Of a stretch of 64,000 nt of DNA, positions 1 through 64,000 are shown piece after piece (within the stretch, counting starts at the first letter, position 1; each line of letters begins with the position of its first letter). The position numbers and the translations under genes were made by a program. The DNA is from Pseudomonadota bacterium. GTDB lineage: Bacteria > Pseudomonadota > Gammaproteobacteria > Burkholderiales > Methylophilaceae. The stretch is from assembly GCA_020053735.1 (NCBI GenBank), contig JAGVMP010000009.1, positions 1-64,000 on the forward strand, in the 5' to 3' direction. The notes under the pieces are model-generated. The model made no database searches, had not been told where the DNA came from, and saw only the letters and a program-made list of their open reading frames with translations.

Positions 1-29
1 CTTTTAACTGCTTGTATTTCTTTACCCAT
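1..29 (-). CDS. Start of a gene cut by the window edge, possibly a transposase
   Basis: On the minus strand an ATG at 29-27 is preceded by an AGGGAG ribosome binding site at good spacing. The nine full codons left in the window read MGKEIQAVK. Just upstream (about 46-100) lies a stretch resembling an insertion-sequence terminus, followed by a 14-bp tandem duplication at 103-130. A basic N-terminus of this type would suit a small IS OrfA, but nine residues cannot identify a family. The transposase call is inference from position only. Confidence 0.3.
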
Positions 30-102
30 AAACACTCCCTAAAGTTTGGACTATACTGTCCTCTTTTAAAAAGTGTCCGTCAAATCAGGGTTAGCTCAAG
101 CT

Positions 103-130
103 GACCCCTTTGGGTAGACCCCTTTGGGTA
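103..130. repeat. Perfect 14-bp tandem duplication
   Basis: The unit GACCCCTTTGGGTA occurs at 103-116 and again, without a gap, at 117-130. It sits between the presumed mobile-element edge and the orphan gene that ends at 188. A short tandem duplication at such a place may be a scar of insertion and excision or a slippage product. No function is implied. Confidence 0.8.
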
Positions 131-187
131 TTCGGTTATTAAGTTCTTTAAGGTGGTAAGCGCAGAAGTAGCAGCTCAATACTAAGC

Positions 188-946
188 TTAAGTAGCAATC
201 TCCTCATGATTCTTGGTTTTGGCTAGGAGTTTAGGAGCGAGTTCAAGAATATCTTGAGCTGTCTTTAGCAGAATGAAATAAGGTACTGGTAAACCTCCCA
301 TTTTGAATTTCATAAGCTCAAGAACTGGTGAATCTAGTCGATTTTTCAGTCCAAGCTCTGTTTGCTCTGGCGAAGCATGCGACCCTTGAAGTATATTTGC
401 GACACGCTTAATTACATTTTCTCGAGAAAGCATGGTACTTGTAAGATTTCCAGACTCATCAATATAACCGAGACGGGCTACCTCAGCTCCCATCCATTGT
501 GCATAATTCCCTCGTGAAATATTTGCATTTGCCCATTTTGAAGTTAATTTCTCACCATCAAGTAAAGCTGAAACCCAACAGAAATTACTTAGCTCGAGAG
601 AGCCATTGGTATTTTCTTTAATTTTGCATGCCATCGAAAAATCTTCTTCTTGGTATGGAGTTGAGCCTAAGTGTCCGTTTGCTGCATAAGTGATTACGCC
701 ATCAGCCATAAAAACAAACACATATCTATGCCCACGTGCTTGCTGAATTAAGGGCTTTGTTGGTGTCGCTGATTTAAAAGCTATAGTTGTATCAAAACCT
801 GGATATTTTTTAGGAAGAGTGGTTTTCACTTCTGTCCAAATACGGAGTGCATTTGATAGATCCAGCAACGAAACTTCATCGTATGTGCGCACTGATGCTT
901 CGTAATGTCTACGTAGCCGTTCAAGCTGAAGATTAATTGAGTTCAC
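188..946 (-). CDS. Hypothetical protein, 252 aa
   Basis: I do not recognise this protein. It is an intact 252-residue reading frame starting MNSINLQLERLRR. It has no signal peptide and no clear membrane segment. The N-terminal 25 residues look helical. A mixed alpha/beta middle carries a GHRYVFVFMADGVITYAANG stretch, and the C-terminus is helical. No nuclease, NTPase or helix-turn-helix motif is evident. It stands alone between a presumed mobile-element edge and the imported rep fragment, so it is probably cargo of the accessory segment. A role in defence or stress is possible but nothing in the sequence shows it. Confidence 0.6.
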   Translation of the reverse strand: MNSINLQLERLRRHYEASVRTYDEVSLLDLSNALRIWTEVKTTLPKKYPGFDTTIAFKSATPTKPLIQQARGHRYVFVFMADGVITYAANGHLGSTPYQEEDFSMACKIKENTNGSLELSNFCWVSALLDGEKLTSKWANANISRGNYAQWMGAEVARLGYIDESGNLTSTMLSRENVIKRVANILQGSHASPEQTELGLKNRLDSPVLELMKFKMGGLPVPYFILLKTAQDILELAPKLLAKTKNHEEIAT

Positions 947-1037
947 TAGAGTTTACTGACTAATTTCAACAAATTCAAAATACTGAATCACATTAACAGG
1001 TTGGCTTAAATAATTCAATTTAAGCTATGCCAAAGAA

Positions 1038-1269
1038 TTAAGCCTTACTCAGCATGGCGCGAATATTCGCCATGCGTGCTTTACCAAAATCTTTGCTTAC
1101 TTCGGGGTCGTTAAACGGGTTGCCAAAATGGCGCACATCGGCGGTTGGTAGCTCGGCAATAAAGCGGCTGGGCTCGCACATTTGCATCTCGCCAGCGCGT
1201 TTACGTTTTTTGCACCAAGAGATGTTGAGGCTTTTTTGCGCGCGGGTAATGCCTACATACATCAGGCGC
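1038..1269 (-). pseudogene. 3' fragment of a second rep helicase allele
   Basis: This minus-strand stretch encodes the last ~75 residues of Rep helicase, from [18 protein letters not shown] to a stop at 1038. It matches the 3' end of the intact rep gene at 4082-4304 with a constant offset of 3035 bp. I count about 14 mismatches over ~220 bp. All but those in one codon (Ala in place of Glu) are synonymous, and the last residues also differ. The homology stops abruptly at 1269, where a truncated LysR gene begins on the other strand. With no helicase core it cannot be functional. The synonymous pattern suggests a diverged allele from a related strain rather than a fresh internal duplication. Confidence 0.9.
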
Positions 1270-1923
1270 GTCGCTTTAGGCTGGGAGACTGAGCTAACCA
1301 TTGGTATGGATTCATTATTTTCACCCACTGCATTAATTGAAGATATCACTGGATTCTGCACGGTGGCAGATCTCACTAGGCTCAGATTTTCTCAAGAAAC
1401 GCTCTCTGGTACTTGGGAAGCGCTGATGGATAGGCGCGTTGATTTGCTCATTGGTGCGGCTGGGGAAGGGCCTTCTGGCGGCGGCTACAGTGCTTATGAG
1501 ATTGGCACGGTTAAGTTCGTGTTCGCCGTATCGCCAGAGCATCCACTCGCCAATGTTGAGCATCCGTTGGGCAAGTCTGATTTCAACCAACACCTTGCCA
1601 TTAGCGTCAGCGATTCCGTCCGAAAAATGCCGCCAAGGACTGTAGGCCTGCTTTTTGGCCAAAATACCTTAGCTTTACCCAATATGCGCAGTAAATATGA
1701 ATTTCAATTAGCAGGTGTAGGTTTTGGTTTTTTACCAGAGCCAATCGCGCGTCAAGCCATTGCAGATGGTTTACTCATTGAAAGAAAGGTGGAAGAGCCT
1801 AGGCAGCCAGAACCATTTTATGTGGCTTGGCGCACAGAAGACAATGGTGCGGGGTTAAAGTGGTGGATTGAAAAAATGAAAGATACTAGTTTGTTAAACA
1901 GATTATGGACCGCAGTGAATTAA
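1270..1923 (+). pseudogene. 5'-truncated LysR-type transcriptional regulator
   Basis: From the junction at 1270 the plus strand reads a typical LysR-family effector domain: [17 protein letters not shown], then SGTWEALMDRRVDLLIGA, then GVGFGFLPEPIARQAI, with a natural stop at 1923. This is about 217 residues, equal to residues ~85 to the end of a ~300-residue regulator. The DNA-binding helix-turn-helix and linker are missing. An open frame continues upstream to 1054, but there it runs antisense through the rep fragment, so the chimeric ORF is accidental. A single deletion that joined two divergent genes, rep and lysR, explains both truncations. Confidence 0.85.
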
Positions 1924-2215
1924 TATGCAGGATAAAAGCTCATATCTCTGGATTCATAACTATATTCGATGATGGCGCAGGGGCCGGCCATTACTGGCAA
2001 CCAATTCAGAAAAAACCGATAACTGGATTATATCGTTCTTAATCTCTTAGGCTGTTCAAGATGGTGAAACTGGGCGTTGGATGAAGTAATTTTGGTTCCT
2101 TGATGGGCCACGGATGCGGGCAAACTGAGAACTAAATCTTAACAAAATGTCATTTGCTGCGGGTTTATCTGTAAACTCTATTAACACATCCAATTATACC
2201 AGTCTATGCCACTAT
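1924..2215. other. Intergenic stretch without a recognisable gene
   Basis: Between the LysR remnant and the hipBA promoter I see no convincing gene. A minus-strand open stretch of about 46 codons (stop near 2056) reads coherently (…RFSSQFARIRGPSRNQNYF…) and could be the C-terminal relic of another lost gene. It has no good start and I cannot name a family. Confidence 0.4.
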
Positions 2216-2250
2216 TTGACTTACATAAACGTCATATATATAAATATGAC
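2216..2250 (+). promoter_or_regulatory. hipBA promoter with overlapping operator palindrome
   Basis: A sigma-70-like promoter is visible: TTGACT at 2216-2221, a 17-bp spacer and TATAAA at 2239-2244. An inverted repeat, GTCATAT (2231-2237) and ATATGAC (2244-2250), overlaps the -10 element. HipB-type antitoxins repress their own operon by binding such palindromes over the promoter, so this is the likely autoregulatory operator. A leader of about 70 nt precedes the antitoxin ATG. Confidence 0.6.
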
Positions 2251-2323
2251 TTACTTGTAATACAATAATTGACATTGCTAGCTTTTTTAGATAGAGTGAA
2301 ATTGTGTTAATAGGATTTTAGAT

Positions 2324-2674
2324 ATGATAACAACTCAACGGTCAAATGTACGCGCTTACTCCCGCTATGCGCGGGAGGCGGTGGCTATGCTCGGCAACTT
2401 AATTCGCATCAATCGTATTGAGCGCAGGTTAAGCGTTCAGGAACTGGCTGAACGCGTTGGAATTTCGCGCGATATGATGCAACGAATTGAAAAAGGTGAT
2501 CCGCGCTGTGGAATTGGCCTAGTTATTGAAGCTGCAGCGATTGTTCGGGTTCCTCTCTTTGATGCGGATAGCAGTAAAAATTTTACAATGAGCGTAAAAG
2601 AGCAAGAGGAAAAACTACGTTTACTTCCCAAGGCCATTCATAAAACAAGAACGGTAATAAAAGATGACTTCTGA
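2324..2674 (+). CDS. hipB: HipB-like Xre-family antitoxin/repressor
   Basis: This 116-residue protein carries an Xre/Cro helix-turn-helix at about residues 24-80 (LIRINRIERRLSVQELAERVGISRDMMQRIEKG reads as helices 1-4). It lies directly upstream of a HipA kinase toxin and overlaps its start by 11 bp, the usual translational coupling in hipBA operons. By family knowledge it binds the operon operator and neutralises HipA. The C-terminal ~35 residues are basic and polar. It is somewhat longer than E. coli HipB (88 aa) because of ~20 extra N-terminal residues. Later ATGs exist, so the exact start is less sure than the identity. Confidence 0.85.
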   Translation: MITTQRSNVRAYSRYAREAVAMLGNLIRINRIERRLSVQELAERVGISRDMMQRIEKGDPRCGIGLVIEAAAIVRVPLFDADSSKNFTMSVKEQEEKLRLLPKAIHKTRTVIKDDF

Positions 2675-3923
2675 TAATCGTGCTGACGAAGCCTATTTGT
2701 GGATATGGCTACCAAATGAAAGTCAGCCAGTAGTCGCAGGACGACTCGCTCTGCAACGTGATGGAAGGCTGATATTTAACTATGGGCAAAGCTATTTAGC
2801 TCGAAAGAGTGCGATTGCTATTTACGAACCAGAACTGCCTCTTCAAGCAGGTGAAATTCCTTTGCGTGAAAATATGCAATTGCCGAGTTGCATCCGCGAT
2901 GCCTCGCCTGATGCATGGGGTCGGCGAGTTATTATCAATCGTACATTAGGGTTAAAAGGGCGAGATGCTGCTTCTATTGAACTTGATGAATTGACCTACC
3001 TTTTGGAATCTGGCTCTGATCGCATAGGGGCATTGGATTTCCAACATTCAGCAACAAAATATGTGGCGCGAGAGAGGCAAAATGCAACGCTTGATGAGTT
3101 AATGAAATCGGCGGAACGTGTGGAGCAAGGTGTTCCACTTTCACCTGAGCTTGATCTGGCTCTTCAACACGGCACCTCATTGGGTGGTGCACGCCCGAAG
3201 GCTTTGATTATTAATGACAATAAAAAATATATTGCTAAATTCTCAGCGAGCAATGATCTCTACAACGTGGTGAAGGCTGAGTTTGTTGCGATGCGGCTAG
3301 CTTCCATTGTTGGCCTGAATGTGGCGCCAGTAAAGCTTACTAAAGCTTTAGGTAAAGATGTTCTTTTGATTGAACGATTTGATCGTATCGCTGTTGAAGG
3401 TGGTTGGACACGTCGCGCATTAGTATCAGCACTGACAATGCTGGAGCTAGATGAAACAGAGGCGCGATATGCCAGCTATGAAGAATTGGCAACATTGATC
3501 CGCCACCGTTTCTCAGAACCTATTCAAACGCTCGAAGAGTTGTTTGGACGAATTGTATTTAACATACTGTCCGGAAATACCGATGACCATGCGCGTAATC
3601 ATGCAGCTTTTTGGGATGGCAAGGCGCTTACATTAACCCCTGCCTATGATATTTGCCCACAAGGGCGTACAGGCGGCGAGGCTACACAAGCTATGTTAAT
3701 TACTGGGCAGAAGAAGTTTAGTCAGTTGGCAGTTTGCCTAGAAGCCGCGCCGCAATTTTTGCTTGAAGAGGAGCGCGCGCGCGCAATCATCAACTCTCAG
3801 CTTGAAAAAATTCGTGGACAATGGGAAAAGGTTTGCTGTGAGGCTGATCTCAGTGAGGTTGATCGTGCATATCTGTGGGGACGCCAGTTCCTTAATCCCT
3901 TCGCCTTGGAAGGCTGGGCTTAA
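2664..3923 (+). CDS. hipA: HipA-family serine/threonine kinase toxin
   Basis: The 419-residue product has the HipA N-terminal subdomain (residues ~10-105) and HipA C-terminal kinase domain (~150-385). Visible motifs are the nucleotide loop GTSLGGARPK, the lysine-containing strand KYIAKFS, the catalytic loop NTDDHARNH and the metal-binding segment PAYDICP. E. coli HipA phosphorylates glutamyl-tRNA synthetase and induces persistence; the target of this one is not known. All catalytic signatures look intact, so it should be active unless held by the upstream antitoxin. The pair sits between the imported rep fragment and the intact rep gene, which indicates horizontal acquisition. Confidence 0.9.
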   Translation: MTSDNRADEAYLWIWLPNESQPVVAGRLALQRDGRLIFNYGQSYLARKSAIAIYEPELPLQAGEIPLRENMQLPSCIRDASPDAWGRRVIINRTLGLKGRDAASIELDELTYLLESGSDRIGALDFQHSATKYVARERQNATLDELMKSAERVEQGVPLSPELDLALQHGTSLGGARPKALIINDNKKYIAKFSASNDLYNVVKAEFVAMRLASIVGLNVAPVKLTKALGKDVLLIERFDRIAVEGGWTRRALVSALTMLELDETEARYASYEELATLIRHRFSEPIQTLEELFGRIVFNILSGNTDDHARNHAAFWDGKALTLTPAYDICPQGRTGGEATQAMLITGQKKFSQLAVCLEAAPQFLLEEERARAIINSQLEKIRGQWEKVCCEADLSEVDRAYLWGRQFLNPFALEGWA

Positions 3924-3993
3924 CAATTTAAATTTTATCCATGATTGCCATTAAACATAATTAAAAATAGACGCTATTTATGCCGCTTTGGGC

Positions 3994-4032
3994 AAGCCTG
4001 CAGGCCCCATGGATATTGGCTTGCAGGGCATG
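3994..4032. repeat. 3'-end hairpin family, copy 1
   Basis: This is a member of a dispersed hairpin family with consensus TGCCCTGCAAGCC, an 11-nt loop GCATGGATATT, and GGCTTGCAGGGCA. Here the loop is CCATGGATATT, the right arm is perfect and the left arm is degenerate. It lies between the convergent hipA and rep genes and may terminate transcription from either side. Confidence 0.8.
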
Positions 4033-4069
4033 TTAATTTAATGGTTTTATAATAAATGATTTTATTTTT

Positions 4070-6103
4070 TTAATTGGTTTTACCCAGCATGGCACGAATA
4101 TTTGCCATGCGCTCTTTACCAAAATCTTTGCTTACTTCAGGGTCGTTAAACGGGTTACCAAAATGACGCACGTCGGCAGTTGGCAGCTCAGCAATAAAGC
4201 GGCTGGGCTCGCACATTTGCATTTCGCCAGCGCGTTTACGTTTTTTGCACCAAGAGATATTGAGGCTTTTTTGCGCGCGGGTGATGCCTACATACATCAG
4301 GCGCCGCTCTTCTTCGATTCTGCTTGGGTCTAATGCTCCAGCATCGATGCTTTCGCGATGCGGCAGAATGCCTTCCTCCACTCCAATTAAAAACACATGG
4401 CCAAACTCCAGCCCTTTAGCGGCGTGCAGGGTAGACAGTTTTACTGCATCGGGTTCGCCATCTTCCCTGCCTTCCAGCATGCTCATCAGCGACACCATTT
4501 GTGTCAGTTCTAGCAGGTTTTTGCCATCATTTTCATTGCCAAATTCGGTAGATGACTCACCTTTTTTAGTCAGCCAGCCTATAAATTCCAGCACATTCGC
4601 CCACTTGCTTTCGGCTACGCGCGGCTCTTCGCTATCGTATAAAAACGCTTCGTATTGAATGCTGTTTAATAAGTCATTCAGCACTTCACCAGCAGGGTCG
4701 CGCACGGCACGCGCTTGAATTTTTTGGATATATTGGCAAAAATTCAGTAAGTCATCCAGCTGCTTTTGGCCAATTTCTGCTTGAAAGTTTTGCTCAAACG
4801 CGGCTGCAAACAGTGACATTTTATGCGCGCTGGCATATTCGCCTAATCGCTCAAGCGTGGTGTTGCCAATGCCTTTTTTGGGCGTAGTGGCCGCGCGAAT
4901 AAACGCAGGGTCGTCATCTTCGTTCGCCACTAGTCGTAAGTAACTGACCAAATCCTTAATTTCGGCTTTATCAAAAAACGATTGCCCGCCAGAGATGGTG
5001 TAAGGGATTTTGTGGTTACGCAATTGCTGCTCAAACACGCGCGCTTGATGGTTGCCGCGATACAAAATGGCGTAATCCAAAAACCGTGTGCGATGCTCAA
5101 ATTTGTGCGCTTGAAGCTTCATCAGCACGCTTTCGGCTTCGGCTTCTTCGCTTTGCTGGGCAGAAACCTGAATCATGTCGCCAGTGCCTAGCTCGCTCCA
5201 CAGTTTCTTTTCGAAAAGTTTGGGGTTATTGCTGATGACTTGGTTGGCGGCTCTGAGGATTCTTACCGTAGAGCGATAATTTTGCTCCAGCTTAATGACC
5301 TTTAATTTAGAAAAGTCATCTGTCAGTTGGCGCAGATTCTCAACATCGGCACCGCGCCAGCCATAAATAGCTTGGTCGTCATCGCCCACCGCAGTAAACT
5401 GGCCACGCACCCCTGTCAGCATTTTGACCAATTTATATTGGCAGGCATTGGTATCTTGGTATTCGTCAATCAGCAAATACTGCAATTTACGTTGCCACTT
5501 ATTCAGCGCTTCTTCGTGTTGTGTAAAAAGCTCAACCGGTAGCTTAATCAGGTCATCAAAATCGACCGCTTGATAGGCGCGTAAGGTTTGCTGATACAGT
5601 TGATACACCTTGGCGGCTGCATGCGTTAAATCTTCCTCTGCCGTCGCTTTAGCTTGGTCTGGGTTAATGAAACCATTTTTCCAGTGGGAGATTTGGTATT
5701 GCGTTTTGCGTAATAGTTGCTTATCTGTGGTGGCGAGTATATCGGCCAGAATTTTGAAACTGTCACTGGCATCCAAAATAGAAAACTGGGGTTTGTAGCC
5801 CAGCAAAGCCGCCTCTTGTCGCAGCATTTGCAAGCCCAGCGAGTGAAAAGTAGCGATAGTCAATCCTTTGGTACTTTTGCCTTGCATTAGTTTGTTTACG
5901 CGCTCTTGCATCTCGCGTGCGGCTTTATTGGTAAAGGTAATGGCCGCAATTTCTTTGGGGTTGTAGCCAGCTTCTTCAATCAAATAACTAATCTTTTGTG
6001 TGATGACGCGCGTTTTACCACTGCCAGCACCTGCTAGCACTAATAATGGACCATCGAGATATTTGACTGCTTCGCGTTGTGGTGAATTTAGACTACTTAA
6101 CAT
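4070..6103 (-). CDS. rep: ATP-dependent DNA helicase Rep
   Basis: This 677-residue superfamily 1A 3'-5' helicase has Walker A GAGSGKT at residues 25-31, motif Ia (TFTNKAA), motif II DEYQDTN near 215, motif III GDDDQAIYGWRGA, motif IV QNYRST, motif V TLHAAKGLEF and motif VI VGITRAQ. Length and motif order match E. coli Rep (673 aa) better than UvrD (~720 aa). Rep removes proteins from DNA ahead of the replisome and supports restart. The 3' end has a homologous fragment at 1038-1269, so this locus borders the accessory segment. It is transcribed toward hipA, with a family hairpin between them. Confidence 0.93.
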   Translation of the reverse strand: MLSSLNSPQREAVKYLDGPLLVLAGAGSGKTRVITQKISYLIEEAGYNPKEIAAITFTNKAAREMQERVNKLMQGKSTKGLTIATFHSLGLQMLRQEAALLGYKPQFSILDASDSFKILADILATTDKQLLRKTQYQISHWKNGFINPDQAKATAEEDLTHAAAKVYQLYQQTLRAYQAVDFDDLIKLPVELFTQHEEALNKWQRKLQYLLIDEYQDTNACQYKLVKMLTGVRGQFTAVGDDDQAIYGWRGADVENLRQLTDDFSKLKVIKLEQNYRSTVRILRAANQVISNNPKLFEKKLWSELGTGDMIQVSAQQSEEAEAESVLMKLQAHKFEHRTRFLDYAILYRGNHQARVFEQQLRNHKIPYTISGGQSFFDKAEIKDLVSYLRLVANEDDDPAFIRAATTPKKGIGNTTLERLGEYASAHKMSLFAAAFEQNFQAEIGQKQLDDLLNFCQYIQKIQARAVRDPAGEVLNDLLNSIQYEAFLYDSEEPRVAESKWANVLEFIGWLTKKGESSTEFGNENDGKNLLELTQMVSLMSMLEGREDGEPDAVKLSTLHAAKGLEFGHVFLIGVEEGILPHRESIDAGALDPSRIEEERRLMYVGITRAQKSLNISWCKKRKRAGEMQMCEPSRFIAELPTADVRHFGNPFNDPEVSKDFGKERMANIRAMLGKTN

Positions 6104-6298
6104 ACTTTAATTGGACATGCTTTGAAGGATTATTTTTAACTAATTTTTTACTGGAAATTACCGCAAAATTTTTGTGGTAATAGGGGCGCCAAACTGTTTA
6201 TAGTATGATTGTATCTGCTTAATAAGTATAAGCGGTTAACTTCCCTAAATTTACAAGCAAAAATTTATAAGTGAATAATAAATTGGCGACAATTTTCC

Positions 6299-7486
6299 AT
6301 GCTTAAATTTGATTTAAAAACGATTGTTTTCATGTCGATGCTGCTCACCTTCATGCTTTCTATGCTGTTGGCGATTACACGCAAGCATCACAAAGAGGTG
6401 CATGGCCCAGGCTATTGGGCGGTAGGCAACCTAGTCATCGGGTTGGGCATGGTGCTGGTGCTGATTCAGCTAGATGTAGAAAGACTGATATTTTTACCCG
6501 GCATGGCTTTAATTGGCATGGGTTTGGGCTTGTATGTTAATGGCATACAAGCATTTAATGATCAACTGCCTAATCACCGTATTCCCATCATCGTTTTTGT
6601 GTTGCTTACGTTGATAGATACCTATTTTCTGCTAATGAATCACGATATCCGCATGGCGGTCATCCTTGCGGCGGTAATTTTTTCTGCCATCTATTTATAC
6701 TGTGCGCGGCTGACTTTTACGCGCGAAGAGGGCATTTTAGGTAACTTTTTTTGGATTACTTCTAGTTTATATTTGCTGATGGCGGTGCTTATGATAGGTC
6801 GCGCAGCATATGCCTCGCAAGTAGATGTTGAAGTGTTTGAGTCATTCGCCGCTTGGCCAGTGAATGCCTATACCTTTATGCTGGGTGCGGTTTCACAGTT
6901 TTTTATCTCCAGTTTGTTTGTGCTGATGCTGAGTTACAAGCTTAATCGTAACTTAGAATCGATTGCCACCATCGATAGCTTGACGGGTGTGCTGAATAGA
7001 CGTGGCCTAGAAGATGCCTCAGTCAAGATGCAAGATATTTGTAAGCGCATCAATTTGAGCATGGCGGTGCTGTTGATTGATATTGATTACTTTAAAAAGG
7101 TAAACGACACTTACGGCCACTTGCTAGGTGACGATGTGTTGCGGCATATCGCCAAAACCATCAGTGGTATTTTGCGTTCGAGTGATGTGCTAGGCCGCTA
7201 CGGAGGCGAAGAGTTCTGCGCATTTTTACCGAACACCACCGAGGGCGATGCATTAGGCTTGGCAGAGCGCATCCGCGCGGGTATTGAGGCCAGTCCCATT
7301 AAATTAGGGTTAAATGTGAACCTAAAAACCACAGTCAGTATCGGCGTGGCAGATTCGGTACGCGCGGGTTACGATTTTAAAGGTTTGTTAGCCACTGCCG
7401 ATAGTGCCATGTATGGCGCAAAAAATGGTGGCCGTAACCGCGTGATGAGCTATACACAAATCACGCGCGATACTAAGCAAGACTAA
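6299..7486 (+). CDS. Membrane-anchored diguanylate cyclase (GGDEF)
   Basis: The 395-residue protein begins with about seven hydrophobic segments (residues ~8-215) that form a membrane sensor domain I cannot assign to a named MASE type. A GGDEF domain follows (~225-390). The active-site signature is GGEEF at about 302-306, and an inhibitory site RSSD lies five residues before it, so it should synthesise cyclic di-GMP from GTP with product inhibition. The ligand is unknown. No EAL or HD-GYP domain is fused. It is divergent from rep, with ~195 bp between. Cyclic di-GMP may feed into type IV pilus motility encoded further along the window, but this is only an inference. Confidence 0.92.
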   Translation: MLKFDLKTIVFMSMLLTFMLSMLLAITRKHHKEVHGPGYWAVGNLVIGLGMVLVLIQLDVERLIFLPGMALIGMGLGLYVNGIQAFNDQLPNHRIPIIVFVLLTLIDTYFLLMNHDIRMAVILAAVIFSAIYLYCARLTFTREEGILGNFFWITSSLYLLMAVLMIGRAAYASQVDVEVFESFAAWPVNAYTFMLGAVSQFFISSLFVLMLSYKLNRNLESIATIDSLTGVLNRRGLEDASVKMQDICKRINLSMAVLLIDIDYFKKVNDTYGHLLGDDVLRHIAKTISGILRSSDVLGRYGGEEFCAFLPNTTEGDALGLAERIRAGIEASPIKLGLNVNLKTTVSIGVADSVRAGYDFKGLLATADSAMYGAKNGGRNRVMSYTQITRDTKQD

Positions 7487-7515
7487 ACTAAACTAGGCGT
7501 TACTATATTTGTACC

Positions 7516-9435
7516 CTAGATATGCACCCGAGAACCTAGCTCAATCACACTGTTGCTGGGGATGTTGAAATAACTCACTACGCTGCCTGCGTTACGCGAC
7601 ATCACCGCAAACAAGTTATCACGCCATTTTGCCATTTTTCCGCCAGGCCCAGAAATCACCGTTTCTCGACTGACAAAATATGAGGTGCTGAATGGGTCTA
7701 TCGTTATGTTGTCAATCTTGCAACCTTCTAATGCTTCAGGTACGTTCGGTGTTTCCATAAAGCCATAATCACATTTGACTTGCCAGAAACCAGAGCCGAT
7801 TTCTTTGATGTGTAAGCGCTGTTCACTTTCCACAGTCGGCACATCTAAAAACGCTACCGTCAATATCAAATTATTTTGATGCAGCACTTGATTGTGTTTG
7901 ATGTTGTGCATCAGCGCCTGTGGTACCGTATCTTGGTTGGCACATAAAAATATGGCTGTACGTTGGATTCTAGCTCTTTGCCCCGAACTATTATCCCGCG
8001 CTATCATGCGCACAAAGTCCTCTAGTTTTGGGTCATTTTCATGAATATTCTGCAATAAAATTTCACGGCCTTGTTTCCATGTCCACATGATGACAACCAA
8101 CCCAATACCCAAGGCCACTGGGAACCAGCCACCTTTGAAAAACTTGACTGAGCATGAAGCCAGCAGCATTAAATCTAATAAAATGAATGTGCTGGTAGCA
8201 CCTAAGGCCAACCATAATGGGTATTTCCAACTGTGGCGTAACACGAAAAAAGTCAGAATGGTGGTAATGAGCATGGTGCCAGTGACTGCGATGCCATAAG
8301 CGGCAGCAATTGCTGAAGAGTTTTGAAAAGCGATTGTGGTGATGACAACTGCGATTAATAGTAACCAGTTAATCGCGGGAATATAAATTTGGCCTGATTC
8401 ACTGGCAGAAGTATGCAGAATTTGCATTCTAGGTAAAAAGCCTAGTTGTATGGCTTGGCGAGTAATAGAGTAAGCACCAGAAATTACCGCTTGTGAGGCA
8501 ATAATGGTGGCAAGGGTTGCCAATATAACGGCTGGAATAAGCAGCTCTTGCGGAAAGGATAAGTAGAACGGATTGCTAACAGCGGCAGGTGTTGATAGCA
8601 GCAAAGCACCTTGACCTAAATAGTTAAGTGCTAATCCTGGCAAAACTAAACCTGTCCATGCAATGCGAATAGCAGGTTTGCCAAAGTGCCCCATGTCTGC
8701 GTACAGTGCCTCTGCACCTGTAATCGCAAGTACCACTGCACCTACTGCTAAGAAAACACCTGCGCCACGGTCTGCTAAAAAATTAAATGCATACAATGGG
8801 TTAAGTGCTTGTAGTATTTCAGGGTTCTGCAGAATGTGCGATATGCCTACTGCACCTAAAGTCACAAACCATACGACAATAATCGGGCCAAAGAACTTAC
8901 CCACCATATCGGTACCAAACTTCTGAAACATAAACAGCGCGATTAAAATAGCGATAGAAATAGGCATGATAAATGACGAAAGCCCAGGTGTAATAAGCTC
9001 TAAGCCCTCAACTGCTGAAAGCACGGAAATGGCGGGGGTTAATATGCTGTCCCCATAAAAAAGAGCGGCACCAAAAACACCTAAACCTAGCAATATTTTT
9101 TTACGCATGGGCGCCGCAGATGCAGTAGAAATGGCTAAGGCGAGTAAAGCCATGACACCACCTTCACCACGATTATCCGCGCGTAAAACCAGCACAACAT
9201 ATTTAAGCGTCACTACTAACATTAACACCCAAAATATAGCGGAGATTGCACCAATAATATTGGCCTGCGTAAGTGCGATGCCAGTAGATGCGCCAAATAT
9301 TTCTTTAACCGTGTAAAGCGGACTAGTGCCAATATCGCCATACACTACGCCAATGGCACCTAAGGTGAGAGCTGCAACACTTTTTGACTGTATATTTTGT
9401 GCTTGTGAGTTGTCTAGTTGTATGTATGTATGCAT
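7516..9435 (-). CDS. kup: Kup/TrkD low-affinity potassium transporter
   Basis: This 639-residue protein has the Kup family start [26 protein letters not shown], about twelve membrane segments through residue ~450, and a cytoplasmic C-terminal domain ending with the conserved [17 protein letters not shown]. Kup takes up potassium in symport with protons, mainly at low pH or in hyperosmotic conditions. The length is typical (E. coli 622 aa). Downstream in transcription is the GGDEF gene in convergent orientation (29 bp apart). Upstream, across a repeat-bearing gap, lies a KdpDE-like pair on the same strand, so the two-component system may influence kup. Confidence 0.95.
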
Positions 9436-9770
9436 GATAATTTTAAAATGACTCTTTAAAGAATTAAGATATAGTCATTAAATCAGGGTGGGTATATCAA
9501 TCGCATAAACATGCAAATAACAGACCCAAAACAACATGCTCTGCAACCAAGTATCCATGCGGGTTCCTAAGCCTGTTTTTTTGTTTACTTTGTTAAATAC
9601 CTTTAAACCGTCATTCTGAGTGGCCTTTAGCCGCGAGGGCTTAGCCCGTGGCGGGAAGAGTCCAGTTTTTACATCTTCAAACTTCTGGATTCTTCACCTA
9701 TAAAAACCACAGGTTCAGAATGACGGGTGAGATTTTTGGATTTGCAGGAACGGCTTGTTGCCGCGAAAAC
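9436..9770. other. Gap between kdpE-like gene and kup, holding an inverted-repeat element
   Basis: This 335-bp gap contains the kup leader (AT-rich, 9436-9520) and an inverted-repeat element at 9608-9726. I see no coding potential, and no promoter could be placed with confidence. Confidence 0.6.
9608..9726. repeat. 119-bp palindromic element with GTCATTCTGA ends
   Basis: Perfect 12-bp terminal inverted repeats, CCGTCATTCTGA (9608-9619) and its complement (9715-9726), enclose two smaller imperfect hairpins: a GC-rich one around 9629-9655 and GAAGAGTCCAG/CTGGATTCTTC around 9655-9696. This matches the general build of widespread small non-autonomous repeats in proteobacteria. No coding sequence is inside. 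Confidence 0.8.
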
Positions 9771-10460
9771 CTAAGTGGCAGCCAGCCTATAGCCGATACC
9801 TATTTCGGTCAGGATGTAGCGTGGTGCGGCGGGATTTTTTTCGAGACGAGCGCGCAATCTGCCCATATGGATGCGTAAATAATGAGTGTCATCTACATAT
9901 TCCGCGCCCCAAACTTCGCTTAGTAATTGGCGATGTGTGAATACTTTACCAGGCTTTTTAGCCAGAATAAACAATAGCTTGAACTCAATTGGAGTGAGAT
10001 GTAGCGGTTGGTTATTTAATAAAACGCTGGTGTTAACGCTGTCTATTGTTAAGTCATCTAACTTAAAAATATCATCTCGAAGCGCCATCATGGCGGTGCG
10101 TCTGAGTGAGGCTTTAACACGCGCAAGTAGTTCATTTACACCAAAGGGTTTCGCTAAATAGTCATCTGCACCAAGATCAAAACAAGCTACTTTTTCTTGT
10201 TCAGATTGACGTGCAGACAGCACGATGATTGGAATATCCGAGCTGATACGGGTATGTGCAATAAAATCACGGCCATCGCCATCTGGTAAGTTTAAATCTA
10301 AAATAATGAGTGCTGGTTTGTGCTCATTAAAAATCTGCTTGCCACCTGCGATAGTTGCAGCGCACAAGGTGTGATAACCACTTGTTTTTAGGCTAGATTG
10401 CAGAAACTGGCTAATCTGCAAGTCGTCTTCAATCACCAAAATAGCGTTTTTTTTAGGCAT
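9771..10460 (-). CDS. kdpE: KdpE-like OmpR-family response regulator
   Basis: From the ATG at 10460 the product is 229 residues beginning MPKKNAILVIEDD. The receiver domain (~1-120) shows the acidic pair ED, the phospho-acceptor in LIILDLNLPDGDG and the lysine in DYLAKPFG. A winged-helix Trans_reg_C domain follows (~130-227). A longer frame reaches 10517 but would overlap the kinase gene; the chosen start lies 2 bp after the kinase stop, typical of a coupled pair. KdpE normally activates the kdpFABC potassium pump. No kdpFABC is in the window, and the nearest transporter is kup, so the target may have changed. Confidence 0.85.
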   Translation of the reverse strand: MPKKNAILVIEDDLQISQFLQSSLKTSGYHTLCAATIAGGKQIFNEHKPALIILDLNLPDGDGRDFIAHTRISSDIPIIVLSARQSEQEKVACFDLGADDYLAKPFGVNELLARVKASLRRTAMMALRDDIFKLDDLTIDSVNTSVLLNNQPLHLTPIEFKLLFILAKKPGKVFTHRQLLSEVWGAEYVDDTHYLRIHMGRLRARLEKNPAAPRYILTEIGIGYRLAAT

Positions 10461-10462
10461 CA

Positions 10463-12031
10463 CTAAATATCTAAAAGAGTGCCGACATCTGGCATATGAA
10501 AGCTCAAAGTTGCGCATGCGCCGCCACCCTCGCGATTGTTAATAGTGAATGTTGCACCATGTGCTTTTGCAATGGCCTGTACGATGGATAAACCCAAGCC
10601 AAAGCCTTTTGTATTATTGCTGGAAAATTTTTTAATTTGAGAGGCATTGAACGTCTCACTGAAACCGATTCCAAAATCACTCACGCTGATATTGATGCGC
10701 CCATCTATTTTGTACACATCAATTAAAATAGGCGCTTGGTTTAGGTTTGTTAAGCTTGAGTGCGCTGCTTTCGATTGTGCTTGTTTTGCGTTATCAATCA
10801 GGTTTACCAGCGCTTGTGTCAGTAAGTTTGCATTCGCTTTAATCAATAGTTCTGGTTCAGTTATCGTGACTTGTAAATCAACTAATTCACCACGGCTTTG
10901 GTTTTCACTTCGGCTTTGATAAAGTGCCGTCACTACTCCTATGATTTCTTCAGGAGATTGCCAGTCCATGGGAATTTGTTCACCGATAGTGGATTCTAAG
11001 CGAATCAGCGACAGTATATTTTCTGTTGTAGATGCCAAGTACCGCGCTTGCGATGCAATCAGCGCGCTTAACTGGCTTGCTTGCTCAGGCGCTACATCTG
11101 GTTGCTGGAGCGTGGTTGCAGCTCCCAAAATAGAGGTGAGTGGCGTGCGCATGTCATGTGAAATAGACGCCAGAAGGGCGCTTTGTATTGCCTCTGACTG
11201 AGCTACCAACTCAGCATGCTTCACTTTCTCACTGTTGTTAAGTCGCTGATATGCTTGCGAAATTTGATCAACGCATGATTTGATCGTAGTGTAAGTCTCG
11301 ATACCACCCGCTTGAATGTTGTCATTATCAATATTCCCAACGACTAAAATGGGATCTTTACTTGGCAAACGGTTAAAAGGGATTAGCCAATAAGTGGATT
11401 TAGACCAGTAATTAGTATACGGGCTGATCGGTTTGCCATTATCTGATACCCATTTTAACAGGCCATGATTTGGCATGTCTGTCAGCGCTGATGCTGTACT
11501 TGAGTTAGATATAGTCGAGTTGGATGTAGCCAAATTATAAGATTTGCCACTATCGTCTAATTGTACGATGCTGACAGGTTTATCAAACTCATTTTGTAAT
11601 AAGTTACATGAGTCCTGTAGTAGTTGATTAATCTCAGTCGCTAAGGCTAAATTTTCTGCCAAGTTCCTAGCAAATTTCGCACGCTGAGTTGCAATTGAGG
11701 ATTGAAGTGTTTGAAATTTCAATTCTTTGACTAACGAGGCAATCACCATGGAAACGATTAGAAAGCAGACTAAACTTACCCAGGATTCTAAATGGGCTAC
11801 CTCAAAGGTATAACGAGGCTCAATAAAAAAATAGTTAATGGCTAAAAATGCCAAGAATGCACTGACAGAGGCAACAATAAACGCACAGAAGTAAGCAGCA
11901 GTAACCACTACAAGCAAGTACAGTAAAGTGACACCAGTAATGCCGAGCGCGCCAAAAAAGGAGTAATTAATGGCTGTTGTGATAGCCAGTAAAACCAGCA
12001 TGCTCATTAACTGTAAACTCTGTTTTTGCAT
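10463..12031 (-). CDS. Short KdpD-like sensor histidine kinase
   Basis: The 522-residue protein starts with the DUF4118 four-helix membrane domain of KdpD (residues ~8-105, including the INYFFIEPRYTF motif). A GAF-like linker follows (~125-260), then HisKA with the phosphorylated His in SISHDMRTPLTSILG (~290), and HATPase_c with N-box IDNAKQA, DFGIGFS and GFGLGLSIVQAIAKAHG. The N-terminal KdpD and Usp domains of full-length KdpD (~890 aa) are absent with no sign of a broken upstream gene, so this is a genuine short form. It probably senses membrane or ionic state and phosphorylates the adjacent KdpE-like protein. Confidence 0.88.
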   Translation of the reverse strand: MQKQSLQLMSMLVLLAITTAINYSFFGALGITGVTLLYLLVVVTAAYFCAFIVASVSAFLAFLAINYFFIEPRYTFEVAHLESWVSLVCFLIVSMVIASLVKELKFQTLQSSIATQRAKFARNLAENLALATEINQLLQDSCNLLQNEFDKPVSIVQLDDSGKSYNLATSNSTISNSSTASALTDMPNHGLLKWVSDNGKPISPYTNYWSKSTYWLIPFNRLPSKDPILVVGNIDNDNIQAGGIETYTTIKSCVDQISQAYQRLNNSEKVKHAELVAQSEAIQSALLASISHDMRTPLTSILGAATTLQQPDVAPEQASQLSALIASQARYLASTTENILSLIRLESTIGEQIPMDWQSPEEIIGVVTALYQSRSENQSRGELVDLQVTITEPELLIKANANLLTQALVNLIDNAKQAQSKAAHSSLTNLNQAPILIDVYKIDGRINISVSDFGIGFSETFNASQIKKFSSNNTKGFGLGLSIVQAIAKAHGATFTINNREGGGACATLSFHMPDVGTLLDI

Positions 12032-12190
12032 ATTGATGTGCCTAGTTTATCTAATAAATCAGATATTACCGTTTGAGTATATCAATCGCATAAATAAGAA
12101 GCTAGGCTATAAATCAGGTGTTCTAGTAATGAAAATTGTATTTTTTATATAAAAAGATAACAAAATGCATGGCACAAGGCATAAAATATC

Positions 12191-12310
12191 TATTCACGCA
12201 TTAAGCAAGATAGATATGTGTGTGAGTACGGCGTATATTCGATGCGCTTGCTTGAGCATCAAGCCGATAGCGATGATGGGATTTTAAAGTGCCAGACGAC
12301 ATTTTGGTAG
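12191..12310 (+). pseudogene. Relic of a class III cyclase C-terminus, out of frame with the next gene
   Basis: Frame 2 from 12191 reads YSRIKQDRYVCEYGVYSMR. This aligns residue for residue with YSGVKHDKHVREHEVYSVR near the end of the cyclase domain of the 402-residue protein encoded at 13266. The frame continues through SDDGILK to a stop near 12310, overlapping the GTG start of the next gene in another frame. The rest of the cyclase domain is absent, because only ~160 bp separate this point from kdpD. The upstream paralog therefore lost its catalytic domain by deletion and its junction by a frame change. Confidence 0.75.
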
Positions 12311-12987
12311 ATAAAGAAATTGCAACGCGCAAAAGCATCAACTGGAAATACGTTGCGCTTGTAGTCTCTATTCTAGGCGCATTTTTTCTGATGATTAAAG
12401 CTGTGTCAGTACCTGTAGAGCCAATCATCATTATGAATGAGCCCGCCATCGCACACCTTGCAGCTGCGCCAGAAAATTCAGAAGAAACTGAGACGCAGAG
12501 CCCGCCATCAGATAGTACGAGTAATCCGCTATTGTTGCCGAATGAGCGCCTAGAAACGTTGCCGCCAGTAGCCACTGTGTCAGCAGAAGGGCTTGTAGCT
12601 AAAGATACCGAGGCTGCAGAAAACGTGGTTAATACGGATATTGCGTCTGTAGATAAAAGCCAGCAAGAGTTAACGGATATTGAACTGGCTAAGAAAAAAG
12701 CAAAACAAAAGGCCAAGAAAAAATCTGAAGAAGCAGTACAACAAAGCCAAACAGAGACAAAACCACAAGTTGAGACCCCGCCACAGCAGAGCATTGTAGT
12801 GCTGCAGAAAGAGCCTGCAGTTGTAGCAGAAGAAGCTAAAAAAGATAGTCCGAAAGAGTTCGCTAAAGAAGCCGTAAAATCCCCAGTGCAAGAAAAATCT
12901 CCCTGGTCTGTATTCGCAGACAGCATTGTAAAAGGTGGAGAAACGCCATGCACACCAGCGCAGATTGCGATGAATCAGTGTAGCTAA
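12289..12987 (+). CDS. Membrane-anchored paralog of the cyclase protein, lacking the cyclase domain
   Basis: This 232-residue frame starts at a GTG without a clear ribosome binding site. It has one membrane segment (residues ~20-40, WKYVALVVSILGAFFLMIKAV), a long Ala/Glu/Lys/Pro-rich low-complexity region (~55-200), and a C-terminal motif WSVFADSIVKGGE…CTPAQIAMNQCS. The membrane segment and the C-terminus match the 402-residue cyclase protein at 13266, so the two are tandem duplicates. The sequence just upstream is a frame-shifted relic of the cyclase domain. Whether the remnant is still translated is uncertain. Its retained reading frame and intact C-terminus suggest either recent damage or a residual role. 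Confidence 0.6.
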   Translation: MPDDILVDKEIATRKSINWKYVALVVSILGAFFLMIKAVSVPVEPIIIMNEPAIAHLAAAPENSEETETQSPPSDSTSNPLLLPNERLETLPPVATVSAEGLVAKDTEAAENVVNTDIASVDKSQQELTDIELAKKKAKQKAKKKSEEAVQQSQTETKPQVETPPQQSIVVLQKEPAVVAEEAKKDSPKEFAKEAVKSPVQEKSPWSVFADSIVKGGETPCTPAQIAMNQCS

Positions 12988-13265
12988 TTTAGCTAATAAG
13001 TAAGCAGTTTTTTTCAGCTGCAATTTCATTTTAAATATTAATTTTAAAACCGAGTATTTTTCCTGTAATGGCATACAACTTGCTATATTTATTTTAAGCT
13101 TGAAATAAATGAATTATCAAATAAAAAAGCAATTGATAATAATTCCTCTAAAGTGAATAGGCAGTGGCCTTGGCCGCTATATTTTCTCTAAGTTATTTAA
13201 CAATAGATTGTTAAATACTTAATATCTAATGTCATTAAGTTGACAGGATTGGTAGGAGTTCAACT
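12988..13265. other. Leader of the cyclase gene with AT-rich palindromes
   Basis: This AT-rich gap has no gene. It contains ATTATCAA/TTGATAAT arms (13113-13120, 13133-13140) and a perfect palindrome at 13195-13216, then a GTAGGAG ribosome binding site before the ATG at 13266. Confidence 0.6.
13195..13216. promoter_or_regulatory. Perfect palindrome upstream of the cyclase gene
   Basis: Arms ATTTAACAAT and ATTGTTAAAT are separated by only AG, giving 10-bp perfect arms 50 bp before the start codon. The short spacer makes a stable RNA hairpin unlikely and suggests a dimeric repressor or activator site. The binding protein is unknown. Confidence 0.5.
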
Positions 13266-14474
13266 ATGCATGACAGAACTAATAAGACGTCAATTTGCAG
13301 TATCGTGTTTTTAGATATCATCGATTACTCAAAAAAATCGGACGCTGATCAAATTGAAGTTAAAAATCAGTTTAATGATTTAATCAATCGCTCGCTAAAA
13401 GGCATTGCACTAAACGACCGTATTATTTTAGATACTGGGGATGGTGTCGCCATTGCTTATATGGGGTCGCCAGAAGATGCCATGTTCGTGGCGCTTACCA
13501 TTCGCGATGGCATACTAAAAATCAACCAGTATAGCCCAACACCATTGTATGTTCGATTTGGCATTAATCTAGGGCCAGTACGTATCGTGACGGATATCAA
13601 TGGCCAGCCCAATATTATTGGCGATGGTATTAACGTGGCACAGCGCATCATGAGTTTTGCGCAGCCAAATCAAATTTTAGTGTCGCGATCATATTACGAA
13701 GTGACCTCGCGCTTAACTGTAGAGTTTTCAGAAATGTTTGATTATTCAGGGGTGAAGCACGATAAGCATGTGCGGGAGCATGAGGTTTATTCAGTGCGCC
13801 CACACAAAGATACAGTGATAAATGGCAGCCAACCCATTGCTGCAAAAGATGACAGGCGTTTAACGCATCGTTTAGTAATGACTAAAAAAGTTAACTTAAA
13901 ATATGCTGTACTAGCGCTACCCGCGATAATAGCGTTCATTATGTTAATTAAAGCGGCCTTAGAGACTTCTTCGCCTGCAATCATTTTAACCGAACCGCCC
14001 ATTGCCGTTATTCCATCGGCGGCGGCGGCCAATAATGTTAAGTCAAACGATGCGGTCTTGCTTCAAAATGAAAAAATTAAAAATTTAGCACTAGAAAAAG
14101 AACTAGAAATTAAATCAGCGCGAGAAGATTTAGAAAACCAAGAAGATTTAAGCAATGCAGCGTTGGCAAAAACTCAACTTGCTCAAAAAGAAACCAATAG
14201 AAAAGAAGCTAATAAAAAAGCTAAGCAAAAAGAATTGAGTAAAATGCCACCTGAATTTGTACAAACTCAAGCGGCTAATCAATCTATTTCGCCAAATAAA
14301 TCTAGGGCAGTCAGTGTAAAATCTACCGCGAGTGCTGCCAACACTGCAGAGTTGAACGTAGAAAAGGCTGTCGTTGTAAAGAAAACACGCTGGAGCGCCT
14401 TTAAAGAAAGTGTAAAGCAAGGTGGTGAGGTTAAGTGTACGCAAGCACAGATATCCATGAATCAATGTAGTTAA
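13266..14474 (+). CDS. Class III adenylate/guanylate cyclase with membrane anchor and novel C-terminus
   Basis: The 402-residue protein starts with a class III nucleotide cyclase domain (residues ~10-175): metal-binding FLDIIDYS, then LDTGDGVAIAYMG, RFGINLGPVRIV, and GDGINVAQRIMS. One membrane segment follows (~220-240, YAVLALPAIIAFIMLIKAA), then a charged, coiled-coil-prone Glu/Lys/Ala region (~270-345), ending WSAFKESVKQGGEVKCTQAQISMNQCS. The domain order is unusual, with the catalytic domain N-terminal and so presumably cytoplasmic, and the tail with two cysteines on the far side of the membrane. It makes cAMP or cGMP by family inference. The truncated paralog upstream shares the anchor and tail. 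A GTAGGAG site precedes the ATG. Confidence 0.85.
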   Translation: MHDRTNKTSICSIVFLDIIDYSKKSDADQIEVKNQFNDLINRSLKGIALNDRIILDTGDGVAIAYMGSPEDAMFVALTIRDGILKINQYSPTPLYVRFGINLGPVRIVTDINGQPNIIGDGINVAQRIMSFAQPNQILVSRSYYEVTSRLTVEFSEMFDYSGVKHDKHVREHEVYSVRPHKDTVINGSQPIAAKDDRRLTHRLVMTKKVNLKYAVLALPAIIAFIMLIKAALETSSPAIILTEPPIAVIPSAAAANNVKSNDAVLLQNEKIKNLALEKELEIKSAREDLENQEDLSNAALAKTQLAQKETNRKEANKKAKQKELSKMPPEFVQTQAANQSISPNKSRAVSVKSTASAANTAELNVEKAVVVKKTRWSAFKESVKQGGEVKCTQAQISMNQCS

Positions 14475-14488
14475 TGCAGAGCACATAC

Positions 14489-14518
14489 AAAAAAGCAGCT
14501 AAAAAAGCTGCTTTTTTG
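14489..14518 (+). terminator. Rho-independent terminator of the cyclase gene
   Basis: The arms AAAAAAGCAGCT and AGCTGCTTTTTT form a strong hairpin with a short A-rich loop, ending in a T-run, 15 bp after the stop codon. The A-run on the other side makes it potentially active in both directions, although ylqF ends further away. Confidence 0.9.
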
Positions 14519-14559
14519 TTTGCATATTAATGTTAAAACATTAACCTTTCATTTTGCAT

Positions 14560-14594
14560 CGCTGGAATCCGCATGAATATTGGCTTACGGAGCG
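14560..14594. repeat. 3'-end hairpin family, copy 2 (degenerate), carrying the ylqF stop codon
   Basis: The loop GCATGAATATT matches the family consensus at all but one position and is followed by GGCTTACGGAGCG. The arms have decayed. The ylqF stop codon (14585-14587, minus strand) lies inside the right arm, so the element forms the last codons of that gene. It lies between convergent genes. Confidence 0.65.
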
Positions 14595-15529
14595 TCTTCA
14601 TGCTCTCGGCTGATAGCCTCTGGATTTTCTCGATTATTTTCCAAGGTCGATTTGTCAAAGCTCTGCATCATCGCATCGCGACTTTGTGGTGACTCTAAAC
14701 TAACACGGCCAATCGCACCGCTACGGTAATCCGTCAGAAAAGCCACCGCGGTTTTTTCGGTATCCCATAATCCATCATGCCGCTTGTAGCTGCGGCGTTT
14801 GGCAATGGCTTCCAGTAAATCCACACCGTCAATCGCATTCACATCAATTTTCATGGCGTCCAACTTATAGCGGGCATTCAGCAAAGCAGGGTAGGTTTTG
14901 AGCAAATTATCTGCTAAAAATAACGCCACATCTTCATCAATGACTGCGTTGCGTCCAATGGCATGGCTGGCAGCCAACATATAGCCATCGCTTTCATAAG
15001 CGATTTTTGGCCACATCATGCCAGGTGTATCGGTAATGCTCATGGTTTCACTTAAATCAAAACGCTGCTGGCTTTTAGTCACTGCAGGTTCATCGCCCAC
15101 CTTGGCCACACGACGATTCAGTAAGGCGTTCATCAGCGTGGATTTACCAACGTTTGGGATGCCCATAATCAGCATGCGTAACGGCTTTAAGTGTGTGCCG
15201 CGGTGCGGTGCCAGCGCAAGACATAGTTTAGGGATTTTGCTGGCATCGCCTGGTTTTTTGCAAGATAGCGCTACCGCTTTGGTGTTAGGTTGTTTGTTGA
15301 AATAATTCAGCCAGTCTTGGGTGATTTTTGGGTCGGCAAGGTCGGCTTTATTGAGGATTTTTAAATTGGGGCGCTGCCGAAACAGACGCATCTCGTTAAT
15401 CACGGGATTGTGAGAGGCTTCTGGCACGCGCGCGTCTAGCACTTCAATCACAATGTCGACAAACTCCATGGTTTCTTCCGCTTTTTTGCGGGCTTGGGTC
15501 ATATGACCCGGGTACCATTGAATTGCCAT
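14585..15529 (-). CDS. ylqF: Ribosome biogenesis GTPase YlqF/RbgA
   Basis: The 314-residue protein begins MAIQWYPGHMTQARKK, the classical start of the circularly permuted YlqF family. Motif order is G4 NKAD (~59) before G1 GIPNVGKST (~123-131) and G3 DTPG (~167). It helps a late step of 50S subunit assembly. The length is typical of the GTPase plus C-terminal RNA-binding region (Bacillus RbgA 282 aa). The ribosome binding site GGAG lies at the outer edge of a long inverted repeat (15535-15637), which may limit its translation. The gene ends in a copy of the dispersed 3'-end hairpin. Confidence 0.92.
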   Translation of the reverse strand: MAIQWYPGHMTQARKKAEETMEFVDIVIEVLDARVPEASHNPVINEMRLFRQRPNLKILNKADLADPKITQDWLNYFNKQPNTKAVALSCKKPGDASKIPKLCLALAPHRGTHLKPLRMLIMGIPNVGKSTLMNALLNRRVAKVGDEPAVTKSQQRFDLSETMSITDTPGMMWPKIAYESDGYMLAASHAIGRNAVIDEDVALFLADNLLKTYPALLNARYKLDAMKIDVNAIDGVDLLEAIAKRRSYKRHDGLWDTEKTAVAFLTDYRSGAIGRVSLESPQSRDAMMQSFDKSTLENNRENPEAISREHEDAP

Positions 15530-15534
15530 GTTGG

Positions 15535-15637
15535 CTCCGTTTGAAAATACAAAAAATACTTTGTCGGCTTCACCTCGCCGTACAAAAACGTACTGTCTTC
15601 GGCTCGACTTCGCGTCTTTTTTGATTTTGAAACGGAG
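15535..15637. repeat. Inverted repeat that includes the ylqF ribosome binding site
   Basis: The arm at 15535-15556 (CTCCGTTTGAAAATAC…) is complementary, with few mismatches, to 15617-15637 (…GATTTTGAAACGGAG). About 60 bp of spacer holds a smaller CGTACAAAAACGTAC hairpin and CG-rich repeats. On the ylqF mRNA the GGAG ribosome binding site is the last part of the second arm, so folding would hide it. It may be a mobile palindromic element that landed at the gene start. Confidence 0.7.
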
Positions 15638-15712
15638 TGATGCGCTGACTGAGTGCTATTTTAACATTTGCAAGCACAATCTCGTTTTAAATCTTAAACT
15701 TACTTAAGTTGG

Positions 15713-16234
15713 CTAGTTTTTCTCTCGACCTTGCCTTCTTTGCTGTCTTTTTTCACGTCTTTCCTGGCGCTGTTCTGGGCTCCTGTTTTCCATGCGCTCA
15801 CGAAACCTCTCTTTTTTCTCAGGATCCATATTTTGCCAGCGTTCGCGCAACACTTGACGTTCTTCGGGCGGCAATTGTTTAAATTTGTGCATACGCTCTT
15901 TTACTCGCGCTCTTTCTTCTGGTGGTAAATTTTTATAGTGATTGTGTTTTTGTTTTACTTGCTCACGCTCTTCGGGGCTCATGTTGGCCCATTTGTCTGC
16001 GCCATTGCTTAAACGCTGTTGGCGATGTGGCGGCAAATCGTTCCAGTCATCTTTAATGTCTGCCAGAGTTTCTTGTTGCTGTGTCGTTAGGTTTTCCCAT
16101 GCCACACCTTCGGCATTAGCCGAATTTGGCAACAAGGCCGCTGCTATTAATAAGCTGAATGCTAATAAATAGCTACGCACGTCTAACATCCTCTGGCGCA
16201 TCACTTTCTCACTGGTTATTTTCTTACCGGTCAT
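15713..16234 (-). CDS. DUF3106 secreted/periplasmic protein
   Basis: I start it at the ATG at 16234, which has a GAGG ribosome binding site seven bases upstream; the open frame extends further to 16348 but would overlap the previous gene. The 173-residue product has a signal-like hydrophobic segment (SYLLAFSLLIAAALLPNSANA) followed by DUF3106 repeats of the form LPPEER-x-R-x-R-(x)n-LPPEER and WxNMSPEER. The end is extremely basic (RREKRQQRRQGREKN). The repeats resemble periplasmic CpxP/Spy-like stress proteins in flavour, but function is unproven. It is the last gene of the sigma factor-DUF3619-DUF3106 set. Confidence 0.8.
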   Translation of the reverse strand: MTGKKITSEKVMRQRMLDVRSYLLAFSLLIAAALLPNSANAEGVAWENLTTQQQETLADIKDDWNDLPPHRQQRLSNGADKWANMSPEEREQVKQKHNHYKNLPPEERARVKERMHKFKQLPPEERQVLRERWQNMDPEKKERFRERMENRSPEQRQERREKRQQRRQGREKN

Positions 16235-16328
16235 TTTTACCTCATTCACCCTTACTGTTTCATTGCTTCTGTACGATTTATCAGCACCTATGCCAGCAAT
16301 ATCGCCAAATATTATAACTGGCAATAAT

Positions 16329-16760
16329 TTAGCTAGCAGTGTCGGCATCTTCTTCTAAGTCTTGGTTTAGATTTTCGTCCAGCCAAACATAAAAATCTGC
16401 GTCGGTGATTGCATCTAGCTCTTCTGTATTATCCAGTAGCTCAAATACCGCTACTTGGTCATTTTGCAAAGGTAATGCTTCTTGGTTTTGCGGGTTGAAC
16501 ACTAAAAATACTGCAAATAAAGAAGCAAGTACCAGCGCGCCTGCAGGCAGAAAATTGTTGATATTTAGCCAGCTAAAAAGCGATACCTTGTTATTTGTTT
16601 GCGCATTTAGCGCTTGGGCCTTAAGCGTTTGCAAGCGAATACCCGCCAAACGCTTACGTGTATCTGCATCTAGCGCTTCAACATCAGCGTCTAGGCTCGC
16701 TTTTACTTGCTGCTCAAATTGCTCATCTTTACTTGTCACTTCTTTGGTCATTTCTTTCAT
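16329..16760 (-). CDS. DUF3619 membrane protein, putative anti-sigma factor
   Basis: The 143-residue protein has a soluble, charged N-terminus (~1-65), one membrane segment (FLPAGALVLASLFAVFLVF, ~70-88) and an acidic C-terminal tail (EELDAITDADFYVWLDENL). It starts within the stop codon of the sigma factor gene (4-bp overlap), so the two are translationally coupled. Small single-span proteins coupled to ECF sigma genes are commonly their membrane anti-sigma factors, with the N-terminus holding the sigma factor. There is no zinc-binding HxxxCxxC motif. Confidence 0.78.
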   Translation of the reverse strand: MKEMTKEVTSKDEQFEQQVKASLDADVEALDADTRKRLAGIRLQTLKAQALNAQTNNKVSLFSWLNINNFLPAGALVLASLFAVFLVFNPQNQEALPLQNDQVAVFELLDNTEELDAITDADFYVWLDENLNQDLEEDADTAS

Positions 16761-17281
16761 GATAGGTGTGCTCCTAACTGTCCACGTAACTTTTCTAGTG
16801 CCCGCGTATAATGCGTTTTTACACTACTTTCACTGCATTGCATGGCTTTTGCGGTGTCAGCAATGTCCATTCCTTCCCACACGCGCAACAAAAAAACTTG
16901 CTGCTGGCGCATGGGTAAATTACTCAGCGCCTTGTTTAAATCGTCGCCAAATTGCAAATCTTGTAGCTTCACATCGGGTGCGCTGGACGCTGTTGCAGGC
17001 TGTTGCTCCAAAAAATCTTCTGTTTCGTCATCTTCGCCATCCCAGTGCAGCCAGCTTCTAAAGCGGTTATGTACACTTTGTCGGCGGTGCCAGTCCAAAA
17101 TACGCGTTTGCAAAATGCTGTAAAACAAGGGTTTCCACTGCTCTGCCGGGTGCGAACCATATTTTTGTACCAATTTCATCATGGCGTCCTGCACAATATC
17201 TAGCGCATCTTCTCTATTTCTTGTTGCAAATTGTGCGATAGAAAAGGCGCGGCCTTCAATGCTACTTAAAAAATTTTGCAT
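16757..17281 (-). CDS. ECF RNA polymerase sigma factor
   Basis: This 174-residue sigma-70 family protein has region 2 (~10-75: ATRNREDALDIVQDAMMKLVQKYG, then FYSILQTRILDWHRR) and region 4 (~115-170: LPMRQQQVFLLRVWEGMDIADTAKAMQCSESSVKTHYTRALEKL), with no region 3 or extra C-terminal domain. It heads an operon with DUF3619 and DUF3106 genes, a combination known in betaproteobacteria. The regulon is not visible, but such sigma factors usually control their own operon and an envelope stress response. Confidence 0.9.
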   Translation of the reverse strand: MQNFLSSIEGRAFSIAQFATRNREDALDIVQDAMMKLVQKYGSHPAEQWKPLFYSILQTRILDWHRRQSVHNRFRSWLHWDGEDDETEDFLEQQPATASSAPDVKLQDLQFGDDLNKALSNLPMRQQQVFLLRVWEGMDIADTAKAMQCSESSVKTHYTRALEKLRGQLGAHLS

Positions 17282-17351
17282 GTGCTTAATAGCCGTGCCT
17301 TTTACTATGTTTCTAGTATTTTAGTCCAAAAAGCGATTCATTGAGCACTAG

Positions 17352-17705
17352 TTAATTACGTCTTGCAGCACGTTTATCTAGGCGGTTATTGATACGCTCG
17401 CCTTTTCTATCTAAACGATTATCTACGCGGTCACCTTTTTTATCTAAACGTTGGTCTACACGATCGCCTTTGCGCTCCAGCTTATTGGCACGCGCTTCGT
17501 GGCCATTCTCGCGCGCTTTGTCAGCGCGATTATCTAAACGGCCTTCAATGCGGTCACCTTTGTTGTCTAGGCGCTGTTCTATACGATCACCTCTGTTATC
17601 TAAGCGGTTTTCAATGCGGTCACCACGTTCATCTGGGCCTGCAAAGGCAGTTGCAGATAACATTAAGCTAAGTAAAGTGCCGGTAATAATAAATATTTTT
17701 TTCAT
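17352..17705 (-). CDS. Secreted protein of repeated 11-residue units
   Basis: From the ATG at 17705 (GAGGAAG ribosome binding site) the product is 117 residues: signal peptide MKKIFIITGTLLSLMLSATAFA, then at least six copies of an 11-residue unit G-[DE]-R-[IV]-x-x-R-L-D-x-[KR], interrupted once by ADKARENGHEARANKLERK. The mature protein is very rich in Arg, Asp and Lys and nearly free of large hydrophobic residues other than Ile/Val/Leu at fixed positions, as expected of a hendecad helical coil. Function is unknown. It lies just downstream of the ECF sigma gene's promoter side and on the same strand, so it could belong to the same stress response. Confidence 0.8.
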   Translation of the reverse strand: MKKIFIITGTLLSLMLSATAFAGPDERGDRIENRLDNRGDRIEQRLDNKGDRIEGRLDNRADKARENGHEARANKLERKGDRVDQRLDKKGDRVDNRLDRKGERINNRLDKRAARRN

Positions 17706-17830
17706 TTTTGCTTCCTCTACAAAATTAAGTTTAAATTGAATCGAGCAAAAATTGCTGCCCTTACTCATTAAAACGCAGTCATACTGACTTTGACGACAAG
17801 CAAGCTTAAATGGTTTTTTTGACTTAAAAT

Positions 17831-18685
17831 GTGCGCATGAGATCTAGTAATGACATCAACCCCAAGCAGTCAGTCGCGCTACTCAAGGCGCTGCATATTC
17901 TCACCCGTGATGGCAAGTTAAATCAAGACTCTCGCCGTAAGTTGAAGCAAGTGAATCATTTGGTGAATTTTATTGCGCCGCTGTTTAAGGAGGTGTTGAC
18001 GCAACATAATAATGCCAACCTTGCTCATGCCAATCTTGGCCCAGTACTGGTTGATCACGGCGCAGGTAAATCATATTTAGGCTTTATTTTGTATGACTTA
18101 CTGATGAAAGAGTTAGCAGTGGGTGAGGTAATTGGTATCGAAACCCGCGCCGATTTAGTCGATAAATCGCGACAATTGGCGACAGAGTGCGGTTTTACCC
18201 GCATGCGGTTTGAGCATTTAAGCGTAGCAGAGTCGATTACTTCAAATTCTTTGCCAAGCCAAGTGGATATTGTGACTGCGCTGCATGCCTGTAATACTGC
18301 CACAGATGATGCGATTCAATTTGGTTTAGCCAAGCAAGCTAAGTACATGGTGCTGGTGCCATGCTGCCAAGCCCAAGTTGCAGAGGTGTTGCGAGAGCAT
18401 AAAGTTGAAAGTTTTGGCAAAACCCCGCTAAGTGAAATTTGGCGCCACCCGATACACACCCGTGAATTCGGCAGCCAAGTTACCAATGTATTGCGTTGCT
18501 TGCAGCTAGAGGCGGCAGGGTATAGCGTGACAGTGACTGAATTAGTGGGCTGGGAACACAGCATGAAAAATGAGCTCATCATCGCTAAGCATACAGGCCA
18601 GCCACGTAAAAATGCGCCTGAGCGCATGCAGGCTATTTTAGGTGAGCTTAATCTACAGTCGCTGGCAACTAGATTTTCGATTTAA
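17831..18685 (+). CDS. SAM-dependent methyltransferase of unknown substrate
   Basis: The 284-residue protein has a Rossmann-type SAM site: VLVDHGAGKSYLGFIL (motif I), then VIGIETRADLV (motif II), then VDIVTALHACNTATDDAI and a cysteine pair in LVPCCQAQVAE. The LHACD-like and PCC motifs recall the Methyltransf_32 group that modifies RNA or small molecules. The start may be GTG 17831 or ATG 17837. A degenerate family hairpin follows the stop. The gene lies upstream of hrpA on the same strand but ~130 bp away. Confidence 0.75.
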   Translation: MRMRSSNDINPKQSVALLKALHILTRDGKLNQDSRRKLKQVNHLVNFIAPLFKEVLTQHNNANLAHANLGPVLVDHGAGKSYLGFILYDLLMKELAVGEVIGIETRADLVDKSRQLATECGFTRMRFEHLSVAESITSNSLPSQVDIVTALHACNTATDDAIQFGLAKQAKYMVLVPCCQAQVAEVLREHKVESFGKTPLSEIWRHPIHTREFGSQVTNVLRCLQLEAAGYSVTVTELVGWEHSMKNELIIAKHTGQPRKNAPERMQAILGELNLQSLATRFSI

Positions 18686-18710
18686 ACACATCAAATTATA
18701 AAATACATGG

Positions 18711-18745
18711 CCTGTAGACCGCATGGATATTGCCTTACATGGCAT
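18711..18745. repeat. 3'-end hairpin family, copy 3 (degenerate arms)
   Basis: The loop GCATGGATATT is identical to consensus, while the arms (CCTGTAGACC and GCCTTACATGGCA) have lost much of their pairing. It follows the methyltransferase gene and precedes hrpA on the same strand, the only copy not between convergent genes. Confidence 0.7.
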
Positions 18746-18813
18746 CAATATGCGGGTACTTTATAGGTGTTTTGTGCTCTATTATGTAACTGGCATTGTC
18801 GACGCATGATAAA

Positions 18814-21800
18814 ATGCAACCAGCCATGACCACTTCTTTTAATCACAGCGCGTTTAACTTCAGCAGTTTTACCCAGCAACTCCATCTGCAACTGCAAACT
18901 TGCATGCTGGCAGATAGGCACGCCTTGCGCCGTAAAGCGCGTGATGCAGACGATTTGCTCAAGTTAAAAGATGAAAAATCCGCATTAAAAGCACAGCGTT
19001 TACTCGGTGAAATTGCGCAAAAAATGCGCACATCGCAAGCCAAGTACAGTGCACGTCTAGCCAATCTGCCGCAGCCTGAATATCCACTAGAACTGCCGGT
19101 ATCAAGTCGCCGCGATGAAATTGCCAAGGCCATCCAAAATAACCAAGTGGTGATTGTGTGCGGTGAAACGGGTAGTGGCAAGACCACGCAGCTGCCCAAA
19201 ATCTGCTTAGGGCTTGGTCGCGGTGTTGCGGGTTTAATTGGCCACACGCAACCGCGCCGCATCGCTGCACGCTCAGTAGCTAGCCGCATTGCGCAAGAAC
19301 TTAACTCGCCGCTGGGCGAGGTGGTGGGCTATAAAGTGCGTTTTAACGATAAGCTTTCTGAATCCAGCTATGTGAAATTAATGACCGATGGCATTTTGTT
19401 GGCGGAAACACAGGGCGATAAATTCCTAAACGCTTACGACACGATTATTATTGACGAGGCGCATGAGCGCAGCCTGAATATTGATTTTTTGCTGGGTTAC
19501 ATGAAGCAGTTATTACCGAAACGACCAGAATTAAAAGTCATTGTCACGTCCGCAACGATAGACGCAGAGCGCTTTTCTAGCCATTTCAATGGTGCGCCAG
19601 TGATTGAGGTGTCGGGACGAACCTATCCAGTGGAAATTCGCTACCGGCCACTAGGCAGCGCAGGGTTTCGTGCCAGACAATCTGCAGAGGCAGATAACGC
19701 GCAGTTTGATCTGGATGATGATACCGACTTTAATTCTGAAAATCTCTTGGGCATTCCCCGCAAAGCCAAGACAGAAGCGCGCTGGCGCACAGCAAAGGAT
19801 TGGATTGCAGAAGATGACGAAGAAGAGGCGATTGAAGAAGCGATTATGGATGCGGCAGATGATTTATTGCGGCAAGGTGATGGCGACATTTTGGTGTTCC
19901 TACCCGGTGAGCGTGAGATTCGCGACACGGCTGACCACTTGCGCAAATATCAAGGCCGTTCAGCCAAACTAAAGCATATTGAAGTATTGCCGCTTTTTGC
20001 GCGCTTAAGCATAGAAGACCAGCAAAAAATATTCAAAAGCCATAGTTCACGACGCATTGTGTTGGCGACTAATGTGGCAGAAACCTCGCTCACAGTGCCA
20101 GGCATTAAATATGTGATTGATGCAGGCTTGGCGCGCATGAATCGCTACAGCGTGCGTGCCAAAGTTGAGCAGTTGCAGATTGAAAAGATTAGCCAAGCAG
20201 CCGCGAAACAAAGAGCAGGCCGCTGCGGACGCGTCTCGAACGGTATTTGCGTACGCTTGTATTCAGAAGAAGATTTTAATGGCAGGCCAGAGTTTACCGA
20301 GCCAGAAATTTTGCGCAGCTCGCTTGCCGCCGTCATTTTGCGCATGACAGCCCTGCGCCTGGGCGACGTTACAGAGTTTCCTTTTATTGAGGCGCCATCA
20401 TCGCGTTTAATTGCGGATGGCTATTTACTGTTGCAAGAGTTAGGCGCAGTCAATGCGCAGCGCCAGATTACCGAGATTGGTTTGCAGCTTGCCAAGCTGC
20501 CACTCGATCCGCGCGTTGGGCGCATGATTTTGGCGGCCAAGCGAGAAGGCTGTTTAAAAGAAATCCTGATTATCGCGAGTGTACTCAGCATACAAGACCC
20601 GCGCGAACGACCCATGGATAAACGCGAAGCGGCCGATAATGCGCATGCCAAGTTTGCGGGCGAAGGTTCAGATTTTATGACCTATCTCAAACTGTGGGAG
20701 TGGTTTGACAGTGCTTTAAAGACTAAAAAATCCAATAAAGACTTGTTGAATCAATGCCATGCCAATTTCCTGTCATTTTTGCGCTTAAAAGAATGGCGCG
20801 AACTGCATGGGCAGTTGCAGGAAATTGTGGAAGAGATATGGCCAGAAGCCGTTTCTGTGCGTCAGGCGATACAAACGCAAGAAGCTAACGAGCGAGTGAC
20901 GAAGACAGCACATTTAGTGCGGCGAGGATTGAGTGAGGCAGGCGACAAAGCGATTGTGATGAATGAAGCGCAGAAATATGAGCAAGTCCATAAAGCGCTA
21001 CTGGCGGGCTTGTTAGGCAATATTGGTTTTAAAGATGGTGAGAGCGAATCTTATGCGGGTGCGCGCGGCATCCGCTTTCATATTGCGCCAGGCTCTACCC
21101 TTAAGAAAACGCGACCAAAATGGGTCATTGCCGCAGAGCTGGTTGATACCACCAAGCTTTATGCGCGCTGCGTGGCCAAGATAGAGCCAGATTGGATAGA
21201 GCCATTGGCAAGAGGGTTAACTGAAAGCCAGTATTCAGACTCGCGCTGGGACAGGAAAATGGGCATGGTCAACGCATGGGAGCGTGTCAGCTTGTATGGC
21301 TTGACCATCATTCCCAAACGCCGTGTGCACTATGGACCGATTAACCCGCAGGAATCCCGTGAAATTTTTATCCGAGAAGCGCTGGCAAATGGTGAGTTCG
21401 ATAGCAAAGCCGCATTTTTTGTAGCAAATGAGCGACTTATTGCAGAGGTGGAAGAGCTGGAACATAAGGCGCGTCGCCAAGATGTATTGGTCGATGAACA
21501 CCAGTTATTTGCCTTTTACGATAGCAAAATCCCAGCAGATATTTTCCAGGCAGCCACTTTTGAAAAATGGCGTGAAGGGGCAGAGAAGCTTAATCCTAAG
21601 CTGTTATATTTAACCCGTGACGATTTAATGCGTCACGGTGCGGATGCGATTACAGCGGTGCAGTTTCCTGAAAAAATGTACCTAGGTGACATCAATGATG
21701 GCGTAGAAACCAGCCTGAAATATAGGTTTGAACCTGGACATATACTAGACGGTGTGACAGCGACAATTCCTTTGGTGCTGTTGAATCAGCTCGATCCCAG

Positions 21801-23037
21801 ACCCACTGAATGGCTGGTGCCAGGTATGTTGCGTGAAAAGCTGACTTACCTCATTAAGGCGCTGCCCAAAAGTTTTAGACGAGTTTGCGTACCAGTGCCA
21901 GAGTTCGTTACAGGCTTTTTGCAGCACGCAGAGAGCCAGCCGAATGTCCCGCTATTAGAGACTTTAGCCAGTTATATCCAACATAAAACCACGCTCAAAA
22001 TTAGCCAAGACGATTGGGTGCTTAATGATATACCGCCACATCATTTAATGAATTTTAGTGTGGTGGATGACGCGGGGCGCGAGCTCGCGATGGGACGAGA
22101 TTGGCGCGCTCTGCAAAAGCAGCTTGGCCAAGCTGCGCAGCTGACGTTTAGAAGTACCTCTCCGGACATTGAGAAAACCAATCTTAAACAGTGGGATTTT
22201 GGCGACCTGCCGCAAACCTTAAGTTTTGAGCGCGACGGCTTAAAAGTGACGGGCTATCCTGCATTAGAAGATAATATTGATGCTGTTTCGGTGAAATTGT
22301 TTGATACCGCGCAGGAGGCTGAAGTTAACCACCGCCAAGGGGTTGCGCGGCTGATGCGCTTTGAGTTGAAAGAGCAGGTAAAGCAGCTAGAAAAAGGCCT
22401 GCCCAACTTTAACCAATATGCGTTGGTGTTTAGAAACATCATGTCGCCAGATGACTTGCGCGAAGATTTGCTGACAGCGATTGCCGACCGCGCGTTTATT
22501 GGCGAAGATGACCTACCGCGTAGTAATGCGCAATTTATGCAGTTAAAACAACGTGCTAGAACGCGACTACCAGCCGTAAGTGAGGCAGTGGCAAGGCAAG
22601 CGCAGGCGATTGCTACAGAGTATCAAAACTTAATCAATAGCCAAGCCAAAATGCCGGCCACAGTCAATCGTCTTAAAAAAGATGTTGAGCAACAGGTACA
22701 ATTGTTGGTGTATAAAAATTGTTTTACGCAAACCCCTTGGGCACATTTGCAGCACGTGCCGCGCTATTTAAAAGCACTTAATTTGCGTATCCAAAAACAG
22801 CCGACCAACCCAGAGCGTGACGGTAAAAACGCAGCCAGCGTGGGTATGCTGTGGCAAAAATGGCAAGATAAGACGCTTCAGTTAAAACAGGCTGGAAGCC
22901 ATATTTCACCTGCCTTGCAGGACTATCGTTGGCTTATCGAGGAATTACGTGTTTCGTTGTTTGCGCAGGAACTCAAAACGCCATTTCCAGTCTCGATTAA
23001 ACGACTTGAAAAAACTTGGCAAGAAATTAATTATTAA
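18814..23037 (+). CDS. hrpA: ATP-dependent RNA helicase HrpA
   Basis: This ~1407-residue DEAH-box helicase has Walker A GETGSGKTTQ near residue 118, DEAH box IIDEAHERS near 213, SAT motif VTSATID, and motif VI QRAGRCGR, followed by HA2/ratchet, OB and the long C-terminal DUF3418 region found in bacterial HrpA. E. coli HrpA (1300 aa) acts on mRNA and on collided ribosomes. A strongly acidic segment (about residues 290-350, with DLDDDTDF and EDDEEEAIEEA) is inserted in the helicase core before LVFLPGEREI. The start is unclear: TTG 18796, ATG 18814 and ATG 18826 are in frame and none has a good ribosome binding site. Confidence 0.92.
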   Translation: MQPAMTTSFNHSAFNFSSFTQQLHLQLQTCMLADRHALRRKARDADDLLKLKDEKSALKAQRLLGEIAQKMRTSQAKYSARLANLPQPEYPLELPVSSRRDEIAKAIQNNQVVIVCGETGSGKTTQLPKICLGLGRGVAGLIGHTQPRRIAARSVASRIAQELNSPLGEVVGYKVRFNDKLSESSYVKLMTDGILLAETQGDKFLNAYDTIIIDEAHERSLNIDFLLGYMKQLLPKRPELKVIVTSATIDAERFSSHFNGAPVIEVSGRTYPVEIRYRPLGSAGFRARQSAEADNAQFDLDDDTDFNSENLLGIPRKAKTEARWRTAKDWIAEDDEEEAIEEAIMDAADDLLRQGDGDILVFLPGEREIRDTADHLRKYQGRSAKLKHIEVLPLFARLSIEDQQKIFKSHSSRRIVLATNVAETSLTVPGIKYVIDAGLARMNRYSVRAKVEQLQIEKISQAAAKQRAGRCGRVSNGICVRLYSEEDFNGRPEFTEPEILRSSLAAVILRMTALRLGDVTEFPFIEAPSSRLIADGYLLLQELGAVNAQRQITEIGLQLAKLPLDPRVGRMILAAKREGCLKEILIIASVLSIQDPRERPMDKREAADNAHAKFAGEGSDFMTYLKLWEWFDSALKTKKSNKDLLNQCHANFLSFLRLKEWRELHGQLQEIVEEIWPEAVSVRQAIQTQEANERVTKTAHLVRRGLSEAGDKAIVMNEAQKYEQVHKALLAGLLGNIGFKDGESESYAGARGIRFHIAPGSTLKKTRPKWVIAAELVDTTKLYARCVAKIEPDWIEPLARGLTESQYSDSRWDRKMGMVNAWERVSLYGLTIIPKRRVHYGPINPQESREIFIREALANGEFDSKAAFFVANERLIAEVEELEHKARRQDVLVDEHQLFAFYDSKIPADIFQAATFEKWREGAEKLNPKLLYLTRDDLMRHGADAITAVQFPEKMYLGDINDGVETSLKYRFEPGHILDGVTATIPLVLLNQLDPRPTEWLVPGMLREKLTYLIKALPKSFRRVCVPVPEFVTGFLQHAESQPNVPLLETLASYIQHKTTLKISQDDWVLNDIPPHHLMNFSVVDDAGRELAMGRDWRALQKQLGQAAQLTFRSTSPDIEKTNLKQWDFGDLPQTLSFERDGLKVTGYPALEDNIDAVSVKLFDTAQEAEVNHRQGVARLMRFELKEQVKQLEKGLPNFNQYALVFRNIMSPDDLREDLLTAIADRAFIGEDDLPRSNAQFMQLKQRARTRLPAVSEAVARQAQAIATEYQNLINSQAKMPATVNRLKKDVEQQVQLLVYKNCFTQTPWAHLQHVPRYLKALNLRIQKQPTNPERDGKNAASVGMLWQKWQDKTLQLKQAGSHISPALQDYRWLIEELRVSLFAQELKTPFPVSIKRLEKTWQEINY

Positions 23038-23054
23038 ATGGCAATTCAACATTA

Positions 23055-23948
23055 ATGGCAACAAAATTACCTAGCAACAATGCGTTCGAAGAATTTTTAC
23101 AAACGCCAAAAATCGACAAACATTTTCGGCTGAGCATTAGCCGAAATACCCTGGTTGCGTTTATTGTTTCCTTGCTGGTTCACGCGTTGATTTTATTTTT
23201 TGTGGTGCCAAAACTTAAACAAGCGCCAGAAGTAGAGCCGCCGCCATTTGAAGTTGTGCTGGCGCAACCCGAGCAAGTAGAAACACCGCCAGTGCCATTG
23301 CCAGAAACACTGCCTCAGGAGCCAGTACCAGAGCCGCCTGCAGAGCCGATAAAAAAACCAAAAGTAATGACTAAGCCAAAAAGTAAAACTTCCAAACCCT
23401 CCGATTTTTCGGTGCCTGATGTGATGACGATACCTGAGCCAGCTCCCGATAAGGTGCCTGCCCCAGATGACAAGCCTGTCGACATGATGGCTTATGTCAA
23501 CAAGAAGCGTGCAGAGCGCGACGCCGAAGAAGCCAGCGCTGCCAGAATTAATGCCGAAGCCGTTGCCAAAGAAAGAGGGCCCAGTGAGGATGAAAAGCGT
23601 GACGCCAAAATTAAGAGTAATTTTCAGAATGGCACTAATGGCATATTTGAGATTACCAGCTTAGGCAATCGCAACGCCACCTTTACCTTTTTAGGCTGGG
23701 TGGGCGATTTCAGTGCCTCGCATCGCCAATATTTTAATGTAGAAGCCAGCCGTGGCGAAGATGTAAGAAGAGTCATGATTCGACGCATGATTAGCTTGAT
23801 TCGCGAGCATTATCAAGGCGATTTTAATTGGGAATCGCACCGCATGGGGCGCACCATCGTGCTTTCTGCGCGGCCGGAAGATAGTGCTGGGCTAGAGGAT
23901 TTTTTGATGCTGGAGTTTTTTGGCCAGAATTATAAAACCGCACTATAA
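23055..23948 (+). CDS. TonB-like single-span envelope protein
   Basis: The 297-residue protein has a short cytoplasmic N-terminus, one membrane segment (LVAFIVSLLVHALILFFVV, ~32-50), a proline/glutamate-rich periplasmic spacer (~60-150, with PEPPAEP and KPKVMTKPKSK), and a folded C-terminal part (~190-297) with a WVGDFSASHRQYFNVEASRGEDVRRVMIRRM segment. The first half has the layout of TonB, but the last domain does not look like the TonB C-terminal fold. It follows hrpA by 17 bp, so they are probably cotranscribed. I cannot name a function; an envelope-spanning scaffold is a reasonable guess. Confidence 0.7.
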   Translation: MATKLPSNNAFEEFLQTPKIDKHFRLSISRNTLVAFIVSLLVHALILFFVVPKLKQAPEVEPPPFEVVLAQPEQVETPPVPLPETLPQEPVPEPPAEPIKKPKVMTKPKSKTSKPSDFSVPDVMTIPEPAPDKVPAPDDKPVDMMAYVNKKRAERDAEEASAARINAEAVAKERGPSEDEKRDAKIKSNFQNGTNGIFEITSLGNRNATFTFLGWVGDFSASHRQYFNVEASRGEDVRRVMIRRMISLIREHYQGDFNWESHRMGRTIVLSARPEDSAGLEDFLMLEFFGQNYKTAL

Positions 23949-23989
23949 AACAGCTTTATAAAAGTGCCGCCATTCTAAATTCGTGTACT

Positions 23990-24028
23990 GCTCTACAGGC
24001 AATATGGATATTGGGCTGCGGGGCAGAT
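23990..24028. repeat. 3'-end hairpin family, copy 4
   Basis: The core AATATGGATATT is followed by GGGCTGCGGGGCAG, with a left arm CTGCTCTACAGGC. The arms pair imperfectly. It sits between the convergent tonB-like gene and metR, consistent with a bidirectional terminator or boundary element. Confidence 0.7.
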
Positions 24029-24053
24029 GTTGAAAGGCTTATTTAAGCACACG

Positions 24054-24971
24054 TTATGGCGCTAACAATTTGATGCCTTTTAAGTTTCCTGCACAAACAT
24101 CCCGAATAATACGTGCCAAATCTTTGGCATACGGGCGCGCCATCATTTCGCTTGTTCCAATCGCGTAAAGTTCAGACCACAAACCGCTTGTGCCAATATG
24201 CTTGGCAATCACATAATCGTGCTCAACATAGTTTTGAATTCCCCAACTAGGCAATGCTGCAATGCCACGACGGCTGGCCACTAATTGCATAATGGCAATA
24301 GTGAGCTCGGCTGTGCGGCGGGTGAAAGAGATGTTGGCAGGCTGTAAAACTTGGCGAATGATGTCGATACGTGTTTCTGGCACAGGGTAAGTAATGAGTG
24401 TTTCATTGGCAAAATCTGCGGCTAACAAGCGTGATTTATTACGCAAAGCATGGTCTGGTGGCAGCACCGCCATGATTTCAAACTTAAATAAGGCAAGATG
24501 CTGTAAATCTTTTATTTTGTCAGGTAGGCCACCTATCACCACATCGGCTTTTCCTGCATGCAATAAATGCCACGGGTCGCTATGAAAACCGGCGACCAAA
24601 TCAACTTCTACTTCTGGCCAGGCTCGCCTAAAGGCATCCATCACTGGGGTTAACCAATCAAAGCAAGTGTGGCACTCTAAAACGATTCTAAGCTCACCTG
24701 ATTGATCGCTTTTTAATCTTATCAAGTCGCGTTCTGATTTTTCTATGAGCGGTAATAGCTCGTTAGCTAAATCTAGCAAGCGTTGTCCGGCTGGGGTGAA
24801 TCGCAAGCCAATGTTGCTACGCTCGAACAAAACAATGTCGTAGTGGGTTTCTAATGCGCGTATCTGGTGTGAAAGGGCGGATTGCGTTAAGAAAATACGC
24901 TCCGCGGCCAAGCCCAGTTTACCCGTTTCGGCAATGGCTTTAAGGGATTTCAAATGACGGATCTCTAACAT
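24054..24971 (-). CDS. metR: MetR, LysR-type activator of methionine genes
   Basis: The 305-residue LysR-type regulator has an N-terminal helix-turn-helix (residues ~2-60: LKSLKAIAETGKLGLAAERIFLTQSALSHQIRALE) and the MetR-type effector domain (ECHTCFDWLTPVMDAFRRAWPEVEVDL; GGLPD). It is divergent from metE, and the 107-bp space between them contains a consensus MetR box (TGAA-N5-TTCA). MetR uses homocysteine as coactivator in enterobacteria. The length is typical (E. coli 317 aa). Confidence 0.92.
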   Translation of the reverse strand: MLEIRHLKSLKAIAETGKLGLAAERIFLTQSALSHQIRALETHYDIVLFERSNIGLRFTPAGQRLLDLANELLPLIEKSERDLIRLKSDQSGELRIVLECHTCFDWLTPVMDAFRRAWPEVEVDLVAGFHSDPWHLLHAGKADVVIGGLPDKIKDLQHLALFKFEIMAVLPPDHALRNKSRLLAADFANETLITYPVPETRIDIIRQVLQPANISFTRRTAELTIAIMQLVASRRGIAALPSWGIQNYVEHDYVIAKHIGTSGLWSELYAIGTSEMMARPYAKDLARIIRDVCAGNLKGIKLLAP

Positions 24972-24985
24972 AAACTTCTTAGGTA

Positions 24986-24998
24986 TGAATTTAATTCA
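24986..24998. promoter_or_regulatory. MetR binding site in the metR-metE intergenic region
   Basis: The sequence TGAATTTAATTCA fits the MetR consensus TGAA-N5-TTCA exactly. It lies 15 bp before metR and ~80 bp before metE, suited to autoregulation and activation of metE. The metE start has an AGGA ribosome binding site. Confidence 0.75.
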
Positions 24999-25078
24999 AA
25001 TTTAACACAAAAACTTTCGCTTTATTAAAATAATTAGTTATTTAAAAATAGCAGCTTTATATTTTAGGACGCAGTTTC

Positions 25079-27355
25079 ATGGCAAAAGCACACTTATTAG
25101 GCTACCCACGCATAGGCGCAAAACGCGAGTTAAAGTTTGCATTAGAATCGTTTTGGCGCAAAGAGTCATCTTCAGACGACTTGCAAAAAACGGCGAAGTC
25201 ATTACGCACCAACCATTGGCAAAAGCAGCAAAATGCAGGTTTGGCCTATATCACCAGTAATGATTTCTCGCTGTATGACCACGTGTTAGATCACACGCTG
25301 TTGTTTGGCGGGCAACCCAAGCGCTTTGCTAAATTGCCTTTCGGTGAAAAGAGTATTTCGCCAGAAAACGCTTACTTCTCATTGGCGCGTGGTAACTTGG
25401 AGCAACCGGCAATGGAAATGACCAAGTGGTTAGATACGAATTATCACTACATTGTGCCAGAGCTAAATAGCGATACCCAGTTTTCACTCAATGCACAGGA
25501 TTTTTTAAGCCAGTTAGATGAAGCGCAAAAACTTGCCAAAAATGTGAAACCTGTGCTGCTAGGCCCAGTAAGTTTTCTATATTTAAGTAAAGCACGCGAC
25601 ATCAATAAGCTGGATCTACTTGATAGCCTGACTCAGCAATATGTTTATTTGCTACAAGAGCTGCATGCTAAAAAAGTGGAGTGGGTACAAATTGATGAGC
25701 CGATTTTTGCGCTGGATTTGGATGATGCTTGGCTGAAAGCGTTTGAACGCGCTTATGCCTGGTTTAGAACATCGCGCCCAAAACTATTGTTAACCACTTA
25801 TTTTGCCAATGTCTCACGTTATCAAGGTTTTATCGCGACTTTGCCTGTAGATGGCATTCACTTGGATTTGGTGCGTGCGCCAGAACAGCTCGGTCCTTGG
25901 GTGAATGCAATCCCCAGTTACTGGGTGTTGTCTGTTGGTGTGGTTGATGGGCGCAATATCTGGCGTACCGATTTAGATAAAGCGCTCGCATTGCTAGAGC
26001 CTTGGGTACAACGCTTAGATGAACGCTTATGGCTTGCGCCCAGTTGCTCACTACTGCACACGCCAGTGACTTTGGAGCATGAAGTGAAACTGGACGCAGA
26101 GATTAAAGCCTGGTTAGCGTTTGGAGATGAAAAATTAGTTGAGCTAAACATTATCGCAATGGCTTTAAACCACGGCGTTGATTCTGTGGCAAACGAGTTA
26201 AGTATTTCACGTGCAGCAGTCGCCTCACGCAATCATTCAGCGCGTGTGCATCATGCCGATGTTAAAGCACGTATTAGTGCCTTGGATATCGTGAATGAAA
26301 ATCGAGAAAGCCCATTTAGCGTTCGGAAAATCACACAGCGTGCGCGTTTGAATTTGCCTTTATTACCCACAACCACTATCGGCTCATTCCCGCAAACGCC
26401 AGATGTTCGCGCCAGCAGAGCGGCCTTTAAAAAAGGGGAAATCAGCCAAACCAAGTACGATGCTGATATGGAATCGCATATTACCTATGCCATCCGTGAG
26501 CAAGAAGATTTGGGCTTGGATGTGCTGGTGCATGGCGAGGCAGAGCGTAACGATATGGTGGAATACTTTGGTGAGAAGCTTGCAGGCTATGTATTTACCC
26601 AAAATGGCTGGGTGCAGAGCTATGGTTCGCGTTGCGTAAAACCGCCGGTGATTTATGGTGATGTATACAGGCCGCAGCCGATGACAGTAGAGACCGCAAG
26701 CTTTGCACAATCGCTTTCTACGCGTCCAGTAAAAGGCATGTTGACTGGCCCGATTACCATGCTGCAATGGTCTTTTGTACGCGATGACCAACCACGCGAA
26801 GCCACGGCTTTGCAATTGGCTTTGGCGATTCGTGATGAAGTGGATGATTTGCAAAAAGCCGGCATTGCAATAATCCAGATTGATGAGCCCGCTTTACGTG
26901 AAGGCTTGCCGTTGCAAAGTGCCGCCTGGGTAAATTACCTAGCTTGGGCAGTGCGTGCATTCAAGCTCTCAGCCAGTGTTGCCAAAGACGATACGCAGAT
27001 TCATACCCATATGTGCTATGCCGAGTTTAACGATATTTTGCCAGCGATTGCGGCGATGGATGCGGATGTCATTACGATTGAAACCTCACGCTCTGCCATG
27101 GAGTTGCTGGATGGCTTTGGTAAATTTTCTTATCCAAATGACATTGGCCCTGGGGTGTATGACATTCACTCACCACGTGTACCCACTATTGAGGCAATGG
27201 AAAAAATGATGAAACGTGCTTTTGAAGTGATTCCGGCAGAGCGGTTATGGATTAACCCAGATTGCGGTTTGAAAACCCGCGGTTGGGAAGAGACTAAACT
27301 TGCGTTGCAGAACATGGTGAATGTGGCTAAAAAATTGCGTGAGAAATTGGCTTAA
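25079..27355 (+). CDS. metE: Cobalamin-independent methionine synthase MetE
   Basis: This 758-residue protein has the full two-barrel MetE layout. The N-terminal domain starts with HLLGYPRIGAKRELKFALE. The catalytic C-terminal domain contains LPLLPTTTIGSFPQT, DVLVHGEAERNDMVEYFGE, LTGPITMLQWSFVRDD, the zinc ligands in HTHMCYAEF and the C-terminal cysteine in NPDCGLKTR. It transfers a methyl group from methyltetrahydrofolate polyglutamate to homocysteine without B12. The length is normal (E. coli 753 aa). No riboswitch precedes it; MetR is the visible regulator. An inverted-repeat element follows the stop. Confidence 0.96.
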   Translation: MAKAHLLGYPRIGAKRELKFALESFWRKESSSDDLQKTAKSLRTNHWQKQQNAGLAYITSNDFSLYDHVLDHTLLFGGQPKRFAKLPFGEKSISPENAYFSLARGNLEQPAMEMTKWLDTNYHYIVPELNSDTQFSLNAQDFLSQLDEAQKLAKNVKPVLLGPVSFLYLSKARDINKLDLLDSLTQQYVYLLQELHAKKVEWVQIDEPIFALDLDDAWLKAFERAYAWFRTSRPKLLLTTYFANVSRYQGFIATLPVDGIHLDLVRAPEQLGPWVNAIPSYWVLSVGVVDGRNIWRTDLDKALALLEPWVQRLDERLWLAPSCSLLHTPVTLEHEVKLDAEIKAWLAFGDEKLVELNIIAMALNHGVDSVANELSISRAAVASRNHSARVHHADVKARISALDIVNENRESPFSVRKITQRARLNLPLLPTTTIGSFPQTPDVRASRAAFKKGEISQTKYDADMESHITYAIREQEDLGLDVLVHGEAERNDMVEYFGEKLAGYVFTQNGWVQSYGSRCVKPPVIYGDVYRPQPMTVETASFAQSLSTRPVKGMLTGPITMLQWSFVRDDQPREATALQLALAIRDEVDDLQKAGIAIIQIDEPALREGLPLQSAAWVNYLAWAVRAFKLSASVAKDDTQIHTHMCYAEFNDILPAIAAMDADVITIETSRSAMELLDGFGKFSYPNDIGPGVYDIHSPRVPTIEAMEKMMKRAFEVIPAERLWINPDCGLKTRGWEETKLALQNMVNVAKKLREKLA

Positions 27356-27372
27356 GTTAATTCATTCACACT

Positions 27373-27551
27373 GTCATTCCCGCGTAGGCGGGAATCCAGA
27401 TAGGCAACAATTTAGCGTAAGTTTGTTTATTGCGAGAATGAAACATAGTTTTTTAGCAGATGGTTATAAAGCAGAATACATACATTATTAACGGTAAAAA
27501 TACCAAGTTAGATTTGCATACTGCCTAGATTCCCGCCTACGCGGGAATGAC
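27373..27551. repeat. 179-bp element with 24-bp perfect inverted ends (GTCATTCCCGC type)
   Basis: The 24-bp arm at 27373-27396 is the exact complement of 27528-27551. Each arm is itself a hairpin, TTCCCGC-GTAG-GCGGGAA. The 131 bp between have no gene. This is a widely distributed proteobacterial repeat type. Here it follows metE and may end its transcription. Confidence 0.9.
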
Positions 27552-27612
27552 GGGAATTTAATTAAATAAAAATTCTTTATAAAACATATATATAGAAATT
27601 ATTTTAAAGAAT

Positions 27613-27660
27613 TATCAATATATTGTGTTTTAATTGTTGAAATCCCCCGCTATATTGCGT
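27613..27660 (+). promoter_or_regulatory. Pair of NrdR-box-like sites at the nrdAB promoter
   Basis: Box 1 (27613-27628) matches 13 of 16 positions of the NrdR consensus (core CAATATATTGTGT). Box 2 (27645-27660, core CTATATTGCGT) matches about 11 of 16. Their starts are 32 bp apart, three helical turns, which is the spacing seen for NrdR box pairs. Box 2 lies between the -35 and -10 elements. NrdR is a dATP/ATP-sensing repressor of ribonucleotide reductase genes; its gene is not in this window. Confidence 0.65.
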
Positions 27661-27666
27661 TATAGT
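27637..27666 (+). promoter_or_regulatory. Predicted sigma-70 promoter of nrdAB
   Basis: TTGAAA at 27637-27642 and TATAGT at 27661-27666 are separated by 18 bp. The predicted start near 27673 coincides with the first base-paired part of the cobalamin riboswitch. Confidence 0.6.
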
Positions 27667-27672
27667 TTGCAA

Positions 27673-27881
27673 ATACGGTTCTTGAGTTTCAGTCGAAATT
27701 CAAGATAAAAGGGAATCCGGTGCGAGGTTTGTACCAGTTTTAATTAGCTGGCAAATTTCAATTCCGGGGCTGCCCCCGCAGCTGTAATCAGCGAGTCATT
27801 TTGTATTTCTTTGCCACTGAGTGTGAATTCGGGAAGGCTAGCAAAATGATGAAGACCTGAAAGCCAGAAGACCTGCCGTAG
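27673..27881 (+). ncRNA. Cobalamin (B12) riboswitch ahead of nrdAB
   Basis: The conserved elements appear in order: GGGAATCCGGTGCGAG (27711-27726), the GCTGCCCCCGCAGCTGTAA core (27770-27787), GCCACTG (27812-27818), GGGAAGG (27831-27837) and the B12 box AGCCAGAAGACCTGCCGT (27862-27879). The outer ACGGTT/GCCGT ends can close P1. B12 riboswitches normally reduce expression when adenosylcobalamin binds. About 200 nt lie between the aptamer and the nrdA start. They contain a TTTTGCATGCAAAA palindrome (27902-27915) and a possible stem (27937-27945 with 27991-27999) that could be parts of the expression platform. Confidence 0.93.
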
Positions 27882-28078
27882 CACTTTTTTGCGTGCCTTA
27901 ATTTTGCATGCAAAAGTAATTTTTATAACGTTTGAGGCGGGGTGTCCTCGGCAGATGGAGTGGCTATTTGGTATATTTAATATATAACAGCGCTCCGCCA
28001 TGCTGGTCTTTATTAAACAAGCGACTTTTGTCATTGTCAATAAAGCGTACCTGCCCTTTATTAAAAAGGGAAAACCAA

Positions 28079-30913
28079 ATGGATGATATTAGACCATCAC
28101 CGAACAGTACATTAGGCACTGATTCAACACAATCCACACTATCGCCTATGTTGCAGGTGATTCGCCGTAACGGCGCCGCTGTAGCATTCACTCTCGATAA
28201 AATCTCGATTGCCATCACCAAGGCGTTCTTGGCGGTAGAAGGCAATCAAAGCGCAGCGTCGCAACGCGTACGTGACCAAGTAGCTACCTTGAGCCAGTTA
28301 GTGAATAACGCGTTAATTCGTCGCCTGCCTGCTGGTGGCTCTATCCATATCGAAGACATTCAAGACCAAGTTGAATTGGCGTTGATGCGTAACGGCAACC
28401 ACGATGTAGCACGTGCTTATGTGCTCTACCGTGAGAAGCGTAATGCCGAGCGTGCCGCTGAAAAAGCGATGACTGGCGAACCTAGCCATGCGCTCAACGT
28501 GAATATGGGCGGCAAAGCGGGTGAAAATTTGGTGCCGCTCAATATCAAGCAACTGAATGACATGATGGCAGAGGCCTGTTTGAACCTAGGCAATGAAGTC
28601 GATGTGAATCTGGTGGTGGAGCAGGCAGTCCGCGATTTATACGATGGCATCCCCTTTAGCGAAGTGTATAAAGCGCTGATTTTATCTGCACGTAGTTTGA
28701 TTGAAACTGAGCCAGCCTATAACTATGTGACTGCACGTTTGCAGCTGGATCTGGTGCGTGCCGAAGTGCTTGGCGAGCGTGTCAGTCATGCTGAAATGGA
28801 TGCGCACTATGTGGATTACTTCCCACGCTATATCAAGATTGGTATCGGTGCAGATTTGCTGGACCCACGTTTAGCCCAATTTGATTTGGATAAACTTGCA
28901 AAATCATTAGTCAAAGAGCGCGATTTCCAATTCGGCTATCTAGGTATTCAGACCCTGTATGACCGCTACTTCTTACACATCGAAGAGCGTCGTATCGAGT
29001 TGCCGCAAATTTTCTTCATGCGCGTGGCGATGGGCTTGGCGATTAACGAGATTGACCGTGAAGCGTGCGCAATCGAGTTCTATAACGTATTGAGCACGTT
29101 CGATTTTATGAGTTCAACGCCAACTTTATTCAATGCTGGCACATTGCACTCACAGCTTTCTTCTTGCTACCTTACCACGGTGAGCGACGACTTGGATGGT
29201 ATCTACCAAGGCATTAAAGAAAATGCGCTGTTGCAAAAATACGCAGGCGGTTTAGGTAACGATTGGACGCCAGTACGCTCGCTAGGCGCGCGCATCAAAG
29301 GTACCAACGGTAAGAGCCAAGGTGTGATTCCATTCTTGAAAGTGGTAAATGACACTGCTGTAGCGGTAAATCAGGGTGGTAAGCGTAAAGGTGCGGTGTG
29401 TGGCTACTTGGAAACTTGGCATCTGGATATTGAAGAATTTTTAGACCTGCGTAAAAACACCGGTGATGATCGCCGCCGCACACATGATATGAATACCGCG
29501 CATTGGATTCCTGATCTATTTATGCGCCGCGTGACTGAAGCTGGTGATTGGACATTGTTCTCGCCATCTGATGTACCAGATCTACATGACAAATATGGCA
29601 AAGCCTTCGAAGCCGCTTACGTTGAATATGAGCGTCGCGCCGATAATGGTGAAATCAAGCTATTCAAGCGTGTGCCAGCTTTGCAAATGTGGCGCAAGAT
29701 GCTTTCGATGCTGTTCGAAACTGGTCACCCTTGGATTACTTTCAAAGACCCATGCAATATTCGTTCACCACAGCAACACGTGGGCGTGGTACATAGTTCA
29801 AATCTATGCACAGAAATCACACTAAATACTTCTGATACGGAAATCGCTGTGTGTAACTTAGGTTCCGTCAATTTATTGCAGCATTTAACAGAAGTTAAAG
29901 GTAATTTAGTGTTAGATAACGACAAGTTGCAAGCCACGATTAAAGTCGGTATGCGCATGTTGGACAACGTTGTAGATATCAACTTCTACCCGGTAGGCAA
30001 GGCGCGCAACTCCAATACACGCCATCGTCCGGTGGGCATGGGCATTATGGGTTTCCAAAATTGTTTGCATGCCATGCGTATTCCGTACGCCAGCATGGAA
30101 GCGGTTGAGTTCGCCGACCGCGCCATGGAAATGGTGTGCTACAACGCTTATTGGGCATCTACCGTGTTGGCAGAAGAACGTGGCCCGTACTCTAGCTTTA
30201 AGGGTAGTTTGTGGGACCAAGGCATTCTGCCATTAGATACGCTAGATTTGTTGTTAAGTGAACGTGGCGGCAATGTGGAGGTGGATAGAAGTAAGACGCT
30301 AGATTGGGACGCTTTGCGCAGCCGCATTCAAAAGGTCGGCATGCGTAACTCAAATTGTGTAGCAATTGCACCTACTGCGACAATTTCTAACATTGTCGGT
30401 GTGTCAGCTAGCATTGAGCCTGAATACCAAAACCTGTATGTGAAATCTAATTTATCAGGTGAATTCACGATTGTGAATGAACAACTGGTTAATGACCTGA
30501 AAGCACGTGGCTTGTGGGATACGGTCATGGTGTCAGACTTGAAGTACTTCGACGGTTCATTGGCACCGATAGACCGTGTACCGGCAGACCTGAAACAGCT
30601 TTATGCGACTGCGTTTGACGTTGATCCAAGCTGGTTGATTGAAGCTGCTGCACGCCGCCAAAAATGGATAGACCAGGCGCAATCACTCAACCTGTATTTC
30701 GCGGTGCCTTCTGGCAAAAAACTTAACGATACGTATCTATTGGCTTGGCAACGTGGCCTGAAAACGACTTATTACCTACGTTCGTTAGGGGCAACAGCGG
30801 CTGAGAAATCAACCGGCAGCGGTGGTGAGTTGAATGCGGTTGCATCAAGTGCCCCGGAACCGGCGCCGAAGATGTGCAGTATTGACAATCCAGAATGCGA
30901 ATCTTGCCAATAA
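28079..30913 (+). CDS. nrdA: Class Ia ribonucleoside-diphosphate reductase, alpha subunit
   Basis: From the ATG at 28079, preceded by AAGGG, the protein is 944 residues; the open frame extends upstream into the riboswitch leader, which is not coding. An N-terminal ATP-cone (~20-110: VIRRNGAAVAFTLDKISIAITKAFL) gives dATP control. The catalytic barrel has STPTLFNAGTLHSQLSSCYL, the NLCTEI active-site segment, and PTATISNIVGVSASIEPEYQN. The C-terminal redox tail ends CSIDNPECESCQ. It reduces NDPs to dNDPs using the tyrosyl radical of NrdB. Expression is predicted to be controlled by NrdR-like sites and B12. It is followed 14 bp later by nrdB. Confidence 0.95.
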   Translation: MDDIRPSPNSTLGTDSTQSTLSPMLQVIRRNGAAVAFTLDKISIAITKAFLAVEGNQSAASQRVRDQVATLSQLVNNALIRRLPAGGSIHIEDIQDQVELALMRNGNHDVARAYVLYREKRNAERAAEKAMTGEPSHALNVNMGGKAGENLVPLNIKQLNDMMAEACLNLGNEVDVNLVVEQAVRDLYDGIPFSEVYKALILSARSLIETEPAYNYVTARLQLDLVRAEVLGERVSHAEMDAHYVDYFPRYIKIGIGADLLDPRLAQFDLDKLAKSLVKERDFQFGYLGIQTLYDRYFLHIEERRIELPQIFFMRVAMGLAINEIDREACAIEFYNVLSTFDFMSSTPTLFNAGTLHSQLSSCYLTTVSDDLDGIYQGIKENALLQKYAGGLGNDWTPVRSLGARIKGTNGKSQGVIPFLKVVNDTAVAVNQGGKRKGAVCGYLETWHLDIEEFLDLRKNTGDDRRRTHDMNTAHWIPDLFMRRVTEAGDWTLFSPSDVPDLHDKYGKAFEAAYVEYERRADNGEIKLFKRVPALQMWRKMLSMLFETGHPWITFKDPCNIRSPQQHVGVVHSSNLCTEITLNTSDTEIAVCNLGSVNLLQHLTEVKGNLVLDNDKLQATIKVGMRMLDNVVDINFYPVGKARNSNTRHRPVGMGIMGFQNCLHAMRIPYASMEAVEFADRAMEMVCYNAYWASTVLAEERGPYSSFKGSLWDQGILPLDTLDLLLSERGGNVEVDRSKTLDWDALRSRIQKVGMRNSNCVAIAPTATISNIVGVSASIEPEYQNLYVKSNLSGEFTIVNEQLVNDLKARGLWDTVMVSDLKYFDGSLAPIDRVPADLKQLYATAFDVDPSWLIEAAARRQKWIDQAQSLNLYFAVPSGKKLNDTYLLAWQRGLKTTYYLRSLGATAAEKSTGSGGELNAVASSAPEPAPKMCSIDNPECESCQ

Positions 30914-30927
30914 TTAAGAATTAAGGA

Positions 30928-32070
30928 ATGAACGTGCTTTCATTTGAAGATGAAGTTTACGTAGAGACGCCAGAATCAATCTCGGCACCAAAACTGGCGT
31001 CAGTGCCAACACCAACAGCTTCGCCAGTAGCCGCTAATCAACCGTCAATCTCAGGCCGTGTGAATGCTTCAGACAAGCGCATGATCAACGGTCAAACTGA
31101 TGTAAATCAACTGGTGCCGTTCAAGTACCACTGGGCGTGGGATAAGTACTTGGCAGGCTGCGCGAACCACTGGATGCCGCAAGAGGTTTCCATGAGTCGC
31201 GACATTGCACAGTGGAAGGATAGCACCGCACTGACAGATGACGAGCGCTTAATTGTGAAACGTAATCTGGGCTTTTTTACCACGGCTGACTCACTTGCTG
31301 CGAATAACATTGTATTAGGTACTTACCGCCATATTACCGCACCGGAATGCCGTCAGTACTTGCTGCGCCAGGGTTTTGAAGAGGCGATTCATACTCATGC
31401 TTATCAATACATTGTTGAGAGTTTGGGTTTGGATGAATCAGAGGTTTTTAATGCTTATCAAGAAGTGGCGAGCATTAAAGCGAAAGATGATTTTTTAATC
31501 CCATTCATCAATATTTTAACCGACCCAGATTTTAAAACCGGCACACCAGAAGCTGACCAACAATTGTTACGTTCGCTTATCGTATTTGCTTGCATCATGG
31601 AAGGATTGTTCTTCTATGTGGGCTTCGTGCAGATTCTTGCACTTGGTCGTCAAAACAAGATGCAAGGCGCCGCTGAGCAGTATCAGTACATCCTGCGTGA
31701 CGAATCGATGCACTGCAATTTCGGTATTGATGTGATCAACACCATTAAGTTAGAAAATCCGCATTTGTGGACAACTGAATTCCGTGAAGAAATCAAATCT
31801 TTGATGCAAAAAGGCGTAGAGCTTGAATATCAATATGCTGAAGCCACTTTGCCTAGAGGCGTGCTGGGCTTAAACGCTAATATGTTTAAAGAGTATTTGC
31901 GATTTATTGCCAACCGTCGTTGTCAGCAAATTGGTTTGGATGCGCTATACCCAGGTGCTACCAATCCATTCCCTTGGATGAGTGAAATGATGGACTTGAA
32001 GAAAGAGAAAAACTTTTTTGAAACCCGTGTCACTGAATACCAAACTGGCGGCGCGTTAAGCTGGGATTAG
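30928..32070 (+). CDS. nrdB: Class Ia ribonucleoside-diphosphate reductase, beta subunit
   Basis: The 380-residue radical subunit has a disordered N-terminus (~1-50), then the diiron ferritin-like fold. Iron ligands are seen in [14 protein letters not shown] and [14 protein letters not shown], and the C-terminal tail ends [10 protein letters not shown], the peptide that docks into NrdA. It generates the tyrosyl radical needed by NrdA with O2, so the enzyme is aerobic. It forms an operon with nrdA and ends at a perfect hairpin followed by a T-run. Confidence 0.94.
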
Positions 32071-32089
32071 CATAAGAAAGCTGAATTTC

Positions 32090-32134
32090 ATGCCCTGCAA
32101 GCCGCATGGATATTGGCTTGCAGGGCATTTTTTT
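32090..32134 (+). terminator. 3'-end hairpin family, copy 5, perfect and followed by T-run
   Basis: The arms TGCCCTGCAAGCC and GGCTTGCAGGGCA pair perfectly over 13 bp around the loop GCATGGATATT, and a run of seven T follows. It ends nrdAB and lies between convergent nrdB and the COG0523 gene. As the best-preserved copy it gives the family consensus. Confidence 0.9.
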
Positions 32135-32141
32135 AAGTATT

Positions 32142-33143
32142 TTAAACCTGCATTAATGTTTTTCTAATCGCCGCTTCATCTAACCCTTTGCCAATCACCA
32201 CGATGCGATTGCTGGGCTCATCTTCACTCCACCCTTCCAACAAGGTTGGCGGGTATGGGGTGAAGTGTACAGCATGAATTGCCAGTGGCGCGGGCTGGTC
32301 AGCCGCATGGATAATACCTTTTAGGCGCAATAAATCTTTACCGTGAGTTTGGCACAGCTTTAAAATAGCGGGTTTTAAATCGCGCCAATGGATTGGGCTG
32401 GGCAGCGTGACAGTGAAGCTATCAATCTCGGCATGCTGATTTTTTAGCATGCTTGTCACCTTAACAGGCGCGCGTAACCAGCGTTGCGGTTCAGCGTGCT
32501 TGCCTGAGGGGTCAAACAAGCCTACATCAATAATAAAGTCCGGCTCAATTTTGCCCATGCTGATTTTATGCTGGGTGGCGCCAGGGTTGATGGTAATCAG
32601 TTTTTCTTTTAAGTTAGATAGTAGTTCAGGCGTCGCTAAATCGGTTTTAGTCAGCAGTAATACATCGGCTACTGCGGTTTGTTTGCGAGCCTCTAAATGT
32701 TCATTGAGTTGCTGCAATCCATATTCGCTGTCCACTGTTACCACCACTGCATCTAACCTAAATACGCTCTCAATGACTGGTTCGTTCAGCAAATTGCCTA
32801 AAATCGGGCCAGGGTCGGCCATGCCGGTGGTTTCGATAACAATGCGATTAAATTGCGGAATGGCTTGCAGTGCGCGCTTAAAAAATAAATCGCGCATGGT
32901 GTCAGCCAGCTCGTTTTTCAGCGTACAACAGACACAGCCACTGCTTAATAACACGGCGTTATCAGAAATCTGTTCGCTATCCACTTGGGTGGCCAGAATG
33001 TGGTCTAGCCCAGTTGTACCCAGCTCATTGATGATGACAGCACTATCTTTCATCGCGGGTTGTGCCAGCAAGTGATTCAACAGTGTGGTTTTGCCTGAGC
33101 CTAAAAAACCAGTCAGTAAAGTAACGGGTATACGATTATCCAT
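32142..33143 (-). CDS. COG0523-family (CobW/YjiA) metal-linked GTPase
   Basis: The 333-residue protein has a G3E GTPase fold. Walker A is GFLGSGKTTLLNHLL (residues ~12-26), the family metal-binding motif is CVCC in SSGCVCCTLKNEL (~69-74), and there are ETTGMADPG and LLTKTDL (G4) motifs. A CobW C-terminal domain follows (~210-330, with RLKGIIHA). Family members deliver zinc, cobalt or iron to client enzymes. No histidine-rich loop is present. It is convergent with nrdB and divergent from the RNB exonuclease gene (48 bp). The substrate metal cannot be read from sequence. Confidence 0.88.
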   Translation of the reverse strand: MDNRIPVTLLTGFLGSGKTTLLNHLLAQPAMKDSAVIINELGTTGLDHILATQVDSEQISDNAVLLSSGCVCCTLKNELADTMRDLFFKRALQAIPQFNRIVIETTGMADPGPILGNLLNEPVIESVFRLDAVVVTVDSEYGLQQLNEHLEARKQTAVADVLLLTKTDLATPELLSNLKEKLITINPGATQHKISMGKIEPDFIIDVGLFDPSGKHAEPQRWLRAPVKVTSMLKNQHAEIDSFTVTLPSPIHWRDLKPAILKLCQTHGKDLLRLKGIIHAADQPAPLAIHAVHFTPYPPTLLEGWSEDEPSNRIVVIGKGLDEAAIRKTLMQV

Positions 33144-33191
33144 TGTGGTATTTTATCAGAGAGCTTACTAAAGCCATGTAAAATAGCGCCT

Positions 33192-35138
33192 ATGAATATA
33201 TTTTACGAAGAAGAAGGCCAGTTTAAAGTGGCAGCGGTGATGACCGATAACGCAGGTTCGCTGCAGGTAGAGTCTGTCAGCGGTAAACGCAGCAAAATAA
33301 AGGCGGCCAATGTGCTGTTGCGGTTTGAACATGTGCTGCAAGGCTTTATGTATGCAGCGGCTGGCGAGGCCGAAAAACTAGATGTGGAGTTTTTGTGGGA
33401 ATGCAGCAGCGAAGCAGAGTTTGGTTTTGAAGATTTAGCCGCAGAGTACTATGGAAAAAAACCAAGCCCAATTGAAGCGGCAGCAACGGCAATTAAGCTG
33501 CACAGCGCCCCCATTTATTTTTACCGCAAGGGCAAAGGCCGCTATAAAGCGGCGCCAGCTGAGACCTTAAAGTTAGCGCTTGCCGCGGTGGAGCGCAAAA
33601 AACTACAAGCCGAGCAAATGGCGGTTTGGGTGCAGCAGCTCAATAATAAGACTTTGCCAGAAGCCTTTATGAATAAGGCAGATAGCCTAGTTTATAACCC
33701 CGATAAAAACTCGCTAGAGTGGAAAGCGATAGACGAGGCTGCACAAACTTCTGGCAGGTTGGCGCTGACAGTTATGCATGATTGTGGGCTGATTCACAAC
33801 GCACACGATTATCACTTAGGTGCGTTTTTACGCGAGATGTTTCCACAGAAAACTGGTTCAGATAAGAATGGCCCAGATAACGATGGTCAGGCAGGCACGG
33901 ATTTTACAGCGTATGACCTACCCAAAATCCCTGACGATTTGCCGCTAGCAAAGGTGGCCTGCTTTAGTATTGATGATGCGACCACCACCGAAATTGACGA
34001 TGCGTTTAGCCTCGAAGCTTTACCCAATGGCAATACGCGCGTAGGTATTCACATTGCAGCGCCAAGCTTAGCGGTGCTACCAGATAGCGCCTTAGATGCC
34101 ATGGTGCTTAGCCGCCTTTCTACGGTATATATGCCAGGCAATAAAATCACCATGTTGCCAGATGATGTGGTGAAGCCTTTCAGCTTGGATGCAGGTGAAA
34201 CTAAGCCTGCCTTAAGTTTGTATGTAGAAATGACGCCAGCATTTGAAATTATTGCCAATGAAACCAGGCTTGAAAAGATTAAAGTAGCAGCCAATCTGCG
34301 CCATGATGCATTAGAACCATTCTTTAATGTGAACACCTTAGCCGCCGACAGTGGCCATGTCTATTGGCCGCAACTGAGGTGCTTGTTTGAGTTTGCTGAA
34401 AGTTTGGAAAAGGCACGCGGTAAGCATAACCCCAATCAAACGCCGCAAATTGATTACAACTTTTATGTGACGGATGGCATTGTTAAAATCGTCGCACGTG
34501 AGCGTGGAAGTCCCATGGATAAGCTAGTGGCTGAGTTGATGATTTACACTAATAGTCACTGGGGCGGGCTACTGAAAGAAGCCAATATTGCGGGTATTTA
34601 CCGTGCGCAAACTGGTGGCAAAGTGTTTATGACACATGTCGCCGAGCCGCATCAGGGCTTGGGTGTGGTGCAATATGCTTGGTGTACTTCGCCTTTAAGA
34701 AGAGCGGTCGATTTAGTCAATCAGCGCCAGTTGATTGCGATGTTGAATCAACAAACCGCACCTTACAACGCAGCAGACGGCAAATTGAATGTCATCATTC
34801 GCAACTTTGATCAAACCTATAACGCTTATAGCGAATTTCAAACCCGCATGGAGCGCTACTGGTGCTTGCAGTATTTGATTCAGGAATACTTATCTAAAAA
34901 CCAGACGGAAGTGACTGCGACGATTTGGCGGGACAACTTGGTGCGGATTGACGGCATGTTTTACATTACAAAAGTGCCCAGCCTGCCAGAGTTGAAAGTT
35001 GGTACAAAAGTATTATTAGAAATCAAGCACATAGACACCTTGTTAATGGAGCTGAATTGTAAGTTTAAAGCGGTGATTGAAACAGCTGTTATTGAAACTG
35101 CCGAGATAGAAACCATCGAAGAAAGTATAGAAATTTAG
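33192..35138 (+). CDS. RNB-domain exoribonuclease (RNase II family)
   Basis: The 648-residue protein has a poorly conserved N-terminus (~1-215) and an RNB catalytic domain from about 230. The metal-binding aspartates are in FSIDDATTTEIDDAFSLE. Further RNB motifs are STVYMPGNKITMLPDDV, YNFYVTDGIVKI, MDKLVAELMIYTNSHWG and YAWCTSPLRRAVDLVNQRQL. It belongs to a group lacking obvious cold-shock domains at the N-terminus, so it is not a canonical rnb or rnr. It should degrade RNA 3' to 5'. It heads a four-gene operon. Confidence 0.87.
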   Translation: MNIFYEEEGQFKVAAVMTDNAGSLQVESVSGKRSKIKAANVLLRFEHVLQGFMYAAAGEAEKLDVEFLWECSSEAEFGFEDLAAEYYGKKPSPIEAAATAIKLHSAPIYFYRKGKGRYKAAPAETLKLALAAVERKKLQAEQMAVWVQQLNNKTLPEAFMNKADSLVYNPDKNSLEWKAIDEAAQTSGRLALTVMHDCGLIHNAHDYHLGAFLREMFPQKTGSDKNGPDNDGQAGTDFTAYDLPKIPDDLPLAKVACFSIDDATTTEIDDAFSLEALPNGNTRVGIHIAAPSLAVLPDSALDAMVLSRLSTVYMPGNKITMLPDDVVKPFSLDAGETKPALSLYVEMTPAFEIIANETRLEKIKVAANLRHDALEPFFNVNTLAADSGHVYWPQLRCLFEFAESLEKARGKHNPNQTPQIDYNFYVTDGIVKIVARERGSPMDKLVAELMIYTNSHWGGLLKEANIAGIYRAQTGGKVFMTHVAEPHQGLGVVQYAWCTSPLRRAVDLVNQRQLIAMLNQQTAPYNAADGKLNVIIRNFDQTYNAYSEFQTRMERYWCLQYLIQEYLSKNQTEVTATIWRDNLVRIDGMFYITKVPSLPELKVGTKVLLEIKHIDTLLMELNCKFKAVIETAVIETAEIETIEESIEI

Positions 35139-35142
35139 CGCA

Positions 35143-35946
35143 ATGTTTAGGTTTAACCGCAAAATCCATAAAAGTGTGTCCGAGTTTGCCACGGTCGAGG
35201 TGATTGAAGGGGATGGCGTGCGCTCATTGTATTTGGGCTCGGTGACTATACAAAGCAGCATGCGCACCAAAGCGCCATTTGCACTAGAGTTAGCCTATTC
35301 GCGCGGTATGATGTGCTTTTTGCTATTCACAAAAACTGCCAAGCATGTGCTGAGTATTGGCTTGGGTGGCGGTTCTGTGCCAAAGTTTATACATGCATTT
35401 TGCCCAGAAATCACACAAACGGTGGTGGAAATCAATCCGCAAATCATCGCTACTGCGCGCAGTCATTTTTTTGTGCCAGATAATGACGAAAGACTGAATA
35501 TTATTGAAGGTGACGGTCTCGCATACTTGGCCAATCATCCAAACAGCAGCGATGTGCTGATGATAGATGCGTTTGACAGTGTCGGTATTCCGCCTGATTT
35601 TTGCAGCCAAGACTTTTTTGATCGTTGTGAGCATGTTCTGTTGCATGACGGCATTTTTGTCATTAACTTGTGGGGCAGTGACAAAAACTTTGATATTTAT
35701 TTGCGGCGCATTGAGCAAAGTTTTGACAATCAAGTATTGATGCTACCAACAGGTAAGCCAGGCAATATAGTCGTGTTTGGTTTTAAGGCCGCGCCGGTAC
35801 AAACAATCACACAACTGCGAGAGCGTGCAAAAATGCTAGAAGCGCAATTTGAAAAGCCGCATCAAATCGAATTTTTAAGCTTTTTAGAAAAGCTGTGTGA
35901 ACATAACTCACACAATAATACTCAGTTTTTTATGGATAGAAGATAA
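35143..35946 (+). CDS. Spermidine synthase-like Rossmann protein
   Basis: The 267-residue protein has the SpeE-type fold: HVLSIGLGGGSVPKFI (SAM-like binding loop), VVEINPQIIATAR, IIEGDGLAYL and DVLMIDAFDSVGIP. The length is close to SpeE (~285 aa), but several polyamine-binding residues cannot be confirmed and the N-terminus is short. It is therefore a spermidine-synthase-like protein that may or may not use putrescine. Its start lies 4 bp after the RNB gene stop, so the two are coupled. Confidence 0.75.
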   Translation: MFRFNRKIHKSVSEFATVEVIEGDGVRSLYLGSVTIQSSMRTKAPFALELAYSRGMMCFLLFTKTAKHVLSIGLGGGSVPKFIHAFCPEITQTVVEINPQIIATARSHFFVPDNDERLNIIEGDGLAYLANHPNSSDVLMIDAFDSVGIPPDFCSQDFFDRCEHVLLHDGIFVINLWGSDKNFDIYLRRIEQSFDNQVLMLPTGKPGNIVVFGFKAAPVQTITQLRERAKMLEAQFEKPHQIEFLSFLEKLCEHNSHNNTQFFMDRR

Positions 35947-35947
35947 T

Positions 35948-37105
35948 ATGTTGAACCAATATTTTGCAACTTGCCCACGTGGTCTAGAGGCGCTACTGAC
36001 CAATGAAATTAAGGTAGCTGGCGCTAAAGACATCAAACCCACCGATGGCGGCGTGGCGTTTGCAGGCGAGCTGGCAGTGTGTTACAGCGCTAATTTACAT
36101 TCGCGTATTGCCACCCGAATTTTAATGCAAGTCGGGCAAGGCAGATACGCGACTGAAGATGACCTATATCAGGCGGCATATAAAATAAACTGGCCGAATT
36201 GGTTTGATGTGAAGCACGATTTTATGGTGAAGGTGACTGGCGTAAAATGTCCACTAAAAAGCCTGGAATTTGCTACTTTGCGCATTAAAGATGCGGTGTG
36301 TGACAAGTTCAGGCAAGTGGTTGATTCGCGGCCTTACATTGATACGAAAACGCCTGCGGTGCGTATTCATACTTATTTGACTGCAGAAAATTATCAGTTT
36401 TATGTGGATACTTCTGGCGACGCGCTCTATATGCGTGGCAACCGCAAAGCCAGTATCGAGGCGCCTTTGCGTGAGAATCTTGCTGCGGGTATTTTGCAAC
36501 TAAGTGGTTGGCAAGCGGGGCAGCCATTACTAGACCCCATGTGTGGCAGCGGCACCTTTTTGTTAGAGGCAGCCATGATGGCGCTGAATATTGCACCAGG
36601 CCTGCATAGAAGTTTTGGCTTTGAAAAACTGAAAAATTACGAGAGCGACACTTGGAAAAAAATTAAAAATACCGCGCTAAAAAATGCTAAACCAGTCAGC
36701 TTTCAAAAACTCTATGGCAGCGATGTGGATTTGCGTGCGGTGCGCGTGGCGCGTCAAAACTTAAGTGAAGCGGGGCTGTTAGAGGCAGTGCAACTCACGC
36801 AGGTGGATATCACCGCAGTGATTCCGCCTGCCGATAGTGGCGTACTGGTTGCCAACCCACCATATGGGGTGCGCATAGGCGAAGACGAAGAGTTGGCGTT
36901 ACTGTATCCAAAAATGGGTGAGGCGCTAAAGCGCAAATTTGCGGGTTGGAACACTTATTTTTTAACCAACGATATGCGCTTGCCAAAGCTGATGCGGCTT
37001 ACCCCCAGCAAGCGCACTCCGTTATTTAATGGACCTCTGGAGTGTCGATTGTTCGAGATTAAAATGGTGGCGGGCAGCAATCGTAAGGAGAAGGAGCATG
37101 GCTGA
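35948..37105 (+). CDS. THUMP-domain class I rRNA methyltransferase (RlmL N-terminal type)
   Basis: From the ATG at 35948 (1 bp after the previous stop) the protein is 385 residues. It has an N-terminal ferredoxin-like/THUMP RNA-binding region (~1-155, beginning YFATCPRGLEALL) and an UPF0020 methyltransferase domain (~160-375) with LLDPMCGSGTFLLEAAM, YGSDVDLRAVRVARQNL and the catalytic NPPYG. It corresponds to the first half of E. coli RlmL, which makes m2G2445 in 23S rRNA; the second (RlmK) half is absent. The site is inferred. Confidence 0.85.
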   Translation: MLNQYFATCPRGLEALLTNEIKVAGAKDIKPTDGGVAFAGELAVCYSANLHSRIATRILMQVGQGRYATEDDLYQAAYKINWPNWFDVKHDFMVKVTGVKCPLKSLEFATLRIKDAVCDKFRQVVDSRPYIDTKTPAVRIHTYLTAENYQFYVDTSGDALYMRGNRKASIEAPLRENLAAGILQLSGWQAGQPLLDPMCGSGTFLLEAAMMALNIAPGLHRSFGFEKLKNYESDTWKKIKNTALKNAKPVSFQKLYGSDVDLRAVRVARQNLSEAGLLEAVQLTQVDITAVIPPADSGVLVANPPYGVRIGEDEELALLYPKMGEALKRKFAGWNTYFLTNDMRLPKLMRLTPSKRTPLFNGPLECRLFEIKMVAGSNRKEKEHG

Positions 37106-37466
37106 TTCTTTGCAAGATTTACGCGCACGCGTGAATCAATTTGTGGCAGAGCGCGATTGGGCACAATTTCACACACCCAAAAATTTGGCCATGGCCATGA
37201 TTGTGGAGGCAGCAGAATTAGTGGAGCAGTTTCAATGGGATACCCCACAAGAAAGCCAACAGTTATCGCCAGAAAAGCGTGAGGCAGTGAGTCATGAACT
37301 GGCAGATACCTTTGTATATTTGCTTAGAATTGCCGAAGTACTAGAGATTGATTTGATTCAGGCAACCAATCAAAAAATTGACCTGAATGCACTTAAGTAT
37401 CCAGTTGAAAAAGCCAAAGGTAGTAACGCCAAGTACACAAAATATAAGCATACTGAATATCAATAA
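37098..37466 (+). CDS. MazG-like nucleotide pyrophosphohydrolase
   Basis: From the ATG at 37098 (AAGGAG ribosome binding site, 8-bp overlap with the preceding gene) the protein is 122 residues. It has the MazG/RS21-C6 metal-binding pattern EAAELVEQFQW…HELADTFVYLLRIAEVL. Such enzymes hydrolyse non-canonical or excess (d)NTPs to monophosphates. It closes the four-gene operon, and a family hairpin follows. Confidence 0.85.
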   Translation: MADSLQDLRARVNQFVAERDWAQFHTPKNLAMAMIVEAAELVEQFQWDTPQESQQLSPEKREAVSHELADTFVYLLRIAEVLEIDLIQATNQKIDLNALKYPVEKAKGSNAKYTKYKHTEYQ

Positions 37467-37487
37467 ATATACTGCGAGCTTAAAATA

Positions 37488-37527
37488 ATGCCCTGCAAGC
37501 CAATATCTATAAGGCTTGCAGGGCAGG
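37488..37527. repeat. 3'-end hairpin family, copy 6 (opposite orientation)
   Basis: The arms TGCCCTGCAAGCC and GGCTTGCAGGGCA are perfect. Read on the minus strand the loop is TTATAGATATT, sharing the GATATT half with the other loops. It lies between the convergent MazG-like gene and tpx. Confidence 0.85.
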
Positions 37528-37556
37528 TGTTTGAATGTGTTGTATTAAAGGTTAAA

Positions 37557-38057
37557 TTACAATACTGCTAATGCAGCGTCATAGTTAGGTTCGTTGGCAA
37601 TTTCTGGTACTAGCTCAACGTGTTTTACTACATTGTTTTCATCTAAGACAATCACTGCGCGAGCACACAAACCTGCAAGTTTGCTGGTAAATAACAGTAC
37701 ACCGTAGTTCATTAAAAAATCCCGGCCGCGCATGCTAGATAAGTTTTGCACGTTTTCGATGCCTTCTGCTGCGCAAAAGCGAGTTTGTGCAAACGGCAAA
37801 TCAGCAGAAATATTCAGCACCACGGTGTTATTCATACCAGCTGCCAGCTTATTGAAGGCGCGTATTGAAGCAGCGCAAGTGGGCGTATCCACACTGGGGA
37901 ATATATTGAGCACTTTGCGTTTGCCAGCAAAATTGTCTAATGTGACATCTGCCAAGGCTTTATCTACTAAAGTAAAATTTGGCGCAGTGCTGCCTACTTT
38001 GGGCAAGTTGCCTGCGACATCGACTGTGTTCCCTTTGAGTGTAACGGTATTTGACAT
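37557..38057 (-). CDS. tpx: Thiol peroxidase Tpx
   Basis: The 166-residue peroxiredoxin starts with [27 protein letters not shown]. The peroxidatic cysteine is in [15 protein letters not shown] (~residue 61) and the resolving cysteine in [11 protein letters not shown] (~95), the atypical 2-Cys arrangement of Tpx. It reduces hydroperoxides, preferring alkyl hydroperoxides, with thioredoxin. It has typical length. The FIST gene upstream on the same strand is separated by a terminator, so tpx has its own promoter. Confidence 0.95.
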
Positions 38058-38118
38058 GATGATTTCCTTTTCTAATTGTGCATCAGGGTCTTAATATTGA
38101 GCTTGTTATCATAAAACA

Positions 38119-38147
38119 AAAAGCACCTGTGTGGAACAGGTGCTTTT
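38119..38147 (-). terminator. Rho-independent terminator of the FIST gene
   Basis: Perfect 12-bp arms AAAAGCACCTGT and ACAGGTGCTTTT enclose a five-base loop. On the minus strand the T-run follows the hairpin, 25 bp after the FIST stop codon. Confidence 0.9.
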
Positions 38148-38171
38148 GCTTAAAACTCAACTAAATTGTGC

Positions 38172-39332
38172 TTAAGCCAGTAAATTTTCGCTTAAATAGC
38201 CAATCGTCATCGTTTGGTTGTGCAATACGCTATCTGTGGTGTGGGGACGTGGCGCAAGCTCACCATAAGAATAGAAGCCTGCCACGCTGGTTTGTGGGCC
38301 TAAAATTTGTTGTACTAGCTTGACCTCATCGCCTACTTGATCAGCCATCACACCTTTACGTCCCACACAACTGACACATAAGGCTAAACCTACTTGGTTG
38401 GTTTTAGTGCCACCCAAGCCGTCCATCACTAAGTTCGCAGCGTTGCCCGCACCTTCTACTAATCTATCGTGATTAGTTTGACATAGGCGCACAGTTTCAC
38501 CTTCCTCCACGTTGCCAGCGAAGGTTAAGCTATTGTTGGCGTTGTCTATTGCCAGTAAAGTGCGAATTTTTTCTACGTCGCGCTTACCTTCTTCAATCAC
38601 CGCCAATGGGAATTTCAAGCCAGTGCCAGGCAGGCCACGTGCAAATGCTTCACCAATATACATTCTATATAGTGGTAATGCAGGTTTACCGTCCATCTCA
38701 AATACCACGTTTTTCTCGGATCTGGTCACCGTGCGTGGTGGTCCGTAAGGCTTCCAGCCGCCAAGTGCGCCGCTAGAGGTAATTAGTGCATTGCCGTATA
38801 AGCCAACCGCAATCACTTGGTTGTTAGAAACATTATCGTTAAATAGTTGTAGCGTTTTTACAAACGCACCACCATCGCCAGCAAGGCCGCCCACAATAGG
38901 CACTTCGCCCAATACACTTTGAAAACCTTTCAATAGCTCAGAGCCATTGACGTTTAAGCCGTCAGAAATCACTAGCACGGTACGAAGCGCATCTGCTTTT
39001 AATTGCTTGGCCAGGCCAGCCGCCGCCTCAAACGAGTTTTGCATGCCAGACATTTTAGTTTGCGCCACACGCTGTATGGTTTTTTCCCACTGGATAGCAG
39101 TAATTTGAATGCTGTCATCGTACACGCCGCTGGGGCTGATTTCACCAGAAGTAGTGCAGCCGACTAATTGCGCTGCTGGGTAGCGTGACTTTAGGAAGCC
39201 TTGTATTTTGCCTTCCGAAAATCGTTTCACCGAGCCAAATACTAATACTAAGTTAGCGCTTGGAAGCGGAGATGTACTTGGCAAATCTTTGAGTGCCAAT
39301 TTTGAATCTACAGACTCTTGTCTAATAATCAT
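38172..39332 (-). CDS. FIST-domain sensory protein
   Basis: The 386-residue protein has FIST_N (~20-215: VLVFGSVKRFSEGKIQGFLKSRYPAAQLVGCTTSGEISPSGVYDDSIQ) and FIST_C (~225-365: PLYRMYIGEAF, VGLALCVSCVGRKGVM, GFYSYGELAP). FIST domains are predicted to bind small ligands such as amino acids and are often linked to chemotaxis or signalling genes. It is divergent from pilG with a 261-bp regulatory gap, so it may supply input to the Pil-Chp system. There is no signal peptide or membrane segment, so it should be cytoplasmic. Confidence 0.87.
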   Translation of the reverse strand: MIIRQESVDSKLALKDLPSTSPLPSANLVLVFGSVKRFSEGKIQGFLKSRYPAAQLVGCTTSGEISPSGVYDDSIQITAIQWEKTIQRVAQTKMSGMQNSFEAAAGLAKQLKADALRTVLVISDGLNVNGSELLKGFQSVLGEVPIVGGLAGDGGAFVKTLQLFNDNVSNNQVIAVGLYGNALITSSGALGGWKPYGPPRTVTRSEKNVVFEMDGKPALPLYRMYIGEAFARGLPGTGLKFPLAVIEEGKRDVEKIRTLLAIDNANNSLTFAGNVEEGETVRLCQTNHDRLVEGAGNAANLVMDGLGGTKTNQVGLALCVSCVGRKGVMADQVGDEVKLVQQILGPQTSVAGFYSYGELAPRPHTTDSVLHNQTMTIGYLSENLLA

Positions 39333-39593
39333 TAAGATTATCCTTTAATAAAAATATTGTCTCTAATACGTCATTAATATTTGTGTCAAAATGTAACATT
39401 ATTTTTATTGTTAACGTATATTATTACAAATATCACGTAAGTGTTGCAAATTATTTAAAAAAATGTAATATTTGTTCATGTAAATTAAAACAACAATCAC
39501 AAAAAACCACAATTTACGAGGCAATTTGCAATTTAGCAAAACACATGACAATTTAGCAAAATATATGAATTTAGTAGGTCAGGGGAATATAAC
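39333..39593. promoter_or_regulatory. Divergent control region between FIST gene and pil-chp operon
   Basis: This AT-rich region holds an inverted repeat (ACAAATATCAC at 39426-39436, GTAATATTTGT at 39465-39475) and two adjacent 20-bp direct repeats (39529-39548, 39549-39568; unit CAATTTAGCAAAAYAYATGA, 18/20 identical). The repeats end 25 bp before the pilG GTG, which has AGGGGA as ribosome binding site. No clean -35/-10 pair stood out. Confidence 0.5.
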
Positions 39594-39980
39594 GTGGCGC
39601 AAGTAAATTTGGCTGGCACTAAAGTGATGGTGATTGACGATAGCAACACGATACGTCGTAGCGCCGAGATATTCTTAAAGTCTGCAGGCTGTGAAGTGAT
39701 CCTAGCGGAAGATGGCTTTGATGCATTAGCAAAAATTGCCGACCAATTACCGCAAGTCATCTTTGTTGATATTATGATGCCACGTCTTGATGGCTATCAA
39801 ACTTGTGCGCTAATTAAACGCAATGCCAAATTCAACTCCACCCCAGTGATTATGCTTTCCAGCAAAGATGGTTTATTTGACCGTGCACGTGGGCGCATGG
39901 CGGGATCTGATCAATATTTAACCAAGCCTTTTACGCAAGACACGCTGATAGAAGCAGTTAATGCTTATGTGACAAAATAA
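39594..39980 (+). CDS. pilG: Twitching motility response regulator PilG
   Basis: The 128-residue single-domain receiver uses a GTG start with an AGGGGA site. Visible are the acidic pair in VMVIDDS, the phospho-acceptor in VIFVDIMMPRLDGYQ, the Ser/Thr in IMLSSKD, and the lysine in YLTKPFT. PilG is phosphorylated by ChpA and promotes pilus extension. The gene order pilG-pilH-pilI-pilJ-chpA supports the name. Confidence 0.92.
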   Translation: MAQVNLAGTKVMVIDDSNTIRRSAEIFLKSAGCEVILAEDGFDALAKIADQLPQVIFVDIMMPRLDGYQTCALIKRNAKFNSTPVIMLSSKDGLFDRARGRMAGSDQYLTKPFTQDTLIEAVNAYVTK

Positions 39981-40006
39981 ATGTCGTAATTTTTCAGGAG
40001 CTAGAT

Positions 40007-40372
40007 ATGGCAATTAATAAAATTTTAATCGTAGATGATTCTGCAACAGACAGATTTTATCTGACAGAAATGTTGGAGGCAGAGGGTTATCAGGTCGTCG
40101 GGCTAGAAAGTGGCGAAGCCTGTGTGGAGCGTGCTGCAGATATTGCTCCCGATTTAATTATTATGGACATCATAATGACGGGCTTGACAGGGTTTCAAGC
40201 GACGCGCACGTTAACTAAAGATCCAGTGACTGCAAAAATACCAATTATTTTGTGTTCAGGCAAATTGCAAGTCACAGATCACTCGTGGGCAGAAAAAATG
40301 GGTGCCAAAGGCTGTATTTTAAAACCTGCTTCAAAAGATGAATTAAAAGCCTTAATTGCTAAATTGGGTTAA
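40007..40372 (+). CDS. pilH: Twitching motility response regulator PilH
   Basis: This 121-residue receiver domain has ILIVDDSATDRFYLTEML, the phospho-acceptor in LIIMDIIMTGLTGFQ, and a lysine in GCILKPASKDEL. In the Pseudomonas system PilH counters PilG and promotes pilus retraction or acts as a phosphate sink. The proline that commonly follows the acceptor is replaced (IIMTGLTG), as in PilH proteins. A GGAG ribosome binding site precedes the ATG. It lies 26 bp after pilG. Confidence 0.9.
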   Translation: MAINKILIVDDSATDRFYLTEMLEAEGYQVVGLESGEACVERAADIAPDLIIMDIIMTGLTGFQATRTLTKDPVTAKIPIILCSGKLQVTDHSWAEKMGAKGCILKPASKDELKALIAKLG

Positions 40373-40381
40373 GGTTTACCT

Positions 40382-40906
40382 ATGTCTAAACAGTCACAGC
40401 TACGCGAATATCAAACCAATATATTGGCAAGGTTGGAAAATGCCAAGAAAGCGGGTGCTGAGACTTCTGCTGGCTATTTAGGCGTAGTGATTGGCAGCAA
40501 AAATGTACTGGTAAATTTGCAAGAAATTAGCGAGACCTTGCCAGTGACCGAGATTCAGCCGGTACCGATTGTAAAGCCTTGGTTTTTAGGCGTTTCTAAT
40601 GTGCGTGGCGTGCTATATGCGATCAATGATATTGCACAATTGCTTGAAGCTACCTTTACCAGCATTTCTTCCAATGCGCGCTTGCTGTTGATTAGTGAGG
40701 CGGTTTCCAGCAACGTGGCCTTCGTGGTTGAAAAAATGATCGGTTTGCGGAACATAAACGAAATGAAGCCGCATGAAGTGGAACTGGAAGAAAGCGCTTG
40801 TTTAAAAGCACAGACCTACCAAGATGATGAAAACCGTATTTGGCATATGCTGGATTGCGATAAATTGGTGCGATCAAAAGAATTTGCAACACCTTATATT
40901 ATTTAA
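40382..40906 (+). CDS. pilI: CheW-like adaptor PilI
   Basis: The 174-residue protein is a CheW domain: GVVIGSKNVLVNLQEISETLPVTEIQPVPIVKPWFLGVSNVRGVLYAINDIAQLL, then RLLLISEA and VVEKMIGLRN. It couples the PilJ receptor to the ChpA kinase. It begins 9 bp after pilH and is in the pil-chp operon. Confidence 0.92.
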   Translation: MSKQSQLREYQTNILARLENAKKAGAETSAGYLGVVIGSKNVLVNLQEISETLPVTEIQPVPIVKPWFLGVSNVRGVLYAINDIAQLLEATFTSISSNARLLLISEAVSSNVAFVVEKMIGLRNINEMKPHEVELEESACLKAQTYQDDENRIWHMLDCDKLVRSKEFATPYII

Positions 40907-40987
40907 CTTTTAATGACAGCTTACCGAAAAAGCTAAGCAAAACGACAAGTACAAATAGCCTTCATTTGAGCTTAAAAGGGAACAAAC

Positions 40988-42727
40988 ATGGCATTTAATA
41001 TCAAAGATTTACCAGCAAAAATTAAACAAGCTTTGACCGGGACAACATCCACAGGCGGGGCTTCTGGTGGTGTAAGTAGTAGTCGACGTCAAGTCGTTAT
41101 TCCTATCATTGGCTTGCTTATTTTTATTGCTTTGGCGTTTTATGTAATTAACCAAGTGAGAATTGGTGGACCTGTTTATACAGAACTAAAGGCGAACGAT
41201 GACTTGCGAGCGGATATTTTGCCACCACCACTGTATGCAGTGGACGCGTTTGCGGCCGTTAACGCGGCTTTTGTGGCAGCATCAACTTCTGATTTTGCAT
41301 TGCGCGACAAAAAACTGGAAGAGGTAACTAAAGCCGAAGCTGCATTTAGAAAACAAGTGGATTATTGGAGTAAAAATATCCACCAAGACACCATGGGTGG
41401 TGCGTTTCAGGCGGTGATTAAATCTAACGAGAACTTCTACCGCATCTACAACAAAGACTATGTGGCGGCGATTAAGCTGGGTGCGATTGCAGCGGCTAAG
41501 CCGCTAGGGGATATGACGGCAGCTTATGACATCAATAGGTTGGCTGTGAATACTATGGTGGCGGAGTTGGAAAAAGAATCAGCCAAGACAAGGGAAGCTA
41601 GTAATGCGCTTTTGAAAACGATTTTAACTGCGCTGGCATTGCTGGGCTTATTGATTGTGGCGTTAATTTGGATTTTTGGTGCACGTCAAGCTAAAACCAT
41701 TGATAGCGCTGTGATGATGCTAGAAAACGATGGCCAAGCTAACCAAATGGCGGTTTTGAACTTGCTGGATGAGATGGGAGATTTGGCGGATGGCGACTTA
41801 ACGGTACGTGCGGAAGTGCGCGAGAATATTACTGGTGCGATTGCTGACTCTATTAACTATACCATTGATAGCTTGCGGGACTTGGTAACGGGGATTAACC
41901 GTGCCTCTGAGCAAGTAAATACGGCCACTGGACAGGCGCAAGCAACTTCGGCCTCACTGTTGTCTGCGGCTGAAAAACAATCTGTGCAGATTACTGAAAC
42001 GACAGAAGCGGTGGGTAATATGACGCGCTCAATCTTGCAAGTATCTAGCAACGCGAGTCAAGCCTCGCAGGTTGCGCAGCGCTCATTGCAAGCTGCTACA
42101 CAAGGTTCGCAAGCGGTACAAAATACCATTGCAGGTATGAACGGCATTCGTGAGCAGATTCAAGAAACCTCAAAACGTATTAAACGTTTGGGCGAAAGCT
42201 CTCAAGAGATTGGTGAAATTGTGGAGCTGATTTCTGACATTACCGAACAAACCAACATTCTAGCGTTGAACGCGGCGATCCAAGCGGCTTCTGCGGGTGA
42301 GGCGGGTCGAGGCTTTACCGTGGTTGCGGAGGAGGTGCAGCGCTTGGCGGAACGTTCATCTGAAGCGACCAAACAGATTGGTGCGATTGTAAAAACCATT
42401 CAGACCGATACCAATAGTGCGGTAGCTGCGATGGAGAAGAGCACCGAGGGTGTAGTTGAAGGTGCGCGATTGTCAGACGCGGCGGGTAAAGCCTTGACGG
42501 AGATTGAAACCGTTTCTAACAGCTTGGCACGTTTGATTCAATCGATTTCTAGTGCTACTGAGGCGCAAACAGAAGTGGCCTCTACCGTGACCAAAAATAT
42601 GCAACAAATTCAAGAAATTACATCGCAAACTACTGAAGGTACAAAACTAACCGCTGAATCGGTTGGGCAATTAACCAAGCTGGCGGAGGAGTTACGTGAC
42701 TCTGTGGCTGGTTTTAAATTGGCTTAA
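40988..42727 (+). CDS. pilJ: Methyl-accepting chemoreceptor PilJ
   Basis: The 579-residue receptor has membrane segments at ~35-55 ([19 protein letters not shown]) and ~215-235 ([19 protein letters not shown]) around a periplasmic PilJ-type sensor region, then HAMP (~255-305), and a long cytoplasmic helical hairpin. The signalling tip reads [38 protein letters not shown]; the A-S-A variant replaces the usual E-A-A-R/A stretch. It senses pilus or surface cues and controls ChpA. No receptor methyltransferase (PilK) gene follows. Confidence 0.93.
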
Positions 42728-42767
42728 CTCACACCTTAATTATAGAAAAATGTTGGAGCAAAATTAG

Positions 42768-45700
42768 GTGGCTGAAAATTTTGATAGCGGCCCACTGAGC
42801 TGGGTTAAAGACCAAATCAACCAATTGCTTGAATCTGTGTTGGTCAACATTGGTGCTGTGCAAGCAAATATACATGACACTTCACCGATGCGCCTTTCAC
42901 AGACCAGTTTGTATCAGGCCACTGGTGCGCTTGATATGGTGGGCTTGGAGGGTTGTAAACGGTTTTCGAGCGAGTTAGAGAAGTTAGCTGGCAAACTTGA
43001 GAAAAAAACCGTCCATGCTACGCCTGAGCTGATTGCAGCCTTAGAAAAAGCGGTAAAAACGCTACAAAGCTATTTGCATGATTTGCTCAATGGAGCGCCA
43101 GATATTCCACTGCGCTTGTACTCTGTGTTAAGTCCCATCGTCACTGCGCAGGGTGAGAGCCTAGAAGAGAGTGAACTATTCTTTCCCGATACTAGTAATA
43201 GTGTACCTAAAACAATCCCTACAAAAGAATTAAGCGATGCAGAATATGCTGGCTTCATAGTAGAGCAGCGTGTGGCATATCAAAAATCACTACTTAATTG
43301 GTTGCAAACAAAGCAACCAAGCGCTGTTGACAGTATGACAACGGCTGTGAGTAATGTCAGCCTAGCACAACAAAAAATTAGTAATAAAACTTTGTGGTGG
43401 GCCGCAAGTGCATTTACTGAGTCCCTCGCGCAAAAAGAAATTGCCGAAAACCAAGGCGCTAAAAAGCTTTGTCGTAAGCTAGACCAAGAATTGCGATTAT
43501 TCGCTGACGGTGTGAATAAGCCGCATAATAGCTTGCTACGCGATATTTTGTATTATGTGGCCATTAGCGATATTGATAATGCAAACATACTCAAAGTGAA
43601 AGAAGTATTTGAGCTGGATCAGTTTATTGATAAAAAATCTTCCATCAATTTTATTGGCACTAGCATTGACGCGGATGAAACTGCATTGGTAGAGCAGCTG
43701 ATTGAAGAGTTGGAAAAATTAAGAGATATTTGGGATGAGATATCGAACACACTCAACTTTAGTAAAATTGATAGCAAAACCAGCACCAGCCCCGTACACA
43801 TCGATAATGTCCTGATTACCAAGTTTTCTGATGAGATAGGCGCCAGTCAAAGCGTAGCACAAAACTTAAGTCAAGTATTGTTTGTCGATTTTTACTCTGT
43901 GTTACAGCAAGCAGCCAACACTTTGCGCGACGATGCTAGCAAGGTGAATCATGCTGCTTTAATTGAGGTGGCTGCTGCACTTAATTTAATTGAGTCTGCG
44001 CTTAAAAACTATGCAGATTTAGATCCGCAGCAATTAGAGAGATTACATTCTGAGCTGATGCGTCTAGAGTCAATTTCTTCGGGCGAGATTTACGATAGGC
44101 TAGATGCTGATAGGTCTGGCGAGTTGGATCGCGATACCGTAAAGGCGGTAGTGATTCATATCAACGAATCGCTCAAAATTGTTGAGCAGGCACTTGATAG
44201 CTACTTCCGCAACCCTAAAGAAAAAGCGCCATTAACGCTTACGCCACAGCCTATTAAACAAGTTTCTGCTGTGTTTGATATGCTAGGTTTAGTCACACCA
44301 ACGGCGATTGCTAATGCAAGCAGTCAATATATTGAATATTTTCAGCAAGATAATTATGCAGTCAATCAGGCAGATTTTGAGCTGGTGGCTGAGAGTTTGA
44401 GTATGCTGGGCTTGTATGCGGATGAAATGCCAAAAACGCGCCCAGAATCCGAGAAAGCATTAGAAGGAGCACTGGAACGCTTAAATGCAGCACTGACAAA
44501 AGCTGGAGTGTTTAAAGCAGCTACAACACAAACATCTTCAGCTAGCGTCAAAATGGCACAAGAAGTAACGGTGTCATCAGAGGAGCTGATTGAGCAAGTC
44601 ATTAGTCAAGAAAGCACACCAACAGTCATGCCAGCAGTGATGGGCGGGCCAACGGTTACAGATCAAGCGTTTGATGCAGAACTGTTGGATATTTACCTGA
44701 CGGAAGCAGAAGAGGTATTAGCGCACATTGCACAAAATTGCCAAGCGTTGCGCGTGAATGTGACAGACAACGAAGCACTAGTTGAAATTAGGCGTAGTTT
44801 CCATACTCTAAAGGGTAGTGGCCGCACTGTAGGTTTAAACGCGTTGGGAGAAGTAGCGGGTAAAGTTGAGTTCTTTTTAAATGACGTATTAGATAAAAAA
44901 CGCAGCTTGCATCCTAAGCAACTCGGTGTCATTGAACAAGTGTCTGCCGCTTTTGCAGACTGGACAGCTGAGTTGCGCGCAAATGATCAGGTTGAAGTCA
45001 ACCAAGAAGCTTGGATAGCGCGCATTGCCGAGATGCCGAATCTTGATGCTGATGATGGTGCAAATGATGAAGTAGATGCTGAAAAAACCAGCATATCCGA
45101 AAAAGATAAGCCTGCTACTAAGAAAGCAGACCCACAAGTATTGATAGGTGGGACGCGCAAAATGAGCCGCGCGTTATACGATATTTTTATCCGCGAAAGC
45201 GGTCAAAATATTACGTTGTTAGAGCAGGATGCCGTAAAGCTTGCAGCACATCGCAGATTGCCACCCGCAAAAGCCGCCCAGCATGCAAACCATACGCTAG
45301 CCAGCAATGCCTTAGCCGCACAGTTTGACCCTTTGGGCGAACTAAGCCGCGCTTTAGAGCGCTGGTTAGATGAAGTTACCCCGATTTGGTCGCCAGAATA
45401 TGTGGATTTGTACTGTAATACAGTTAAGTCAATATCGGCTATGTGGCAAAAAATATCAGAACTTAAAAATCCGCGTTCTGCTAACGCGCTCATTAAAGTT
45501 TTAAATCAAGCAATGCTACAAGCTAAACAGCATAATGCGCTTAGTCTGGATGATATAAGCATAGATGATGTAGATAGGGTAGAGCCACAAGCAAATGAAG
45601 AGGTGGTGCTGGAAGAGCTGGCTGAGATGCAGGCGGCACCTGCACTGAATGAGATTGTTGGAGTAGAAGAAACACCTGAACTCGAAGAATTGAGTGCTGA

Positions 45701-48032
45701 TCACTTAATTACTGATCACACAAGTGCTGACCACTTAGAAGTGAAACTCATCACTGAAGGCAAGCGTTACGATGCTAATGAAGTAAAAGACAGTACGTCA
45801 GAGGCTAAAAGTGCGTCAGACGCTCACCCAACAAGTACACAGGTGGACGAAGAATTACTCACCATGTTTATTGAAGAGGCGCGCGAAATCATGCCTGAAA
45901 TTGGCGCTGATTTACGTGCTTGGCGCTCAGACCCTAAGCAATTAGTACATCCAGACGCCTTGCAGCGTGCTTTACACACGCTAAAAGGCAGTGCGCGTAT
46001 GGCTGGCCAAGTTGCTTTGGGCGATGCGGTGCACGAGCTAGAAGATGGAATAATTCGTGAACTCAAACGCAAAACTGGAGAAATAGATTTTGAAACCATG
46101 TTTGTTGAGCTGGATAAAATTGGTAGTTACTTTGAGCAAGCCATGGGTGCCACACCCGAAGAAGTTATCAATCAAATTAAGCCGGTTGATACAGCGCCTG
46201 CGGGCAGGGCATCAGATCGCAAAGCACAATTTTTGCGCATGCGTGCGGATACGCTAGACAGGCTGATTAATGAAGCGGGTGAGATTTCGATTATACGTTC
46301 ACGTTTAGATAGAGAGTTGACAGGCTTTAAACAATCATCACATGATTTAAGCGAAAGCTTAACGCGTCTACGCAGCTATTTGCGTGAGCTGGAGATTGAG
46401 GCCGAAACGCAATTGCAATCGCGTATGAGCATATTGCAAGAGGCTAACGAAACATTTGACCCTTTAGAGTTTGACCGATTTACCCGTCTGCAAGAGCTAA
46501 CCCGCATGATTGCGGAAAGCGTGAATGACGTGGGTACTATTCAAAACAGCTTGATTACTAACTTGGATCAGTCTGAAGCCGCTTTACAACAACAAAACCG
46601 CATGAACCGTGATTTGCAACAAAACTTGCTGGGTGTGCGTATGTTGCCCTTTAAGCAAATCTCAGAGCGCTTGCAGCGTATTGTGCGTCAAACAGCGCGT
46701 GAGCTTAAAAAATCGGTAAGTTTGGTTATAGATGGTGAAACGACAGAGATTGACCGTAGCGTGCTGGATAAGCTAGGTGCGCCGCTTGAGCATTTACTGA
46801 GAAATGCTGTAGCACATGGCATTGAAAGCCCTGCCGAGCGCAAAAAGAAAAATAAACTAGAAACAGGGACGATTACCTTGAAGGTACGTCAAGAGAATGA
46901 AGAGATTCATCTTGCGGTAAGTGATGATGGCGCAGGCATTAATCTGGCGCGTGTTAAAGAAAAAGCCATTCAAAATAATCTGATTGATGCCAATGCAGAG
47001 GTGAGCGATCAAGCTTTGATGTCAGTGATTTTTGAATCGGGCTTTTCTACTGCCGATAAAGTTTCGCAAATTGCTGGTCGTGGTGTGGGCCTGGATGTGG
47101 TGCGTAACGACATTAGTGGCTTAGGTGGTCGTGTAGAGTTAAGCAGTGAGTATGGCAAAGGCACTTTATTTAATGTTAACCTGCCAGTTACCTTATCTGT
47201 ATCGCAGGTGCTGGTAGTGCGTTCAGGTACCTCAACCTATGCTCTGCCAGTAGGTATTATTGAGCAAGCACAAAAAATTAAACGCCAACAATTAGCAGAT
47301 GCTTACGCTGCCGAAGAAATTGTATGGTCTGATAAGCAATATCCGATTCACTACCTAGGGGCGTTGCTTGGCAACACCGAACAACGGCCTGAAGACCACG
47401 CCTATAACTCTATACTATTGTTGCATGTGGGCTCGTTTAACATTGCCTTGCATGTGGATGAGGTGATTGGCAACCAAGAAGCGGTAATGAAGCCGATTGG
47501 TGCGCAATTAGCGCGTGTGCCAGGTATTGTTGGCGCAACGGTAACAGGTGACGGTAATATCATGTTGGTAATTAATCCGGTGCAGTTAGTCGCGCGAGCT
47601 ATATTAACCATAGGTGCTACTAGCCGTGCTCGCATCGAAACCGAGCAAGCTAAATATCGTGTCATGGTGGTGGATGATTCATTGACTATGCGTAAAGTGT
47701 TAAGCCGCTTGCTAGAACGTGAAGGTTTTGAGGTAATCGTGGCAAAAGATGGTATCGATGCTATGCAGATTTTGCTAGATACCACGCCAGATGCTATTTT
47801 GACTGACATTGAAATGCCACGCATGGATGGTTTCGCGCTCGCGCGTAACATCCGTGACGATGCGCGCACCGCCAGTACACCGCTGATTATGATTAGTTCG
47901 CGCACAGCCGATAAGCACCAAAACTTAGCTAAAGATATTGGCGTTGATGCCTTCTTTGGTAAGCCTGTGCAAGATGAAGAATTAGTGAATAAAGTCAATG
48001 AGTTAATTGTACAAAAACGTTCACTACATTAA
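42768..48032 (+). CDS. chpA: ChpA/PilL hybrid histidine kinase of twitching chemosensory system
   Basis: The 1754-residue protein starts at GTG. Two intact Hpt domains are evident, with phosphorylatable His in RRSFHTLKGSGRTVG (~685) and RALHTLKGSARMAGQ (~1070). A degenerate one reads ANHTLASNALAAQ (~845), and the N-terminal ~600 residues are helical with Hpt-like decayed units. Then come the P2/P3 dimerisation region, the HATPase (LLRNAVAHGIE, SDDGAGINL, GRGVGLDVVRNDI; ~1335-1500), a CheW-like domain (~1505-1625) and a C-terminal receiver (RVMVVDDSLTMRKVL; LTDIEMPRMDGFAL; FFGKPV; ~1630-1750). It phosphorylates PilG and PilH. It is shorter than Pseudomonas ChpA (2478 aa), with fewer Hpt units. 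Confidence 0.93.
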   Translation: MAENFDSGPLSWVKDQINQLLESVLVNIGAVQANIHDTSPMRLSQTSLYQATGALDMVGLEGCKRFSSELEKLAGKLEKKTVHATPELIAALEKAVKTLQSYLHDLLNGAPDIPLRLYSVLSPIVTAQGESLEESELFFPDTSNSVPKTIPTKELSDAEYAGFIVEQRVAYQKSLLNWLQTKQPSAVDSMTTAVSNVSLAQQKISNKTLWWAASAFTESLAQKEIAENQGAKKLCRKLDQELRLFADGVNKPHNSLLRDILYYVAISDIDNANILKVKEVFELDQFIDKKSSINFIGTSIDADETALVEQLIEELEKLRDIWDEISNTLNFSKIDSKTSTSPVHIDNVLITKFSDEIGASQSVAQNLSQVLFVDFYSVLQQAANTLRDDASKVNHAALIEVAAALNLIESALKNYADLDPQQLERLHSELMRLESISSGEIYDRLDADRSGELDRDTVKAVVIHINESLKIVEQALDSYFRNPKEKAPLTLTPQPIKQVSAVFDMLGLVTPTAIANASSQYIEYFQQDNYAVNQADFELVAESLSMLGLYADEMPKTRPESEKALEGALERLNAALTKAGVFKAATTQTSSASVKMAQEVTVSSEELIEQVISQESTPTVMPAVMGGPTVTDQAFDAELLDIYLTEAEEVLAHIAQNCQALRVNVTDNEALVEIRRSFHTLKGSGRTVGLNALGEVAGKVEFFLNDVLDKKRSLHPKQLGVIEQVSAAFADWTAELRANDQVEVNQEAWIARIAEMPNLDADDGANDEVDAEKTSISEKDKPATKKADPQVLIGGTRKMSRALYDIFIRESGQNITLLEQDAVKLAAHRRLPPAKAAQHANHTLASNALAAQFDPLGELSRALERWLDEVTPIWSPEYVDLYCNTVKSISAMWQKISELKNPRSANALIKVLNQAMLQAKQHNALSLDDISIDDVDRVEPQANEEVVLEELAEMQAAPALNEIVGVEETPELEELSADHLITDHTSADHLEVKLITEGKRYDANEVKDSTSEAKSASDAHPTSTQVDEELLTMFIEEAREIMPEIGADLRAWRSDPKQLVHPDALQRALHTLKGSARMAGQVALGDAVHELEDGIIRELKRKTGEIDFETMFVELDKIGSYFEQAMGATPEEVINQIKPVDTAPAGRASDRKAQFLRMRADTLDRLINEAGEISIIRSRLDRELTGFKQSSHDLSESLTRLRSYLRELEIEAETQLQSRMSILQEANETFDPLEFDRFTRLQELTRMIAESVNDVGTIQNSLITNLDQSEAALQQQNRMNRDLQQNLLGVRMLPFKQISERLQRIVRQTARELKKSVSLVIDGETTEIDRSVLDKLGAPLEHLLRNAVAHGIESPAERKKKNKLETGTITLKVRQENEEIHLAVSDDGAGINLARVKEKAIQNNLIDANAEVSDQALMSVIFESGFSTADKVSQIAGRGVGLDVVRNDISGLGGRVELSSEYGKGTLFNVNLPVTLSVSQVLVVRSGTSTYALPVGIIEQAQKIKRQQLADAYAAEEIVWSDKQYPIHYLGALLGNTEQRPEDHAYNSILLLHVGSFNIALHVDEVIGNQEAVMKPIGAQLARVPGIVGATVTGDGNIMLVINPVQLVARAILTIGATSRARIETEQAKYRVMVVDDSLTMRKVLSRLLEREGFEVIVAKDGIDAMQILLDTTPDAILTDIEMPRMDGFALARNIRDDARTASTPLIMISSRTADKHQNLAKDIGVDAFFGKPVQDEELVNKVNELIVQKRSLH

Positions 48033-48050
48033 TTCTAACATCCTCGAAAA

Positions 48051-48088
48051 GCCGCAAAGCTAAATCATTAGCTGAGCGGTTTTTTTAT
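48051..48088 (+). terminator. Rho-independent terminator after chpA
   Basis: The arms GCCGC-AAAGCTAA and TTAGCT-GAGCGG pair imperfectly around ATCA and are followed by a run of seven T, 18 bp after the stop codon. It ends the pil-chp operon before dnaE. Confidence 0.8.
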
Positions 48089-48132
48089 TTCGCATACTGC
48101 AATTTGGACTGGCTTGCAGGTAAAATAGCAGT

Positions 48133-51100
48133 ATGCAAGATGTCGCTTTCAATTCACAACTACATCACCCGCAATTTGTACATTTGCGCTGCCACAGTGA
48201 ATATTCGATTGTGGATGGCATTGTGCGTATTGACGACTATATTGAGGCCGCTAATAAAGATGCCATGCCAGCATTAGCGCTGAGCGATTTAAGCAATTTA
48301 TTTGGTGCCATTAAGTTTTACAAAGCGGCGCGTGGCAAAGGCATCAAGCCTATTTTAGGTTGCGATCTGTGGTTAGAAAACACCAAAAATCGCGACCAAG
48401 CTTTTCGTATTTTACTGTTAGTACAAAATAGTGCGGGCTACCTTAAGTTGTGTCAGTTGGTCAGCCGTGCCTACTTAGAAAATCAATACCGTGGCCGTGC
48501 AGAAATAAAGCAGGAATGGTTAGTAGACACAGATGGCCTAATTTTAATTTCTGGCAATAAATATAGCGACATTGCTGCTGCCCTGCAGGCCAATAACCAT
48601 GCGGCTTCTGGCGCACTCGTTAAAACATGGTCTGAACGCTTCCCGAATCGTTTTTATCTTGAGCTACAACGCACTGCCGCCAATGATGCTACTCAAGAAG
48701 CCTTAATCAGTAAGGTGTTGAGTTTAGCCAGCCAGCACGATTTACCTGTAGTGGCCACGCATCCCATTCAATTCATCACGCCAGACGATTTTATGGCGCA
48801 TGAGGCACGTACCTGTATCGCGGAGGGCTATATGTTGGCGGATAGCCGTCGCCCAAAAAATTTCACGCAGGAGCAATATTTTAAAACTCAGGCACAAATG
48901 AGTGAGCTGTTTGCAGATATTCCTGAAGCGCTGGCTAATACAGTGGAAATCGCAAAACGTTGTAATTTAACCATTACGTTAGGCAAAAATTATCTGCCAA
49001 ATTTCCCAACGCCCAATAATGAAAGTTTGGATGCATATTTAATACAACAATCCCAGCTTGGCTTAGATGCGCGCCTGCAGGTGTTGTACCCAGATGAAAA
49101 TTTGCGTGAGAAAAAACGTGCCGAATACGAATCGCGGCTACTGTTTGAATGCAACATCATTAACCAGATGGGTTTTGCCGGCTACTTTTTAATTGTGGCA
49201 GATTTTATTAATTGGGCTAAGCATAATGGCGTCCCAGTTGGCCCCGGTCGTGGCTCTGGTGCTGGCTCATTGGTAGCGTATAGTTTAAATATTACTGACC
49301 TTGACCCACTGGCATATAATCTGCTGTTTGAGCGCTTTTTAAATCCAGACCGCGTTTCCATGCCCGATTTCGACATCGATTTTTGCATGGATGGCCGCGA
49401 TCGCGTCATTGATTACGTCAAGCAAAAATACGGCTTAGATGCGGTTTCGCAAATTGCCACTTTCGGTACCATGGCGGCCAAAGCAGTGATTCGTGATGTT
49501 GGACGCGTGCTAGATTTACCCTTTAATTTTGTCGATGGTATTGCTAAATTGATTCCATTAGAGTTGGGCATTACGCTTGGTGCTGCACTAGAAAAAGAGC
49601 CGCAGCTACAAGAGCGGCGCGAAAAAGAAGAAGAAGTTACGCAGTTGCTAGAACTTGCCTTGCGCTTAGAAGGCTTGGTGCGCAATGTGGGCATGCACGC
49701 AGGTGGCGTATTGATTAGCCCAGGCAAAATTTCTGATTTCTCGCCCATTTATTGCCAGGCTGACGGTGGCAGCTTCGTCAGCCAATACGACAAAGACGAT
49801 GTTGAGGCCGTTGGTTTGGTGAAGTTCGACTTTTTGGGCTTGCGCACGCTGACGATTTTAGAGTTGGCTTTAGAGAATGCTAATAAACAACGTGCAGCGA
49901 ACATAAATGGCAGCCCTGAGAGCCGCGCTCCGCTTGCCTTTCAGAGCATCCCTTTGGATGATAAGGCTAGCTACCAATTATTAAAGACGGCTAATACTAC
50001 CGCGGTGTTCCAGTTAGAATCGCGCGGCATGAAAGATATGCTGAAGCAAGCCAAGCCAGATTGTTTTGAAGACATTATCGCGTTAGTAGCGCTGTATCGG
50101 CCCGGCCCGATGGACCTAATCCCCGATTTTTGTCGGCGTAAGCACGGCCAACAACGCGTGGAATATCCACATCCTGCGACTGAATCAATATTAAAAGAAA
50201 CCTACGGCATTGCGGTGTATCAAGAGCAGGTGATGCAAATCGCACAGGTGGTAGCTGGCTATAGTCTGGGTGGGGCCGATTTGCTGCGCCGTGCTATGGG
50301 TAAAAAGAAAAAAGAAGAGATGGATGCACAGCGTGCCACTTTTACCGAAGGTGCGCTTAAGAACGGCCTGAATGAACGTCAAGCGACTGAGCTATTTGAT
50401 TTGTTGGAGAAATTTGCTGGTTATGGTTTTAATAAATCGCACGCTGCGGCTTATGCATTGGTTGCATATCACACGGCCTACTTAAAAACGCATTATCCTG
50501 CCGCATTTTTGGCCTCTACCATGTCGGCAGACATGAATAACACCGACAATATTCACTTATTTTTTGATGACTGTGCGCCCAATAATGTAGAGGTGTTGCC
50601 GCCAGACATTAACCAAAGTGGTTACCGCTTTGAGCCCTTGAATAACAGCCAAATTTTGTACGGCTTAGGCGCGGTAAAAGGCACAGGGCTAGCGGCGATT
50701 GAAGTGATTTTGGCAGCTCGTGCGCAAGATGGACCATTTAAGAGCTTATTCGATTTTTGTAATCGACTAGATTTGCGCAAAGTGAATCGGCGCGTGATTG
50801 AATCACTGATTCGGGTAGGTGCATTCGATAAGTTAGAACCAAATCGCGCCGCTTTGTTAGCTGGTGTGAGCATGGCCATTAGTGTGGCCGAGCAAAGCAA
50901 TAGCCATGCGGGCCAAAACAGTTTATTCGGCGGCGTGGCTGAAGCTAAACATGAACTGCCCAAGGTGCCCGCTTGGTCGCCAGAACAGGCGTTGATAGAA
51001 GAAAAAGCTGCACTAGGCTTTTATTTAAGCGGGCATCCGTTCTTAAATGTGAAAGAAGATATCAGCCAATTTGTGCGCGGTACACTGGCTGATTTACAGC

Positions 51101-51624
51101 CGCAAGAACAACCCAAGCTGCTGGCGGGTATCGTCACGGGCGTACGCATACGCATGACGCAGCGTGGGAAAATGGCGATTGTGACCATTGACGATGCGGT
51201 TTCGCGTGTGGATGTGGTGGTGGGTAGCGAACTGTTAAGTCAATCTGCTGCGCTTATCAAAGAGGACGCGGTATTGGTGGTGGAAGGTCGTATCAGCAAT
51301 GATGACTTTTCTGGTGGAATTCGTGTCAGTGCGCGAAAATTATACGATTTAGCCAGTGCACGCAGTGCGCACGCAAGCATGCTTAAACTCTCTTGTAATG
51401 GGCAATCGGATGCGGTGAAACTCACGCATATTTTAAGTGCTTATCGTAAAAATACGGGGCAACCAGACAAAAAACTCTGCCCAGTTAAAATTGAATACCA
51501 TAATGCGCAAGGCCAAGCCAGCCTGATGTTAGGGGACGCATGGCGCGTGGAATTGCAAGATGAATTATTACAGCATCTGCGCGCATGGTTATCAGTAGAA
51601 AATGTAAAAATCCTTTATAATTAA
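48133..51624 (+). CDS. dnaE: DNA polymerase III alpha subunit DnaE
   Basis: The 1163-residue replicative polymerase has an N-terminal PHP domain (~10-210: FVHLRCHSEYSIVDGIVRIDDYI), the C-family palm with catalytic aspartates in MPDFDIDFCMDGRDRVIDYV (~410), GPGRGSGAGSLVAY (~368), fingers and tandem HhH, and a C-terminal OB domain (~960-1060, TGVRIRMTQRGKMAIVTIDD). The length matches E. coli DnaE (1160 aa). The start ATG at 48133 is preceded by a weak GCAGG. It is followed by accA 24 bp later, the same order as in many proteobacteria. Confidence 0.96.
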   Translation: MQDVAFNSQLHHPQFVHLRCHSEYSIVDGIVRIDDYIEAANKDAMPALALSDLSNLFGAIKFYKAARGKGIKPILGCDLWLENTKNRDQAFRILLLVQNSAGYLKLCQLVSRAYLENQYRGRAEIKQEWLVDTDGLILISGNKYSDIAAALQANNHAASGALVKTWSERFPNRFYLELQRTAANDATQEALISKVLSLASQHDLPVVATHPIQFITPDDFMAHEARTCIAEGYMLADSRRPKNFTQEQYFKTQAQMSELFADIPEALANTVEIAKRCNLTITLGKNYLPNFPTPNNESLDAYLIQQSQLGLDARLQVLYPDENLREKKRAEYESRLLFECNIINQMGFAGYFLIVADFINWAKHNGVPVGPGRGSGAGSLVAYSLNITDLDPLAYNLLFERFLNPDRVSMPDFDIDFCMDGRDRVIDYVKQKYGLDAVSQIATFGTMAAKAVIRDVGRVLDLPFNFVDGIAKLIPLELGITLGAALEKEPQLQERREKEEEVTQLLELALRLEGLVRNVGMHAGGVLISPGKISDFSPIYCQADGGSFVSQYDKDDVEAVGLVKFDFLGLRTLTILELALENANKQRAANINGSPESRAPLAFQSIPLDDKASYQLLKTANTTAVFQLESRGMKDMLKQAKPDCFEDIIALVALYRPGPMDLIPDFCRRKHGQQRVEYPHPATESILKETYGIAVYQEQVMQIAQVVAGYSLGGADLLRRAMGKKKKEEMDAQRATFTEGALKNGLNERQATELFDLLEKFAGYGFNKSHAAAYALVAYHTAYLKTHYPAAFLASTMSADMNNTDNIHLFFDDCAPNNVEVLPPDINQSGYRFEPLNNSQILYGLGAVKGTGLAAIEVILAARAQDGPFKSLFDFCNRLDLRKVNRRVIESLIRVGAFDKLEPNRAALLAGVSMAISVAEQSNSHAGQNSLFGGVAEAKHELPKVPAWSPEQALIEEKAALGFYLSGHPFLNVKEDISQFVRGTLADLQPQEQPKLLAGIVTGVRIRMTQRGKMAIVTIDDAVSRVDVVVGSELLSQSAALIKEDAVLVVEGRISNDDFSGGIRVSARKLYDLASARSAHASMLKLSCNGQSDAVKLTHILSAYRKNTGQPDKKLCPVKIEYHNAQGQASLMLGDAWRVELQDELLQHLRAWLSVENVKILYN

Positions 51625-51648
51625 GCAACACCCAATTAAACGGTAAAT

Positions 51649-52644
51649 ATGACTAGTAGACGCGCCACAGACACAAAAACAAGCTACTTGGAGTTCGAGC
51701 ATGGCATCGCTGAGCTGGAAAAGCGTATTGAAGCGCTGCAAGTGTCGCATGACGACCATGATCATTTGGATATCAGCAAAGAACTCGACCAGCTGCAGAA
51801 AAAGAACAAGAAAATGCTGGAAGACACTTATAACAATTTAAGTGCATGGCAAATCTCGCAAGTGGCCCGCCACCCCCAGCGACCTTATACGCTAGATTAT
51901 ATTCGCGAACTATTTACCGACTTTGAAGAGCTGCACGGCGACCGTGCCTACGCGGATGACCCAGCGATCGTGGGCGGTATTGCCCGATTTGAAGGCGAGC
52001 CAGTGATGGTGATTGGCCACCAAAAAGGCCGCGATGTGAAAGAGCGCCAATACCGTAATTTTGGCATGCCGCGTCCAGAAGGTTACCGTAAAGCCTTACG
52101 ATTATTTCGATTGGCAGAAAAATTTAGTTTGCCGATTATTACACTGATTGACACGCCAGGCGCTTATCCTGGCATCGGTGCGGAAGAGCGCGGCCAAAGT
52201 GAGGCGATTGCTAAAAATCTATACGTCATGAGTGAGCTTAAAACGCCGATTATCGGTGTGGTGATTGGCGAAGGTGGTTCTGGCGGGGCATTAGCGCTTG
52301 GTGTGGTCGACCAGTTGATTATGCTGCAATATTCAACCTATTCAGTTATTTCACCAGAAGGCTGCGCCAGTATTTTATGGAAAAGCGCTAGCAAAGCGCC
52401 AGAAGCCGCAGAAACATTGGCCATTACTGCAGTCAGATTGAAAGCCTTAGGCTTGGTAGATGTGATTGTATCTGAGCCATTGGGTGGTGCACATCGTAAT
52501 GTGCAAGCGACGATGGATGCGATGAGACGCATCTTAAAAACAGAGTTGGCGGCACTGCAAAAGAAAAACACTGACAAATTACTCGCTGCGCGCTATGAGC
52601 GTTTAATGAGCTATGGCAAGTTCAAAGAAACTGCCAGCAAGTAA
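51649..52644 (+). CDS. accA: Acetyl-CoA carboxylase carboxyltransferase alpha subunit
   Basis: The 331-residue protein has an N-terminal helical part ([19 protein letters not shown]) and the crotonase-like carboxyltransferase core: [82 protein letters not shown], and [14 protein letters not shown]. With AccD it transfers CO2 from biotin to acetyl-CoA, the first step of fatty acid synthesis. The length is near E. coli AccA (319 aa). Confidence 0.96.
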
Positions 52645-54028
52645 TCTGGGCTTAATTAAAGTCACAACCAATAAAAAGGCATCTCTGCCGCAGCAACTAC
52701 AGGCTTTTTTAGCAGATGTTTTTTTAAGCAATAATTTAGTCAATCCAAAATTAGTGCTGGCTTTTAGTGGTGGTTTAGATTCTTGCGTGTTGTTGCATCT
52801 GCTGGTGCAAATCAATAAAACCCTCCCGTTTCAGTTATCTGCGCAGCATGTCCATCATGGCTTAAGCGTTAATGCTGGCGCTTGGGCCGATTTATGTGCA
52901 GATACCTGTAAATCCTTAAACGTACCACTAAAAATTACAAAAGTGCAAGTCAACAATCAGGGTATAGGCCTAGAAGCTGCGGCGCGAGAGGCTAGATACC
53001 ACGCGCTATTTCAAACAGATGCTGATTTCATACTATTAGCGCATCACCAAGACGATCAAGCTGAGACATTTCTACTACAACTCGCACGTGGTGCAGGTGT
53101 GAAAGGTTTAGCAGGGATGGCAGCAGTTAGCTGTAAATTGCTGCGTCCTCTGTTGGATGTGCCACGCAAAGCATTGCTGGAATATGCCAAACAACACAGA
53201 CTGACTTGGGTAGAAGACGAAAGTAACCTGGAAACTAAATACGACCGCAATTTTATACGGCATGAAGTTCTACCTGTGCTGACTAAGCATTACCCCGCAA
53301 TTCGTCAAACCATTAGCCGTAGCGCACAACATATGGCTGAGGCGAATGATTTACTTGATGAGATTGCTGCTTTAGATGTGCAAAACTGTTTGCAAGACAA
53401 GGTAACTAATTCGCAAGTGCTGAATTTTCTGCAATTGCAACAACTCAGTACACCTCGAATTCACAATGCCTTACGTTGGTGGTTGATACAGAATCATTGC
53501 AATTTGCCAAGCACTGTGCAGTTGAAGCAAATAACGCAGCAACTGTTTTATGCTAAAACTGATGCTGCAGTTAAAATTAAAGTTAGCCCTACACATACGC
53601 TACAACGTTATCGTGATTGTGCTTTTTTGTTAATTGAAAACAACTTGCCGCCTGCAATGAATTTATTGTGGCAGGGTGAAGAAAAGATGCGTTTGCCTGA
53701 TGGTTCACATTTAGTATTTAAGCAAGCGATTGGTCAAGGCTTTGCATTAAATCGTGTGCCCAATATCAAGCTGCGTATTAAAAGCCGTGAGGGCGGTGAG
53801 CGCTTTCGGCCTGATTTAGGCCGCCCCAGACGTAGTTTAAAAACAATTCTGCAAACCTGCGAAATTCCGCCTTGGCAGCGTGCGCAATTGCCACTTATTT
53901 TTATGGATGAAACCCTTGTGTTGATACCGAGAGTGATGATTCCTAATATTGGTACAGATTGTCTGGTAGATGTTAGCTTTAAAGCCAATGTAGATGAGAT
54001 GGGTTTAGTGGCATGTTGGCAGCAATAA
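52613..54028 (+). CDS. tilS: tRNA(Ile)-lysidine synthase TilS
   Basis: The 471-residue protein has the N-type PP-loop [16 protein letters not shown] (~50-65), [51 protein letters not shown], and TilS substrate-binding and C-terminal domains ([23 protein letters not shown]). It converts C34 of the minor tRNA-Ile to lysidine, using ATP, so that AUA is read as Ile. The only good ATG overlaps the end of accA by 32 bp, an unusually long overlap. A later non-ATG start is possible because the first ~40 residues are not conserved. Confidence 0.92.
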
Positions 54029-54031
54029 GGA

Positions 54032-54691
54032 TTAATTGAGCATTTTAGTGAGTACTGGCCACACGTTTTCTAGTATTTTGGTCTGTGCTACGGCTGTTGG
54101 GTGCAAACCATCCGCTTGGATTAAATCTGGGTTGCCAGCTACACCTTCTAGCAAAAATGGCACTAGCACGGCACTATGTTTTTTGGCTAGGGCTTGATAA
54201 TTGTCGCTAAATTGTTGGCTATATTTTAGGCCGTAATTAGGTGGGATTTTCATGCCAATTAGTAATACCTTAGCCTTGTTTTTTTGAGCTTGTTGAATCA
54301 TGGCCTCTAGATTATTGTGGGTTTCAACTGCGCTTAAACCACGCAGGCCGTCATTTCCGCCCAGTTCAATCAGCACGATGTTGGGCTTTTGCAGTTTTAA
54401 CATATTGGCAAAACGGCTTAAGCCGCCACTGGTAGTTTCGCCACTGATGCTGGCATTAACAACATCGTAATTAAGCTTTTGTTGGTGTAGGCGCTGTTGC
54501 AATAATGCCACCCAGCCCTCATGTTGTGGTATGCCATAAGCGGCAGATAAGCTATCACCAAACACAACGATGGTTTGCGGGCTGATTTGTTTAGCCATGG
54601 CAGGTAGTGCAACCAAAATGCTTACGATAAGACTAATTGCAGCAAACACATTAAACAACAAATTAAAACGAGAAGGCATACGAGAACCCAT
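54032..54691 (-). CDS. tesA: Periplasmic SGNH esterase TesA/EstA (thioesterase I-like)
   Basis: The 219-residue protein has a signal peptide (FNLLFNVFAAISLIVSILVALPAMA) and the SGNH blocks: VVFGDSLSAAYG (catalytic Ser), NASISGETTSGG, IELGGNDGLRG, and DGLHPTAVAQ (Asp and His). It hydrolyses acyl esters or thioesters in the periplasm. A second in-frame ATG at 54679 is an equally good start. It is divergent from ybbA with overlapping promoter regions and convergent with tilS (3 bp apart). The tesA-ybbA-ybbP grouping is widely conserved. Confidence 0.9.
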   Translation of the reverse strand: MGSRMPSRFNLLFNVFAAISLIVSILVALPAMAKQISPQTIVVFGDSLSAAYGIPQHEGWVALLQQRLHQQKLNYDVVNASISGETTSGGLSRFANMLKLQKPNIVLIELGGNDGLRGLSAVETHNNLEAMIQQAQKNKAKVLLIGMKIPPNYGLKYSQQFSDNYQALAKKHSAVLVPFLLEGVAGNPDLIQADGLHPTAVAQTKILENVWPVLTKMLN

Positions 54692-54693
54692 AT

Positions 54694-55503
54694 ATGTTAC
54701 TTTCTGAATCCGAATCTGAGAATAAGTTTAACTTAACGCCCCAGCCTGAAAATAGTATGCAGGCAAAAAATACAACGCCAGCTAAGAGTAATAGTGCTAT
54801 TTTAGCCACAAATTTAAGCAAACACGTGCTAGATGTCACAAACAAGGTTGGTACAAATAAAATTGAAATCTTAAATGATCTGAACTTACAGGTTGCACAG
54901 GGTGAGAGTGTCGCTATCGTCGGGAGTTCAGGCTCTGGTAAATCCACATTGCTGGCATTGCTGGCGGGGCTAGATGTACCAAGCAGTGGTGCGGTAGAGG
55001 TTGCTGGTCAACCATTCAGCACCTTAGATGAAGACGCTCGTGCCGCTATGCGCGGTGCACAGATGGGCTTTGTGTTTCAGTCGTTTCAACTGTTGCCCAC
55101 CATGACGGCGTTAGAAAACGTGATGTTGCCGATGCAGTTGGCCAATAGGAAAGATGCTAAGCAGATGGCAATGGCAACACTCGAAAAAGTGGGTTTGGCC
55201 GAACGTTTGCAACATTATCCCAAGCAGCTGTCAGGCGGCGAGCAACAACGCGTGGCCATTGCGCGAGCATTTGCCCCGCAACCAGCTATTTTGTTTGCAG
55301 ATGAACCGACAGGTAACCTAGATATCGCCACCGGCGAACGCATTATCGATTTACTGTTTAGCCTAAACCAGCAGGCCAATACCACGCTTATTCTGGTGAC
55401 ACACGACGTACAATTAGCGCAGCGTTGCAGACGTACTTTGACTTTATTCAATGGTGCTTTACAACATGAAGCATTACAACATGGTCAGTTGAGCGCGATA
55501 TGA
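54694..55503 (+). CDS. ybbA: ABC transporter ATP-binding protein YbbA
   Basis: This 269-residue MacB/LolD-type ATPase has Walker A GSSGSGKST (~90), Q-loop FQSFQLLPTMTALENVMLP, signature LSGGEQQRVAIARAF, Walker B ILFADEPTGNLD and the H-loop VTHD. The first ~45 residues are polar and variable, so a start at ATG 54757 is possible. It pairs with the FtsX-like permease downstream (10 bp gap). The E. coli YbbAP complex has been linked to removal of hydrophobic molecules from the inner membrane, together with TesA; here the role is inferred from the conserved cluster. Confidence 0.9.
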   Translation: MLLSESESENKFNLTPQPENSMQAKNTTPAKSNSAILATNLSKHVLDVTNKVGTNKIEILNDLNLQVAQGESVAIVGSSGSGKSTLLALLAGLDVPSSGAVEVAGQPFSTLDEDARAAMRGAQMGFVFQSFQLLPTMTALENVMLPMQLANRKDAKQMAMATLEKVGLAERLQHYPKQLSGGEQQRVAIARAFAPQPAILFADEPTGNLDIATGERIIDLLFSLNQQANTTLILVTHDVQLAQRCRRTLTLFNGALQHEALQHGQLSAI

Positions 55504-55513
55504 GGTTAAACCT

Positions 55514-58057
55514 GTGACTTTAAATTTTACTTTAGCATGGCAACAATTACGCTCGCAATGGCAAGCGGGTGATTTGCGCGTATTGGTGCTGGCCTTGGTG
55601 CTAGCAGTGAGCTCTATTACCGCTGTTAATTTTTTCACTTACCGCATTGCGGCGCACTTAAATAACCAAGGCGGTATGTTGCTGGGTGGCGATGCGGTGA
55701 TTATTGCAGATCATGCCATTCCGCCCCAATATAGCGTCGAGGCCCAACAGCATAGCCTGCAAGCCGCATCCACATTAGAGTTTGCCAGCATGGCAATAAA
55801 GGCGGATAAAAATATACTCGCTGATATTAAAGCTCTGGATGATAAGTTTCCGTTGATTGGTGATTTTGACGTAATGGTTGAAGACGCACAGCTTTTGGCA
55901 GAAAAAGCGGTGCAAAATGTGCGTGCCAGATATACAAAAGGTCCTGCAAAGGGAGAGGCGTGGGTGGAGCCGCGCCTAGCCAACGCGCTGAATTTAAAAC
56001 TAGGCGATCAACTAGAACTGGGCGCTATTAAGCTAAAAGTGGCTGGCATTTTATTGCGTGAGCCTTCGCGCGGCGGCGATATGTTTAACTTTGCGCCGCG
56101 CGTGATGATGCACATGGATGACGTGCCCGCAACTGAGTTGATTCAATTTGGTAGTCGTGTCAAATATCAGTTGGTGCTGGCGGGCAATGCTGAAAAGCTT
56201 AAGCAGGTCACCAGTAAAATGACACCAAATTTACAACGTGGCGAACGTATTGAAGATGTTAAAACCGCACGACCAGAGATCAGAAGTGCACTAGATAAAG
56301 CCGAGATTTTTCTCGGTTTAAGCGCCATGGTGAGTGTGGTGCTGGCGATTGTGGCTATGCTGCTTGCTAGCGCGCCGTTTGTAGCGCGCAGCCAAGAGGC
56401 CGCCGCCTTACTGCGCTGCTTTGGGGCAAGTAAAGCCAATATTGAAAATATCATGCTGATGCAAACGGCACTGTTGGCTACGATTGGTGGCGTGGCAGGC
56501 TGCTTGCTAGGCTACTTGGTGCAGTTTGGTTTAGCCCATTTTGCTGGAAAATTATTTTTAGAAACGCTGCCAGCACCCGACTTAACGCCTGTTGCAATGG
56601 GCATGTCATTAAGCTTTGCCATTTTATTTGCCATCATGCTGCCGCACATTCGTGCACTAAAAGATATTCCAACTATTCAAATTTTGCGTCGTAATTTTGT
56701 ATTAAATCCACGAAAAGTTTGGTTGAACTACTTGCCCGTAATTGTAGTAATTACAATGCTGATTTTTATATTGGCCAAAACATTTAAACTGGCGTTGGCA
56801 TTTTTGGCGGGTATTTTTGGCATTTGCCTAATGGCGGGTGCTCTGGCCTATGGGTTGGCGTTATTGCTACATCGCCTTAGTCAAAACAAAGCTTTCAATA
56901 ACGCAATCAGCTTAGGCATGGGCAATTTAAAGCGCAGACTTGGTTTGTCTATTGCACAAATTATCGGCTTTAGCTTGGGTGCCATGGTGTTGATGCTACT
57001 GGTGATGGTTAAAACTGATTTGATGCAGTCTTGGCAGTCGTCCTTGCCTGTGGATGCGCCAAATAGGTTCATTATTAACATTCAACAGCATCAAGTTGAG
57101 CCAGTTAAAACGTTTGTTAGTCAAATAAGCGCTAACAAAGATAGCCCGCAAGCAAATCCACAAGTATTCGCAATGATTCGCGGCAGGCTACTAGAAAAGA
57201 ATGGCCAGCCAATTAATGCGGAGATGTTTACAGAAGAGCGTGCCAAAAGGTTGGTGTCGCGCGAGTTTAATTTGTCATCAGCCGCTGTGATGCAAACGGA
57301 TAATAAGCTGCTGGAAGGCCGCTGGTGGGGTGCCGATGAGGCCGCTGCGCCGCTTTTATCTTTAGAGTTTGACATTGCACAAGCGCTGAACATTAAGCTA
57401 GGCGACACGCTGACTTATGACATTGCGGGCAATAAAATCACCTTAACCGTGACGAGCATACGCAAAGTGGAGTGGGACAGCATGCGGGCTAATTTTTTTG
57501 CGGTGACGCCGCCTGAAACTTTGGCCCAATTTAGTGCCAGTTATATGACTGCATTTTACTTACCTAAAAACCAAGACAATGTGCTTAACAGCATGCTGCA
57601 ACAATTTCCTAATTTTACCGTGATAGATGTTGCCAGCATCATGAATCAGGTGCGCGACATCATGGGCAAGCTCGCCACAGCTGTGAGCTTCATATTTGTT
57701 TTCTGCGTGCTGGCAGGTGTTGTTGTGCTGTATGCTGCGCTGGTAGCCACTCGTAGCGCGCGTTTGCAAGAAGCCAGTTTGTTGCGCGCATTTGGCGCAT
57801 CACGCAAGCAAGTGACGTTGATGCTGCTTACGGAGTTTGCCAGTATTGCTGTGCTCGCATCTATTGTCGCTGTGCTAGTCGCCAGCGGATTGAGTTATTA
57901 TTTAAGCCGATACGTGTTGGATATTGCCTACCAATTTAACTTGCCATTAGCGCTTAGCGTGCTGGTGATGGCGCTTGTATTCATCCCGCTTGCCGCGTGG
58001 TTAGTCATTCGTGGCTATTTAAATGTAGCCCCTAAACAACTGCTTAACAGCATCTAG
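55514..58057 (+). CDS. ybbP: FtsX-like ABC permease YbbP
   Basis: The 847-residue protein starts at a GTG with GAGGTT upstream. It has the long type VII permease layout: one N-terminal membrane segment (VLALVLAVSSITAVNFFTY), a periplasmic region (~45-250), a first FtsX domain (~265-390), extra membrane segments (~405-500), a second periplasmic region (~510-710) and a C-terminal FtsX domain (~715-840: RSARLQEASLLRAFGASRKQV). About ten membrane segments in total. It works with YbbA. Confidence 0.9.
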   Translation: MTLNFTLAWQQLRSQWQAGDLRVLVLALVLAVSSITAVNFFTYRIAAHLNNQGGMLLGGDAVIIADHAIPPQYSVEAQQHSLQAASTLEFASMAIKADKNILADIKALDDKFPLIGDFDVMVEDAQLLAEKAVQNVRARYTKGPAKGEAWVEPRLANALNLKLGDQLELGAIKLKVAGILLREPSRGGDMFNFAPRVMMHMDDVPATELIQFGSRVKYQLVLAGNAEKLKQVTSKMTPNLQRGERIEDVKTARPEIRSALDKAEIFLGLSAMVSVVLAIVAMLLASAPFVARSQEAAALLRCFGASKANIENIMLMQTALLATIGGVAGCLLGYLVQFGLAHFAGKLFLETLPAPDLTPVAMGMSLSFAILFAIMLPHIRALKDIPTIQILRRNFVLNPRKVWLNYLPVIVVITMLIFILAKTFKLALAFLAGIFGICLMAGALAYGLALLLHRLSQNKAFNNAISLGMGNLKRRLGLSIAQIIGFSLGAMVLMLLVMVKTDLMQSWQSSLPVDAPNRFIINIQQHQVEPVKTFVSQISANKDSPQANPQVFAMIRGRLLEKNGQPINAEMFTEERAKRLVSREFNLSSAAVMQTDNKLLEGRWWGADEAAAPLLSLEFDIAQALNIKLGDTLTYDIAGNKITLTVTSIRKVEWDSMRANFFAVTPPETLAQFSASYMTAFYLPKNQDNVLNSMLQQFPNFTVIDVASIMNQVRDIMGKLATAVSFIFVFCVLAGVVVLYAALVATRSARLQEASLLRAFGASRKQVTLMLLTEFASIAVLASIVAVLVASGLSYYLSRYVLDIAYQFNLPLALSVLVMALVFIPLAAWLVIRGYLNVAPKQLLNSI

Positions 58058-58070
58058 TCATTCATATTAT

Positions 58071-58126
58071 TGGTTGTATACAACCACCATTATTGGTTGT
58101 ATACAACCAACTAATTGGTATATAAT
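58071..58126 (+). promoter_or_regulatory. Promoter of the TonB-receptor gene with two identical operator palindromes
   Basis: The perfect palindrome TGGTTGTATACAACCA occurs at 58071-58086 and 58094-58109, 23 bp apart. TTGTAT at 58097-58102 inside the second copy can be a -35 element, with a perfect TATAAT at 58121-58126 after 18 bp. A partial half-site ATTGGTATA overlaps just before the -10. The arrangement implies tight repression by a dimeric regulator. GntR-family sites share the TTGTATACAA core, but the regulator is unknown. Confidence 0.7.
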
Positions 58127-58186
58127 AATGCCATTGTCTATGTTCTTAAGTTAAGCCATTGATCTACTTTAATGTTTTTACTAACC

Positions 58187-58254
58187 TTCCCTTAGGTATA
58201 TTTTTTGCATATTGAAACTAGATATATTAAAAAATAATTTTCTACCTTAGGGAA
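58187..58254 (+). promoter_or_regulatory. Leader inverted repeat capturing the receptor ribosome binding site
   Basis: TTCCCTTAGGTA (58187-58198) pairs at 11 of 12 positions with TACCTTAGGGAA (58243-58254). The second arm includes the AGGGAA ribosome binding site just before the ATG at 58260. A 44-nt AT-rich loop separates the arms. In mRNA this would hide the site; as DNA it might be a further protein site. Confidence 0.5.
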
Positions 58255-58259
58255 AACAT

Positions 58260-60671
58260 ATGAATTCAATCAATAAACCAAAATCTTTGTTACTGGTCGC
58301 GCTGGTAGCAAATGCTTTGCCATATTTGGCGATTGCAGAAGAAGCTAGCAATATCACCACCGATAAAGTTGAAGTGATTTCTACCACGCCGTTGCAAGGT
58401 GTTGGGCTACCATTAGAGCAAATACCAGCGAATGTGCAATCGATTAAAGCTGACGATATAGAAAAGCAAAAAAGCTTAAGTATAGCTGATCACATTAACC
58501 AAAATTTGACAGGTGTAAGTGTTAACGACACGCAAAACAATCCGTATCAACCCGATGTGAGCTTTCGTGGTTATGCGGCGTCTCCATTGTTAGGCACGCC
58601 ACAAGGCTTATCTATTTTTGTAGATGGCGTGCGTGTCAATGAGCCATTTGGTGATGTGGTAAATTGGGATTTAATACCCACAAACTCAATTAATAACATC
58701 AATTTAATCCCAGGATCGAATCCCTTATTTGGTTTAAACACTTTGGGAGGTGCATTATCAGTACAAACCAAAAGTGGTCGTACAAACTCAGGTGGCGCAG
58801 TTGAGGCTTACATGGGCTCATGGGGTCGCAAGGCAGGATCGGCAGAGTTTGGTGGTGTTACGCAAGACGGTAGTATCGACTACTTTATTTCAGGCAATGT
58901 TTTCTCTGAGGATGGCTGGCGTGATTACTCACCTAGTGATGTAGGTCAGTTATTTGGTAAAGTGGGCTGGCAAAATGAGACTTCATCGCTGAGTTTAAGC
59001 TATACGGGCGCTGACAATAAACTGGTAGGCAACGGTTTAGCGCCAGACGACTTTTTGCGTCAACAAGGCCGTGACTCGATTTTAACGAGACCTGATATTA
59101 CGGATAACAAGCTGTCGTTCTTTAATTTAAACTGGAGTCATTTCTTTAACGATAATACTCAATTAAGTGGCAACACGTATTATCGTTATGCTAAAACTCG
59201 TACACTCAATGGCGATGCTAATGATGACTTTGATGAGGATGATAATGTTGGTGGCGGTGATGGTGTAGATGCAGGTGAATTAACGACTGCAAATGGAAAC
59301 TGCGTTGTAGACGGTGGTGTGAACGGTTCAGAAGAAGAGTGTAGCGGTGCAATTAACAGAACCAGTTCAAACCGTAAAGGTTATGGTTTTAATGCACAGT
59401 TAACCTTTAGCCAAGACTTTATGAATATGAAAAACCAGTTTATTGTGGGCGGCGGTTATGATTACGGCCGCACTAACTTTAAACAAAGCACAGAGTTTGG
59501 TTTGGTAAATGCTACGCGAGGCATTGATGGTGTTGGTATCTTTGGTGATGAGGCTGCGGTGAGTTTACGCGGTGTATCAAAAACCTCTAGTATTTTTGCG
59601 ACAGATACACTGTCTTTAAACCCTGAGTGGCATCTTACCGCGTCTGCGCGGTATAACTATACTAAGGTGGAAAACGATGACAGACTGAATCCGATTCCGG
59701 ATCCTAATCCATTACTTAATACCTCATTAACCAGTGATCAAAGCTATAACCGCATCAATCCTGCGATTGGGGTTAATTTTACGCCAAGCAAAGATTTAAC
59801 TGCTTATGTTAGCTACAACGAAGGTAGCCGTGCGCCGACAGCTATTGAGTTGGGTTGTGCAAATCCAGCGCAGCCCTGTCGTTTGCCAAATGCATTTGCG
59901 GGCGATCCGCCGTTAGATCAAGTGGTGGCAAAAACCTATGAAGGTGGTTTGCGTGGCAAGTTAAATCAAAATATTGGTTGGTCATTGGCTGCCTACCGTG
60001 CGCAAAACTTTGATGATATTCAATTTATTTCATCCACAACAAGCGGTGCTGGTTTCTTTGACAATGTGGGGAAAACAAGGCGTCAAGGGATTGATGCGGC
60101 AATCAATGGTCGTTTAGATAAGTTCACATGGGCGCTTGGTTATAGCTATATAAAGGCAACCTATCAATCAGACTTTGAGATTGTCAGTGAGATTAATGAA
60201 ACCGTGCTTGGCAGCGGAGTTCAGCAAGTTGGCAAAGGGGATAATATTCCTGGCATTCCACAGCACCAACTTAAATTACGTGCAGCATATGATGTAACGC
60301 CCTCATGGAATATTGGCACCAATATTTTTTCATTCTCTGACCAATACTCCCGCGGCAACGAAAACAACAAGTTTGATGGCGAAGGTGCTAAAGTCAGTGG
60401 TTATCTGGTGATGAACCTAGACACGCGTTACAAATTTGGTAATAGTGGCTGGCAGTTTTTTGCAAAAGTAAATAACATATTCGACCGTGAATATAACAAT
60501 GGTGGCTTACTAGGCGAGCATCGCTTTGATGCAGGTACTGGTCAATTTACTGGTAATGAATCTGATACTAATGCGTTTTTTGCACCAGGCGCACCGCGCG
60601 CAGGCTGGTTTGGTGTGCGCTATGAGTTTGGCGGCAAAAAGCCATCAGCATCAACCGTTGATATAGACTAA
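58260..60671 (+). CDS. TonB-dependent outer membrane receptor
   Basis: The 803-residue protein has a signal peptide (ending about ALPYLAIA), a possible TonB box DKVEVIS, a plug domain (~45-165: PANVQSIKADDIEKQ, PDVSFRGYAASPLLGTPQGLSIFVDGVRVNEPFGD, LIPGSNPLFGLNTLGGALSVQTKSG) and a beta-barrel ending with a C-terminal aromatic-rich strand (GWFGVRYEFGGK). A barrel loop (~318-365) is rich in Asp and Gly (DANDDFDEDDNVGGGDGVDAGE) and has a cysteine pair. The segment ELGCANPAQPCRLPNAFAGDPPL typifies one receptor subgroup. The substrate is unknown. Expression appears controlled by two palindromic operators and a leader hairpin. Confidence 0.9.
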   Translation: MNSINKPKSLLLVALVANALPYLAIAEEASNITTDKVEVISTTPLQGVGLPLEQIPANVQSIKADDIEKQKSLSIADHINQNLTGVSVNDTQNNPYQPDVSFRGYAASPLLGTPQGLSIFVDGVRVNEPFGDVVNWDLIPTNSINNINLIPGSNPLFGLNTLGGALSVQTKSGRTNSGGAVEAYMGSWGRKAGSAEFGGVTQDGSIDYFISGNVFSEDGWRDYSPSDVGQLFGKVGWQNETSSLSLSYTGADNKLVGNGLAPDDFLRQQGRDSILTRPDITDNKLSFFNLNWSHFFNDNTQLSGNTYYRYAKTRTLNGDANDDFDEDDNVGGGDGVDAGELTTANGNCVVDGGVNGSEEECSGAINRTSSNRKGYGFNAQLTFSQDFMNMKNQFIVGGGYDYGRTNFKQSTEFGLVNATRGIDGVGIFGDEAAVSLRGVSKTSSIFATDTLSLNPEWHLTASARYNYTKVENDDRLNPIPDPNPLLNTSLTSDQSYNRINPAIGVNFTPSKDLTAYVSYNEGSRAPTAIELGCANPAQPCRLPNAFAGDPPLDQVVAKTYEGGLRGKLNQNIGWSLAAYRAQNFDDIQFISSTTSGAGFFDNVGKTRRQGIDAAINGRLDKFTWALGYSYIKATYQSDFEIVSEINETVLGSGVQQVGKGDNIPGIPQHQLKLRAAYDVTPSWNIGTNIFSFSDQYSRGNENNKFDGEGAKVSGYLVMNLDTRYKFGNSGWQFFAKVNNIFDREYNNGGLLGEHRFDAGTGQFTGNESDTNAFFAPGAPRAGWFGVRYEFGGKKPSASTVDID

Positions 60672-60693
60672 TACATATTGACTAGGTAAACAT

Positions 60694-62103
60694 TTGCTTG
60701 CACATAAAACAAACTCGGAGTCATTAGTCCCACAACTCAATCAAGCTAAAAAAATATTGATTGTGGAGGATGAAGCTTTGTTTGCCCGCGCGGTGTTAAA
60801 GCGCATGCAAAAAGCGGGGTTTGAGTGCGAGCATGCCGAAACACTGCAAGATGGACGTGCTATTGCCAAGCAATTTGAGCCAGATATTGTATTGCTAGAT
60901 ATGCGCTTGCCAGATGGTAACGGGTTGGATTATTTACCAGAGCTCGTGGTAAATGGCGTAACAGTCATAGTGATGACGGCTTATGGCGATTTTAGCGATG
61001 CAGTAAATGCCATTAAATTGGGTGCCAACGATTATTTGAAAAAGCCCATTGATTTAGAAGAGCTTTTATTAATCGTGCAAAAAAACGAGAAGACTGTCGA
61101 GCTTAAAACAAGCTTAGACTATTCGCGGCAACGCAACACCCATAATACCGATGGTGTCAATTTAATAGGTGAGAGTCCAGCTATTCAAAGTTTGCGTTTG
61201 CAAATTTCTCGTATTGCAGAGTTGGGGGCTAAATTTGAAGTGACGCCGCCAACCGTGCTGATTACAGGCGAAACAGGAACAGGCAAAGATGTTGCTGCGC
61301 GCTTATTGCATGCTAGTAGCCCCATCAGCGATAAGCCTTTTGTCCATGTTGATTGCGCATCATTGCCTGCCGAGCTGATAGAAGCAGAGCTATTTGGTCA
61401 TGAAAAAGGCGCTTTTACTGGCGCCATCAGTGCGCGCCCTGGCTTAATCGAGGCAGCAGAAGATGGCACACTTTTTTTGGATGAAATTGGGGAGTTGCCA
61501 CTGGCCTTACAAGCCAAGTTACTTAATGTTCTGGAGCGTCGCGTAGTGCGTCGTTTGGGTTCTACAAAGGAACGCAGCGTGCCAGCACGTATTGTGGCGG
61601 CTACCAATCGCGATTTACATGAAATGTCGCAGGCGGGTAAATTTCGTTCAGACTTATATTACCGCTTAAATGTGATGATGATATCCCTGCCACCACTGCG
61701 TGAGCGCGAAGGCGACGTATTGTTGTTAGCCAGATATTTTATTGATCTTACCGAAAAGCGTTATGGCTTAGCCAAGCACCTACTCAGTGCCAGCGCAGTA
61801 GACGCTTTACAGCAATACAGCTGGCCAGGCAATGTACGCGAATTGCGTCACCAAATAAGCCGCGCAGTGTTATTGTGCGCAAGTGAGCATATTTCGGCGC
61901 ATGATTTGGCTTTGCGTGTCAGCAAGCCTGAAAATCTGGCGGTTAATTACCAAACACAACTCACTTTAGATGCCTCAGAAAAAAGCATGCTATTAAGCGC
62001 ACTTGAAGCATCGCATAATAATGTCTCAGAAGCTGCGCGTCAGTTGGGTGTTACGCGCATGACGATGCGTTATCGCATGGATAAGCACAGCATTAAAGCT
62101 TAA
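60694..62103 (+). CDS. NtrC-family sigma-54 response regulator
   Basis: The 469-residue protein seems to use a TTG start, since no earlier ATG or GTG suits. Receiver domain (~18-135): ILIVEDEALFARAVL, phospho-acceptor in IVLLDMRLPDGNG, lysine in YLKKPIDLEE. AAA+ domain (~155-400): GETGTGKDVAARLLH, sigma-54 contact GAFTGA, DGTLFLDEIGELP, and SWPGNVRELRHQISRA. A Fis-type helix-turn-helix closes it (NNVSEAARQLGVTRMTMRYRMDKH). It follows the TonB-receptor gene by 22 bp, so they may be cotranscribed. No histidine kinase gene is adjacent. Confidence 0.9.
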   Translation: MLAHKTNSESLVPQLNQAKKILIVEDEALFARAVLKRMQKAGFECEHAETLQDGRAIAKQFEPDIVLLDMRLPDGNGLDYLPELVVNGVTVIVMTAYGDFSDAVNAIKLGANDYLKKPIDLEELLLIVQKNEKTVELKTSLDYSRQRNTHNTDGVNLIGESPAIQSLRLQISRIAELGAKFEVTPPTVLITGETGTGKDVAARLLHASSPISDKPFVHVDCASLPAELIEAELFGHEKGAFTGAISARPGLIEAAEDGTLFLDEIGELPLALQAKLLNVLERRVVRRLGSTKERSVPARIVAATNRDLHEMSQAGKFRSDLYYRLNVMMISLPPLREREGDVLLLARYFIDLTEKRYGLAKHLLSASAVDALQQYSWPGNVRELRHQISRAVLLCASEHISAHDLALRVSKPENLAVNYQTQLTLDASEKSMLLSALEASHNNVSEAARQLGVTRMTMRYRMDKHSIKA

Positions 62104-62188
62104 TACAACCTTGACTCTGCACGATAAATCTCGTGCCACATGCTATCATTTCAGTAATTTCAACTAGCGCATTTCTTGCAGGTTTTCT

Positions 62189-63385
62189 ATGATATTAGGC
62201 TCACCTTTAACGCCGTCTTCTACCAAAGTCATGCTGCTGGGCAGTGGCGAACTGGGTAAAGAAGTTATTATTGCCTTGCAGCGGTTTGGAGTGGAAGTGA
62301 TTGCAGTTGATCGCTATGAAAATGCACCAGGCCAGCAGGTAGCACATCGTGCCTATACCATCGATATGACCGATGCGGCTGTGTTGAAAGCCTTGATTAC
62401 AAAAGAAAAACCGCATTTAATTGTGCCAGAAATAGAAGCATTGAATACCGATGTACTGGCAGAAATTGAGCGCGAAGGGCTGGCCACAGTTATTCCCACC
62501 GTAAAAGCTGTGCAACTCACCATGAACCGTGAAGGCATACGCCGATTGGCAGCTGAAGAGCTAAAATTACCTGTTTCTCCTTATGCTTTTGCGCGGAGTA
62601 GTGCTGAGCTGCAAGCCAGTATAGATGCAGGCATTGGTTACCCTTGTTTTATTAAACCTACTATGTCGTCTAGTGGCAAAGGTCAGTCGCGTGTGACAGA
62701 AAAATCACAAGTGCAAGCGGCGTGGGATTATGCCGCGACTGGTGGGCGTGTAAATTTGGGCGTGGTAATCGTGGAAGGGCAAATTGATTTTGACTACGAA
62801 ATTACGCTACTGACAGTGCGTGCAAAAAATGCAGCAGGTGAAACACAAACTTACTTTTGTGAACCGATTGGCCATGTGCAAAAAAGTGGTGATTATGTAG
62901 AAAGTTGGCAACCACAAGTCATGGCGCCAAACGCTTTAAAAAATGCACAGCATATCGCCAAAGCTATTACAGACGCGCTTGGAGGGTTAGGGCTGTTTGG
63001 TGTGGAGTTGTTTGTGAAGGGCGACCAAGTATGGTTTTCTGAAGTAAGCCCACGCCCACATGATACTGGTATGGTGACGATGTGCAGTCAGCGTTTAAGT
63101 GAGTTTGAGCTACATGCACGTGCTATTCTTGGTTTGCCTGTAGATGTGAGCATGACCAAGCCGGGTGCTAGTGCTGTTATTTATGGTGGGATTGAATCAA
63201 ATAATCTTAAATATGATGGCCTGGAAGCCGCATTGAATATACCTGATAGCGATGTACGCTTATTTGGCAAGCCACAGTCTTTTGTAAAACGTCGTATGGG
63301 CGTGGCTTTAGCTACAGGCAAAGACACAGATGAAGCGCGCGAACGTGCGAAGTTGGCGGCGAGTTTAGTGAAGCCGCAAGATTAA
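62189..63385 (+). CDS. purT: Formate-dependent GAR transformylase PurT
   Basis: This 398-residue ATP-grasp enzyme has the nucleotide-fold start [44 protein letters not shown], the ATP-grasp loop [28 protein letters not shown], and [29 protein letters not shown]. It makes formyl-GAR from GAR, formate and ATP in purine synthesis. Use of formate suits an organism of one-carbon metabolism, but the gene is common elsewhere. Upstream is a 6-bp hairpin GCACGA-TAAATC-TCGTGC (62119-62136) of unknown role; no PurR-like box was seen. AGG precedes the ATG. Confidence 0.95.
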
Positions 63386-63396
63386 CCTAACTACTG

Positions 63397-63465
63397 CCGT
63401 TCGCACTGAGCTAGTCGAAGGGTGATTAAATTAAACCTATGGTTCGACAGGCTCACCACGAACGG
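63397..63465. repeat. Palindromic repeat with CCGTTCG ends
   Basis: CCGTTCGCACTGAG…GTCGAAGG (63397-63421) and GGTTCGACAGGCTCACCACG…CGG (63441-63465) form an imperfect inverted repeat with a 19-bp AT-rich centre. It resembles a repeat common in many proteobacteria (GTTCGTGGTGAGCCTGTCGAAC). It lies between purT and the globin gene and may act as terminator for purT. Confidence 0.8.
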
Positions 63466-63482
63466 ATGTATGAATAGAAATT

Positions 63483-63920
63483 ATGCTCGATAAAATTGAA
63501 GAAGTCGGCAGTAGCAAATCTACCTTTTTTGAGTTGCTAGGTGGAACGGTTGGTGGCGCAGTGAGAATCCGGGCACTGGTAGAAATTTTTTACGATATCA
63601 TGGACACTGACCCCAAAGCCGCACCCATACGCGCACTGCACCCAGATGATTTAACCTCGTCGCGTGAAAAGTTATTTATGTTTCTCACGGGTTGGGCTGG
63701 TGGTCCACAATTGTATATTGAGCGTTATGGCCACCCGAGGCTACGCCAACGCCATATGTCACTTTCAATTGGGGAGAGCGAGCGCGACCAATGGATGTAT
63801 TGCATGATAAAAGCCATGCAAACCTTAAGTTTAGATGAAGCACTTATGCAAAAGCTGGCTGAGCAGCTTTATGGCGTGGCGGATTTTATGCGCAATAAAC
63901 CAGACAACAAATTAAAATAG
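63483..63920 (+). CDS. Group II truncated haemoglobin (TrbO type)
   Basis: The 145-residue protein has the 2-on-2 globin pattern of group II: FELLGGTVGGAVRIRALVEIFYDIMD (helices A-B with Tyr), LFMFLTGWAGGPQLYIERYGHPRLRQRHMSLSIG (proximal His in RQRHM), and the group-specific Trp in ERDQWMYCMIKAM. It binds haem and O2 or NO and probably serves in oxygen or nitrosative stress handling. It stands alone after purT; the start ATG lacks a clear ribosome binding site. Confidence 0.92.
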   Translation: MLDKIEEVGSSKSTFFELLGGTVGGAVRIRALVEIFYDIMDTDPKAAPIRALHPDDLTSSREKLFMFLTGWAGGPQLYIERYGHPRLRQRHMSLSIGESERDQWMYCMIKAMQTLSLDEALMQKLAEQLYGVADFMRNKPDNKLK

Positions 63921-64000
63921 TCTAGTTAAAACAATCCATTATAAGTTTCCCAATTATAAGTTTCATGGTGCTATAGTTAGGCTAACAAAAAGACTAAACT
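63921..64000. other. Window end, no gene
   Basis: The last 80 bp contain only a 12-bp direct repeat, ATTATAAGTTTC at 63938-63949 and 63953-63964. No coding start or terminator was found. Confidence 0.6.

Follow-up and report, generated by a model that had tools for sequence, protein, structure and literature searches.

Our analysis suggests that a motif repeated throughout a genome of the Methylophilaceae, from Methylotenera or close kin, is probably the signal by which DNA of their own kind is recognized for uptake in natural transformation, in one clade of this genus and some of its relatives. We refer to it as motif A. The window, i.e. the whole 64-kb stretch of DNA that we analyzed, had been described in a preliminary description as carrying six hairpin sites. 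We located 37-bp cores at all six, together with two further copies at 9537 and 48579, both on the minus strand:

3994..4030, plus strand: motif copy, convergent intergenic, hairpin with 10/13 pairs
9537..9573, minus strand: motif copy outside the original six, intergenic between tandem genes
14558..14594, plus strand: motif copy, convergent, weak stem with 8/13 pairs, overlapping the 3' end of ORF 14585-15529
18708..18744, plus strand: motif copy, intergenic between tandem genes
23989..24025, plus strand: motif copy, convergent intergenic
32091..32127, plus strand: consensus copy with a perfect 13-bp stem followed by a T run, convergent intergenic
37489..37525, minus strand: reverse-oriented motif copy with a perfect 13-bp stem, convergent intergenic
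48579..48615, minus strand: antisense motif copy within dnaE (ORF 48133-51624), encoding ALQANNHAASG

Scored on the 37-bp core, the eight sites reach 27-37 of 37, the two further copies doing as well as the original six; the next distinct site in the window scores 24 of 37, as does the best site in 20 shuffles of the window. The same eight sites were recovered by a matrix built from 94 copies outside the window, at 24-74 bits versus 9.5 for the next site, and this matrix found nothing scoring above 0 in the reversed window. We counted 104 copies genome-wide with at most three mismatches to the loop and the 3' arm (21/24 or better) versus 0 in the reversed control. A profile gives at least 150 copies, and about 300 would be expected if the density of the window is extrapolated. 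Weaker sites are enriched too, with 61 at 16/24 or better versus 3-28 for twelve controls. The 104 genome copies are without strand bias (50 forward, 54 reverse), and their numbers on the large contigs are near expectation, with contig C1 holding 16 versus 7.0 expected. The local copy set compared below (n=104) consists of 96 of these 104 places plus eight weaker copies at 19-20 of 24. The motif sites have no match in Rfam at gathering scores, and no further short high-copy motif of comparable strength was found in this genome with motif A masked.

The conserved part of motif A is the loop plus the right arm, GCATGGATATTGGCTTGCAGRGCA. Conservation is weaker in the left arm, the looser extension on that side reading CYRNARSCC, and A/T tracts lie a few bases outside both arms. 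In the eight window copies the loop matches the consensus at 79/88 positions, the right arm at 90/104 and the left arm at 77/104, so the loop is no better kept than the right arm and the looseness is confined to the left arm. The original claim that the loop is better conserved than the stem hence holds against the left arm but not against the right one. The larger copy set was picked on the loop and right arm, and its column statistics therefore favour those columns by construction.

The 104 compared copies comprise 62 in intergenic regions, 40 in ORFs and two partial ones. Convergent junctions hold 29/59 of the intergenic copies, versus 32/216 of the junctions in 400 kb of genome G022 and 6/27 in the window. 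It is correct, as first described, that five of the six sites lie between convergent genes, the tandem exception being the one at 18711. A bias towards gene 3' ends holds for the intergenic copies but not for the family as a whole, 40 of the 104 copies being inside reading frames. The median folding energy of the 37-mers is -17.1 kcal/mol for intergenic copies, -8.7 for copies in genes and -5.2 for random pieces of the window, and -12 kcal/mol or below is reached by 45/62 intergenic copies versus 13/39 in-gene copies. The DNA following the intergenic copies is T-rich, the first 10 nt containing 5.8 T on average. Judging from their sequences, the intergenic copies fold like bidirectional terminators and may act as such; co-option of uptake sequences as terminators is described in a portion of the literature (excerpts of PMC1852404).

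Could these simply be ordinary intrinsic terminators that share sequence through gene conversion or chance? Strong folding of the intergenic copies and the preference for convergent 3' ends would agree with this, as would two pairs of stem positions (-10/+20 and -4/+14) that pair more often than independent columns predict, although most other positions do not. However, the copies in ORFs have largely lost the hairpin and kept the loop and right arm, and a conserved 11-nt loop is not needed for termination. Tandem genes flank 27 of the intergenic copies, of which 14 point along transcription and 13 against it, so the asymmetry of the motif is not tied to transcription. We consider this explanation very improbable.

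The in-gene copies are mostly antisense and in one frame, so that unrelated proteins share the peptide xALQANIHA; in these copies the hairpin has decayed for the most part. We found 27/35 of them to be antisense (p=0.002), and 26 of the 27 share a frame; the 35 are what remains of the 40 copies in ORFs after removal of L039, whose 116-aa ORF is probably not a gene, and of four copies scoring below 21/24. Published uptake sequences likewise favour one orientation within genes, according to passages of PMC2346458. In 14 in-gene comparisons with homologues, six are gap-free at the site against homologues lacking the motif (DnaE, MurG, TrpD, L045, L069 and L082) and eight (L011, L048, L073, L075, L076, FabD, HrcA and FolC) have gaps in or next to the site that add up to 3-10 residues. 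The protein of this genome is the shorter one in L011, and FabD has a 4-residue gap immediately before the core. None of the 14 shows an element-length insertion, taken as one of at least 12 residues. The dnaE site shows no gap versus E. coli or 13 same-genus relatives, and the DnaE relatives show intermediate states at the motif site. Outside the 14 stand L002 (two sites), L003, L008, L013, L052 and L061, whose aligned relatives bear the motif or were retrieved because of it, as well as L022 (site in an N-terminal extension), the window sites 42854 and 62605 (19/24 only) and, for L048 and L073, the rows of distant paralogues; the PDB alignments of L002 and L003 fell outside the motif site. 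The in-gene copies look built by substitution rather than insertion; eight of the 14 comparisons are gapped, and hence substitution is not demonstrated for every copy. In the available parts of PMC7811141, published USS arise by point mutation and are no inserted elements, while sections of PMC2397512 argue that many DUS of Neisseria come by recombination rather than point mutation.

A mobile repeat of the REP/MITE or Rickettsia palindromic type, inserting intergenically and in frame in genes, would account for the palindromic consensus, the one frame and peptide of most in-gene copies, a left-flanking repeat common to seven copies, a patchy distribution among genera and the small gaps in eight comparisons. 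REP/BIME elements with RAYT are short intergenic repeats, palindromic and located at 3' ends, and Rickettsia palindromic elements are palindromic insertions with in-frame copies in unrelated genes. Unlike the former, motif A has many in-gene copies without an element-length insertion, and its genome encodes no Y1_Tnp/RAYT gene (PF01797, 0 matches), a family found in 5/14 control genomes; unlike with the latter, no insertion of such length appears in the 14 comparisons. The six gap-free comparisons and the intermediate states among the DnaE relatives also stand against mobility, as do the viral contigs without an exact motif match and the plasmids without a blastn match. We regard a mobile repeat as quite improbable, and the REP-like mobile origin initially proposed is unsupported, with PF01797 absent from this genome and no element-length insertion in the in-gene comparisons.

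Recognition by a protein, the other initial suggestion, is supported at the DNA level, as the loop and one arm persist in copies without the hairpin, and the in-gene copies look substitution-built. The motif could be the binding site of some other DNA protein, e.g. one that organises or segregates the chromosome or acts in regulation, with co-option at the ends of genes. This would suit the length and dyad-like form of the motif, the A/T tracts that flank it on either side, its near-expected spread over contigs and its lack of strand bias. But the loop and right arm hold ~38 bits even in in-gene copies, a figure inflated by selecting copies on those columns, and this would exceed the need of an ordinary site. 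The motif is moreover rare between divergent genes (3/59), and a sister clade holds an unrelated, more abundant motif with a USS-like layout. Such a binding site is in our estimate rather unlikely.

For a DNA uptake signal, we propose that double-stranded DNA bearing the motif would be bound by a type IV pilus minor pilin. The candidate for this role is the ComP_DUS-family pilin whose gene adjoins a FimT-like one. Biased uptake, together with homologous recombination, would then raise the number of matching sites genome-wide; they would accumulate in genes wherever the codons permit and reach a higher density in the intergenic DNA at 3' ends. In the latter, the left arm is an inverted match of the right one, so that many copies may double as bidirectional intrinsic terminators. 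Two properties argue against uptake: the 104 to at least 150 copies (~300 extrapolated) compare with 1,000 and more in Neisseria and Haemophilus, and the 24-bp core greatly exceeds their 9-12 bp cores in length, going by the portions of PMC2346458 and PMC1852404 that give these values.

Motif A resembles the USS of Haemophilus and other Pasteurellaceae, as far as excerpts of the published accounts describe them, in its genome-wide occurrence on both strands, in-gene copies that are not inserted, gene orientation preference, A/T tracts beside the core, putative terminator co-option and clade-specific types. It differs in having an unrelated sequence, a 24-bp core, fewer copies, a hairpin made by an inverted half-motif round a fixed 11-nt centre and a host in the Methylophilaceae. 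The DUS of Neisseria, with the receptor ComP, belong to a betaproteobacterial host, as in the present case; terminator use at gene ends would be shared, and a ComP_DUS-family pilin is present here. In contrast to motif A, which has a 24-bp core and a hairpin pairing the right arm with an inverted left one, DUS are 10-12 bp long and DUS terminators are closely spaced complementary signal copies, as stated in part of PMC1852404.

The distribution of motif A among genera is patchy, copy numbers within genus g7 ranging from 0 to at least 38; 200 kb each of G006 and G019, from two other genera, showed no comparable motif. Five motif-poor genomes of the window's genus fall on one side of a branch (support 100/99), and four of these five sister-clade genomes carry a different abundant motif, motif B, which consists of ASTTAAC, an A/T tract, a spacer and a second A/T tract, the layout of Haemophilus USS. 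It is unrelated to motif A, unlike the DUS dialects of Neisseria, which share an inner core in the excerpts that describe them. The fifth genome, G068, has neither motif in strong form, and the mutual exclusion of the two motifs rests on a single branch. We estimate ~1,000-1,450 copies of motif B in one genome, an extrapolation with a matrix iterated on the same sequence used for counting. Within genes, 66 copies are antisense and 56 sense, i.e. motif B has no orientation preference, unlike published uptake sequences, and this slightly lowers our confidence in the uptake reading.

The literature that we found assigns uptake sequences to the Neisseriaceae and Pasteurellaceae, in Betaproteobacteria to Neisseria only. 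We found none on DNA uptake sequences or uptake signals in Methylotenera, and among the papers listed on natural transformation in Methylophilaceae or on palindromic sequences in Methylotenera none treats this subject. We see nearly even chances that the Methylophilaceae, which are methylotrophs, are a third family with self-DNA uptake sequences, with a wholesale change of signal within one genus, a 24-bp hairpin-capable motif in one clade standing against an unrelated ASTTAAC motif with A/T tracts as in USS in its sister, and with the ComP-like/FimT minor-pilin operon as the likely seat of change. If so, receptor-motif co-evolution could be tested directly on two unrelated motifs in sister clades whose pilin loci correspond, and gene-exchange barriers between close species would gain a readable sequence signature.

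The genome of the window carries ComEC, DprA, HHH_3, the ComP_DUS pilin and GspH/FimT, and both clades keep ComEC and the ComP_DUS-family pilin beside the FimT-like gene. The best PDB relatives of the ComP_DUS (PF16732) pilins are geopilin and PilE/PilA-type pilins, so this pilin stays a candidate receptor. The FimT alignment, which lacks two rows and takes in the neighbouring pilin in some, discriminates nothing. The ComP-like C-termini seem to differ between the clades in an alignment with three rows absent and one row being the neighbouring pilin; the difference spans one branch only, and we therefore make no claim on it. Of these families, only ComP_DUS is missing from all 14 control genomes; the E. 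coli control likewise has ComEC, DprA, HHH_3 and GspH. ComP_DUS is present in 13 of the 15 same-genus genomes, in both clades.

The 37-bp hairpin motif (motif A: left arm, 11-nt loop and right arm) is probably a DNA uptake sequence. Taken together, the lack of in-gene insertions, the antisense preference, the predicted terminator use, the A/T tracts, the restriction of motifs to clades and the presence of a pilin of the ComP family suggest this at the sequence level, and they are explained less well by a mobile repeat, by a family of terminators or by a site that organises the chromosome. All six hairpins of the preliminary description are present in the window as claimed, and two further copies had been missed, both found by scoring the 37-bp consensus:

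9537, strand -, motif copy
48579, strand -, motif copy within the dnaE frame

This scoring on both window strands gave eight distinct sites with 27-37 matches; the next site scored 24, which was also the highest score in 20 shuffles of the window. A matrix built from 94 copies outside the window gave the same eight sites at 24-74 bits with the next at 9.5, and nothing above 0 bits in the reversed window. A chance origin of the eight sites is excluded. The window also carries a Cobalamin riboswitch (Rfam RF00174, 109.9 bits; 27659-27894, +) upstream of the ORF at 27932-30913.

The genome-wide count, proposed as a check of the hairpin family, gave 104 copies (50 forward, 54 reverse) of the core 24-mer (loop plus right arm, at most three mismatches) in the 2.44-Mb genome, and the 24-mer read backwards has no copy there at the same tolerance. 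A sequence-only profile built on 48 copies has at least 150 genome matches, all with E 2.2e-4 or better, and the total would be ~300 if the window density (8 per 64 kb) held genome-wide. The copy numbers per contig are near expectation, except for contig C1 with 16 versus 7.0 expected. Sub-threshold matches (at least 16/24, known copies masked) number 61 versus 3-28 in twelve controls, and at a 13/24 threshold one control outnumbers the observed matches.

The motif tends to keep its loop and right arm within genes. We collected 104 distinct copies of at least 19/24 in DNA fetched around most places, i.e. 96 at 21/24 or better (96 of the 104 in the genome count), together with 8 weaker copies, of which the window contains five. 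Their consensus, TTAAAATAGM-TGCCCTGCAAGCC-GCATGGATATT-GGCTTGCAGRGCA-TCTWTTTT, is a dyad with A/T-rich tracts ~6 nt outside each arm. The left arm, loop and right arm hold 15.7, 18.0 and 20.1 bits in the intergenic copies (n=62), against 9.9, 17.7 and 20.3 bits in the in-gene copies (n=35). The conservation of loop and right arm is partly by construction because all copies were selected on those columns, and that of the left arm and the A/T tracts is unaffected by this selection. The left arm is the main part given up within genes.

Judged by placement and folding, copies in intergenic DNA are good candidates for terminators that would work in both directions. When ORFs are called mechanically, the 104 copies divide into 62 intergenic ones, 40 within an ORF and 2 partly within one (59, 36 and 1 for the 96 stronger copies). 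The 59 classed intergenic copies fall into 29 convergent, 27 tandem and 3 divergent spaces, the background junctions being 32, 148 and 36 in 400 kb of G022, a genome of the motif-A-poor sister clade, and 6, 13 and 8 in the window. Between tandem genes 14 copies are co-directional with the genes and 13 opposed; the loop, though asymmetric, is thus not read in the transcript sense. The median fold energies of the 37-mers are -17.1 (intergenic), -8.7 (in-gene) and -5.2 kcal/mol (random window pieces), and covariation in the stem goes beyond independence at two positions, with none at most others. Uptake sequences doubling as terminators are treated in parts of PMC1852404 and PMC2397512.

The in-gene copies (n=35, at least 21/24, locus L039 excluded) are antisense in 27 cases (p=0.002), and 26 of these 27 share one frame, giving xALQANIHA-like peptides in unrelated proteins. 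The DnaE site aligns gap-free both to Pol III alpha of E. coli and to 13 relatives from the same genus. Intermediate states occur: motif-poor species have ALSAGN-like peptides, others ALGANNHAAAG or ALQANQHGAAG, and the window genome ALQANNHAASG. The other gap-free sites are in MurG, TrpD and the loci L045 (its product presumably MoaA-like), L069 and L082, which makes 6 of 14 comparisons without a gap. Gaps totalling 3-10 residues occur at or beside the site in L011, L048, L073, L075, L076, FabD, HrcA and FolC. None of the 14 comparisons shows an insertion of at least 12 residues. Recombination and point mutation look alike in these alignments. A section of PMC2346458 offers a comparison for preferred orientation of uptake sequences in genes, and one in PMC2397512 argues that many DUS were gained through recombination.

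The motif is patchily distributed in the family. At least one 24-mer copy occurs in 32 of 150 genomes; within the genus, 10 of 15 genomes have 11-104 copies and five have one. Profile matches occur in 41 of the 150 (38 candidates scored per genome, under stricter filters), and in other genera number at least 38 in G136, 34 in G138, 19 in G145 and G133, and 0-3 in most others. Across 84,980 genomes, one for each species, exact 23-mers matched 59 stretches, titled Methylotenera (36), Methylophilaceae (5) and other Pseudomonadota (18, 15 of them unclassified). Two exact motif patterns had no match in a viral collection, nor had the 37-mer by blastn in a plasmid collection. All 12 alignable copies of the 21 in G095, which belongs to the window's genus (20 loci), and both alignable copies of the 21 in G136, coincide with a copy of the window's own genome (G000), which reflects positional conservation and not a retention rate because the G000 DNA compared surrounds its own copies.

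The sister clade appears to use another motif. In a midpoint-rooted DnaE tree of 14 same-genus genomes, the five motif-A-poor genomes all fall to the same side of one branch (100/99). The strongest over-represented words in 400 kb of G022 are ACTTAAC/AGTTAAC and ACTTAACAC (38 versus 3.5 expected). The resulting motif B consists of ASTTAAC with A/T tracts at +10 to +15 and +21 to +27, and this layout matches that of the Haemophilus USS, a core plus two A/T tracts as outlined in part of PMC7811141. Its matrix, iterated on the same G022 DNA in which the sites were counted (loci L187-L206), gives 245 sites versus 21 reversed at 14 bits and 164 versus 4 at 18 bits, or ~1,000-1,450 per genome by extrapolation. 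G000 has 5 sites at 16 bits in ~0.34 Mb. The pattern ACTTAACAC occurs 219, 194, 175, 73 and 32 times in G022, G050, G089, G038 and G068, and at most 52 times in each of 145 other family genomes, the count of G068 not being outstanding among the 150. The motif-A-rich G116 has a raised count (52 versus 15 for the reversed pattern) and possibly carries traces of both motifs. When 86 in-gene motif B sites were tried against G000, 21 were alignable, 15 gap-free. The 122 of 245 sites in ORFs of G022 have no orientation preference (66 antisense, 56 sense), which slightly lowers our confidence in the uptake-sequence reading.

The genus encodes competence genes: ComEC in 13 and GspH/FimT in 14 of 15 genomes, DprA in 4/4 and HHH_3 in 3/4 genomes tested. 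A pilin of the ComP_DUS family (PF16732) occurs in 13 of these 15 genomes, both clades being represented, and in none of 14 control genomes. Its gene adjoins the GspH/FimT gene in G000 and G022, and in G000 the next gene matches PilV below the cut-off. We put this pilin forward as no more than a candidate receptor of the motif, since in the PDB it best matches geopilin and pilins of the PilE/PilA type. We suggest that Methylophilaceae may be a third family with uptake sequences, the signal having changed wholesale between sister clades of one genus; the missing orientation preference of motif B makes this, too, slightly less probable. Among literature naming Methylotenera or Methylophilaceae, judged by listing in a search beyond whose reach most subscription journals lay, we found no paper on the subject.

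Other short repeats were also observed. A AGCTGGTTATTC-like repeat, forming its own small hairpin in several cases, lies directly left of seven motif copies (L007, L016, L017, L041, L043, L068 and L077), whose left arms deviate. G000 has a separate short family with the words CGGGAATCCA/CGGGAATGAC (~10 copies in 0.34 Mb), and another genome, G019 (L289-L298), has a family around GCCCAAAGTAGAGCCC with words occurring 10-12 times per 200 kb.
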